A stretch of 43,356 bases of DNA. It comes from Flavobacterium sp. (GTDB lineage: Bacteria > Bacteroidota > Bacteroidia > Flavobacteriales > Flavobacteriaceae). The stretch spans positions 1 through 43,356 of the forward strand of contig JADFAM010000102.1 in the NCBI GenBank assembly GCA_015665265.1. Reading direction: 5' to 3'. Below the pieces are notes generated by a model. The model did not search any database. It saw only the letters and a list, made by a program, of their open reading frames with translations, and was not told the origin of the DNA. Shown here in pieces: positions 1-43,356 of this stretch (position 1 is the first letter of the stretch; each line of letters opens with the position of its first letter). A program made the translations under genes and the position numbers.

Positions 1-2
1 CC

Positions 3-152
3 TCTAATAATTTTATAAGAATACATAGGTCTTTCACAATTGCCATAGATAAAATTGAGGCAGTTCAGGGAAATAGTGTTGAAATTGACGGTATTAAATA
101 TGTGATTGGAAGATCTTATATTGAACATGTCAAGAACAGGATATTGCAGTAA
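3..152 (+). CDS. LytTR-family response regulator, C-terminal end (partial)
   Basis: The frame starting at base 3 is open from the window edge to a TAA at 150-152 and encodes about 49 residues. It contains FIRIHRSF, then IDKIEAV and YVIGRSYIEHVKNRI. These match the second half of a LytTR DNA-binding domain: the R-x-H-R-S/T-F strand, the conserved Ile/hydrophobic core and the closing P/V-I-G-R-S/T-Y segment. LytTR proteins are usually two-component regulators with an N-terminal receiver domain; that part lies outside the window, so the regulator's targets cannot be read here. It converges on the small gene at 168-473 with only 15 bp between the two stop codons. Confidence 0.82.
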   Translation, partial: SNNFIRIHRSFTIAIDKIEAVQGNSVEIDGIKYVIGRSYIEHVKNRILQ

Positions 153-167
153 CTTTTTTAATAATTA

Positions 168-473
168 TTAATATTTCATTAGGATGTTATAGTTATGCAG
201 GATTTTATCGAAAATTAATTGTCCACTCCTAATTAATCTACATTCTAAAGTTACTTTGGTAATTATTTTGCCATTTTTAACAACATGTCTTATAATAATT
301 TCTCCTTCAGGCAAAAAAATTTTTAATCCCTCCAACTGATCTTGAGGGTACAAATCAAATTCCCCGCTAATCCAATTTAAAAACTTATCATATATTGCTT
401 CAGAATCAAAAAGTAATTTCTCTTTAATTTGATTATTTGAAAAAGAAATAATTTGTTTGTTTTTATTCATCAT
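168..473 (-). CDS. Small hypothetical protein downstream of nagB
   Basis: Encodes 101 residues (or 100 if the second Met is used), with no signal peptide, no membrane segment and no motif I recognise. It is rich in Ile and Lys, with alternating hydrophobic stretches in the second half (GEIIIRHVVKNGKIITKVTL) that suggest a small beta-rich fold. It starts 24 bp after the nagB stop on the same strand, so it is probably cotranscribed as the last gene of that unit. The family is unknown. Support comes from operon-like spacing and codon use like its neighbours; a spurious ORF is less likely but not excluded. Confidence 0.55.
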   Translation of the reverse strand: MMNKNKQIISFSNNQIKEKLLFDSEAIYDKFLNWISGEFDLYPQDQLEGLKIFLPEGEIIIRHVVKNGKIITKVTLECRLIRSGQLIFDKILHNYNILMKY

Positions 474-497
474 TTCATATTTAATGAGATGTTCTTT

Positions 498-2417
498 TTA
501 AAAATAGTATCGTTTAAAAGCTTCAATTGCTGCATAATCTGCCAAACCAAAATCATTATATTTTTTTGCAGTTAATCGATTTCGATCTTCAACTCTCACC
601 CAAAACTCTCTAGAATCATCTCCTTGAAACATTACACCGTCTTTTTGAGACTGATGATAAAAAATAGCATGCCTTTTCCTTAATATTTGGTCTGGACTAA
701 GAGGAACAGCCATCTCAATCTCATGAGACTCCCACTCATGCCAAGCCCCTCTATATAACCAAACCCAACAATTATCCATGTACTTTTCATTTTTCAAGAC
801 CTCCAAAGCTTTAAAAAGAGCATCCAAACAAACTTTATGAGTTCCGTGAGGATCTGCTAAGTCTCCCGCAGCATATATTTGATGTGGTTTTATCCTATCG
901 ATTAGACTTGTCATAATAGCAATATCTTCATCTTTTAAATTCCCTTTTTTAATAGTTCCAGTCTCATAAAAAGGAAGATTTAAAAAATGTACATTTTCAT
1001 CTGAAAGGCCTAAGTATCTTGTAGCGGCAAGAGATTCTCTTTTTCTAATGATCCCTTTTAAATGCCTAACCTCTAAAGAATCTATACTCTCATTTCTTTT
1101 TTTGTTTTTTATAAATTCAATAATCTCATTAATCTTTATGGAGTCTGTGTTGATTTCCTTTGAAACCTCTGCGAATTTTAGTGCCTCTTCATCGGAAACA
1201 GCAATATTTCCGGAAGTTTGATAAGCTACATACACATCATGACCTTGCTTTAATAACCTGTCAAAAGTGCCTCCCATTGAAATTACATCGTCATCTGGGT
1301 GAGGGCTAAGAATGAGTACTCTTTTTTTGGAAGGGTCAGCTCTTTCTGGTCTTTTAGCATCATCTGCAAAAGGTTTCCCTCCGGGCCACCCTGTAATAGT
1401 GTTTTGAAGTTTATTAAACATATTAATATTTAAATCGTAGGCAGATCCTTCTTGCATTAAAAGGCCAGACATTCCATTAGTGTTATAATCTTTGTCTGTT
1501 AATTTTAGAATAGGTTTCTTTAATAAATTACTTAACCAAACAACCGCTTTAAGCTTTAAACTTAAATCCCAAACACATGAAGTTACTAACCAGGGAGTTT
1601 TAATCCGTATTAAATTTGCAGCAGCTTCTTCATCTAAAATAAAAGTAGTATTACCGTGCTCTTGTAAATAAGTAGCAGGAACATCAGCACTTATTTCACC
1701 TTCTATTGTTTTTTTAATTACCTTACTCTTGTTTACTCCCCAAGCTAATAACACAATTCTTTTAGCATTTTTAACTGTTCCAATTCCCATTGTAATAGCT
1801 TTTCTTGGAACATTCTCTATTCCAAAAAAAGAGGGCGCTGCATCAACTCTTGTAATATGATCTAAGGTGATTATTCTAGTTTCAGATTTTAAATGTGATC
1901 CGGGTTCATTAAAACCAATATGACCTGTTCTACCTATACCTAATAATTGAAAATCTAATCCCCCAACCTTTTTAATTTTCATTTCATAATCTATACAGTA
2001 CTGACGAAGTTTATCCGATGGGATATTACCATCAGGAATATTGATATTATCAGGTAAAATATCTACATGATTAAAAAGGTGTTCGTGCATAAAGTAAAAA
2101 TAACTTTGAATATTATTTTTATCCATGCCATAGTACTCGTCTAAATTAAAAGTAATTACATTATAAAAACTCAATCCTTCCTCTTTATGCATTCGAACTA
2201 GTTCCTCATAAACTTTAATTGGTGAAGATCCAGTTGCCAGCCCTAAAACACAAAAAGTTTCCTGTTGCTGTTTTTCTCTAATAAGTAGCGCTATTTCTTC
2301 AGCCACTAAAATGGAAGCTACTTGAGCTGAATTATAGGTAATGTTATGAATTTTTTCGTATCTGGTATCCTCAAATTTACCGATAGATTGATGATTTGTG
2401 TTTTTTTGATCAGACAT
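498..2417 (-). CDS. nagB: Glucosamine-6-phosphate deaminase fused to a PIG-L/LmbE-like domain
   Basis: A 639-residue two-domain protein. Residues 20-280 are NagB-like (glucosamine-6-phosphate to fructose-6-phosphate plus ammonia), with the phosphate loop GLATGSSP (59-66), LDEYYG (Asp93) and the active-site segment GIGRTGHIGFNEP (His166, Glu171). The position occupied by catalytic Asp141 in the E. coli enzyme is Thr164 here; I recall this GRTGH form from other Bacteroidota fusions. Residues 365-600 are a PIG-L/LmbE deacetylase fold, with the metal motif HPDDD (373-377) and DPHGTH (His524, His527). There is no signal peptide, so it is cytoplasmic. The fusion suggests coupling of N-deacetylation to deamination, which is inference. 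The start at 2417 is the only Met before the conserved region. It is divergent from the hydroxylase gene across 245 bp. Confidence 0.92.
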   Translation of the reverse strand: MSDQKNTNHQSIGKFEDTRYEKIHNITYNSAQVASILVAEEIALLIREKQQQETFCVLGLATGSSPIKVYEELVRMHKEEGLSFYNVITFNLDEYYGMDKNNIQSYFYFMHEHLFNHVDILPDNINIPDGNIPSDKLRQYCIDYEMKIKKVGGLDFQLLGIGRTGHIGFNEPGSHLKSETRIITLDHITRVDAAPSFFGIENVPRKAITMGIGTVKNAKRIVLLAWGVNKSKVIKKTIEGEISADVPATYLQEHGNTTFILDEEAAANLIRIKTPWLVTSCVWDLSLKLKAVVWLSNLLKKPILKLTDKDYNTNGMSGLLMQEGSAYDLNINMFNKLQNTITGWPGGKPFADDAKRPERADPSKKRVLILSPHPDDDVISMGGTFDRLLKQGHDVYVAYQTSGNIAVSDEEALKFAEVSKEINTDSIKINEIIEFIKNKKRNESIDSLEVRHLKGIIRKRESLAATRYLGLSDENVHFLNLPFYETGTIKKGNLKDEDIAIMTSLIDRIKPHQIYAAGDLADPHGTHKVCLDALFKALEVLKNEKYMDNCWVWLYRGAWHEWESHEIEMAVPLSPDQILRKRHAIFYHQSQKDGVMFQGDDSREFWVRVEDRNRLTAKKYNDFGLADYAAIEAFKRYYF

Positions 2418-2662
2418 GTTTGAAAGTTAAAAACTTTTAAACATTAAATCTAATATCATTGACCTTTTTTTATTCAAGTTTTTCGACCAAAAACATAAAT
2501 TAGGATACATAAAACAATCTATAATATAAGAAGATTATAATTAGTGAGTCTAGACAACTAACCTAAGATGCTAAATGTTTTTCTATTTAAGTAAGAGGAA
2601 AAGTAATCATACAATTTTAAAAAAAAATTAATTTGTAACTTGTCAAAATATTTTGTGAAAAA

Positions 2663-3925
2663 ATGGAAACTTACGCAAATGTTTTACTGATTGCCTTACC
2701 AAGTTTTATGGTATTGATTTTAATTGAAATTATTTACGGAATTTGGAAAAAAGACCTCACCTATAATTTAATGGATACCATTTCTAGTTTAAGCTCTGGA
2801 ACAACCAATATGATTAAAGATCTCTTAGGAATTGGTTTTATAATTATTACCTATCCTTATATATTAGAAAACATTGCCTTGATAAAACTAGAGGAAAGTA
2901 TTGGCTTATATGTTATTGCTTTAATCTGTATGGATTTTGCAAGTTATTGGAATCATCGATTGAACCATTCCATCAATGTTTTTTGGAACAGACACGTTGT
3001 GCATCACAGTAGTGAAGAATTCAATTTAGCGTGTGGGCTTCGCCAAAGTATCTCAAAAAATCTTATTGGTTTTGGAGCATTGTTTTTAATTCCAGCAGCG
3101 CTCTTTGGAGTACCACAAAAGATTATAATTATTTTGGCTCCTTTACATTTATTTGGCCAATTTTGGTATCATACGCGTCATATAGGTAAGCTAGGTTTAC
3201 TAGAGTATATATTTGTAACTCCTTCTCAACATAGAGTTCACCATGCCATAAATCCTGAGTATGTAGATAAAAACCTTTCTGCTATTTTCTGTATTTGGGA
3301 TCGAATGTTTGGTACATTTCAAGAGGAATTAGATGATAAGCCTTGTGTTTATGGAACATTGAAACCTGTTCAGACATGGAACCCTATTATTATAAATTTT
3401 CAACACAACTGGGGTCTAGCAAAAGATGCATGGAGAGCTAAAAACTGGTTAGATAAATTTAAATTATGGTTTATGCCAACAGGCTGGAGACCAAAAGATG
3501 TAGCCGAACGTTTTCCATTATCTATAGTAGAGAATGTCTATTCACAAGAGAAATATGCACCAAAATATTCAACATTGCATAAGTTTTATGCTATTTTTCA
3601 GTTTGTTTGTATCAACATCTTTATTTATGTTTTGCTTACCAATTTTGGAGCCCTTAGCCTAAATACACAACTGAACTTTGGACTCCTTATTTCTACAACT
3701 ATTTTTGGCTTTACCTCATTGTTAGATGGTCATAAATGGGCTTTTTTCTTTGAAATTTCAAGGGGTATTTTAGGACTACTATTTTTAGTATATCCTACTG
3801 AATTTTTTATGTTAGAAATTAATTTTCCTTTTACCATTTTCCTTGGTATGTATTTCTCACTATCAACCTTAACAACATGCTGGATGTATCAATCACCTCC
3901 GGAACGTTCATTAAAAGTAGCATAA
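2663..3925 (+). CDS. Fatty acid hydroxylase / sterol desaturase superfamily membrane enzyme
   Basis: A 420-residue integral membrane protein with the histidine clusters of the di-iron fatty acid hydroxylase superfamily: HRLNH (98-102), HVVHH (111-115), a middle H-x7-H-x2-H group (162-173) and HRVHH (190-194). These ligate two irons for O2-dependent hydroxylation or desaturation of a lipid. Hydrophobic segments flank the motifs (about 5-27, 50-75, 82-96, 133-165), and a C-terminal extension (about 310-410) has several further membrane helices, giving an alkylglycerol-monooxygenase-like layout. The real substrate (sterol, fatty acid or ether lipid) cannot be told. The stop lies 19 bp before the GH3 start, so the two may be cotranscribed although functionally unrelated. 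Confidence 0.88.
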   Translation: METYANVLLIALPSFMVLILIEIIYGIWKKDLTYNLMDTISSLSSGTTNMIKDLLGIGFIIITYPYILENIALIKLEESIGLYVIALICMDFASYWNHRLNHSINVFWNRHVVHHSSEEFNLACGLRQSISKNLIGFGALFLIPAALFGVPQKIIIILAPLHLFGQFWYHTRHIGKLGLLEYIFVTPSQHRVHHAINPEYVDKNLSAIFCIWDRMFGTFQEELDDKPCVYGTLKPVQTWNPIIINFQHNWGLAKDAWRAKNWLDKFKLWFMPTGWRPKDVAERFPLSIVENVYSQEKYAPKYSTLHKFYAIFQFVCINIFIYVLLTNFGALSLNTQLNFGLLISTTIFGFTSLLDGHKWAFFFEISRGILGLLFLVYPTEFFMLEINFPFTIFLGMYFSLSTLTTCWMYQSPPERSLKVA

Positions 3926-3944
3926 TTGAATTTCAAGCTGCCTT

Positions 3945-6365
3945 ATGAAGAAAAAACAAATATTTTTTTTAAAAAATGTAGTTGCTTTTATCCTATTTAT
4001 TTTAATCACTTCAATATGCATTTTTTGGTATATTAACAAAACATTTATAAGTTTTGAAGACGGATACGAAAACCGAACTGATATTCCTGAATTAACTATT
4101 GACGGATACACCTTCCTAGACAGAAATAGTAATAGTACATTAGATGTTTATGAGGATGACAGAGAAGCAATAACTGACCGAGTTCTTGATGTGCTATCTC
4201 AAATGACTCTCCAAGAAAAAATTCACTTACTTAAAGGAGCAGGTATGGCATCAACCATTGGTATGACAAAGCCTGGTGGTATTCCCGGAGCTGTTGGTGC
4301 AATTGTTCCTTCTCCTAGACTAGGAATTCCAACTGTTCATCTATCTGATGGTCCGGCAGGATTAAGAATAGAACCTAATAGAGAGAATGATGATAAAACT
4401 TATTATTGTACGGCATTTCCTATTGCTACATTATTAGCTTCCTCCTGGAATGAAAACTTAGTTTACGAGGTAGGTAACGCAATGGGGAGAGAAGCCAAAG
4501 CATATGGGATAGATGTTATTTTAGGCCCTGCAGCTAATATCCACAGACATCCTTTATGTGGAAGAAATTTTGAGTATTTTTCTGAAGACCCCTTACTTTC
4601 AGGATTCATGGGAGCTTCCATTGTAAATGGGATTCAAAGTAATGGAATTGGTACTTCAGTAAAACATTTTGTAGCTAATAATCAAGAAACAAATAGAGTA
4701 TTAAATGATGTCATTGTTTCAGATAGAGCTATGCATGAAATCTATTTAAAAGGGTTTGAACATATTGTAAAACGCTCACAACCCTGGACTATTATGTCTT
4801 CTTACAATAAAATTAATGGAGTCTACACTTCAGAAAGTGAATGGCTTCTCACCAAAATTTTGAGAAATAAATGGGGTTTTAAAGGCTTAGTAATGACCGA
4901 TTGGTATGGAGGTAGAAGCCCTTCGTCTCAAATATCTGCAGGAAATGACTTATTGGAGCCTGGAACCAACAGACAATGGAAAGCTTTAACTAAGGCTGCA
5001 AAAAATGGAGAATTATCAATGGATGCTATAGATAAAGCTGTAAAACGCATTTTAACCCTAGTTTTAAAGACTAAAAAAATGCAAAATTATAGATTTAACA
5101 ATACTCCAGATTTGAAAAAACACGCAAAAATTACAAGAAACTCAGCTGCTGAGGGAATGATTTTATTAAAAAATGAAAATTCTTTGCCTTTTACCAATGA
5201 AAAAAATATTGCTTTACTTGGTGTAACATCCTATGAATTTATAACTGGAGGAACTGGATCTGGAGATGTTAATGAAGCCTACACAATTTCTTTAGAAGAA
5301 GGGTTCTTAAATGCTGGATTTAAAATTAATAAAACTGCCAAACAAATTTTTGAGTCACACCGAAAAGTAAATCCTAATGGTTTTATAAAACCTCAAGGGC
5401 TAGATGCTATATTTACTCCATTCTCGCCTCCTGAAATCATCTATTCAACAGATCAAATTAATGATATTGTAGCAACATCGGATGTTGGAATTCTAACCAT
5501 AGGAAGGAATTCTGGTGAAGGAGGAGATCGCTCAAAAAAAGATGATTTTCTATTAACAAAAACTGAGCAGGAAATGGTCGTTAAGTTCACGGATGCTTTT
5601 CACAAAAAAAATAAAAAAGTAATCATAGTCCTAAATATTGGTGGAGTTATTGAAACCGCCTCTTGGAAGTATCTTCCAGATGCCATTCTTTTGGCTTGGC
5701 AAGGAGGGCAAGAGGGAGGTAATTCAGTGGTAGATATTCTGTCCGGGAAAGTAAACCCAAGTGGAAAATTACCCATGACATTCCCTGTAAGGTTATCTGA
5801 CCATGATTCACACAAAAATTTTCCTAAAAATCCAAAAATGATAACTATTGAAGGGCTTATAAAAAATTTGATATTCCCTCCAAGTGAAACTCCAAAAGCT
5901 GCTAAGGTAAAAGATGAAGATTACACCTTTTATCATGAAGATGTTTTTGTAGGATACAGACATTTTGATTCGAAAAATTTATCCGTATCCTTCCCTTTTG
6001 GATTTGGGCTTAGTTATACTGATTTTGAATATGGCCCAATGGAAGCAAAAATTAAAAATGATACTATAAATATTTCATTAAATATTAAAAATATTGGTGC
6101 TTTCCCCGGAAAAGAAGTAGTTCAATTTTATACAGAAAAACTAAATTCAACGATAAAAAGACCTTCTCAAGAATTAAAATCTTTCGCTAAAACAAAGCTC
6201 TTAGAAAATAATGAATCTACTGATATTTCTGTTAAAATTCCGATTAACGAACTAAGTTATTGGAATGTATCAATAAATGACTGGTCATTAGAGAAAGGGG
6301 AATACAATATCAAAGCAGGAGGGTCGTCAAGAAATATTAGAAAAACCTTAAAGATACGTTTATAA
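3945..6365 (+). CDS. Glycoside hydrolase family 3 enzyme (beta-glucosidase-like), membrane anchored
   Basis: Has 806 residues. Residues 7-30 are a hydrophobic N-terminal helix without a clear cleavage site, followed directly by a mature sequence, so the enzyme is probably anchored in the inner membrane facing the periplasm. The GH3 N-terminal barrel contains KHFVANNQETNR (Lys240-His241) and VMTDWYGG, in which Asp319 is the expected nucleophile. The GH3 C-terminal domain follows at about 390-640, then a fibronectin-III-like domain (about 715-795) ending in a typical GEYNIKAGGSS segment. This is the usual three-domain layout of bacterial beta-glucosidases and beta-xylosidases that release monosaccharides from oligosaccharides. 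Exact linkage and sugar are not readable. No SusCD or other PUL gene lies immediately beside it. Confidence 0.92.
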   Translation: MKKKQIFFLKNVVAFILFILITSICIFWYINKTFISFEDGYENRTDIPELTIDGYTFLDRNSNSTLDVYEDDREAITDRVLDVLSQMTLQEKIHLLKGAGMASTIGMTKPGGIPGAVGAIVPSPRLGIPTVHLSDGPAGLRIEPNRENDDKTYYCTAFPIATLLASSWNENLVYEVGNAMGREAKAYGIDVILGPAANIHRHPLCGRNFEYFSEDPLLSGFMGASIVNGIQSNGIGTSVKHFVANNQETNRVLNDVIVSDRAMHEIYLKGFEHIVKRSQPWTIMSSYNKINGVYTSESEWLLTKILRNKWGFKGLVMTDWYGGRSPSSQISAGNDLLEPGTNRQWKALTKAAKNGELSMDAIDKAVKRILTLVLKTKKMQNYRFNNTPDLKKHAKITRNSAAEGMILLKNENSLPFTNEKNIALLGVTSYEFITGGTGSGDVNEAYTISLEEGFLNAGFKINKTAKQIFESHRKVNPNGFIKPQGLDAIFTPFSPPEIIYSTDQINDIVATSDVGILTIGRNSGEGGDRSKKDDFLLTKTEQEMVVKFTDAFHKKNKKVIIVLNIGGVIETASWKYLPDAILLAWQGGQEGGNSVVDILSGKVNPSGKLPMTFPVRLSDHDSHKNFPKNPKMITIEGLIKNLIFPPSETPKAAKVKDEDYTFYHEDVFVGYRHFDSKNLSVSFPFGFGLSYTDFEYGPMEAKIKNDTINISLNIKNIGAFPGKEVVQFYTEKLNSTIKRPSQELKSFAKTKLLENNESTDISVKIPINELSYWNVSINDWSLEKGEYNIKAGGSSRNIRKTLKIRL

Positions 6366-6443
6366 CATACTTAACATTACAATCCAAACTCTTAAAAGAA
6401 AGCCAATTTTATATTTATACGTAATTTATTAGCCCAAAAAAAT

Positions 6444-6451
6444 TACTTTTG
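6444..6451 (+). promoter_or_regulatory. Possible Bacteroidota -7 box before the DUF5916 gene
   Basis: TACTTTTG fits the TAnnTTTG -7 consensus of Bacteroidota sigma-ABfr promoters, 16 bp before the ATG. No TTTG -33 element is seen about 19 bp upstream, and the resulting leader would be very short, so this is a weak call. Confidence 0.25.
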
Positions 6452-6467
6452 AAAGTTATTTTTTTAT

Positions 6468-8693
6468 ATGAGATTTTTAATTTTCTTCTTTTTCTTCTTT
6501 TCATTGCATGTAATTCTTGCGCAAGAAACCTATAAGCCAACTAAAATAAAAGAAAATGAAGTTACCTTAGACGGGCTATTGTCTGAAAAAATTTGGAAAG
6601 ATGCTACAAAAATATCTTTAGACATTGAATTTAATCCTGCCAATAATTTACAGGCTAAGAAAAAAACTACTGCATACATATCTTACTCTGATACTTTTTT
6701 ATTTATTGCAGTTCATGCAGAAGACGATCCAAAAAATATTCGTGCCTCTATTCGCCCAAGAGATGACTTTAATATTTGGAATGATGATCTTATCCTAGTT
6801 CGCTTAGATCCTTTTGCCGACGCAAGAAACAATTTAGGTTTGGCTGTAAATGCTTTGGGGAGTCAATTCGATGTAAAGCAGGTAAATGCCTTATCTGACG
6901 AAGATAGATATGACAGTACATTTAATATGAATTTTGAATCTAAAGCTGCCATAATAGATGATGGGTATACTGTAGAAATGAAAATACCTTTTTCTGAAAT
7001 TCCTTTCCCAAATGGCACAGATCAAGAATGGCACATCAACTTTTACAGACGATACTTCGAAAATGGAAACGAAATTGAAGTGAGTAGCCAACCAAGAGAT
7101 AGAAACAATAATTGTGTGGTTTGTCAAACTACAGATAATCTAATTTTAGAAGACATTGTTATTGATAAAAGATTAGAAATACTACCCTATGTTTCAAGTA
7201 ATATTCAGGGATCTAGAAATAGCCCTGATGAAAAAATTGCTTATGGGTCTGTAAAAGGAAAAGTAGGTTTAGGATTGAATTTAGATATCAATAAGAATAC
7301 GAGTTTTGAATTAACATTAAACCCCGATTTTTCTCAAGTAGAGGCTGATGTGACTCAAATTGATGTAAATTCTTCTTTTTCTTTACAATATCCAGAAAGG
7401 CGACCCTTTTTTAATCGAGGAACAGATCTTGTTAATTTTACTGATGGTGCCTTTTACTCTAGATCAATAGTAAATCCATCCATTGCAACTAAATTATTGA
7501 GTCAAGGAAAAAAATCTAGGATATTTTTACTGAATGCATTGGATCAAAACTCTGTTTACCTTGTAGGTAGTGAAGACAGATCTTACACAGGTCAGGGAGG
7601 TAAAAGTTTGGTAAATGTACTTCGCTATCAACATTTATTAAGTCCTAAATCTCGATTTGGTGGGGTCATGATGAATCGATTCTACAAAGGAGGTGGGTTT
7701 GGCCATCTTTTTGGATTTGACGGACTTTTTCTATTAAATCAAAACCTCCGTCTAAGTTTTGAAGTTTTCAAAAACTTTAATGAAGAACCTATAAATGATT
7801 GGATTGATACAGACGCTACCATTAATGGAAAAACAATTGCGTTAGATGGTGACAAAATTAATGGAGATGCTCTTTACATTCAACTGTATAGAAAAACTGA
7901 ACACTGGCAAAGTTATGTATATTACAGAAATATTTCTCCGCAGTACAGATCTGACGTTGGTTTTGTAGTTAAAAATAACCGTAAATGGGGAACTCTTTTT
8001 CATGAATATATCAATATTATAAACAAACCTGCCCTACAATCTTTTGGCTTTGGAACTAAGATAGATGTGGTGTATACTTTTGAAGATTTATACAAAAACT
8101 TTAGTGTAGACTTATTTGCTTCCTTAAAAACTTACGGACAAACAGAACTATCCTACACATTAGATTATGATGCCGTAAAAACCTTCTTAGGAATTCGCTT
8201 CAACAACTTACCCACGCATTCATTTTCTGTAAACGGATCTCCAAGTGAATCCTTTAATTTTAGAGCAAATCTTAACAGTGGAAAAGACCTTTCTGTTAAC
8301 GAAGAGATCCCAGAAATTGGAGACCTTACCTCCTCTTTTATGGCCCTAAATTTTCAAGTGAATGACAACCTAACTATAAATCCATCAATACGATATTCAA
8401 GACTAGAAAAAACAAATGGTCTAGGAAATTATTTTGAAGGTAGTATTGCTCGTTTAAACTTAAGATATCAGTTTAGTAATGAATTTAATGTAAGACTCGT
8501 TTCTCAAAAAAACACATTTACTGATCAATTCTTTATTCAACCTTTAGTGCAATGGAATCCAAACCCATCAACAATTTTCTATCTTGGTGGAAACCAAAAT
8601 ACCATTGAAGAAATTGAAGGTGCTCACTTTCAATTGCTGCAATTTAATCAAACCCAATTCTTCTTTAAGTTCCAATACCTGATTGGACTTTAA
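6468..8693 (+). CDS. CBM9-like / DUF5916 outer-membrane beta-barrel protein
   Basis: Encodes 741 residues with a signal peptide ending near LAQ (residue 19). The N-terminal 200 residues match the carbohydrate-binding family 9-like fold typical of DUF5916 proteins (VTLDGLLSEKIWKDA near 26-40, and EMKIPFSEIPF). From about residue 235 onward, alternating beta strands with FELTLNPDFSQVEADVTQIDVN and YPERRPFF form the DUF5916 region, predicted as an outer-membrane barrel. The final residues are hydrophobic, but the last one is Leu, not the usual aromatic. Such proteins are common in marine Bacteroidota and their function is not established; sugar binding is inferred from the CBM9-like domain only. 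It stands alone, 102 bp after the GH3 gene, so it may have its own promoter. Confidence 0.85.
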   Translation: MRFLIFFFFFFSLHVILAQETYKPTKIKENEVTLDGLLSEKIWKDATKISLDIEFNPANNLQAKKKTTAYISYSDTFLFIAVHAEDDPKNIRASIRPRDDFNIWNDDLILVRLDPFADARNNLGLAVNALGSQFDVKQVNALSDEDRYDSTFNMNFESKAAIIDDGYTVEMKIPFSEIPFPNGTDQEWHINFYRRYFENGNEIEVSSQPRDRNNNCVVCQTTDNLILEDIVIDKRLEILPYVSSNIQGSRNSPDEKIAYGSVKGKVGLGLNLDINKNTSFELTLNPDFSQVEADVTQIDVNSSFSLQYPERRPFFNRGTDLVNFTDGAFYSRSIVNPSIATKLLSQGKKSRIFLLNALDQNSVYLVGSEDRSYTGQGGKSLVNVLRYQHLLSPKSRFGGVMMNRFYKGGGFGHLFGFDGLFLLNQNLRLSFEVFKNFNEEPINDWIDTDATINGKTIALDGDKINGDALYIQLYRKTEHWQSYVYYRNISPQYRSDVGFVVKNNRKWGTLFHEYINIINKPALQSFGFGTKIDVVYTFEDLYKNFSVDLFASLKTYGQTELSYTLDYDAVKTFLGIRFNNLPTHSFSVNGSPSESFNFRANLNSGKDLSVNEEIPEIGDLTSSFMALNFQVNDNLTINPSIRYSRLEKTNGLGNYFEGSIARLNLRYQFSNEFNVRLVSQKNTFTDQFFIQPLVQWNPNPSTIFYLGGNQNTIEEIEGAHFQLLQFNQTQFFFKFQYLIGL

Positions 8694-8770
8694 AAAAAAA
8701 TTTATTTGAGTCACAATTACTCATTCTTTATCATTATTTTTAGTGAAATGAGAATCCATTCAGAATACTA

Positions 8771-8778
8771 TATTTTTG
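8771..8778 (+). promoter_or_regulatory. Possible Bacteroidota -7 box before the monooxygenase-symporter-hydrolase operon
   Basis: TATTTTTG fits TAnnTTTG and would give a leader of roughly 45-50 nt before the ATG at 8832. No clear -33 TTTG is present at the expected spacing, so support is the single box and its position in an otherwise empty 138-bp gap. Confidence 0.35.
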
Positions 8779-8831
8779 TTTTTTGAATAAAATAACAGTC
8801 TTTTAAAGACATCAAATTTTATCTACTCTAG

Positions 8832-9983
8832 ATGATGAATAAGAATAACTTATCCAATATTGGTGGTGCGGAAATTTCATGGTTTGCTCCATTATGTAAT
8901 GGAGACGATGATTTTTTAGGAAATAGAAACCCTCTTTATAAAAGCTCTTGGGAGAATACCTCTTCTATTGTAAAAACAGCAGATAAATTAGGTTTTAAAA
9001 ATGTACTATGCCCCTCCTCTTATCAAGTAGGTCAAGACCCTTTATCATTTGTGGCAGGAATGGCAAGTCTAACAGAAAACATTAATTTTTTAGTGGCCAT
9101 ACGTTGTGGAGAAGTACACCCGCCCATGTTGGCCAGAACAATTGCTTCTTTGGATCATATGCTCAAAGGAAGATTAACAATTAATATTATTTCATCTAAC
9201 TTGCCTGGAATGGATTTATCTTCAAAAGAACGTTATGCCCGTTCTAGAGAAGTCATTCAAATTTTAAAACAATCTTGGACACAAGACGAAATAAAATTTG
9301 AAGGAAAATATTACCAATTAGATTTACCCTCAAGACCTGTAAAGCCTTACCAACAAAATGGCGGTCCTCTACTTTATTTTGGAGGCTATTCTCCAGATGG
9401 TGTAGATCTTTGTGCAGAATTTTGTGATGTATATCTCATGTGGCCTGAAACAGAATCAAAATTAAAAGGCTTAATGGATACCATGAGTCTTAAAGCTGCG
9501 AACTATAATAGAACTGTTAAATTTGGGCTTAGAGTTCATGTAATTGTTAGAGAAACTGAACAAGAAGCTCGTGATTATGCAGATTTATTAATTTCAAAAT
9601 TAGATATAGAAAGAGGAACTGATATCAGAAATAGAGCTCAAGATGCTGCCTCTTTAGGAGTGTCTAGACAGTCAAAGTTAAGAGAAGAGTCTGATGAAAA
9701 ATATTATGTAGAACCTAACTTATGGACAGGAATTGGATTAGCACGCTCAGGTTGTGGTGCAGCTATTGTTGGGAATCCAGATCAGGTTGTAGCAAAAATT
9801 GAACGTTATATTGAAATGGGGATTAATTCATTTATATTCTCTGGATACCCTCATGATAAAGAGTGCAAAATCTTTGCTAGATTGGTACTCCCAAGATTAA
9901 AAACTGTTTCTCTTCCAGAAGTATTTGAGCGCATACCAATTTCAGAGCCTAATAGTCCTCTGGCAAATGGTTTAAGAAAATAA
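8832..9983 (+). CDS. LLM-class flavin-dependent monooxygenase (alkanesulfonate monooxygenase SsuD-like)
   Basis: A 383-residue protein of the bacterial luciferase-like (TIM-barrel, FMNH2-using) family, closest in pattern to SsuD. The segments ISWFAPLCNGD, NFLVAIRCGEVHPPMLAR, LDHMLKGRLTINIISS, ERYARSREVIQIL, PLLYFGGYSPDGVDLCAEFCDVYLMW (split in the family's flavin and substrate loops) and GNPDQVVAKIERYIEMG follow the SsuD order. There is no signal peptide, so it is cytoplasmic. SsuD-type enzymes cleave C-S bonds of sulfonates with reduced FMN from a separate reductase; no reductase gene is in the window. It sits 2 bp before the symporter gene, which suggests that the transporter delivers its substrate. 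Sulfonate specificity is inference. Confidence 0.88.
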   Translation: MMNKNNLSNIGGAEISWFAPLCNGDDDFLGNRNPLYKSSWENTSSIVKTADKLGFKNVLCPSSYQVGQDPLSFVAGMASLTENINFLVAIRCGEVHPPMLARTIASLDHMLKGRLTINIISSNLPGMDLSSKERYARSREVIQILKQSWTQDEIKFEGKYYQLDLPSRPVKPYQQNGGPLLYFGGYSPDGVDLCAEFCDVYLMWPETESKLKGLMDTMSLKAANYNRTVKFGLRVHVIVRETEQEARDYADLLISKLDIERGTDIRNRAQDAASLGVSRQSKLREESDEKYYVEPNLWTGIGLARSGCGAAIVGNPDQVVAKIERYIEMGINSFIFSGYPHDKECKIFARLVLPRLKTVSLPEVFERIPISEPNSPLANGLRK

Positions 9984-9985
9984 CT

Positions 9986-11527
9986 ATGATAGACTTTATA
10001 ATTGTAATCGCTTATTTTACCATTATATTACTAGTCGCACTTCGAGGTAAAATTAGTGCAGACAGTTCTGCAGATGAGTACTTCTTAAGTTCGAGAAATT
10101 TACCATGGTACTCTATTGCACTATCTACCATAGCAACAAATATACAAGGGTATCAATTTTTGGGAATGATGGGCTCTGCTTATCTATTTGGTTTAGCTCA
10201 AGCAAATCTTGAAATTAATGCCGTTCAAGGAATTTTATTAGGTGCTTTTGTTTTTGTTCCTCTTTTTTTAAAAGAAAAAATAACCACCATCACCCAATTT
10301 ATTTCAAAAAAATTAGGGAAACGCATAGCTCTTTTTTACTCATTAACCAATATGGCGCTTTTTGCAACTGTAACTCTCGGAGCTGCACTTTTCTGGGGAG
10401 CCTATGCCGCTGATATGGTTTTTAGTGAACAGTTGTCTTTTTTAAGTGAAAATAGATTGATTCGCATTGCCATGTTAATTGTTATCCTTGGAGTATTTTC
10501 AGCAGTATACACTTATTTTGGTGGGCTTAGCGCAGTAGTGAAGACAGATATCATTCAGTTTGGAACATTACTTCTTGGAGGTATTGTAGTTTGCTTAACT
10601 GCTATTTATCATTTGGGAGGTTGGGAACAACTCTATGTAAAAGTTCCTGAAAAAATGCATCTTCATTTACCAAGTGATCATTCTACATTGCCTTGGACCC
10701 ATTTGTTTGGACTATTCTTTTTAAATATTAACTATTGGTGTGCAAACCAAACTGTAATTCAAAGAGCCTTAGCAGCAAAAAGTGTTGCTCATGCTCAAAC
10801 AGGTTTAATGGTGGGAGGGTTGCTTAAGTATTTTATGGCTGTTATTATTATAGTTCCAGGAATTGCACTTTATGGGATTCTTGGAGATAGTCTTTCAGAA
10901 CCTGACTTAGCTTTTCCTTACCTAGTAAAAACATATCTACCTAATGGAGTTAAGGGAATTATTCTCTGTGGCCTATTTGCCTCCTTAATGAGCACCGTAG
11001 ACTCTACTTTTAACTCATTAGCCACACTTTGGTCTACAGATGTTTATGCAACGTATATCAATAAAAAAGCTACTGATCATGAAAAAATAAATGCAGGGCG
11101 TAAAACCATTCTATTCAGCCTTGGCACAGCATTAATTATGGGATTCATTTTGTTGTATTTAAAATTTGACAACCCTAATTCAGCCTTTACCCATACGCTA
11201 AATAATCTTCGTTATTATATTAACTGTGGAATAGTGGTGTTAATCTGTGCCGCAGTTTTATTAATAAAACCAAATAGAAAAATTGTTTTAATGGCTTTTA
11301 TTGCCTCACTGCCAATTAATATTGGATTACAATTATTATTTCCTGAAATGAATTATTTTTTAAGAGCCTTTTGGGTTATAGCAGCGAGTTTAGGTTTTGC
11401 ATTACTCGGAAACAAGGGGGAAATTCATAAACTGACTTCTCTTTTTCAGCCCTCTAATACAAAAATTAGAAATTGGGGAATTACTTTAGCAATAAGTTTA
11501 GTTGCACTTCATATTATTTTTCATTAA
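9986..11527 (+). CDS. Sodium:solute symporter (SSS family, SGLT-type)
   Basis: Encodes 513 residues with about 13-14 hydrophobic helices. The first helices carry the SSS pattern DEYFLSSRNLPWYSIALSTI and NIQGYQFLGMMGSAY, like the SGLT sodium/substrate region (N-x-x-x-x-Q-F-I/L-G-M-x-G-x-x-Y). Later come YTYFGGLSAVVKTDIIQFG and SLMSTVDSTFNSLATLWSTD, the latter contributing the second sodium site. It should drive Na+-coupled uptake of a small organic molecule across the inner membrane. It starts 2 bp after the monooxygenase stop and ends 18 bp before the hydrolase start, making a three-gene operon. The substrate cannot be told from sequence. Confidence 0.92.
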   Translation: MIDFIIVIAYFTIILLVALRGKISADSSADEYFLSSRNLPWYSIALSTIATNIQGYQFLGMMGSAYLFGLAQANLEINAVQGILLGAFVFVPLFLKEKITTITQFISKKLGKRIALFYSLTNMALFATVTLGAALFWGAYAADMVFSEQLSFLSENRLIRIAMLIVILGVFSAVYTYFGGLSAVVKTDIIQFGTLLLGGIVVCLTAIYHLGGWEQLYVKVPEKMHLHLPSDHSTLPWTHLFGLFFLNINYWCANQTVIQRALAAKSVAHAQTGLMVGGLLKYFMAVIIIVPGIALYGILGDSLSEPDLAFPYLVKTYLPNGVKGIILCGLFASLMSTVDSTFNSLATLWSTDVYATYINKKATDHEKINAGRKTILFSLGTALIMGFILLYLKFDNPNSAFTHTLNNLRYYINCGIVVLICAAVLLIKPNRKIVLMAFIASLPINIGLQLLFPEMNYFLRAFWVIAASLGFALLGNKGEIHKLTSLFQPSNTKIRNWGITLAISLVALHIIFH

Positions 11528-11545
11528 ACAAAAAAATATAACAAA

Positions 11546-12526
11546 ATGAATAAAATAAAGAACAGACTTAGTATAGTGCTACTTTTTATTAGTTTTTGTA
11601 TAAATGCTCAAAATAAAAAAGAAATCATTCATTTTGAAAGTGCCAATCCATTTTCATTAAGCGACATCATTACAGATTTAGATGGTCAAGAAAAGCAGCA
11701 AGTTTTTGGACAACTCACAATCCCCGTAGATAGTTTAAATTCTGACAAAAAATACCCTTTAATTATCGGAGTTGCTGGGAGTATGGGATGGAGAAAACAT
11801 CACTTAGATTATCTTAAAATGTATCAAGAACAAGGCTTTGCTACATTTCAACTTAATAGTTTTAAAAGTAGAGGCATTACCTCAACAGTAGGATCACAAG
11901 ATGAAGTTACCATTGCTGCTGTTATTCTTGATGCCTATAGAGCACTAGAAAAACTTGCTAAACATCCTAAGATTAATGAGGATAAAGTAGCAATCACTGG
12001 GTGGAGTCTAGGCGGCGGAGTAACTCTATTTGCTGGTTGGTTGCCTTTAAAAGAGGCAATCACAGATCAAGTGAGTTTTGCTGCGCATTTAGCTTTTTAT
12101 CCACCCTGTTTTATAAATCCAGAAAACCTTTCATTTACAAAAGCACCAATACATATTTTAATAGGTGAAGCAGATGACTGGACGCCGGCTAAACCCTGTG
12201 AAGATCTGGTTGAAAAACTATCTAATACAACCAATATAAGCATCACTACATATCCAGATGCACACCATGGGTTTGATAGTGAAAAACCCGTTGTTTGGAA
12301 TGAAAAAGGGTATAGTTTTAAAGATTGTTTATTTGATTTAACAGCAGACGGAGATGTTTTGATGAATTATTTGAGGTTACCAATGTCTAATCCTATGTTA
12401 CAGAAGATTGGTTTTCTCTTCTGTGTTGACAAAGGAGTACATGTTGGTGGCAACTTAGATGCTAGAAAAAAATCTTTGGCATTTGCCAAAGATTTCATGA
12501 ATAATAAATTATTGAAACTTAAATAA
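11546..12526 (+). CDS. Secreted alpha/beta hydrolase, dienelactone hydrolase-like
   Basis: Has 326 residues with a signal peptide ending near INAQ (residue 22). The alpha/beta-hydrolase fold shows the nucleophile elbow GWSLGGG (Ser154), an acidic position in IGEADDWTP (Asp210 or Asp211) and DAHHGFD (His241), the catalytic triad order of dienelactone hydrolases. A distal VHVGGNLDARKKSLAFAKDF segment is also typical of secreted DLH-like proteins. It probably hydrolyses an ester or lactone in the periplasm. As the third gene of the monooxygenase-symporter operon, it may release the compound that is then imported, which is inference. Its stop converges on the DinB-like gene with 24 bp between and no clear terminator hairpin. 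Confidence 0.88.
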   Translation: MNKIKNRLSIVLLFISFCINAQNKKEIIHFESANPFSLSDIITDLDGQEKQQVFGQLTIPVDSLNSDKKYPLIIGVAGSMGWRKHHLDYLKMYQEQGFATFQLNSFKSRGITSTVGSQDEVTIAAVILDAYRALEKLAKHPKINEDKVAITGWSLGGGVTLFAGWLPLKEAITDQVSFAAHLAFYPPCFINPENLSFTKAPIHILIGEADDWTPAKPCEDLVEKLSNTTNISITTYPDAHHGFDSEKPVVWNEKGYSFKDCLFDLTADGDVLMNYLRLPMSNPMLQKIGFLFCVDKGVHVGGNLDARKKSLAFAKDFMNNKLLKLK

Positions 12527-12550
12527 TTGATCGCTTAAAAAATGAGTTTA

Positions 12551-13117
12551 TTACATTGTTTTTCCTACAAAAACATTCACTTTTGAATTAATAGGGTTTC
12601 CACTAGCTCTTCTGTTGGTAACTACTTGACCACAATGCCAGATCGCATCTGAAATTGGGCCATTAATCATATTCCAAAAAGGAAATGACATTTTATTACC
12701 TCCTTGATTTAGTGTGATTGTTAAAGTTGACAAATCTTCGATTTCTTTGAGACTATTAAAAACATATTCAAGATTTTTTAGCGTTTTTTCTCTTAAACCC
12801 TGATAATCTAATTTATCCTGTGAAAAATCAAATTCTTTACCATCTATGGTAAGAACCATTGCAAGAGTTAATCCATAGATGTGATCTATTACTTCAAAAG
12901 TAGATCTGCTATCTTGACTTGGTTTATAATTTAAATCATCTTCATTTAAAGATTCAGTTGCCCAATAAAATCGATACCCTAATCCCTCGATCATTCTTGA
13001 TACAACATTTGTTGATGAATATTCTGAAGAATACTTCCCAATTTCATAAAACGGTAATTGTTCTTGTTGTGCATTCATACTAAAAGATATTAATAGAAAA
13101 ATAAATATATTTTTCAT
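12551..13117 (-). CDS. Secreted DinB-like protein
   Basis: Encodes 188 residues, with a signal peptide ending near MNAQ (residue 17), unlike most DinB-family proteins, which are cytoplasmic. The four-helix DinB pattern is seen in RFYWATESLNEDDLNYKP, FEVIDHIYGL (His79) and WHCGQVVTNRRASGNP (His161), with the usual R-R-x-x-G-N/L-P ending. The family binds a divalent metal through three histidines; only two are obvious here. Function of secreted members is unknown; the family includes thiol-dependent transferases. It is divergent from the DUF6090 gene across 135 bp that contain a perfect AT-rich inverted repeat. Confidence 0.78.
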   Translation of the reverse strand: MKNIFIFLLISFSMNAQQEQLPFYEIGKYSSEYSSTNVVSRMIEGLGYRFYWATESLNEDDLNYKPSQDSRSTFEVIDHIYGLTLAMVLTIDGKEFDFSQDKLDYQGLREKTLKNLEYVFNSLKEIEDLSTLTITLNQGGNKMSFPFWNMINGPISDAIWHCGQVVTNRRASGNPINSKVNVFVGKTM

Positions 13118-13155
13118 AGTTATTATTTAAAAATATAATTCGTTTTAAAAAGAAA

Positions 13156-13182
13156 CTAATTTAAAAAATATTTTTAAATTAG
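13156..13182. repeat. Perfect inverted repeat in a divergent intergenic region
   Basis: Two 12-base arms (CTAATTTAAAAA and TTTTTAAATTAG) flank a 3-base centre. The element lies between the divergent starts of the DinB-like and DUF6090 genes. It could be an operator or a hairpin, but all-AT arms also arise by chance in this composition. Confidence 0.4.
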
Positions 13183-13252
13183 AAAAAAGTTTTTATAATC
13201 ATGAAAACGTTATATTTAATTCATTGAATCTTTAGATAAAATTCTCTTTTAC

Positions 13253-14008
13253 ATGTCGTTTAAACTCTTAAAAAAAGCAAGATCAAACTCAAAAAACTCT
13301 TCTGGATATTTAAAATATGCCATTGGTGAAATTATATTAGTAGCTCTAGGAATATTGATTGCTTTACAAGTAAATAATATGAATCAATCTCGATTGGAGA
13401 AAAAAGCATTAAAAAATTATTTTGAAAAAATAAAATCTAATGTGCAGGAAGATTTAATAGAATCAGAGAAACTTTTAAAATTTAGAACTGATCATGCTCA
13501 TGCATGTAATGAAGTTTCTCAAATGCTCATTAACAATGATTTTTCTAATCAATTAAAAATTCAGCAATCTATTTTTGATATGATTATAGAAAAACAATTA
13601 AATTATAATAGATCAGCCTTTGAATCTCTTAAAAGTTCTGGTTTTTTAAGACATCTCCATAAAAAAAGTCTTGAAAAATTATTGTACAGTTATTATGATC
13701 AAGTAAATGAAATAGAAATGTTTGAAATTGATCAGAGAAATTGGGCCAATGCTCTTGAATTGGAACTGGATAAAAATGGTTTTATATATGAATGGACACG
13801 TATAGGGGAGAAAGTTCATAAAAATTTATTTACTCAAATATCTTGGTACAGTAAATCATTAAAATCTCACGATGGGCATAAAATCATAATGAGATTACTC
13901 TTTAGGGGAGGGTCAAATACTTCACTTCTTACTGGGCTTTATGAAAACCACATTCAAAGTTCTAAAAAGTTATTAAAAGAACTGGATCTTTATTTAAAAG
14001 AACTATAA
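13253..14008 (+). CDS. DUF6090 family membrane protein
   Basis: A 251-residue protein with the DUF6090 signature KYAIGEIILVALGILIALQV followed by NNMNQ near residues 22-46, which forms the single transmembrane helix. The short N-terminal cytoplasmic part is basic (FKLLKKARSNSKNS). The rest is helical and charged with predicted coiled-coil character (about 48-110), and faces the periplasm. The family is widespread in Flavobacteriia and has no assigned function. It appears to be monocistronic: 97 bp follow before the next gene, starting with a 13-bp perfect stem that overlaps the stop codon. Confidence 0.85.
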   Translation: MSFKLLKKARSNSKNSSGYLKYAIGEIILVALGILIALQVNNMNQSRLEKKALKNYFEKIKSNVQEDLIESEKLLKFRTDHAHACNEVSQMLINNDFSNQLKIQQSIFDMIIEKQLNYNRSAFESLKSSGFLRHLHKKSLEKLLYSYYDQVNEIEMFEIDQRNWANALELELDKNGFIYEWTRIGEKVHKNLFTQISWYSKSLKSHDGHKIIMRLLFRGGSNTSLLTGLYENHIQSSKKLLKELDLYLKEL

Positions 14009-14035
14009 ATTAATTGTTATTTACAATTAATTTAT
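14005..14035 (+). terminator. Terminator-like hairpin after the DUF6090 gene
   Basis: Perfect 13-bp arms at 14005-14017 and 14023-14035 with a 5-base loop, overlapping the stop codon and followed by TATTTTAG. The stem is AT-rich and the T-run is short, so termination is plausible but not certain. Confidence 0.5.
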
Positions 14036-14105
14036 TATTTTAGTTACTTCTAAATTTTTAGAAAAACTATTTATTAACTAATCCATTTTTAATTACATTA
14101 AAATT

Positions 14106-14819
14106 ATGAAAAAATTACTTTTAGGAGTTGCATTACTTGCATCTCTATCAATGACAGCTCAGTATTATTCAATAACTTATGTATCAGTAGCTTCTGATGA
14201 TGTTGAAGAATTTGAACGAAAGGAAACAACGTATTGGTCTAAAGTAAAGAAGGCTGCTATTGATAGAGGAGAACAAAACCTCTGGTTATTGATGCGTAAA
14301 GTAGGTACAGCGGGCAATAATGATGTTAATTATGCCTTTGTTAACGGCTATCCATCCATTGAAGCTATGACAAGTACTTCATGGAATGCAGAATCTTTAG
14401 GGTTTGATGTACAAGATGCGATGTCTCCATATACTGTTTATGAAATTCACAATTATAAAGTATTAGATCAGATTCCTGGTGAGGGAGGAAAATATTCTGT
14501 TTGGAATTATGCTCGTCCAAAAAATATGAAAGGTTTTGTTAGTGAAAATCAAGACTTATGGAAGCCAATGATGGAAAAAACAATTAAAGAAGATAAAACT
14601 GGATTAACAAATTGGGGTATTGGAGCTAAAATTTATCCAATGGGGCAAGATGAAAGCACAGTAATGACATGGGACGGTTACAAAACTCTTGTTGATGCTA
14701 TGAAAGCTTTAGATGTGTCAGATTTTACACCGCCATCAAAATCAAAAATGTCTGAATATGATCCAGAAGGTTTTAGGCTTCGTGTAATTTGGGAACAAGT
14801 AATGGCTGTTCAACAATAA
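14106..14819 (+). CDS. Secreted protein with two alpha/beta half-repeats, function unknown
   Basis: Encodes 237 residues with a signal peptide ending at about MTAQ (residue 18). Two halves resemble one another: YYSITYVSVAS with NLWLLMRKV and VNYAFVNGYPSIEAM in the first, and YSVWNYARPK with TNWGIGAKIY and STVMTWDGYKTLVDAM in the second. Each half looks like beta-alpha-beta-beta-alpha, the layout of dimeric alpha-beta barrel (ferredoxin-like) proteins; that is an inference from the pattern, not a recognised family. It ends 22 bp before an NTF2-like lipoprotein gene and is probably cotranscribed with it. No catalytic motif is visible. Confidence 0.7.
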   Translation: MKKLLLGVALLASLSMTAQYYSITYVSVASDDVEEFERKETTYWSKVKKAAIDRGEQNLWLLMRKVGTAGNNDVNYAFVNGYPSIEAMTSTSWNAESLGFDVQDAMSPYTVYEIHNYKVLDQIPGEGGKYSVWNYARPKNMKGFVSENQDLWKPMMEKTIKEDKTGLTNWGIGAKIYPMGQDESTVMTWDGYKTLVDAMKALDVSDFTPPSKSKMSEYDPEGFRLRVIWEQVMAVQQ

Positions 14820-14841
14820 AAAAACTTGAAATTTTAGAAAA

Positions 14842-15366
14842 ATGAAAAATATAATAGTATTACTCTTAATGGCAACTGTTACTATTTCTTGTAACAACAG
14901 TAATGAATCAGAATCGAAAAGCACTCCCAATCCAATTGGAGTTGAAATTCCTAATGACAGTACAAGAATATCTCTTTATGGAGGGGATATGAACACCACA
15001 AAACTTTGGGAAACCTATATTAAAGCACACAATGAAAAAGACCTAGAAACTATCAAAAACATTAATGATGATGGTTTTAAGGGGTATCCACCAAATGGGG
15101 ATGTAATTGATGGATCTGAAGCTCATATTGGATTTTTAGAGGAATGGTTTACCAATAGTAGCCCTAAGTGGAGAACTAAATATATGATTGCAAATGAATT
15201 TACCGATAATAAAGGTGTGTTAAATCAATGGGTAACTTCTGGACAGGATTTAACTGATATGGTCGATGGTGAAGAGGTAACCGTTCATCATGTTCATGAT
15301 GCTCTATTTGTAAATGGAAAAATAAAGATGATTTATGTGTATGAAAGAGCAAAAGCTAATGAGTAA
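14842..15366 (+). CDS. NTF2/SnoaL-like lipoprotein
   Basis: Encodes 174 residues. The N-terminus is an SPII signal peptide with lipobox TISC (Cys17), followed by a Ser/Asn-rich linker to about 35. The rest has the NTF2-like cone-fold pattern: LWETYIKAHNEKDLETI (first helix with the A-x-N-x-K-D turn), GDVIDGSEAHIGFLEEWF, then beta strands ending in HHVHDALFVNGKIKMIYVYE. Such domains either bind a small ligand or act as isomerases and dehydratases; the Asp and His residues near the pocket would allow either. It follows the two-repeat secreted protein by 22 bp and is closed by a strong terminator. Confidence 0.82.
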   Translation: MKNIIVLLLMATVTISCNNSNESESKSTPNPIGVEIPNDSTRISLYGGDMNTTKLWETYIKAHNEKDLETIKNINDDGFKGYPPNGDVIDGSEAHIGFLEEWFTNSSPKWRTKYMIANEFTDNKGVLNQWVTSGQDLTDMVDGEEVTVHHVHDALFVNGKIKMIYVYERAKANE

Positions 15367-15390
15367 ACATCAACCTTGTTTTTAAAACTT

Positions 15391-15422
15391 ATAACCTCAT
15401 CTATAGATGAGGTTATTTTTTT
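15391..15422 (+). terminator. Rho-independent terminator after the NTF2-like lipoprotein gene
   Basis: A perfect 26-base palindrome (15391-15416; arms ATAACCTCATCTA and its complement) is followed by a run of Ts to 15422. It lies 25 bp after the stop codon and before the symporter gene. Confidence 0.85.
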
Positions 15423-15496
15423 AGAATTATATCTACTTTTCAATATAAAAAATATATCTTCAAACCCTATTTATCACTAATTACAACTTATCACCT

Positions 15497-17146
15497 ATGA
15501 TGTTATTCTTATCATTTTTTGGATTTACAGCTTTAGTGGCTGTCATTTCCTACTTAAAAACTAGAAATATCAAAGAAACTTCTTCAGATGGATACTTTCT
15601 TGGAGGAAGGAGCTTAACTGCAGGAGTAATAGCAGGATCACTTTTACTTACCAATCTATCAACTGAACAAATAGTTGGTTTAAACGGATCTGCATATCAA
15701 AGTGGATTATCTGTGATGGTATGGGAAACTCTAGCCGCTATTGCAATGGTGGTAACAGCAATATTTTTATTGCCAAGATATTTAAAAGGGGGATTAACAA
15801 CTGTTCCTGGATTTTTAGCAAAACGTTTTGATGTTACAACAAAGACACTAACCTCTATTTTATTTCTATCTGGTTATGTTGTGGTATTGCTTCCAGTGAT
15901 TTTATATTCTGGGTCATTAGCAATTAGCGGTATGTTTGATATCCCTCAATTACTAGGAGTAACTCATACCCAATCTATTTGGATTTGCGTATGGGGTATC
16001 GGAATTATTGGATCTATATATGCCGTATTTGGTGGTTTAAAAGCTGTTGCTGTATCAGATTCTATCAATGCAATTGGATTGTTAATTGGTGGCCTCTTAA
16101 TTCCAGTTTTTGGGTTATTAATGATTGGTGATGGGAGTCTTTTAGAGGGGCTTTCTGTTTTAACCACAGAAAATCCAGAGAAGTTTAAATCTATGGGTGG
16201 CCCTACTGATCCTGTACCATTTTATACCATATTTACAGGAATGATGTTGGTGCAATTATTTTATTGGGGGACTAACCAACAAATTATTCAAAGAGCTTTA
16301 GGAGCTAAAGACCTTAAGGAAGGACAAAAAGGATTATTACTTGCCTCATTTATAAAAATATTGGGACCTATTATTGTAGTGCTACCTGGTATTATTGCAT
16401 TTCATCTATTTCAAGGAAATCTAGAAAGTGCAGATTCTGCATACCCTATGTTAGTTAAAGAAGTACTTCCTTCAGCTTGGGTAGGTTTTTTTGCTGCAGT
16501 ATTATTTGGAGCTATTTTAAGTTCTTTTAATAGTGTATTAAATAGCTCTGTTACCTTATTTGGAATTGATGTTTATAAACAACACATCAATAAAGAGGCA
16601 GATGAGAAAACAATTGTAAAATATGGAAAAATCTTTGGTGTTGTTTTAGCGATTGCTGCTATGTTTATTGCTCCGCTGATTGCTAATGCTGGAAGTTTAT
16701 TTGATTATCTCCAAGAGATTAACGGAATTTACAGTATTCCTATTTTAACCATTATTGTAGTGGGTTATTTAACTAAACGTGTACCAGCTATTGCTGCTAA
16801 AATTGGACTAGCTTCTGGTTGTTTATTATACATAGCTAGTCAATTTTTTATGCAACCATACTTTGTGTCCAATGCATTGAAATTAGCAAAAGATAACGGT
16901 ATCAAAGACGAAGCTGCTCTAGCATTAATTGAGGCACAAGCATATCCTCACTTTTTAGATGTAATGGCTTTGTTGTTTATTCTAAATGTAGGGATCATGT
17001 TACTCATTGGTAAATTATATCCTAGAAAAGAGGAATTTGTTCAAGAGCATACAAAACAAGTAGATATTACTCCATGGAAATACACAACACAAGCAGGAAT
17101 AGCAATTTGTGTTATAGTAATTGGAATCTACATTTACTTTGCTTAA
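15497..17146 (+). CDS. Sodium:solute symporter, SGLT-type
   Basis: A 549-residue SSS-family permease with about 14 membrane helices. NLSTEQIVGLNGSAYQSG matches the SGLT helix that holds the substrate-contacting Gln (compare N-x-S-A-E-Q-F-I-G in the Vibrio galactose transporter). IYAVFGGLKAVAVSDSINAIG and GAILSSFNSVLNSSVTLFGIDVY follow, the second with the Ser/Thr residues of the sodium site. A sugar or sugar-like substrate is therefore more likely than for a generic SSS protein, but this is inference. It is alone on its strand after a terminator and converges on a secreted esterase gene with 23 bp between. Confidence 0.92.
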   Translation: MMLFLSFFGFTALVAVISYLKTRNIKETSSDGYFLGGRSLTAGVIAGSLLLTNLSTEQIVGLNGSAYQSGLSVMVWETLAAIAMVVTAIFLLPRYLKGGLTTVPGFLAKRFDVTTKTLTSILFLSGYVVVLLPVILYSGSLAISGMFDIPQLLGVTHTQSIWICVWGIGIIGSIYAVFGGLKAVAVSDSINAIGLLIGGLLIPVFGLLMIGDGSLLEGLSVLTTENPEKFKSMGGPTDPVPFYTIFTGMMLVQLFYWGTNQQIIQRALGAKDLKEGQKGLLLASFIKILGPIIVVLPGIIAFHLFQGNLESADSAYPMLVKEVLPSAWVGFFAAVLFGAILSSFNSVLNSSVTLFGIDVYKQHINKEADEKTIVKYGKIFGVVLAIAAMFIAPLIANAGSLFDYLQEINGIYSIPILTIIVVGYLTKRVPAIAAKIGLASGCLLYIASQFFMQPYFVSNALKLAKDNGIKDEAALALIEAQAYPHFLDVMALLFILNVGIMLLIGKLYPRKEEFVQEHTKQVDITPWKYTTQAGIAICVIVIGIYIYFA

Positions 17147-17169
17147 TAAATTTTTTAAGAAATCTGTTT

Positions 17170-17943
17170 TTACATAGATCTTTTAAAAGAAAAAATCCAA
17201 GGAAATAGTTGTGTCTCCTGAAAGGCATTATTCCAACTTTCATGATTTACTCCTTCGTAAGAAGTAAATTTAGTAGCCTTATTAAATCGTTTCATTTTAC
17301 GAAACATTTGTTTTGAAAAACGATACGAAACTACATTATCTTTATCACCATGAAAAATCCAAAAAGGAGTTTTACGAAGTACTTTTGACCATGAAGGGTT
17401 TCCGCCTCCGCAAATGGCAAATGCAGCTGCAAAATAATCTGGCATTCTGGTTACCAATTCAAAAGTGCCCATTCCTCCCATAGAAAGACCTCCAAGATAT
17501 CTTTTTGAAGGATCTATAGCATAGGACTTCTCCAAATCATATAAAAAAAATTCTAATAATTCTTGTGTACGGAATGTCTTTAATGTTTTTTTAAACTTGA
17601 ATCTCTTTTCTAGTTTTTTGGAAGAAGTTTTATGAACACTAGCCCAATAAGAATTCTCAGAACATTGAGGAAAAACAACAATAGCAGGATAATTTTTTCT
17701 GAAAATCTCTGAGGTATACAAATTACTACCGTGTATCAATTGTTTCTCGTTATCGTTTCCTCTTTCTCCAGCTCCATGAAGAAAAACAAGTAGTGGATAC
17801 GATTTTTTGGGGTTATAATTATCAGGAAGTAATAACCGATAAGGAAGTGTATCTGTTTGATTTACATATATCTTTTTTTTAAATTCTTGTCCATAGATGA
17901 TTCCTGCAAATAAAAATAACCATAAAAAATAAGAAAATTTCAT
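17170..17943 (-). CDS. Secreted esterase / PHB-depolymerase-like alpha/beta hydrolase
   Basis: Encodes 257 residues with a signal peptide ending near IYGQ (residue 19). The start PYRLLLPDNYNPKKSYPLLVFLHGAGERG matches the secreted 'phospholipase/carboxylesterase' group of Bacteroidota (feruloyl-esterase-like). The nucleophile elbow is GLSMGG (Ser154), the acid lies in FHGDKDNVV (Asp202) and the base in GVNHESW (His234). It should cleave an ester of a carbohydrate or small acid in the periplasm or outside. It is transcribed alone, downstream of a terminator that closes the next gene on the same strand. Confidence 0.87.
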   Translation of the reverse strand: MKFSYFLWLFLFAGIIYGQEFKKKIYVNQTDTLPYRLLLPDNYNPKKSYPLLVFLHGAGERGNDNEKQLIHGSNLYTSEIFRKNYPAIVVFPQCSENSYWASVHKTSSKKLEKRFKFKKTLKTFRTQELLEFFLYDLEKSYAIDPSKRYLGGLSMGGMGTFELVTRMPDYFAAAFAICGGGNPSWSKVLRKTPFWIFHGDKDNVVSYRFSKQMFRKMKRFNKATKFTSYEGVNHESWNNAFQETQLFPWIFSFKRSM

Positions 17944-17966
17944 GCCTCAAATATAAAAATTTATTC

Positions 17967-17995
17967 AAAAAAAAAGCTGCAAATAAATTGCAGCT
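17967..17995 (-). terminator. Rho-independent terminator of the tandem NTF2-like lipoprotein gene
   Basis: Read on the minus strand, an 8-bp GC-containing stem (AGCTGCAA / TTGCAGCT, 17975-17982 with 17988-17995) with a 5-base loop is followed by a run of nine Ts. It lies 24 bp after the stop at 18020 and upstream of the esterase start. Confidence 0.88.
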
Positions 17996-18019
17996 CTTGT
18001 AATGTTTAACTTTCTGTGA

Positions 18020-18928
18020 TTAAAAATCTCTTGCGTATTGGGTCATAGAATTAATTTTCCCATCTAAATCAAAGTAAAAAATTTCAAATAATTCTTTCTC
18101 CCACACTCGTCCATTTTTAAAAACTCTTGTTTCCTTAGACATTACTTGAACTCCAGAGGCAGCATCTGTATTGTATATTTTTAAAGGAACAATTGCATAA
18201 GGAACCCAGTTTACAGATTTATAATCATTAAAAAGACCAGCCATATCCTTTTTTTTCATCTTCGTTGCTTTTCCTTTATAATCATTTAAAACTGAAAGAT
18301 CTGCAAAAGGTTTTGCAAACTCATCTGCATTCATATCATTATAATCTTTTATTAATTTTTCTATAATGGCTACTTCATTTCTATCTGAAAACACTAATGG
18401 CCTTCCTGAATATTCATTATTATCTTTCCCAATAAATTTTCCACCATAAGATTTTCCAAAGTTTGAAGAATCAATAGATTTCCATTGTCTAAATGCATCA
18501 ACTTTCCCTTCTTGATTGAAATTAAAAAATTCCATAAGATCTAATTTTTCATAAGAACCATTTTTATAATGACGTTCTTCTTTAGACCATGCTAATACTT
18601 TTGTGTCTGGATCTCCCTGAAGTTTTACTGGGATAATTACATATGGCTTCATGCTAATTGAATCCATTGATTCTAACCATTCTCGTGTAGTTTCCACTCC
18701 GTTTTCACCAAGGAAATCTGCATCATAATGTTTTACTAACTCGTCTGTATTTTGCATGCTATATGCCTCTGATAACATCTGTAGTTTTTCAGACATAGCA
18801 TTATCTCCAATACTATATGTTTTACCATAGTTGTCTCCAGCTACTAAATTTTTTCCTCCACTTGAGTTACAATTAACAAATAGAACTGTAGTCATTAGTA
18901 AGAAAATTCCTTTAAATAATAGTTTCAT
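18020..18928 (-). CDS. Lipoprotein with two tandem NTF2-like domains
   Basis: Encodes 302 residues with lipobox FVNC (Cys20). Two copies of one domain are visible, offset by about 149 residues: YVIIPVKL (96-103) and SKEERHYKNG (115-124) in the first, YAIVPLKI (244-251) and SKETRVFKNG (264-273) in the second. Each begins with an EAYSMQNTDELVKHYDADF- or KDYNDMNADEFAKPFADLS-type helix and ends with a MEFFNF / FEIFYF strand. This is the NTF2-like pattern, and two domains in one chain would form the dimer-like unit normally made by two subunits. No catalytic role can be assigned. It is divergent from another NTF2-like lipoprotein gene across 144 bp. Confidence 0.8.
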   Translation of the reverse strand: MKLLFKGIFLLMTTVLFVNCNSSGGKNLVAGDNYGKTYSIGDNAMSEKLQMLSEAYSMQNTDELVKHYDADFLGENGVETTREWLESMDSISMKPYVIIPVKLQGDPDTKVLAWSKEERHYKNGSYEKLDLMEFFNFNQEGKVDAFRQWKSIDSSNFGKSYGGKFIGKDNNEYSGRPLVFSDRNEVAIIEKLIKDYNDMNADEFAKPFADLSVLNDYKGKATKMKKKDMAGLFNDYKSVNWVPYAIVPLKIYNTDAASGVQVMSKETRVFKNGRVWEKELFEIFYFDLDGKINSMTQYARDF

Positions 18929-19072
18929 AATATGAATATTTTAGTTTTTAAAAGAAAGTAATTTATGAATTTTTAATGGATTATCAAAATATCATTTTGC
19001 AGTCACATTAGTAAAAGACAAAGTTAATTTCTTATATTTATAGATATATAACATCAAATACATACGAAAAAA

Positions 19073-19567
19073 ATGAAAACAATTTTTAAATTATCCTTAA
19101 TCACATTGCTATTATTTATAGCTTCATGTGCCCCTGAAAATGAAAACAATCCTAAATATGAAGCTAATTTAGAGATTGCTAAGAATTTTATGTTGGCGCA
19201 CGGAACTGAAGATATAGCTGCTCAGACTGCAATGATTCATGATGATTTACTTTGGCAACCACCCATGTATGGCTCTAAGCAATATGGTAAATCAGAGCAC
19301 ATAGAAGCTCTAAAGATGTACCAGACTTTATTTGATAATATTCAATATACTCCTGATAACTGGCTACCAGGTGTTCTAGCAGAAACTGGAAAGTTAGACG
19401 GAAGTGTAAGAACTTATGGAACATGGACTGGCACACATGTTGAAACAGGTAAATCTTTCAGCCTCCACTCTTATCATACTTTTGATTTTGTAGATGGTAA
19501 AATAGCTGCTGGAGGAGATTACTTTGATTTTGGAGGTTTCTTTGCTTCATTTGAAGATGCTGAATAA
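19073..19567 (+). CDS. NTF2/SnoaL-like lipoprotein
   Basis: Encodes 164 residues with lipobox IASC (Cys19). The NTF2-like pattern is IAKNFMLAHGTEDIAAQTAMIHDDLLW, GKSEHIEALKMYQTLF and a C-terminal sheet SYHTFDFVDGKIAAGGDYFD. His and Asp residues (AMIHDD, HSYHTFDF) point into the cone in related folds and could act on a small ligand. The start was chosen for the complete signal peptide. It is followed by a 43-codon membrane ORF, a DUF1295 gene and a small membrane gene in close succession, so it may lead a four-gene unit. Confidence 0.82.
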   Translation: MKTIFKLSLITLLLFIASCAPENENNPKYEANLEIAKNFMLAHGTEDIAAQTAMIHDDLLWQPPMYGSKQYGKSEHIEALKMYQTLFDNIQYTPDNWLPGVLAETGKLDGSVRTYGTWTGTHVETGKSFSLHSYHTFDFVDGKIAAGGDYFDFGGFFASFEDAE

Positions 19568-19587
19568 TTAATTTTTTTATTATTAAA

Positions 19588-19719
19588 ATGTTAGAATGGC
19601 ACAAAAATCTTATTGATCAGATAAGAATTAAATGGAAAATTTCATACTACCAATTATATTGGATATGCTTTATAAAAGGTGTGGTAATTGGTTTAATAAT
19701 TATGCTATTGGTTAAATAA
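19588..19719 (+). CDS. Small single-helix membrane protein (43 aa)
   Basis: An ATG at 19588 opens a 43-codon frame ending in TAA at 19717-19719. The product has an amphipathic basic N-terminal part (EWHKNLIDQIRIKWK) and one strongly hydrophobic helix (FIKGVVIGLIIMLLV) ending in Lys. It lies 20 bp after the NTF2-like gene and 35 bp before the DUF1295 gene on the same strand, filling an otherwise empty gap. The layout fits a real small membrane protein, but there is no family match I can name. Confidence 0.5.
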   Translation: MLEWHKNLIDQIRIKWKISYYQLYWICFIKGVVIGLIIMLLVK

Positions 19720-19754
19720 GTGCTTTTTAATTAATAACACTTTTAAATCTATTT

Positions 19755-20528
19755 ATGAATTTTCTAATAGCGTTATCTGTAATATTATTTTTAATGGTCA
19801 TTTTATGGCTAGTAAGTATTCCGATAAAAAACGTAAGTATTGTTGATGCTTTCTGGGGAATGGGATTTGTGTTGGTTAATCTAACCTACTTTATATTAGA
19901 ACCACATATCTTCACTCGTAATATAATAGTACTACTATTAGTTAGTATATGGGGAATTCGCCTATCTGCATACTTATTTAAAAGAAATTATGGAAAGCCA
20001 GAAGATTTTAGATACCAAGAATTTAGGCGAAATTATGGAGAGGATAGATATTGGTGGTTCAGTTTTTTTCAAGTTTTTATTTTACAAGGAAGCTTAATAA
20101 TGATTGTTTCTCTACCACTGTTTGGCATTCATGGAGAAACTTCTAGTAACGAACTAAATAGCATAGATTATATAGCCCTATTATGTTGGTGTATCGGATT
20201 TTTATTTGAGTCTGTTGGTGATTATCAATTAACAAAATTTAAGAAGAATCCGGCTAATAAAGGCTCAATTCTTAAAGCTGGTTTATGGCGGTATACAAGG
20301 CATCCAAATTATTTTGGTGATGCCACAGTTTGGTTCTCTTTTGGACTGTTTTCGATAGCTTCTGGAGGATATTGGCATATTATTGGTGCCTTCGCAATGA
20401 TCTATTTAATTATCAAAATTTCAGGGGTTGCTTTGTTAGAAAAAACATTAAATAAAACAAAACCAGGATATAAAGAATATATAGAATCTACTAATGCCTT
20501 TATCCCTTGGTTTCCAAAAAAAAAATAA
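19755..20528 (+). CDS. DUF1295 / steroid 5-alpha-reductase-like membrane protein
   Basis: A 257-residue polytopic membrane protein. The C-terminal part has the DUF1295 signature GLWRYTRHPNYFGDATVW, then FAMIYLIIKISGVALLEK and a terminal KPGYKEYIESTNAFIPWFP, as in 3-oxo-5-alpha-steroid 4-dehydrogenase and isoprenylcysteine methyltransferase relatives. The early DAFWGMGFV and the RRNYGEDRYWW segment are also typical. It probably uses NAD(P)H to reduce or modify a lipid, but bacterial members lack a settled substrate. The stop is 1 bp before the ATG of the next small membrane gene, so translation is likely coupled. Confidence 0.88.
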   Translation: MNFLIALSVILFLMVILWLVSIPIKNVSIVDAFWGMGFVLVNLTYFILEPHIFTRNIIVLLLVSIWGIRLSAYLFKRNYGKPEDFRYQEFRRNYGEDRYWWFSFFQVFILQGSLIMIVSLPLFGIHGETSSNELNSIDYIALLCWCIGFLFESVGDYQLTKFKKNPANKGSILKAGLWRYTRHPNYFGDATVWFSFGLFSIASGGYWHIIGAFAMIYLIIKISGVALLEKTLNKTKPGYKEYIESTNAFIPWFPKKK

Positions 20529-20529
20529 A

Positions 20530-20805
20530 ATGCTAGAATTTTTTAAGAATAATATATGGCTAATCGCTTTTATTATTTGGGGGCTACCCTTGTCTTATTA
20601 CAGAAGTAATTTTAGAAAAATTGTCTATCAAACAAATGATTGGAAAATTAATATTAAACCCCTATTTATAAAAGAAATAAAAGCTCTTTTTGGAACTATG
20701 TTTTCAGAAAATTCCTCATATATAAATGCGAGAAATTTTTATCGATTTTATCTACTAGTCTATTTATTTTTATTTTTGTTGTACCAAATTTATGGTACAT
20801 CTTGA
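20530..20805 (+). CDS. Small hypothetical membrane protein
   Basis: Starting at the ATG at 20530, 1 bp after the DUF1295 stop, this gives 91 residues; a longer frame exists from 20494 but it overlaps the DUF1295 coding end and adds only a non-hydrophobic dozen residues. Two hydrophobic helices are visible, NNIWLIAFIIWGLPLSYY and FYRFYLLVYLFLFLLYQIY, joined by a basic and aromatic middle. The family is unknown. Its last 16 bases overlap the 3' end of the convergent PfkB-type kinase gene, and an inverted repeat (TGTACCA...TGGTACA, 20780-20799) spans the junction. Confidence 0.65.
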   Translation: MLEFFKNNIWLIAFIIWGLPLSYYRSNFRKIVYQTNDWKINIKPLFIKEIKALFGTMFSENSSYINARNFYRFYLLVYLFLFLLYQIYGTS

Positions 20806-21680
20806 TTCATAATAGTATCAATCTCCACTTTTGATATCATTGGATTTGCTCCTCTACTTTTAGCCACAAGAGCTCCAACCGCACACGCCTTGTCAATTGC
20901 TAATTGTGGGTCTTTCCTCTTTAATAAAACATCTATTAACGTAGCCAAGAATGAATCTCCTGATCCAACAGTATCTGCAACTTTAACTTGATATCCATTA
21001 CAATAAAAAAAACTTTTCTCATAATATAAAATAGCCCCTTTCTCTCCCAGAGTTACACATATAGATGCTGTATTAGTATGAGTAGCTACATATAAGATAG
21101 TATGTTCAATAGATTCTCCTTGAATACCTAAACTCTTTGAAATTTCTATGATTTCGTCATCATTAAATTTTATAAAGTTAGCTGCATTCATAAGAACTTG
21201 AATTGAGCTAAGGTCATAATGAGGAGGTCTTAAATTAACATCAAAAACAGAAAATTTTGAAAAAGGTAGAAGTTTTATAAGGGTATTTCTAGAAGTATTA
21301 CTTCTAGCTACTAGACTACCAAAAACAAAAGCTTCAGAACTTTTAACTAATGATTTAAGCTCACTATTTAATTGAATATTGTCCCAAGCACAAGGTTGAT
21401 TTATTAGATACGAAGCACTACCGTTTTTATCTAAAGAAATGGCTACAGTACTGGTTTTATATTCTTTATCCTTTTGAATATAATAAGAGGAGATATTATA
21501 TTTTTGAAGTTCTAACTGAAGTTCATCTCCAGATGTATCATCACCTAAACAACTGATAAGAGAAACATCATTTTGAAATGATTGCAATCTCAAAGCTACA
21601 TTTAAAGGAGCTCCTCCAATTGTTTTATGTGTTGGGAAAACATCCCAGAGGACTTCGCCAAAACAAACTATCTTACTCAT
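20790..21680 (-). CDS. PfkB-family carbohydrate kinase, fructokinase-like
   Basis: Has 296 residues and no signal peptide. The start CFGEVLWDVFP and IGGAPLNVALRL match fructokinase-type PfkB sugar kinases, and DTVGSGDSFLA holds the catalytic Asp242 with the anion-hole GSGD. RPPHYD (151-156) lies in the usual place. It should phosphorylate a ketose or related sugar, most likely fructose, with ATP in the cytoplasm. Its start overlaps the end of the upstream GH13 lipoprotein gene by 8 bp, making it the last gene of an alpha-glucoside operon. A fructose kinase here suggests that the disaccharide imported contains fructose. Confidence 0.87.
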   Translation of the reverse strand: MSKIVCFGEVLWDVFPTHKTIGGAPLNVALRLQSFQNDVSLISCLGDDTSGDELQLELQKYNISSYYIQKDKEYKTSTVAISLDKNGSASYLINQPCAWDNIQLNSELKSLVKSSEAFVFGSLVARSNTSRNTLIKLLPFSKFSVFDVNLRPPHYDLSSIQVLMNAANFIKFNDDEIIEISKSLGIQGESIEHTILYVATHTNTASICVTLGEKGAILYYEKSFFYCNGYQVKVADTVGSGDSFLATLIDVLLKRKDPQLAIDKACAVGALVAKSRGANPMISKVEIDTIMNQDVP

Positions 21681-23100
21681 TGTTAATTTTTGACACTAAA
21701 TAATAGTTCCAAGGTGATAACGTTAATTTATCGAGTTTAAACTCGATATTTTTGTTTTGCAATAGGTCTTTGTAATTACCTTCTAAGTTGATGGAAAACA
21801 CTTGTTCTTCATTAGATAAATTCCCTATAAAGTATGCATCTACATTTTCTTTACTTCTTTTAAAAGCAACTATATTTTCATTTTGAGTAGACAATCGTTC
21901 ATAAGATGCTGCTAATTTACCACCATGAAATGCAGCATGATTATTTTTTAAATCTCCTAATTTTTTGAGTAAATTCCAGGTAGTTCCTTTAGTCTTTGGA
22001 ATACTATCTTTTTCAAAAAACCTTAACCGATGGTTTAAATCATATTCTTGACCACTATAAACTAAGGGCATCCCGGGCATGGTATAAACAAGAGTTGTTA
22101 AAATTTCACTAGCCTCCCCCAATCGTTCTTTGACAGTTCCACTCCAAGAATTTTCATCATGATTAGTCACAAAATTCATGTTAAAATCTGAAGCTTCTAA
22201 GACTTCACTTTGTTTATTCATATACGTGTCAAAATCACTAACAGTAGCTTCTCCTTTAGCTATACTATTTAAAATATGGTGCCCTTCCCATGCATATTGC
22301 ATATCAAAACCATTTCTAAAAAGGTCGTGTTGCTCTGCCTCGGCTAGCATAAAAATGGGCTTTATTTTTTTTAATTCACTAATAGCCTCATTAAAAAATA
22401 CAGGTGGAACTTTGTGTGCAACGTCCATTCTATACCCATCTATATCAAAATTTTTGACCCAGTATTTTAAATCTTTAATCATCTCTTGCTGCATGTCTAG
22501 ATTGTCATAATTTAAATCTGCAGTATCTGTCCATCCCCAAGATTTTCCTGTATCTGGATTAATTGGATCTATGATTTCCCCCTTTTCATTTTGAGTATAC
22601 CAGTCTGGATGGTTGATTATCCAAGGATGATCCCATCCTGTATGATTTGGCACCCAATCTACAATGACATATATTCCGTTATTATGAGCGGTATTTATCA
22701 ACGCTTTAAAATCATCTTTATTTCCAAATTCTGGATTAATGGCTTTATAATCAGATACAGAATAATAACTCCCTAAGTATTTTTTACGTTCTTCTTTATC
22801 CTCAATTTCACTTGTAAAAGAACCATCGGTTGCCTTTCTTTTTATTTCTGAAATTGGATTGATAGGCATTAACCAAATTACTTTAACGCCCAATTCTTTT
22901 AGTACTGGAATGTCTTTCGTAAATGCTTTAAAAGTTCCTTCTTTAGAATATTGTCTAATATTAGCCTCATAAATAACTGCTGTTTCTAATACCTGATCAG
23001 AAATTGGAGCTATTAGTTTGTCATTTTTGTTTACCTCTTCATCTTTTTGGCAAGAAAAAAATAGAATTGATAGTGCTACTACTAAATTTTTTATTTTCAT
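21673..23100 (-). CDS. GH13 alpha-amylase-family lipoprotein, probably surface exposed
   Basis: Encodes 475 residues with lipobox FFSC (Cys17). The residues after the cysteine, QKDEE, fit the Bacteroidota surface-lipoprotein export signal (Gln/X-Lys followed by two acidic residues), so the enzyme is probably on the cell surface like SusG. GH13 regions are complete: DWVPNH (148-153), DGYRMDVAH with nucleophile Asp226, MLAEAEQ with acid/base Glu254, and FVTNHDEN with His314-Asp315. There is no separate carbohydrate-binding domain, and the C-terminal 100 residues are the usual beta-sandwich domain. It would cut starch- or glycogen-type alpha-glucans into oligosaccharides. It lies 25 bp after the MFS gene in the same operon. 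Confidence 0.9.
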   Translation of the reverse strand: MKIKNLVVALSILFFSCQKDEEVNKNDKLIAPISDQVLETAVIYEANIRQYSKEGTFKAFTKDIPVLKELGVKVIWLMPINPISEIKRKATDGSFTSEIEDKEERKKYLGSYYSVSDYKAINPEFGNKDDFKALINTAHNNGIYVIVDWVPNHTGWDHPWIINHPDWYTQNEKGEIIDPINPDTGKSWGWTDTADLNYDNLDMQQEMIKDLKYWVKNFDIDGYRMDVAHKVPPVFFNEAISELKKIKPIFMLAEAEQHDLFRNGFDMQYAWEGHHILNSIAKGEATVSDFDTYMNKQSEVLEASDFNMNFVTNHDENSWSGTVKERLGEASEILTTLVYTMPGMPLVYSGQEYDLNHRLRFFEKDSIPKTKGTTWNLLKKLGDLKNNHAAFHGGKLAASYERLSTQNENIVAFKRSKENVDAYFIGNLSNEEQVFSINLEGNYKDLLQNKNIEFKLDKLTLSPWNYYLVSKINNE

Positions 23101-23125
23101 TATTACTACTTTTATTCAGTTTTAT

Positions 23126-24427
23126 TTATTTGTTTGACGTTTCGTTTAATCTTAAAGCTAATAGGGCAGCTATAGCAAAAAATACCCCTGCAAATAACAT
23201 GGCATAGATAGCATTATCAGATAACAAATACTTGTAAATAGGTCCAAAAGTTAGGGTTTCTATACCCATTGGAATAACAATCATCATGTTTAAGATCCCC
23301 ATATACACCCCTCTTCTCTCTTGAGGAACAATTCTAGAAACCATGGTGTACGGTATTCCCATCATGGCAGCCCAGCCAATACCAAATAAGATCATTGGAA
23401 TTAATACAAACCAAGGATCAGTTATAAATGGGATACAGAACAGTGCAAAAGCGGTTCCAAAGAGACTCATAGCATACATTTTTTTATTTCCAAACCTTAA
23501 CGTTAGAGGTACTAAAATTAAAGCAATAAGCATCGTTGTTGTATTGTATGTTAGACTCATTGCTGCAGATTGAGATCCAGCTTCAGAGATAGAATAGCCC
23601 ATTGTTTTCATAAAAAGTGGTGTTGAAAATTGCCAATACACAAATAAGGCATACCATTGAAAAAGATATACAGCGCCAATTTTCCACATAAATTTTGGCA
23701 TCTCTTTCACTGCTTCTCTAATTTCAATGAAAGGTTTGGCCATTTTATTTAGTAATGATAATTGTTTAATCTTATTGATTTCCTTCAATTCCTCAGCCGA
23801 AGGAGAAATCTCAGTTGTTTTGAATACTGACCATAAAATGGTGGTTAAAGATAGAATAGCACCGATATAAAAAGAATAATAAATCCATTGTGGAATGGTT
23901 CCAGCAACATCTGCTTCCTCACCAAATAAATATTGAAATAAGAGAATTGATCCTGTCGCTAGTAATGTGCCCAGTCCACAAAATAAACTCTGCATTTGAT
24001 ACCCTAAACTCAATTGTTTTTCAGGTAATTTATCCCCTACAAAAGCTCTGTAAGGCTCCATGGCAACATTATTACCAACGTCTAAAATCCAAAGTAATCC
24101 AACAGCAAACCAGAGAACCGGACTATGAGGAAACATAAACAAACAAATACTTCCAAGCAAAGCACCTATCAAGAAATAAGGTTTACGCCTACCCCATTTT
24201 AAAGACCATGTCTTATCTGACAGTGCTCCAATAATAGGTTGAACTATTAACCCTGTAACTGGGCCTGCAATATTTAATATAGGTAACATATCTTCTGAAG
24301 CTCCTAAATATAAAAAAATAGGGTTGATTGCTGTTTGCTGTAATCCAAAACTGTATTGAATTCCTAAGAACCCAACATTCATATTAAAGATTTGCCAAAA
24401 GGATAAACTTGGTTTCGATATTTTCAT
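23126..24427 (-). CDS. MFS permease, SLC45 / sucrose-transporter-like
   Basis: A 433-residue protein with 12 predicted helices. The loop after helix 2 is GALSDKTWSLKWGRRKPYFLIG; the R-x-G-R-R-x-P motif is shared with plant sucrose transporters and SLC45 proteins, and is common in bacterial maltose and sucrose MFS carriers. DVGNNVAMEPYRAFVGDKLP is also characteristic. It should import an alpha-linked disaccharide across the inner membrane with a cation. It lies between the two GH13 genes with 20 and 25 bp gaps, so it probably works on the products of the surface GH13 and feeds the cytoplasmic GH13. Confidence 0.9.
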   Translation of the reverse strand: MKISKPSLSFWQIFNMNVGFLGIQYSFGLQQTAINPIFLYLGASEDMLPILNIAGPVTGLIVQPIIGALSDKTWSLKWGRRKPYFLIGALLGSICLFMFPHSPVLWFAVGLLWILDVGNNVAMEPYRAFVGDKLPEKQLSLGYQMQSLFCGLGTLLATGSILLFQYLFGEEADVAGTIPQWIYYSFYIGAILSLTTILWSVFKTTEISPSAEELKEINKIKQLSLLNKMAKPFIEIREAVKEMPKFMWKIGAVYLFQWYALFVYWQFSTPLFMKTMGYSISEAGSQSAAMSLTYNTTTMLIALILVPLTLRFGNKKMYAMSLFGTAFALFCIPFITDPWFVLIPMILFGIGWAAMMGIPYTMVSRIVPQERRGVYMGILNMMIVIPMGIETLTFGPIYKYLLSDNAIYAMLFAGVFFAIAALLALRLNETSNK

Positions 24428-24447
24428 ATTGGTTATTTAATATTAAA

Positions 24448-26121
24448 TTATAACTTCAAAACTACAGCCTGATAAGGCTTTAAAGTGATGGTGTTTTTAT
24501 CAACTGAGAGCTCACTATAGTTGTTTATAAGAACTTCTTTGGAATCATCATAATTAGACAACTCAATACTAGACTCTAACTCTGAAAAATTCAATAGAAT
24601 TAACATTTTCTGATCCTCTAAAGTTCTACTGTAAGCATATATTGTTGGGTGCTCTTCTTGAATAATTTCATATTCACCATACACTAGTAACAAATTATCT
24701 TTTCTTAATGCTACCATTTTTCTGAAATGATTCAATACAGAGTTTTGATCGTTTTCTTGATTTAGGACATTAACTGTTGTATGATTTTTATGAACAGGCA
24801 ACCATGGTGTTTCATTCGAAAACCCAGCATTTTTTGTAGCATCCCATTGCATTGGTGTTCTACCGTTATCTCTTGAAAGTAAATTTAATTTTTTCAGATA
24901 GTGATCCAGATCCTCACCATCTGATGCTGCTTTCTTATACCCATTAATGGCTGCTATATCTTTGTACTGTTCAATTTTTGTAAATCCAATATTTGTCATC
25001 CCTAATTCGTCTCCATAATACGTGTAAGGTGTTCCTCGCATAGAAAGAATAAATGTATTCAGTAACTTTGCAGAATAATCTTTAAATGCTGGCTTATCAC
25101 TACCATATCGATTTATAAATCTAGATTGATCGTGATTCGATAAATAAATAGCAATCCACCCTTTTTCAGCAAATGACTTATCCCATTTTGTAAACGATTC
25201 TTTAAATTGAGCTAGAGTACATTTCTCTAATGTAGTAACCATATCTGTAGCTTCAAAATGATACGCCATTTGTAATTCTTCACGATCCTCATCTACTAAA
25301 TCGTGGGCGTCCTGTAAAGTACTACCAACTCCTTCTGAAACTGCAAAGACATCATACTTACTCAAAACTTGTTCATTCATTTCTTTTAAATAACTATGTA
25401 TATGAGGTCCCATACCATGATATTCAATCACACTAGGCACATCTACATCATACCCCTCAGGGAAGGGAGGAAAAGTAATATCTTTACTTACATATTGAAA
25501 AGCATCTAAACGAAAACCATCTACACCTTTTTCTGCCCAAAATTTCATAATATCATAAACCTCATGGCGCACTTTTGGATTTTCCCAATTTAAATCAGGT
25601 TGTTTTTGAGAAAAGTAATGTAAGTAATATGAATCTGTTTGTTCATCATATTTCCAGGCATCACTGTTTTCATCAAAAAAACTCCATCGATGATTTGGTT
25701 TCCCTTTTTCAGCAGGCCACCAATGATAATAATCTCTATATGAATTGTCTCTAGAACTACGAGATTGTTGGAACCATTCATGCTCATCACTACTATGGTT
25801 TACAACTACATCCATGATAAATTTCATGCCACGTTTGTGCAAACCTTCAAGCAATTCATCAAAGTCTTCCATAGTGCCAAACTCTTTCATAATAGCACAA
25901 TAGTCACTAATATCATAACCATTATCATCATTTGGAGATTCATAAATAGGGTTTAGCCAAACCATGGTAACACCTAAACTTTTTATATAATCTAATTTTT
26001 GAATGATTCCTCTTAAATCACCAACACCATTTCCGCTAGTGTCTTTAAAACTTCTTGGGTAGATTTGATACACAATCCCCTCTTTCCACCAGCTTCTTTC
26101 TTGTAGTGAGTTATTAGTCAT
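24448..26121 (-). CDS. Cytoplasmic GH13 alpha-glucosidase (oligo-1,6-glucosidase/maltase type)
   Basis: Has 557 residues with no signal peptide. Complete GH13 motifs: DVVVNHSS (104-111), DGFRLDAFQ with nucleophile Asp206, AVSEGVG with acid/base Glu263, and YLSNHDQSRF with His330-Asp331. The length and the DDNGYDISDY segment are typical of exo-acting alpha-glucosidases. The residue after the nucleophile is Ala207; in this family Val favours alpha-1,6 and Ala or Thr favours alpha-1,4 substrates, so a maltase- or sucrase-like preference is inferred. It is the first gene of the operon with the MFS permease, surface GH13 and kinase, and is preceded by a 160-bp gap with a tandem 13-bp repeat. Confidence 0.91.
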   Translation of the reverse strand: MTNNSLQERSWWKEGIVYQIYPRSFKDTSGNGVGDLRGIIQKLDYIKSLGVTMVWLNPIYESPNDDNGYDISDYCAIMKEFGTMEDFDELLEGLHKRGMKFIMDVVVNHSSDEHEWFQQSRSSRDNSYRDYYHWWPAEKGKPNHRWSFFDENSDAWKYDEQTDSYYLHYFSQKQPDLNWENPKVRHEVYDIMKFWAEKGVDGFRLDAFQYVSKDITFPPFPEGYDVDVPSVIEYHGMGPHIHSYLKEMNEQVLSKYDVFAVSEGVGSTLQDAHDLVDEDREELQMAYHFEATDMVTTLEKCTLAQFKESFTKWDKSFAEKGWIAIYLSNHDQSRFINRYGSDKPAFKDYSAKLLNTFILSMRGTPYTYYGDELGMTNIGFTKIEQYKDIAAINGYKKAASDGEDLDHYLKKLNLLSRDNGRTPMQWDATKNAGFSNETPWLPVHKNHTTVNVLNQENDQNSVLNHFRKMVALRKDNLLLVYGEYEIIQEEHPTIYAYSRTLEDQKMLILLNFSELESSIELSNYDDSKEVLINNYSELSVDKNTITLKPYQAVVLKL

Positions 26122-26213
26122 TATATGTTTATGTATTTTAAAGTTTAATTATACTGAAAGTCCAACTAAAGTATTAAATTCTAGTGAATACAAAGTGTAC
26201 AATTATTCAGTGA

Positions 26214-26245
26214 AAAAAATTGAACATCCTCTAAAAAATTGAACA
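26214..26245 (-). promoter_or_regulatory. Tandem 13-bp direct repeat upstream of the alpha-glucoside operon
   Basis: Two identical copies of TGTTCAATTTTTT (minus strand) lie at 26233-26245 and 26214-26226, offset by 19 bp, about 93 bp before the GH13 start codon. The spacing is close to two helical turns, which would put both on the same DNA face. A binding site for a regulator is possible; no regulator gene is nearby. Confidence 0.4.
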
Positions 26246-26281
26246 AACTCATTTTCTTAGAATATAGCAAGTTGCTAGACA

Positions 26282-27172
26282 CTAGTCTTTTATAGGTAGG
26301 TATATTTGAGCCTCCCATTTCAATTCATCACCTCCAAAATTTGGATTGCTATAAAAAACTTCCAGGGGTTTTTTTACTATCTCAATGTCATTATTTCCTG
26401 CATAATCTAACAATGCATACCAAGCTCTATCAGAGGTAATATAGTTTCCATTATAGGACGCTTTTAAAGCTTTTACTCCACTATATTGTTTATACTGAAT
26501 TCGGGGATCTATTGGAAGAGAATCACTTTTTATGACAGGAAAACAAAAATTATAAGCAATACTATCATTTTGAGTGTTCCAATTTGTTATTTCAACAAAA
26601 GGTGTTCCATTCATTTCAATATTTTCAGCAGAAAGGATAGAAGTTAATAGGGAATAATTTTGCATCATTCCTCTGGCTTTTTCAATTTGCAAACCTTTCA
26701 TTGGAATATAAGCACAATAAGTAGTTCTAGTACTATCTATACCAACTACACGTACTCTAATTTTGTTTAAGTGCTCTTTTAGCTTATCTATAAAATCAGT
26801 GATGGTGTTCTGTGTTCTTTTTTCGAAATCTGTAGTTCCAAATGGAATAGAAATTTTATTAGCAAAACTATGATCAATGTCTGTTACGTAAACATTTACT
26901 TTAGAAATAGAATCATTTACTGAGCTTATAGACCAATTATAATTGAAGGTCGAGTCTTTAACTATAATCTGCTGTGTTAAGTTTTTAAGATTTTCTTGTT
27001 GAATAGGGCTTGAGTTTTCTAGACTTGTATTCCAAAGTTTGATAGATTGATTAATAGTCCCTGCAGTTGTTTTTACTTTAAAAGTAACTAAATAATCATA
27101 GGGTTTTATAATGAAATACCATAGTAAAAAACCAATTGTTAGAAATCCTATAATAGTACTAATTTTTTTCAT
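26282..27172 (-). CDS. Membrane-anchored SRPBCC plus GyrI-like effector-binding protein
   Basis: A 296-residue protein with one N-terminal helix (TIIGFLTIGFLLWYFIIK), then an SRPBCC-like START fold (about 25-130, opening YDYLVTFKVKTTAGTINQS and containing an IKLW-type loop). The second half (about 140-296) resembles the GyrI/AraC effector-binding domain, with YIPMKGL, KALKASYNGNY and FYSNPNFGGDELKWEAQIYLPI. No helix-turn-helix is present, so it is not a transcription factor. Both folds bind small hydrophobic or cationic molecules. It ends the haloperoxidase/ASPIC gene run, 46 bp after the haloperoxidase stop, and is probably in the same transcript. Confidence 0.75.
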   Translation of the reverse strand: MKKISTIIGFLTIGFLLWYFIIKPYDYLVTFKVKTTAGTINQSIKLWNTSLENSSPIQQENLKNLTQQIIVKDSTFNYNWSISSVNDSISKVNVYVTDIDHSFANKISIPFGTTDFEKRTQNTITDFIDKLKEHLNKIRVRVVGIDSTRTTYCAYIPMKGLQIEKARGMMQNYSLLTSILSAENIEMNGTPFVEITNWNTQNDSIAYNFCFPVIKSDSLPIDPRIQYKQYSGVKALKASYNGNYITSDRAWYALLDYAGNNDIEIVKKPLEVFYSNPNFGGDELKWEAQIYLPIKD

Positions 27173-27218
27173 TTACCTTTAAATATTGTAATAAATAAAA
27201 TATATGAATTGTTATATT

Positions 27219-28556
27219 CTACTTGTTTAACATTGTTAATTTTTCAGTAACCAATTCTCCTATTTTTCTTCCTTGGCCTACTCCTACTTCTACAGCAGCT
27301 CTATAATGAATACCTCCATACATTCTACTAATTGCAGCTTCGTTTGCAGCATGTTTAAATGATTTATAACTTCGAATTGGTAATCCAAAAGGAAGTTCAG
27401 TATCATCAGCAAAACTAAAATTATCTCCAAAAATTGAGGTCAAAACTGTTGATGCTGCACCAGACACAACAGAATGACCACTTGTGTATTCTGGAAAAGG
27501 AGGTGTTTGTAAAATGGGTTTCCATTCATCGTCAAAATAGGTGTTTATTAATGTTTCTGGACGCACCAAATTACTTCTATATTTTTCATCCCAACAACTA
27601 ATAAACGCGTCAGCAATAGCAATAGATGTCTTTGTGTAAGCAAAAACTGTTCTATTAAAATCTGCCTTTTCTTTTTTAGTAGCAATTTTTGTGATACCAA
27701 TCCAATGAGCTCCTGGAGTTATTTTTTTTACAGCAAACATCAAATGTCCACGAGTCACAGATACGTATGGATTACAATCCCAAAATTGAGCAATGGCAAT
27801 TTCTTCTGAGCTGTCACCCTTTTTGGTAATTTCTTTACTAATCTCGTAAACCTCAACAAGTTCTTTGTAAAAGTCAGAATCTTTATTCATTGAAAATTTT
27901 GGTGGAGGCACTGGTTTAAATTGGTCTGCTGATTCTAAAACAAAAGACCGTATTTTATCCCAGTGAGGTTCTAAACCATCCATATATGAAGGAGGTGTAG
28001 GTTGCCATCTCCCCTCATCGTTAGAATCTACACTAAATTTTGGCATCGTTCTAGTTTGTGCATAATTATCTTTATTCATCCAGTCTGTAATATATGCTGC
28101 AACCTCCAATCCGTAAGCTTTTGACTCCCTGAATTCTCTAGGATTAGTGGCTTCCCAAACATTGTATAAGCTATCTCTATGTTTTTCTATTTTAGCCTCA
28201 GAAAAAATCAACTGTTTGCTTAAATGTATATGTGCAATTAATGCCGCAAGTGGATAATTTATCTTGGTTGGTTGGTTTGGAGAAGGAATAGCTCCTAAAT
28301 GATTTATTTGATTTTTTAAAGAAGAATATGTAGAATCATTCTGAGCTAATATTTCATAAGCTGCTATATTTGGATACACAAATACTCTACTAGCTACTGG
28401 TGGAGAAAATATATCATGAATCATAACTTCTACTACTTTGTCTATAGACGTGTGAAAATGATCTGTAGTAATTTCTATGGGTGCTGAAATCTCTTTACAA
28501 GAAAACAATACCAAAAGAATTGCAGTTGTTAGTAAAGAAGTTTTGAATTGTTTCAT
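27219..28556 (-). CDS. Vanadium-dependent haloperoxidase-like PAP2 lipoprotein
   Basis: The ATG at 28556 gives 445 residues with a lipoprotein signal (LLVLFSC, Cys20); a longer frame from 28595 overlaps the upstream gene and adds a non-signal stretch, so it is not preferred. The vanadate-site residues are all present at the spacing of fungal chloroperoxidase: Lys325, Arg332-Pro333, Ser359-Gly360-His361 and Arg411 with His417 (SRMYGGIH). Phe354, 7 residues before the catalytic His361, corresponds to the Phe found in chloroperoxidases where bromoperoxidases have His. It may oxidise halides with peroxide, or be a related phosphatase. It starts 8 bp after the last ASPIC/UnbV gene. Confidence 0.85.
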   Translation of the reverse strand: MKQFKTSLLTTAILLVLFSCKEISAPIEITTDHFHTSIDKVVEVMIHDIFSPPVASRVFVYPNIAAYEILAQNDSTYSSLKNQINHLGAIPSPNQPTKINYPLAALIAHIHLSKQLIFSEAKIEKHRDSLYNVWEATNPREFRESKAYGLEVAAYITDWMNKDNYAQTRTMPKFSVDSNDEGRWQPTPPSYMDGLEPHWDKIRSFVLESADQFKPVPPPKFSMNKDSDFYKELVEVYEISKEITKKGDSSEEIAIAQFWDCNPYVSVTRGHLMFAVKKITPGAHWIGITKIATKKEKADFNRTVFAYTKTSIAIADAFISCWDEKYRSNLVRPETLINTYFDDEWKPILQTPPFPEYTSGHSVVSGAASTVLTSIFGDNFSFADDTELPFGLPIRSYKSFKHAANEAAISRMYGGIHYRAAVEVGVGQGRKIGELVTEKLTMLNK

Positions 28557-28564
28557 AATCTTAT

Positions 28565-31500
28565 TTATTCCATTAATTGATATACTTGAGCCCAATCATT
28601 ATTGATAGTTGCTAAAACATATGGTTTATTATTCACTTTAATTATATCTAATTTTTTTACTGCTTTTAGGCTAAAATCTAATCCTATTTTATTTCCTAAG
28701 ATAACTTGCTCTTCATCTATGATAAGTGCCCCTGGAAAAGAGTCGAATCTACCATGAAAGGGTGTAACACCAAAATAATTTCCTGCTGCCAAAATTTCAT
28801 TTTCCCCATCAAAATCAAAATCATACTCTAAAAAAGAAGAAATTGGAGATACTTGAAGCTCGTTTATAAAAGGCACAAATTCAAATCTATTATTTTCATT
28901 TTTTAGATACCCTGATGCAAGCGTTTGTACCTCTAATATAGTCGCTTTATTTAAAATTGATTTTTCAAAAATTTCATCAATCGATTTTCCAGCCATACTT
29001 TTATAGGTTGTAAACTTTTTTCGTAAGCTTACTATCTGACTGGCTAACTCGTCTAATCCCAACAATGGATAATAGGACCCGTTTTTGTAATTGCAAAGAA
29101 TAGTCTCAGTACTTCCGTTACCATCAAAATCTGCATAATACATTCTTAACGGATGTTTCTTTGTTGCTTTAAATTTTGAGTTTTTCCCCCAATTTCCAAG
29201 AAGATAATCCATATCTCCATCTTTATCGATATCAAAAGGGGTAATCTGTTGCCACAATCCTTTTAAACCCGAATCAATAATTTTTTCTTCCTTAAAAGAC
29301 CCTTCTTTATTTATAAAGAACTTTGGACTCATCCATTCTCCAACCAAGATAAGATCTGTAAAACCATCTGAATTGTAATCTTCCCATATAGCATCTGTAA
29401 TCATTCCTATATTCTGAAAAGGCTGATTTTTTAAAAGAGAAAAAGACCCTTTATTGTTTTTTAAAATATAGTTGTTTGGTATTGCTCCAAAATTATTTGA
29501 CACAGAATTACTTCCAATAAACACATCTAAATCTCCATCATTATCATAATCATGTGCTTCAATAACTGACGCATTTTCAAAATATTCAGGCAACTGCTCT
29601 TTTGTAAAACCAGTATTAGTCTGAATAAAATAGGCGTCTAGTAAAGGTTTCATTTTATCATAAAAGTCTGCACCCCCAGTTCCAACTAAAAGATCATTTA
29701 TGGCATCATTATTAAAATCTGCAATGAGAGCTACAACATCTTCATTTATGGAATCATTTTCAAAAATTTGAATCTTTTTCTCCTCATAAAGCCCTTCTTT
29801 TTGAAGATAAACTTTAGCTGGATTAAACTTAGATCCTCCAAAATAAACATCATCTTTACCATCATTATTTATATCGCCAACTGCAACCGCTGGACCTCTG
29901 TCTGATGTTTGATAAGGAATAAGTTTTTGACGATTAAAATCTGTATAATTATCTTCTGAATGACTAAAGTTAAGTCCTAAATTGTTTGAAACCTTTTTAA
30001 AAATTGGTGTCTCTTTTTTTAATAAAGTTGAATAATTAAAAGGTTTTGTTTTTTCTGGACTAACAACTATTTGTTGATTAATAGTAATATTTCTTAGAGT
30101 TTGATATGTTTTGTTTGGCCAAACAACTTTAATAGAATCTACTTGTTGAACAGCACCATATCCAAAGTGTATCATTGGCTCTGAAGAAGATTGAAACCCT
30201 CTCACTGTATACAATTCTTTAAATTGTAATTTTCCTTCATGGTATGAATAAACTTTGGTTCCAATACCAAAAGTATTAGGTGCTGGGTAGTCAAACTTTA
30301 ATTGAAGATAATTTGATAGATTATCCGTTTGATTTATATATAATGATACTTCTTCATTAATATTACTAACTACCATGTCTATATCTCCATCATTGTCTAA
30401 ATCACCCAGAGCTGTAGCTCCTGATACCCCTTTTTTATTTGAAATCCATTGACCAGATTTATCCTCAAATTTTAAATTCTTCGCTCCTTTAAACATATAA
30501 TTGTGAGCTTCTCCTGATGGCATCATTTGAAGGGCCTCTTGATCTACTAACTTTGTATTATCAATTTTCTTCTGAATTTGATCATTTGAAATAAATTTGA
30601 TAAAGTCTAAATCATTAGGTCTTTTTGAAATCCCATTAGAAATAAATAAGTCTTGTTCTCCGTCTTGATCAAAGTCTGCAAATAAACTACTCCAACTCCA
30701 ATCTGTGGCTGCAATTCCACTTAGCAACGCAGTCTCTAAGTAACTTGAATTTTGTTGATTTACATACAGCATATTTCTAGTAAACTGATAATGATACCCA
30801 AATTTTTGAGTTCTTAGTTTTTGAATTTGAATATTATCATCTCCTTCAGATGTTTTAAGGACTACTTCATCCTCTGGAAGCATATCTAAAGAGATAATGT
30901 CAGGTAATCCATCATGATTAATATCTGCTACGTCATTTCCCATGGAAAATCTGCTAGTGTGTCCAAAGTAATTTTTTAATTGATCAGAAAAGGTGCCATC
31001 TCCATTATTTATGTAGTAATAATCATCTTCATGAAAATCATTACCAACATATATATCAGGATATCCATCTTGATTAAAATCTGCTATAGAAATACCCAAT
31101 CCATAACCATTAATTCCACCAAAAATTCCCGCAGCTTCACTTATATCTGTGAAGCTTCCTCCGTCATTTCTGAGTAATTTATCTCCAGTTTGCTCGTTTC
31201 TTTTATAACGTAAATCTACTTTACCAAAAGATTCTTGAGTGTGAATAGCATGGTTTAATAGATAGATATCTAAATCTCCATCTAAATCAAAATCTAAAAA
31301 TGCTGCAGAAGAACTATAGGAATCAAAATCTAATTTATATTTTTCTGCGCTTTCCGTGAATGTTTCATCTCCATTATTAATAAATAGCTCATTGTACCCA
31401 TAAAATCCATTAACACCAACTACAGCACACGCATAAATATCTAGTAAGCCATCTCCATTAATATCTCCCATTACTGCTCCTGTATTCCATGAACTATTTC

Positions 31501-31810
31501 CTGAAACATTAGCTTTATTGGTAATATCCTCAAATTTTAAATTTCCTTTATTTATAAAAAGTTTGTTTTTCTCTTGATTTGCAGAAAGAAAAATATCTGT
31601 GAGCCCATCATTATTTATATCACCAAGAGCTACTCCTCCTCCATTGTAATAATATAAATAATCAAGAATATTTAGATCATCAGTTGGAGTAATTGTGTTT
31701 TCAAAAGCCAACCCTGTCTCTTGAGATGTTGGGTTCTTAAATAGCAGCTCTTTTTTATTACATGCATAAAAGAGTATTGAAAAAACAACTATGATTATCT
31801 TTTTATTCAT
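28565..31810 (-). CDS. FG-GAP/VCBS repeat, ASPIC/UnbV lipoprotein, paralog 3 (last)
   Basis: A 1081-residue lipoprotein with lipobox FYAC (Cys17). Many D-x-N/D-x-D-G-x-x-D calcium loops (e.g. GDINNDGLTDIFLS, DFDLDGDLDIYLL) form two FG-GAP/VCBS beta-propeller regions (about 50-480 and 620-1060). Between them, at roughly 500-585, is the ASPIC/UnbV domain with GIGTKVYSYHEGK, VRGFQSSSEPMIHFG and DSIKVVWPN. The C-terminus keeps YDFDFDGENEILAAGNYFG. Such proteins are usually labelled RNA-binding, which is unsupported; a surface scaffold or ligand-binding role is inferred. Its start overlaps the stop of the middle paralog by 8 bp. Confidence 0.88.
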   Translation of the reverse strand: MNKKIIIVVFSILFYACNKKELLFKNPTSQETGLAFENTITPTDDLNILDYLYYYNGGGVALGDINNDGLTDIFLSANQEKNKLFINKGNLKFEDITNKANVSGNSSWNTGAVMGDINGDGLLDIYACAVVGVNGFYGYNELFINNGDETFTESAEKYKLDFDSYSSSAAFLDFDLDGDLDIYLLNHAIHTQESFGKVDLRYKRNEQTGDKLLRNDGGSFTDISEAAGIFGGINGYGLGISIADFNQDGYPDIYVGNDFHEDDYYYINNGDGTFSDQLKNYFGHTSRFSMGNDVADINHDGLPDIISLDMLPEDEVVLKTSEGDDNIQIQKLRTQKFGYHYQFTRNMLYVNQQNSSYLETALLSGIAATDWSWSSLFADFDQDGEQDLFISNGISKRPNDLDFIKFISNDQIQKKIDNTKLVDQEALQMMPSGEAHNYMFKGAKNLKFEDKSGQWISNKKGVSGATALGDLDNDGDIDMVVSNINEEVSLYINQTDNLSNYLQLKFDYPAPNTFGIGTKVYSYHEGKLQFKELYTVRGFQSSSEPMIHFGYGAVQQVDSIKVVWPNKTYQTLRNITINQQIVVSPEKTKPFNYSTLLKKETPIFKKVSNNLGLNFSHSEDNYTDFNRQKLIPYQTSDRGPAVAVGDINNDGKDDVYFGGSKFNPAKVYLQKEGLYEEKKIQIFENDSINEDVVALIADFNNDAINDLLVGTGGADFYDKMKPLLDAYFIQTNTGFTKEQLPEYFENASVIEAHDYDNDGDLDVFIGSNSVSNNFGAIPNNYILKNNKGSFSLLKNQPFQNIGMITDAIWEDYNSDGFTDLILVGEWMSPKFFINKEGSFKEEKIIDSGLKGLWQQITPFDIDKDGDMDYLLGNWGKNSKFKATKKHPLRMYYADFDGNGSTETILCNYKNGSYYPLLGLDELASQIVSLRKKFTTYKSMAGKSIDEIFEKSILNKATILEVQTLASGYLKNENNRFEFVPFINELQVSPISSFLEYDFDFDGENEILAAGNYFGVTPFHGRFDSFPGALIIDEEQVILGNKIGLDFSLKAVKKLDIIKVNNKPYVLATINNDWAQVYQLME

Positions 31811-34800
31811 TGATCAAAAATAATTTTGGTTTTTCATTATTAATTGCTGCTAATAGATATGTTTTACCACTTTTATCACTAATAGTTTTTAGATGCTTTA
31901 CTTCATTTTTTATGACAAAACCTGAGGTATTGTAATTCTGCCATTTAAAATCAAGTGATCCGTCACCTAGTAGAACAGAACCATGACTAGCGTCTAATCT
32001 TGAGTATTGAGGTTTAAATTCAAAGTTATTTCCTGCCATAATAATATCTAAATTTCCGTCATTATTAACATCTGTACAAACAATTCCACAGACACAAGAA
32101 AGTTGAACACGACTTGGAAGTTTTTTCACACTAAAATTCCAATCACCTTCATTAACTGCAATAATTGATTCTGAAATTGTACTCTGCTTCATAATTGAAT
32201 TTTTGAAAATTGATGCAGAAAATAGCTCATCAACAGACTTTTTTGCATATTCTGAAGCCTTTAAATTTTGCTTTTTTAAAGATACTAACTGAGCTGTTAA
32301 TTCTTTTTTCATATGAATTGGATAGTCTTTTCCATTCTTATGATTAGTCATAATTTGCTCAATTGTTCCATTATTATCAAAATCATTCACCCACATTTTT
32401 ACTGGATTTTCTGAAGAAGTTTTATGGATTGTATTACTTCCTTGATTTCCAAGTATAAAATCTATATCACCGTCATTATCAAGATCTGCTGCCTCAACAA
32501 CATTCCACATTCCAAATAAATCATCTAATGTTGATTTTTGTTTGATAAGCCTTCTTCCATTGTTTATAAAGATTTTTGGTGTATCCCATTCCGAAACAGT
32601 AATCAAATCTTTTTTACCGTCCTTGTCTATATCTTTCCATATTGCATCAGTCATCATTCCAGCACTCTTAACATCATAGGCAACTTTTTCTGTGGTATCT
32701 GCAAAAGTTCCATCACCGTTATTTTCTAGAAATTGATGTGTTGGGTCTATCCCATAAGTAGCCACCATACTTCTAGCACCTACAAAAACATCAATATCAC
32801 CATCATTATCAAAATCATAAGGAGAAATCACTGCAATATTTTTTCTTAAGGCTGGTAGTTTATTTTTTGATGTCTCAAAAGTTCCCTTACCATTGTTAAG
32901 ATATAATCTTACTTTATAATTATTTTGTTGTCCTATTTCGTTTCCACCAGACCCAATCATCAAATCTAAATTTCCATCACCATTGGCATCGAAAAAAGCA
33001 GCTGTAGTATCTTCAAACATAGCATCTTTATCAAAAGATTTTTGGATTGATAGTGCTGTTTTTCCATTACCCAAATTAAGGTATAATAGCCCGGGTTGAT
33101 TTTTAGCTCCACCAATATAAAAATCTTCGTTACCATCATTATTTACATCTCCAATAGCCAAAGCAGGCCCTTCTTGGGAGAGCATTTTATTAATTAGTCC
33201 TTCGTAGTCAAAATCTGAATAACTGTTTTCTTGATGTTTTTGGAGCTTAGTCTTTAAAACTTCTGAAACCAATTTCTTGTTTTTCTTGGGTAGTAAGGTT
33301 GATTGTATTTCAGTTGCCTCAGATTGCTTTAGGGTTAAAGTTGAATTTACTTCAATATTATCCCACTTTTGTGTTTTGTTATTGGGCCAGATAATACGCA
33401 ATGAGTCAACTTTTGTTGCTTTCCCTAGGCCAATTGTCATTACATAATCCATGGAAGACTGAAATCCTCTTGAAGGCATTTGCTCTTGTACGTATATATT
33501 GTTGTTATTAAAGATTTTCACAGTACTTCCAATGGCAAATTTATTGGCTTCTGTACCTTCCAATTTAATTTTTAAATAACTATTGTTAGTTAATGAATCT
33601 GTATTGTTTCTATAAACAAAAGGGAACATATTTACATTATTAACAACCAAATCTAGATCGCCATCATTGTCTAAATCTCCGTAGGCAACTCCATTTGATA
33701 AACTGGGTGTTTCAAAACCCCATTCCTTATTTGCATTGTCAAAAGTAATATCACCATTATTTTTATAAGCATAATTAGGCTGAGGTTTTACAGGCATTTT
33801 ATTAATAATAGAATCAATCGCTTGCTTTCTACCTGTTAAAGCCATTTTTTGAATGATTTCATTAGCAAAGAAATTAACAAAATCTAGATCTGTTAAATCA
33901 TGATTAATTCCGTTTGTAATAAATATATCTCTATTTCCATCATTGTCCATATCAAAAAGTAATCCAGCCCAGCTCCAATCTGTTTTGGCAACTCCGCTAA
34001 AATAAGCAACCTCAGAGAACGTACTATTCCCATTGTTTAACTGAAGTGTATTTTGAATATATTGTTGAGAAAAATCTTTACTTTGTTTTAGTTTAAAAAC
34101 ATTATACCCTTCAAATTCCATTACAGACTTTACACGTTGATCTGCTTCTGGCAACATGTCTGTAATAAAAATATCTGCATTACCATCATTGTTTATGTCT
34201 GCAATGTCTACACCCATAGCAGATAAACTTAAATGGGATGTCCAATTTGTAATATCCTCTTTAAATGTACCATCTTGGTTATTGATATACAGATAATCTC
34301 GTTCGTAAAAGTCATTAGAAACATAAATGTCTGGATATAAATCCCCATTCATATCAGTAACCATAACTCCTAAGCCAAAACCTATTAAACTTCCATAGAT
34401 TCCAGCCTGCTCACTAACATCTACAAATTTACCATTGTCGTTTCTTAACAACATATCTCCAACCCCTCTAAAAATTGCAGGAACATTTTCCCAATCTTGA
34501 GCTCTTTTATCTCGCTGTTCTGCATATCCAAGACTACTTACAGGAATGTTGCTGTTATTTAAAATATAAGCATCTAAATCTCCATCTTTATCATAATCAA
34601 AAAAAGAAGCATGGGTAGAAAATCCTGTTTTAGCAAGGTTAAATTCGGCAGCTTTTTCTGTAAAGGTTAAATCTCCATTGTTAATGTATAAATCATTATC
34701 GTGATTGTTACCCTTTAAATTTCCAGCATTGCTTACGTAGATATCTAATAATCCATCCTGATTTATATCTACCATTACAACTCCAGTAGACCAAGGTTTG

Positions 34801-35159
34801 TTTCCTTCAATTCCGGCACTTACAGAAATATCCTCGAATGTTAGATTGCCCTTATTAAGATAGAGTTTGTTAGCAACCATATTACCTGTTAGGTAAATAT
34901 CAGCTAAGCCATCATTATTAATATCACCAATAGCTACACCTCCGCCATTATAAAAGTTTCGGTATTTAAAAATATTAAAATTCTTTTGGTTTTTAACTTT
35001 GTTTAAAAAATCAATCCCTGTCTCTTTTGCGTCTAATAATGTGAAAAGAGTCTCTGTATCATTTATAGATAAATTATTATTTTTATCTGTACTACAAGAG
35101 TAAAAAACTACTGTAAGTAGCACTAGAATAATTGCTCTCATTCTAAATTGTATTATCAT
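31803..35159 (-). CDS. FG-GAP/VCBS repeat, ASPIC/UnbV lipoprotein, paralog 2 (middle)
   Basis: Has 1118 residues if the Met at 35159 is used, which overlaps the stop of the first paralog in an ATGA arrangement; the Met six codons on (35141) gives a more typical lipoprotein signal (MRAIILVLLTVVFYSC). Layout is as in its neighbours: calcium-loop propeller, ASPIC/UnbV at about 523-610 (FAIGSTVKIFNN, SRGFQSSMDYVMTIGLG, DSLRIIWPNN), second propeller, and a conserved end with MAGNNFEFKPQYSRLDASHG. It differs from the other two in having MDNDGNRDIFITNGINHD and a longer first part. Ca2+ would stabilise the loops. Confidence 0.88.
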   Translation of the reverse strand: MIIQFRMRAIILVLLTVVFYSCSTDKNNNLSINDTETLFTLLDAKETGIDFLNKVKNQKNFNIFKYRNFYNGGGVAIGDINNDGLADIYLTGNMVANKLYLNKGNLTFEDISVSAGIEGNKPWSTGVVMVDINQDGLLDIYVSNAGNLKGNNHDNDLYINNGDLTFTEKAAEFNLAKTGFSTHASFFDYDKDGDLDAYILNNSNIPVSSLGYAEQRDKRAQDWENVPAIFRGVGDMLLRNDNGKFVDVSEQAGIYGSLIGFGLGVMVTDMNGDLYPDIYVSNDFYERDYLYINNQDGTFKEDITNWTSHLSLSAMGVDIADINNDGNADIFITDMLPEADQRVKSVMEFEGYNVFKLKQSKDFSQQYIQNTLQLNNGNSTFSEVAYFSGVAKTDWSWAGLLFDMDNDGNRDIFITNGINHDLTDLDFVNFFANEIIQKMALTGRKQAIDSIINKMPVKPQPNYAYKNNGDITFDNANKEWGFETPSLSNGVAYGDLDNDGDLDLVVNNVNMFPFVYRNNTDSLTNNSYLKIKLEGTEANKFAIGSTVKIFNNNNIYVQEQMPSRGFQSSMDYVMTIGLGKATKVDSLRIIWPNNKTQKWDNIEVNSTLTLKQSEATEIQSTLLPKKNKKLVSEVLKTKLQKHQENSYSDFDYEGLINKMLSQEGPALAIGDVNNDGNEDFYIGGAKNQPGLLYLNLGNGKTALSIQKSFDKDAMFEDTTAAFFDANGDGNLDLMIGSGGNEIGQQNNYKVRLYLNNGKGTFETSKNKLPALRKNIAVISPYDFDNDGDIDVFVGARSMVATYGIDPTHQFLENNGDGTFADTTEKVAYDVKSAGMMTDAIWKDIDKDGKKDLITVSEWDTPKIFINNGRRLIKQKSTLDDLFGMWNVVEAADLDNDGDIDFILGNQGSNTIHKTSSENPVKMWVNDFDNNGTIEQIMTNHKNGKDYPIHMKKELTAQLVSLKKQNLKASEYAKKSVDELFSASIFKNSIMKQSTISESIIAVNEGDWNFSVKKLPSRVQLSCVCGIVCTDVNNDGNLDIIMAGNNFEFKPQYSRLDASHGSVLLGDGSLDFKWQNYNTSGFVIKNEVKHLKTISDKSGKTYLLAAINNEKPKLFLINE

Positions 35160-38100
35160 TTGTGTAACTTTATAAAAATAGGTACGTCGTTGTTTATTGA
35201 AATGACATAAAACATTTCGTTATTTATTGATAACTTATCTATGTTTCGTGCTTCACCAGAAATATCAAAATCTTGTTCTAAACTTTCATAAAAAAACCCT
35301 TTTTTATTATTCAACAAAATTAAGCCATGCGAGGCATCTAATTTACCCAATTGTGTATTAATATTGTAATTATTTCCCACTAAAAGAACATCTGTATAAC
35401 CATCATTATTAAAATCGTCTACAGCAATATCATTTACAGAAGATATTTGTGCCATAAACGGCAATTGATGTTTTTTAAATGTATTACCCCCTTGGTTTTC
35501 AAAATAACTACTACCCAATTCAAAAACTTGTTTTTTAAACGCTCCATTAATTTTATCTTTTGGAAGAAGCTCTGTAAAGGAAGCCTCTGCAAAATCTTTG
35601 TAGGATAAGAATTTTTTATTTAAAAATGGGATTTGTTTCACCAATTCATCTTTTGATGCAAAAGGAGTTTCTTGTTTTTGATAAAAATAAGTAATCACAG
35701 GATCTATAGTCCCGTTATCATCAAAATCATTGCTGTATAGTGTTATTGGTTCGTCAGAAGTTGCTTTTAATCGAGTATTCAAGCCCCAGTTACCAACAAT
35801 GAAATCTATATCTCCATCCTTATCAAAATCATTTGCTTTAATGCTATTCCACCATCCATTTGTTTTTTGTAATTGTGTATTTTTTTGTAAGGTTAATTTT
35901 TTACCATCATTCATAAATACTTTTATTGGCATCCAGTATCCAACAACTATAGCATCTAAAAAATTATCTTCATTCAAATCAATCCAAACTATGTCTGTTA
36001 CATTTCCACTTTCTTTAAAATCAATTCCAAATTTTAATGTTACATCTTTGAAATTTCCTTGACCATCATTCTCAAAAATATATTGAGTTGGTGTTTTCCC
36101 AAATTGCCAGGGAACGATGTTTGAAAGTATTGAAATATCCATATCGCCATCATTATCAATATCTATGGCAGAAACTTTTGATGCATTAGTCTCTATTTTT
36201 TTGAACTGTATTGAATCTCTTTTAAATTTTCCTTTATTATTAATATATAATTTAGGTTGCAAAGGGGTTCCTTTTTTAAATTCATTTCCACCACTAACTA
36301 CCAATAAATCGTTGAAACTATCTCCATTAGCATCGAATAAGACAGCATATACATCTTCATGTATTGCATCATTTCTAAATACATCTGATTGTTCTGATGT
36401 GAATTTTCCTTTTTTATTCTGAATAAAAAGTTGACTAGATTGAGATTTTCCTCCGCCAATAAAAAAATCTTCTAAACCATCATTATTGATATCAGAAACG
36501 GCTATATGTGGTCCTAAATTTGAACTAGCATAAGGAATAATTTGATCTCTATTAAATTCTAAAGACTGAGAGTCCTTGTGCTTGAAGTCTATAATAGAAT
36601 CTTTATTAACAAAAAAAGAGGGTTGCTTCCCTAAAACCTCATAAGAATAATTTTTCAGAGCATTCTTATAATAAACTACAATTTCTTGATTAGGTTTTAT
36701 ATCTCTTAGTGTTTCATGTGCATTAGTACTCCATATAATTTCTAAAGAATCTATTACTTTTGCATCACCTAATCCTAGGTGTATTTTAGGTTCAACAGAA
36801 GATAAATACCCTTTTGTTGTGTAATTTTCTTCAACAATTACTTTGTTTTGGTAATAAGCTTTAACAGTAGTTCCAATTCCAAAAATATTAGTAGAATTTC
36901 CTTTAAATTTAATTTTCAAATAAGAATTCTGAGAATTTTGATCTGATGTATTCTCCAATACAAATGCGTCTTCATTAATATTATTAATAACCAAATCTAG
37001 ATCTCCGTCATTATCTAGGTCTACTGTAGTCCCTCCATTACTATATGAATTACCATGAGAGACCCACGTTGAAGTCACATTCTTAAATGTTTTATCTTGA
37101 TTGTTCCTATAAAAATAATTTTTTACTTTTTTTTGAGGTATTTGTTTAGATAATTCTAAGTTTCTTTGAGATTTTTCTGTTGCTAATTGTTTTTGGATTT
37201 CCTCATTTGAAATAAAATTTATGTAATCCATATCATTTGTTGCTCCAAGAATACCGTTAGTGATGTACAAATCTTTAAAGCCGTCATTGTCATAATCTGC
37301 AACAATTGGACTCCATGACCATTCTGTTGCTGCTATTCCACTTAAATAAGCTGTTTCACTATATGTACCGTTACCGTTATTATAATGCAATGTGTTTTGC
37401 ATAAACTGAGGAGCATATCCATTTTTTAAATAATATTGATAAGTTTGGTAAGGAAATTCTAGCCCAGATGTTTTATAGGTTGTTAAGTTTTCAGGGAGCA
37501 TATCAAGAGAAACAATGTCCAGTTGAGAATCATTATTCAAATCTGCAATAGCATTTCCCATGGAATAGTGTGATGTATGTCCTAGGATGGTTTTGTCTTT
37601 TGAAATCACATCCAAAAAAGTTTTATCTTTTTGATTGATATAGAGATAATCATTCTCAAAAAAATCATTACCAACATAAATATCAGGGTAGCCGTCATTA
37701 GTAATATCTCCTATTGATACTCCTAACCCATATCCAATCTTTCCCTGAAATATGCCAGATTGAGTTGAAACATCAACATAAGTTCCTTGTTTGTTTTCAT
37801 ATAGTTTGTCTCCAGACATCTCATCTTTTTGACGTCTTGTATCTCCTTTACCATAATTACTGTTAGGGTATAAAGAATGATTCATTAAAAAGAGATCTAA
37901 ATCTCCATCTTTATCATAATCAAAAAAAGTTGCTTGTGTTGCTAAAGAAACGATGTCTAAACCAAAAAGTGATGCTGATTCTTTAAAAACTGGAATCCCG
38001 TTTTTATCTAAACCTTGATTAAGGTATAATAAGTTTTTCCCTTTAATAGCATTGTGTTTACCTACTTTGCAAATGTAGATGTCTAAAAACCCATCGTTAT

Positions 38101-38449
38101 TTATATCTACAGTGGTAACTCCGGTAGTCCAGGGTAAAGGATTATTAATATGTGCCTCTGTTGTAATGTCTTTAAACTGTAACTCTCCTAGATTTAAAAA
38201 TAATTTATCTTCAGTTTGGTTCCCTGTAAAATAGAGATCAGCTAATCCATCATTATTAAAATCTGCCGCAGCTACTCCAGCTCCATTGTAGTAATAGAGA
38301 TAATTTAAAATATTTAAGTCAACAGTACTAGTGAGGTTGTTTTGAAAATTTATTTGAGTCTTATTTTTTTTTAATGAAACAAATAAAGAATTATTAGTAG
38401 TACAAGATATTAATGATAGAAGCAAACTGAATGCTATAAACTCTCTCAT
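35156..38449 (-). CDS. FG-GAP/VCBS repeat, ASPIC/UnbV lipoprotein, paralog 1 (first)
   Basis: Encodes 1097 residues with lipobox LISC (Cys16). Calcium loops such as ADFNNDGLADLYFTG, VDINNDGFLDIYI and DYDKDGDLDLFLM define the first propeller; ASPIC/UnbV lies at about 506-590 (FGIGTTVKAYYQN, TKGYLSSVEPKIHLGLG, DSLEIIWSTN), then a second propeller and the conserved GNNYNINTQLGKLDASHG end. It begins the three-paralog run, 101 bp downstream of susD, across a strong hairpin that may lower its expression relative to susCD. Confidence 0.88.
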   Translation of the reverse strand: MREFIAFSLLLSLISCTTNNSLFVSLKKNKTQINFQNNLTSTVDLNILNYLYYYNGAGVAAADFNNDGLADLYFTGNQTEDKLFLNLGELQFKDITTEAHINNPLPWTTGVTTVDINNDGFLDIYICKVGKHNAIKGKNLLYLNQGLDKNGIPVFKESASLFGLDIVSLATQATFFDYDKDGDLDLFLMNHSLYPNSNYGKGDTRRQKDEMSGDKLYENKQGTYVDVSTQSGIFQGKIGYGLGVSIGDITNDGYPDIYVGNDFFENDYLYINQKDKTFLDVISKDKTILGHTSHYSMGNAIADLNNDSQLDIVSLDMLPENLTTYKTSGLEFPYQTYQYYLKNGYAPQFMQNTLHYNNGNGTYSETAYLSGIAATEWSWSPIVADYDNDGFKDLYITNGILGATNDMDYINFISNEEIQKQLATEKSQRNLELSKQIPQKKVKNYFYRNNQDKTFKNVTSTWVSHGNSYSNGGTTVDLDNDGDLDLVINNINEDAFVLENTSDQNSQNSYLKIKFKGNSTNIFGIGTTVKAYYQNKVIVEENYTTKGYLSSVEPKIHLGLGDAKVIDSLEIIWSTNAHETLRDIKPNQEIVVYYKNALKNYSYEVLGKQPSFFVNKDSIIDFKHKDSQSLEFNRDQIIPYASSNLGPHIAVSDINNDGLEDFFIGGGKSQSSQLFIQNKKGKFTSEQSDVFRNDAIHEDVYAVLFDANGDSFNDLLVVSGGNEFKKGTPLQPKLYINNKGKFKRDSIQFKKIETNASKVSAIDIDNDGDMDISILSNIVPWQFGKTPTQYIFENDGQGNFKDVTLKFGIDFKESGNVTDIVWIDLNEDNFLDAIVVGYWMPIKVFMNDGKKLTLQKNTQLQKTNGWWNSIKANDFDKDGDIDFIVGNWGLNTRLKATSDEPITLYSNDFDDNGTIDPVITYFYQKQETPFASKDELVKQIPFLNKKFLSYKDFAEASFTELLPKDKINGAFKKQVFELGSSYFENQGGNTFKKHQLPFMAQISSVNDIAVDDFNNDGYTDVLLVGNNYNINTQLGKLDASHGLILLNNKKGFFYESLEQDFDISGEARNIDKLSINNEMFYVISINNDVPIFIKLHK

Positions 38450-38495
38450 CTTGTAAAAAGTTATTATATTAAAAAAGTAAATACGTTTTACAAAT

Positions 38496-38527
38496 AATTA
38501 AAGAGGGTATAAATACCCTCTTTAATT
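38496..38527 (-). terminator. Strong hairpin between susD and the ASPIC/UnbV genes (terminator or attenuator)
   Basis: Perfect 14-bp arms (38496-38509 and 38514-38527; core AAAGAGGGTA) with a 4-base loop, starting 23 bp after the susD stop. On the minus strand the stem ends in TTTAATT followed by ATTTG, so the T-run is broken; partial read-through into the downstream genes or transcript end-processing is plausible. Confidence 0.7.
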
Positions 38528-38550
38528 AATATCAAATATATAAGATATGC

Positions 38551-40119
38551 TTAGTATCCTGGATTTTGAACTAAATTAGGATTTGACAACAATGCTGTAA
38601 GTGGAATTGGGAATAAGTTTTTATTCGTATCTCCAACAGCTGCGGGGTCTTTAAACTCCCAGTCTTTTGTAAATTGACCAAATCTAATTAAATCGTTACG
38701 TCTAAAAAATTCAACATACAATTCTCTACCTCTTTCATCTATCATATCATCTAGACTTACAGATCCTAATGGTGTTGCATTTCTTATAACTCTTAACTCA
38801 TTTACTTCAGCTAAAGCTCCACCGGAGTCACCACTTCTTAACATAGCTTCTGCTCTCATTAAGTGAGCATCAGCAAATCTAAAAATGATTTCATGACTTC
38901 TAAAAGAAGAAGAACCTGTTCCATCGAATGGGTGGTATTTAATCACTCTAATTGCCTGAGTTTCTGAACTATTAGTTAAACTAAAATCTCTTGTGAAATT
39001 TAAAGGATTTCCAGCTCTATCCGATAATGGTTGTCCAGTAGCTGAATATTGCTGCCCAATTAAAAATCCATAACCAATACCGAAGTTAGTATCTTCTGTG
39101 GCGGATGATGCATTTGGAACAAACCCTCTTCTTTCCTCTTGATTGTTTAGAGGAGTACCATCTTCTAAACCATAGTTCTCATTAGTATCTCCTTCAAATA
39201 AGTCATAGAACTCAGCTAAAGTAGAAAACCCATTCCATCCTCCTCCTCCGTTGTCTGGAGTAACGATGTTATAGTGCATTCCATTCCAAATTCTATTTCC
39301 AATACCAATTTCACCATACAAAACAGTTTCTGAATCAACAGATGGCAAAAAGATATCAAAATATCCTGATTGAAGAGCAAAACCGCTAGCTTCAACTGCG
39401 TCTACAGCATTAATTACTTCTTGGTAATTAGGTGTTGCTCCAGTATAGCGCTCGCTGTTTAAAATTAATTTAGCTTTTAAAAAGTTTGCTGCTGCTTTAG
39501 AAGCTGCCTTTGTTGCATTACTTGGTGAAGTATTTGGTAATACTGATATGGCTTCATTTAAATCATTTAAAATATATGCATAAGCTTCCGCTGGTGATAG
39601 AACAACAGGTGTTGATACTGGATCATCAGTTGCTTCTCTAAATGGATTTTGACCCCACATATCTAACACAAAGAACATATTAAAAGCTCTTAGAAACTTT
39701 GCTTCTGCAACTTGTTGTTGAGAAGAGTTACTTAATGGATCTATAATCTGCGTTGCAGCCAATACTTTAGAATTTAATTGATTCCAGGTACTTAATAAGA
39801 ACCCGTGATCTACTTTCCAAGTATGATTGTGAAGTGAACGCCACAATCCATTATCTCCCCAGTCACTACCTCTTGTAGGAATTACCTGCTCATCAGTAGT
39901 TACTTCATTTAAAGCAAAGAAATTTGCTTGATCTGTTAACATTCCCCAAGTGGAGGAGTATAACCCTGCCAAAGAAGCTTCTGAATCAGCTAAACCTGTA
40001 AAAGAAACGTCTTGAATCACTGAATCTGTTGCCTCAAGTTCTAAATCTGAACATGATTGTAAAGCAACTATAGAAATAAGTGATAGTATAACTATATTTA
40101 AATTAAATTGTTTTTTCAT
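38551..40119 (-). CDS. susD: SusD/RagB-family outer-membrane lipoprotein
   Basis: A 522-residue lipoprotein with lipobox LQSC (Cys23) followed by SDLELEA, an acidic stretch compatible with export to the cell surface. The SusD fold is shown by AEAKFLRAFNMFFVLDMWG, the TPR-like helices (AYAYILNDLNEAISVLP, AASKAAANFLKAKLIL), RFADAHLMRAEAMLRSG and the closing DERGRELYVEFFRRNDLIRFG. It should cap the SusC channel and bind the imported ligand. It begins 12 bp after the susC stop. The ligand cannot be inferred from the sequence; no SusE or SusF gene follows. Confidence 0.95.
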   Translation of the reverse strand: MKKQFNLNIVILSLISIVALQSCSDLELEATDSVIQDVSFTGLADSEASLAGLYSSTWGMLTDQANFFALNEVTTDEQVIPTRGSDWGDNGLWRSLHNHTWKVDHGFLLSTWNQLNSKVLAATQIIDPLSNSSQQQVAEAKFLRAFNMFFVLDMWGQNPFREATDDPVSTPVVLSPAEAYAYILNDLNEAISVLPNTSPSNATKAASKAAANFLKAKLILNSERYTGATPNYQEVINAVDAVEASGFALQSGYFDIFLPSVDSETVLYGEIGIGNRIWNGMHYNIVTPDNGGGGWNGFSTLAEFYDLFEGDTNENYGLEDGTPLNNQEERRGFVPNASSATEDTNFGIGYGFLIGQQYSATGQPLSDRAGNPLNFTRDFSLTNSSETQAIRVIKYHPFDGTGSSSFRSHEIIFRFADAHLMRAEAMLRSGDSGGALAEVNELRVIRNATPLGSVSLDDMIDERGRELYVEFFRRNDLIRFGQFTKDWEFKDPAAVGDTNKNLFPIPLTALLSNPNLVQNPGY

Positions 40120-40131
40120 TTTTATATTATT

Positions 40132-43100
40132 TTAAAATTTTGCGTTAACTCCAAAAGTAATTGTTGTAGGATTTGGATATGCTCCATAATCCATCCCAAT
40201 AGAAGGTAAAGCACCTCCTGTTGCAGAATTTACTTCAGGATCTAATCCAGAATAATCAGTAGACAACCATAAGTTTTGTCCTGTTACAGAAAAAACCATA
40301 GATTTAAAGACTCCTTTTCCAGATAATGGCATATCATATGCTAAAGATAAATTTTGTAATCTCACAAAATCTCCTTTCTCCAAGAACCTTGTAGATGCAG
40401 CAGCTGACGCTCCTAACGCTTCTCCACTTGTTAATGTTTCTGGAGTTACATTTCTAGTTGTATTAAATGCCCCTGCTGTAAAGAAAGCATTTGCAGTGTT
40501 GTTATATACATAATGACCAAACTGACCACTAAAATAAGCAGACATTGACCATCTCTTATAGTTAAGGTTAGTAGATAAACCTCCTGTTAAGTTAGGTAAA
40601 GCACTCTTACCTACAAAACTTTTGTCTTCGCTTATAATTGGCTGACCAGCATTATCATATCCATCAAACTGAAGTAAGTAGTAAGAGAATAATGGGTATC
40701 CTTCTTGTAATCTCATTGCAAAGGCCCCACTCAAACCAGGCCCGTTTACATCAGCAAAATCATATTGTCCTGAAAGGTTTTCAACCATGTTATCATTATA
40801 TGCAACATTAAAGTTTGCAGACCAGTTGAAATCTTCACTTTGAACTAGATCATACCCTAATGAGAATTCAACCCCTTGGTTTACAATTTTAGAATCTGGA
40901 AGATTTCTAAATTTTTGATCTAATATGGCTGGTTGTGCTTCAGGAACTAAGAATAATAAATCCTTTGTTTCTTTTCTATACACATCAAGACTTCCTGATA
41001 ATCTATCATTATTAAATCCAAAATCTAATCCTGTTGAATACTGGATTGTAGACTCCCACTTTAGATCATTTCCACCAAATGAAACAATTGCATTTCCACC
41101 TAAATTAATATCTCCACCGTCATTTGGATTTAATCCAGTCCAACGAGATCTATTCACGTAGTTACCATAACCTACTCCTTCTTGATTACCAGTAATACCA
41201 GCACTCAAACGAAGTTTTAAAGTAGACATATTGCTATCACTCATAAAGTCTTCTTCATTTAATTTCCATGCAAAAGCACCTGATGGGAAATACCCATATC
41301 TATTAGCTTCTGGAAAAGCAGAAGAACCATCAGCTCTTAATGTAGCTGTAAATAAGTACTTATCTGATAAAGTATAGTTAACTCTCCCAAAGAAAGATTG
41401 TAACTCAGTAGTATTGTCGTAAGTATCAACAGCTAGAGATCTAACTCCTGAAGTTGAAGTACTTGGAGAAAAAGTATTGGTAGTAAAATCTAATCCATCC
41501 CATCCTCTAACGATAACTCCAGATAAATTAGGAGCATAAGCGAATTGTTGATATTGATCAGTTATTTCACCCGAAATTCCAGTAACTACATCTTTCAATG
41601 TAGAACCCATCAAGTCCATATCTGTAGTTGAGAAACCCCATGCTCCAGAATACAATCCTGAACTTTGAAAACTTTGGTATGAAAAACCTCCTAATACTTC
41701 TAATTTAGAATCAGTATATTCTTTATTATATGTCAAAGTAGCTTCTAATAGTTCGTTTTTAACTTCTAACATATTGTAAGCACCTCTTCCATTTCCAGCT
41801 ATACCACTTGATAGACCTAAAACATCTCCTGAAGTAATTGAAAAATTATCTGAATCTGATTGATCTAAACCTAAGGTAACTTTAGCTTTTAAGTTAGAAG
41901 TCAAATCATATTCTAAAGATAAGTTAGCTAAATATCTATTTGTATTTGTAATTCCTTGTGTGTACGCTAATAAGTTAGTAGGGTTAACCAAAGTACCTCC
42001 ATCAAAATCTGGATCATTAGGCCATGTAGGATTCGCAGAAAAAGCCGCTCCTAATATATCTCCTCTGTAACCTGCGGTTCCACCTGTTGGAGCTAAATTA
42101 TCATCAACTCGTGAAACAGAACCTTGGAAAGATAATTTAAGTTTGTCATTTAAAAACCTATGGTTAAGATTTACTCTAGCAGTAAGCCTCTCAAGGTTTG
42201 AATTTTCAACAATACCTGTTTGATTCCCAAATCCTAAAGTTGCAATATAAGATCCTTTGTCATGAGACTTGGAATAACTTAAGTTTTGATTATGAGATTG
42301 AGCTGTTCTAAAAATAACATCTTGCCAATCGGTTGACGAACCGTAATCGCTTCCAGCACCAACTGGTAAACCTAACCTAGCTCTTTCTGAAAGAAATTGA
42401 CTTGAATTTAATAAATTGTAAGTATCTAGTGCCTTAGAAGAACTAACATTCGCTTGGTAATTAAATTCACCTTTCTTAGATCTTCCCGATTTAGTAGTTA
42501 CAATAACAACTCCATTTGCTCCTCTAGACCCATAGATTGCAGTAGCTGAAGCATCTTTTAAGATACTGATGCTTTGAATATCATTAGGATTTAAAAAGTT
42601 AAGTGGATTTTTGGCTGGATTACCTCCAAGACCTATAACGTTAGCACCTGCTGTTGTTGCTCCTCCTGATAATGGAACTCCATCAACAACAAATAAAGGA
42701 TTGTTATTAGAACGTACAGAGTTAGACCCTCTAATACGAATATTAACGCCAGCCCCAGGAGCACCACTTGTATTTGAGATTTGAACCCCAGCAGTTTTAC
42801 CTTGTATTAATTGTTCTGGTGACGAAATAACACCTTTGTTAAAATCTTCTGCCTTAACAGAAGTAACTGCACCTGTAGCATCTTTTACAGATGTTGATCC
42901 ATAACCAATAACAACAATCTCATCCAATTCAGTAGAGTCTTGTGTCATAGTCACGTTGATAACAGATTCAGAACCTACTGTTCTTTGCTCAGTTTTGTAT
43001 CCAAGATAGTTGTAAACTAACACATCACCTTGTTTGGCGTTAATAGTGTAGTTTCCATCAAAATCTGTTTGGACTCCTGTTGTCGTACCTTGAATGGTAA

Positions 43101-43224
43101 TACTAACACCTGGTAAACTACCATCTGCGTCAGAGACAACTCCCTTGATTGATTGACCATAAGTAATACTACCAACAAGTAGCATAATAATCAACAAAGG
43201 TTTTTTAAGTAAACTATTTTTCAT
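40132..43224 (-). CDS. susC: SusC/RagA-family TonB-dependent transporter
   Basis: A 1030-residue outer-membrane transporter. A signal peptide ends near TYGQ (residue 24), then comes a carboxypeptidase-regulatory-like domain (about 26-95) with SDADGSLPGVSITIQGTTTG. The SusC-type junction DEIVVIGYGS (101-110) leads into the plug (about 110-235, with IRGSNSVRSNNNPLFVVDGVP and YGSRGANGVVIVTTKSG), then the barrel up to a final aromatic Phe. No STN extension is present, so it does not signal through an anti-sigma factor. It should import an oligomer or other ligand with SusD, energised by TonB-ExbBD encoded elsewhere. It is the first gene of the minus-strand block. Confidence 0.96.
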   Translation of the reverse strand: MKNSLLKKPLLIIMLLVGSITYGQSIKGVVSDADGSLPGVSITIQGTTTGVQTDFDGNYTINAKQGDVLVYNYLGYKTEQRTVGSESVINVTMTQDSTELDEIVVIGYGSTSVKDATGAVTSVKAEDFNKGVISSPEQLIQGKTAGVQISNTSGAPGAGVNIRIRGSNSVRSNNNPLFVVDGVPLSGGATTAGANVIGLGGNPAKNPLNFLNPNDIQSISILKDASATAIYGSRGANGVVIVTTKSGRSKKGEFNYQANVSSSKALDTYNLLNSSQFLSERARLGLPVGAGSDYGSSTDWQDVIFRTAQSHNQNLSYSKSHDKGSYIATLGFGNQTGIVENSNLERLTARVNLNHRFLNDKLKLSFQGSVSRVDDNLAPTGGTAGYRGDILGAAFSANPTWPNDPDFDGGTLVNPTNLLAYTQGITNTNRYLANLSLEYDLTSNLKAKVTLGLDQSDSDNFSITSGDVLGLSSGIAGNGRGAYNMLEVKNELLEATLTYNKEYTDSKLEVLGGFSYQSFQSSGLYSGAWGFSTTDMDLMGSTLKDVVTGISGEITDQYQQFAYAPNLSGVIVRGWDGLDFTTNTFSPSTSTSGVRSLAVDTYDNTTELQSFFGRVNYTLSDKYLFTATLRADGSSAFPEANRYGYFPSGAFAWKLNEEDFMSDSNMSTLKLRLSAGITGNQEGVGYGNYVNRSRWTGLNPNDGGDINLGGNAIVSFGGNDLKWESTIQYSTGLDFGFNNDRLSGSLDVYRKETKDLLFLVPEAQPAILDQKFRNLPDSKIVNQGVEFSLGYDLVQSEDFNWSANFNVAYNDNMVENLSGQYDFADVNGPGLSGAFAMRLQEGYPLFSYYLLQFDGYDNAGQPIISEDKSFVGKSALPNLTGGLSTNLNYKRWSMSAYFSGQFGHYVYNNTANAFFTAGAFNTTRNVTPETLTSGEALGASAAASTRFLEKGDFVRLQNLSLAYDMPLSGKGVFKSMVFSVTGQNLWLSTDYSGLDPEVNSATGGALPSIGMDYGAYPNPTTITFGVNAKF

Positions 43225-43282
43225 AAAAGTTTAATTTTAATTAATAATGATTTGTTTTTTTATTTGAATTTTGAATATCATA

Positions 43283-43290
43283 CAAATTTA
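43283..43290 (-). promoter_or_regulatory. Possible Bacteroidota -7 box of the susCD operon
   Basis: TAAATTTG on the minus strand fits TAnnTTTG and would give a leader of about 50 nt before the susC ATG. No TTTG is seen at the -33 position, so activation by a regulator or a different site remains possible. Confidence 0.35.
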
Positions 43291-43356
43291 CACTTTCTTT
43301 AACAGTAAATGAAAAAATCTATTGATAATATTGCAAATTAACATTTTTATCCCCAA

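Follow-up and report, generated by a model that had tools for sequence, protein, structure and literature searches.

Organization of the gene array

What is a protein of the vanadium iodoperoxidase family (VIPO) doing beside the genes of a nutrient importer? The question is raised by a stretch of Flavobacterium DNA of 43,356 nt (the window), in which seven genes, from susC to a gene for a GyrI-like protein, all lie on the minus strand between 26282 and 43224 (Table 1), the susC ATG being 132 bp from the window end. A preliminary description had read there, on one strand, susC, susD, three propeller paralogues with an ASPIC/UnbV domain (the ASPs), a haloperoxidase lipoprotein and a GyrI-like gene. 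Our analysis confirmed this order.

As in utilisomes or PULs, a SusC-SusD pair and further lipoproteins are encoded in a single gene array. The solved chain nearest to SusC, 8aa4, comes from a dextran utilisome entry, according to the available text of PMC7618045, and the one closest to SusD, 3ck7, is the starch SusD. None of the seven proteins of the array, SusC through the GyrI-like protein, matched a SusE or SusF family at E<=1e-3. The carbohydrate-active enzymes at the locus are GH13 genes, on the same strand and starting 161 bp past the GyrI-like gene; the MFS transporter scored far under the cut-off of the TIGR01301 sucrose symporter family.

Stems of at least 8 bp are present in 48 of 73 susD-ASP spacers versus 7 of 109 ASP-ASP junctions, and the perfect hairpin of the window could act as a partial terminator or attenuator. 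A terminator scan of the window did not list it among its sites. Promoter and terminator consensus scans gave sites no more numerous in the window than in shuffles, and Rfam at gathering scores returned nothing across the window.

Table 1. Features of the array and of the genes that follow it.
Feature	Position	Strand	Product or nature	Evidence
susC	40132..43224	-	TonB-dependent outer-membrane barrel, 1030 aa	TIGR04056, 671.7 bits; nearest solved chain 8aa4
susD	38551..40119	-	surface lipoprotein lid, 522 aa	PF07980, PF14322; nearest solved chain 3ck7, E 1.5e-32
hairpin	38495..38528	-	perfect 16-nt, susD/ASP_C spacer	fold z -5.1
ASP_C	35156..38449	-	double-propeller ASPIC/UnbV lipoprotein, type-1 third paralogue	PF13517, PF01839, PF07593; clade of 27 leaves, support 0.993
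ASP_B	31803..35159	-	double-propeller ASPIC/UnbV lipoprotein, position-2 paralogue	
ASP_A	28565..31810	-	double-propeller ASPIC/UnbV lipoprotein, VIPO-proximal	
VIPO	27219..28556	-	vanadium iodoperoxidase-family lipoprotein	4cit/4usz, E 1e-214
GyrI-like gene	26282..27172	-	membrane-anchored SRPBCC-GyrI-like, predicted small-molecule binder	model pLDDT 90; Foldseek
GH13	24448..26121	-	oligo-1,6-glucosidase or sucrose-isomerase-like, no signal seen; lineage-specific partner	1uok, E 3.6e-183
MFS transporter	23126..24427	-	lineage-specific partner	PF07690
GH13 alpha-amylase-like lipoprotein	21673..23100	-	lineage-specific partner	PF00128; early cysteine
PfkB sugar kinase	20790..21680	-	lineage-specific partner	PF00294

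The ASP proteins

The three ASPs (1081, 1118 and 1097 aa) contain 7, 9 and 9 separately significant FG-GAP_3 stretches, one UnbV_ASPIC domain each and 10 to 12 DxDxDGxxD-like motifs per protein. An FG-GAP propeller followed by a UnbV_ASPIC domain places them among CRTAC1/ASPIC-UnbV proteins, and Pfam domains bore out the earlier picture of ~1,100-residue paralogues with two propellers around the ASPIC/UnbV domain. Their genes span 28565-38449, that is 9.9 kb, in line with the ~10 kb first estimated, and are the only PF07593 matches of the genome (2.37 Mb, 98.7% complete).

The ASPs are not recent copies. They are old paralogues, with pairwise identities of 39.6-40.6%, and in a tree whose clades mostly track operon position each of them falls in its own clade. 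Two ASP types exist, the third paralogues of which belong to different clades. At the level of sequence, such separate clades would be compatible with the hetero-oligomer suggested earlier. ASPIC genes are present in 114 of 149 genomes of the family and VIPO in 61, so that an ASP does not need a VIPO. The idea of an iodinated scaffold analogous to thyroglobulin was dropped: tyrosine amounts to 3.6-5.2% of the ASPs, inside the 2.9-6.5% of the other locus proteins.

VIPO and the GyrI-like protein

VIPO is a PAP2 protein (PF01569) matching over residues 20-457 the structures 4cit/4usz of the vanadium iodoperoxidase of Zobellia galactanivorans (ZgVIPO1 type). Its start is most likely the ATG at 28556, 8 nt past the ASP_A stop, rather than the TTG at 28595. 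The seven vanadate-site residues (W, K, R, F, H, R and H) are present in the window protein and unchanged in every one of the 157 homologues aligned. Of these 157, 148 have the serine of TSGH and 102 have D at the position of D322. As judged from these residues, the vanadate site is intact, and the window VIPO may oxidise iodide with peroxide. Oxidation of the imported ligand itself, as first put forward, is possible; what the close relative is known to oxidise is iodide.

The VIPO tree has several weakly supported deep nodes and, at the depth printed, does not separate types 1 and 2. Correlations between VIPO distances and those of the ASP positions (r 0.30 to 0.83) are uncorrected for shared ancestry and were set aside. 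With the same lack of correction, the correlation of VIPO in type 1 is higher for position 1 (0.69) than for position 2 (0.30), and the order is reversed in type 2 (0.64 for position 1 versus 0.73 for position 2).

The GyrI-like protein has no match in Pfam or NCBIfam. Its model has a membrane helix at the N terminus and resembles GyrI/BmrR in the C-terminal half; Foldseek matched the model to CtaZ, CTR107, BmrR and SbmC. A possible SRPBCC domain in the N-terminal half is hinted at by how the elements are ordered and by weak similarity to the aromatase/cyclase 4xrt. The gene is immediately 3' of VIPO in 70 of 76 named loci.

Conservation of the unit

Is the haloperoxidase gene only rarely beside the ASPs? 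On the contrary, VIPO lies directly 3' of the VIPO-proximal ASP in 34 of 35 orthologues, among the matches listed, and an ASP is immediately 5' of VIPO in 71 of 79 named loci, 50 of 64 places drawn from the family and 51 of 84 places in other families, the named and family sets sharing at least ten loci. The distance from the ASP end to the VIPO open frame, where the two are adjacent in the family draw, ranges from -84 to +44 nt (start codons not set). VIPO is accompanied by SusC, SusD and at least two ASPs in 37 of the 58 family places with at least 15 kb upstream. The ASP-VIPO association persists in other families, at least ten of them, where VIPO identities are ~36-56%. The unit recurs across the phylum Bacteroidota.

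There are exceptions: an ASP is missing within 1.5 kb of VIPO in 14 of the 64 cases from the family and in 33 of the 84 from other families. Eleven of 88 non-family stretches, three of them short, have an ASP before VIPO and neither SusC nor SusD by profile search, and SusCD may therefore be dispensable to the pair. Altogether, the adjacency counts and the old, ordered paralogues strongly support the joint SusCD-ASP-VIPO system proposed at the outset.

Sugar neighbours and ligand class

The preliminary description had thought of a halogenated, phenolic or sulfated ligand. This proposal found no support, as the recurrent neighbours are sugar genes, though other genes occur in some lineages. Pooled over the sets, neighbour clusters labelled after inspection, from one representative each and without a control set of other SusCD loci, comprise LacI (25 loci), GH65 (18), MFS (18), GH13 (10), GH97 (6) and trehalase (6, adjoining six named loci). 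GH65 is within 45 kb of VIPO at 25 of 58 places in genomes with GH65, against ~1.8 expected if shared ancestry is ignored. The sugar genes vary by lineage (xylose, fucose, GH3), and a sulfite dehydrogenase is also seen. Given that genes for sugar uptake recur next to the unit, its ligand appears likelier to be of sugar type, perhaps an alpha-glucoside, than a phenolic or sulfated compound. On the other hand, the need of a TonB-dependent importer for a disaccharide is not obvious.

The genome of the window has no GH65 family member, and its one match to a LacI-type sensor is on contig 7, away from the unit. As far as seen, the LacI/GH65 arrangement of related genera is thus absent here; GH13, MFS and PfkB genes follow the unit in its place. 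An SSF transporter (15497-17146) has counterparts near VIPO in 10 of 80 named loci (64-78% identity, opposite strand). The SSF family includes the sodium/iodide symporter, but we dropped this protein as evidence of iodide transport because the solved proteins most closely related to it are sodium/glucose cotransporters.

A proposed surface machine and its alternatives

An importer, putative calcium-binding surface proteins and a peroxidase in one block suggest that feeding and oxidative chemistry are coupled in a machine at the cell surface. We propose, with about an even chance of being right, a nutrient-uptake machine of utilisome type made of SusCD, CRTAC1-like propellers and an iodide-oxidising enzyme. 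SusC and SusD would capture and import a ligand of sugar type, for which an alpha-glucosidic di- or oligosaccharide is the likeliest candidate in this lineage. Binders of the SusE/F type would be replaced by two or three giant lipoproteins stabilised by calcium, each consisting of a CRTAC1-like propeller with its ASPIC domain and then a second propeller. They could form on SusC a hetero-oligomeric platform that holds the ligand and carries VIPO via the proximal paralogue ASP_A. At the importer mouth, VIPO would use peroxide to oxidise iodide or some other small anion, while the anchored GyrI-like protein would face the periplasm and bind a small organic molecule there.

A broader version is rather unlikely: throughout the phylum, a "redox utilisome" would have a CRTAC1-like hetero-oligomer on SusCD carrying the vanadium peroxidase, with surface hypoiodite chemistry built into uptake, and in marine flavobacteria would account for the genetically unassigned sugar- and calcium-dependent iodine uptake. 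If true, the vanadium iodoperoxidase would gain a physiological setting, and hypoiodite chemistry built into import would bear on marine iodine cycling and on bacterial feeding on algae.

One would also wonder whether iodine itself is what the unit takes up. We consider it unlikely that this is the sugar- and calcium-dependent iodine uptake system of marine Flavobacteriaceae, in which sugar oxidation would yield peroxide, VIPO would form hypoiodite, and calcium-binding ASPs with SusCD would trap or import the oxidised iodine. Iodine uptake by Arenibacter C-21 depends on glucose, oxygen and calcium, and its genome holds at least five 4usz homologues (PMC5064120); Arenibacter sp. P308M17 has SusD, two ASPs, VIPO and SRPBCC. 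Z. galactanivorans is able to accumulate iodine, according to the available part of PMC9296495. However, Pfam showed no sugar oxidase in the neighbour clusters submitted to it, the tyrosine content of the ASPs reveals no iodine-binding feature, and the up to four VIPO places per genome in several genomes of other families are seemingly beyond the needs of an iodine store.

Could VIPO instead clear hydrogen peroxide at the importer and shield the feeding cell from algal or plant oxidative bursts? This is quite unlikely. Its close homology to an iodide-oxidising peroxidase and an AhpC/TSA-like protein in four non-family loci argue for it, as does vIPO3 of Z. galactanivorans, up-regulated on Ascophyllum versus alginate; but these data, in the accessible text of PMC9296495, concern vIPO3, which need not belong to a locus of this kind, and detoxification leaves the tight coupling to one ASP clade and to sugar genes unexplained.

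It is very unlikely that VIPO is a surface phosphatase using its vanadate site for phosphate, which would strip phosphate from organic esters before import. VIPO does belong to the PAP2 superfamily, and in 70 pooled loci the unit is followed by a protein whose phytase-like and NHL matches are weak and under the cut-off. A calcineurin-like phosphoesterase (PF00149) is also encoded downstream on the opposite strand in 48 named loci, but these are of one lineage and the cluster is found in the named set only, the other sets having little downstream sequence. Flavobacterium has SusCD systems for phosphorus (PMC8115612, as far as its accessible text goes), but the main text of that source mentions neither haloperoxidase nor PAP2, and the close homologue of VIPO is known as an iodoperoxidase.

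Finally, that SusCD-ASP and VIPO share a site by descent and no common function is highly improbable, for although a xylose operon stands between VIPO and the ASPs in L064, three loci (L028, L035 and L043) have no detected ASP near VIPO, and unrelated downstream genes (clusters 1-3) are also conserved in one lineage, the association withstands the VIPO divergence seen across families, occurs in both ASP types despite their different third-paralogue clades and comes with near-zero ASP-VIPO spacing.

Comparison with known systems

We found no description of the SusCD-ASP-VIPO unit in the open-licence literature, among the matches listed, nor any open-licence paper in which ASPIC, UnbV and SusD occur together. 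A further published sugar-gene system has the GH13, GH65 and GH97 context in common with the unit; its main text contains no haloperoxidase, FG-GAP, VCBS or ASPIC.

A parallel can be drawn with the levan and dextran utilisomes of Bacteroides thetaiotaomicron, where SusCD and surface lipoproteins also come from one locus and whose dextran SusC chain is the nearest to ours (PMC7618045, available text). The accessory lipoproteins differ: a glycan-binding protein and a glycoside hydrolase there, as far as that text describes them, propeller/ASPIC proteins and a peroxidase here. Unlike murine CRTAC1 (9etn), the bacterial ASPs have a second propeller, are lipoprotein-like and form position-specific sets.

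Another likeness is with the vanadium iodoperoxidase of Z. galactanivorans, with which the window VIPO has in common near-full-length homology and the conserved vanadate site. That enzyme is known as an isolated peroxidase, whereas the window VIPO is a member of a SusCD-ASP unit. Zobellia uliginosa encodes a closer homologue of 4cit than the window does, with a match of 893 bits across 436 residues, and the array around it is of the same kind (ASP_C-ASP_B-ASP_A-VIPO-SRPBCC). A solved iodine-oxidising enzyme and widespread surface lipoproteins to which no role had been given thus travel with a nutrient importer, which provides a testable setting for both the enzyme and the ASPs.

Gene array of the window

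The genes of the three giant propeller proteins (ASP_C, ASP_B and ASP_A in order of transcription, the ASPs) lie between the SusCD genes and that of VIPO, the haloperoxidase lipoprotein, and the gene of a small anchored SRPBCC-GyrI-like protein (SRPBCC) closes the array. By domain search, these ASPs are the only PF07593 proteins of the window's genome. Neighbouring ASP genes overlap by a few bases, and 8 nt separate the ASP_A stop codon from the VIPO start codon. Read by eye, the three ASPs, SusD and VIPO all begin in a lipoprotein-like manner, with a hydrophobic segment that leads to a cysteine near the N-terminus.

The seven-gene array of the window, on the minus strand throughout from 43224 down to 26282
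Gene	Position	Strand	Match or remark
susC	array start 43224	minus	TIGR04056
susD	between susC and ASP_C	minus	PF07980
ASP_C, ASP_B, ASP_A	between susD and VIPO	minus	FG-GAP_3 and one UnbV_ASPIC in each
VIPO	ATG 28556	minus	PAP2 domain
SRPBCC	array end 26282	minus	last of seven genes

A perfect 16-nt hairpin (38495-38528, fold z -5.1) lies between susD and ASP_C; the terminator scan of the window did not return it. Stems of at least 8 bp occur in 48 of 73 susD-ASP spacers versus 7 of 109 ASP-ASP junctions, the window lengths examined differing between the two. The pattern agrees with a transcript that is partly terminated or processed downstream of susD, and SusCD would then be made in excess.

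Association of VIPO with ASPs and SusCD

The preliminary description had proposed a joint unit of SusCD, propeller proteins and haloperoxidase, and this is borne out in three sets of loci. The named set comprises the best 80 of 397 relatives and leans to close kin, the members seen being Flavobacteriaceae genera or uncultured relatives. There, an ASP gene lies on the same strand within 1.5 kb upstream of VIPO in 71 of the 79 loci with enough sequence; at least two ASPs precede VIPO in 63/66 loci and three in 39/66, and SRPBCC directly follows it in 70/76.

In the family draw (149 genomes from 148 genera, at least 10 loci being common to this and the named set), VIPO was found at E<=1e-30 in 61 genomes and 66 places, and we examined the neighbourhoods of the 65 outside the window. 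An ASP is directly upstream in 50/64 places. Where at least 15 kb of upstream sequence was available (58 places), at least two ASPs are present in 44, SusC together with SusD in 40 and the whole combination in 37. Conversely, VIPO lies directly downstream of 34 of the 35 listed ASP_A relatives (at least 50% identity), the exception belonging to a genome (G047) without VIPO match.

The phylum draw yielded VIPO in 74/395 genomes. From the other families we retained the 88 strongest places, leaving out the 21 weakest: an ASP is directly upstream in 51/84, and among the 81 places with at least 12 kb upstream, a same-strand ASP is found in 62, accompanied by SusC or SusD in 50. The SusC/SusD profiles, which miss SusD-like_2 proteins and possibly others, gave no match in 11 of the 88 stretches, three of these being short. 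Five ASP-VIPO pairs in which SusCD was not detected (L226, L228, L230, L231 and L234) have LptF/LptG and PaaA genes and a weak HmuY-like match close by.

The association does not hold in the other direction for ASPIC proteins at large. These occur in 114 of the 149 family genomes and VIPO in 61, so at least 53 genomes with ASPIC proteins have no VIPO match.

Clades of the ASP paralogues

The ASPs of the window are old paralogues, mutually 39.6-40.6% identical. Operon position and clade mostly agree in a FastTree phylogeny of 224 ASPs (midpoint root), although support is low at some deep nodes (0.27, 0.37). The VIPO-proximal clade (61 leaves, support 1.0) unites 36 ASP_A of type 1 and 12 proximal copies of type 2, the two kinds of ASP loci, with 13 leaves from other families. 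Most members of another clade (85 leaves, support 1.0) are copies from the second position, but it also takes in 18 from the third and 2 from the first. The third copy of type 1, ASP_C, falls in a clade of 27 (support 0.993), five of which are first-position copies from other families, whereas that of type 2 is nested within the second-position clade; the third copy thus seems to have arisen twice. A group of 43 outside these clades consists chiefly of proximal copies from other families.

Genes surrounding the unit

The guess of a halogenated, phenolic or sulfated ligand would be better replaced by that of a sugar-type one, given that sugar genes recur near ASP-VIPO loci. Downstream of the unit, the window's near kin have GH13, MFS, GH13 and PfkB genes, and Tenacibaculum has GH97, MFS and trehalase genes. 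Pooling the three sets gives, among other neighbour clusters (each named after a single representative), SSF (38 loci), LacI (25), GH65 (18), MFS (18), xylose isomerase (15), GH13 (10), GH97 (6) and trehalase (6, all from the named set); the closest solved structure to the GH65 representative tested is the GH65 enzyme 7fe3. At least one sugar-type gene lies within 7 kb in 38/57 family, 36/66 other-family and 29/72 named loci, these clusters having been picked after inspection and counted at ASP-VIPO loci only. Of the 58 VIPO places in GH65-bearing genomes, 25 have GH65 no more than 45 kb away, versus about 1.8 expected, a figure that assumes even placement in a 3.5 Mb genome and ignores shared ancestry.

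Against a simple alpha-glucoside story stand the window's own genome, where no GH65 was found and the single LacI-type sensor match is on another contig, and different contexts elsewhere: fucosidase with a copper-monooxygenase-like protein, GH3 with a multihaem cytochrome, sulfite dehydrogenase and, in one lineage, phosphoesterase.

The window also carries an SSF sugar symporter-like gene (15497-17146, plus strand) whose closest solved relatives are sodium/glucose cotransporters; homologues (64-78% identity) occur on the opposite strand, at varied positions near VIPO, in 10/80 named loci. Another plus-strand row (8832-12526) joins an alkanesulfonate monooxygenase-like gene of the luciferase family, an SSF transporter and a dienelactone-hydrolase-like gene, and L050, L055 and L071 have a luciferase-like and an SSF gene upstream of the ASPs. 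In L031, L039, L047 and L063, the genes upstream of the ASP array include one resembling sulfite dehydrogenase and a small one with a weak match to haem-binding proteins.

In one lineage, two further proteins are encoded downstream of the unit. One, on the other strand in 48 named loci, is a calcineurin-like phosphoesterase some 1,200 residues long (L065:3565-7431 and relatives); the other, on the same strand in 70 pooled loci, has 289 residues and gives weak NHL/phytase-like matches (L079:12190-13053 and relatives). A 192-aa protein without Pfam match (L123:9486-10061 and relatives) is encoded within 18 loci, same strand, mostly of type 2. In L164, L169, L170, L173 and L183, a protein weakly matching copper type II monooxygenases stands beside a SusD-like_2 gene, ASP and VIPO, with an AhpC/TSA-like protein in four of the five; both proteins are perhaps additional redox members of the unit.

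Identity of VIPO and comparison with known systems

Of the readings of the unit's purpose, uptake of iodine has the most direct physiological link: iodine uptake by Arenibacter C-21 requires glucose, oxygen and calcium (PMC5064120), and a related Arenibacter (L068) carries the unit. We nevertheless consider it unlikely, since genomes of other families hold several VIPO copies and no peroxide source is visible among the neighbouring genes. That VIPO would be a surface phosphatase, as the phosphoesterase cluster downstream of the unit in one lineage could suggest, is very doubtful.

On sequence grounds, the haloperoxidase of the window is an enzyme of the iodoperoxidase family. Among solved structures it is closest to 4cit/4usz from Zobellia galactanivorans (E 1e-214), an enzyme reportedly named a vanadium iodoperoxidase in the title of a 2014 paper. 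Seven vanadate-site residues are invariant across all 157 homologues aligned, which come from the window and the sampled genomes. Zobellia uliginosa (L034) has the gene order of the window, ASP_C, ASP_B, ASP_A, VIPO, SRPBCC, in a sequence that ends before any SusCD, and its VIPO matches 4cit with 893 bits over 436 residues. Judging from this relative, the solved Z. galactanivorans enzyme is thus probably part of a similar ASP-VIPO unit.
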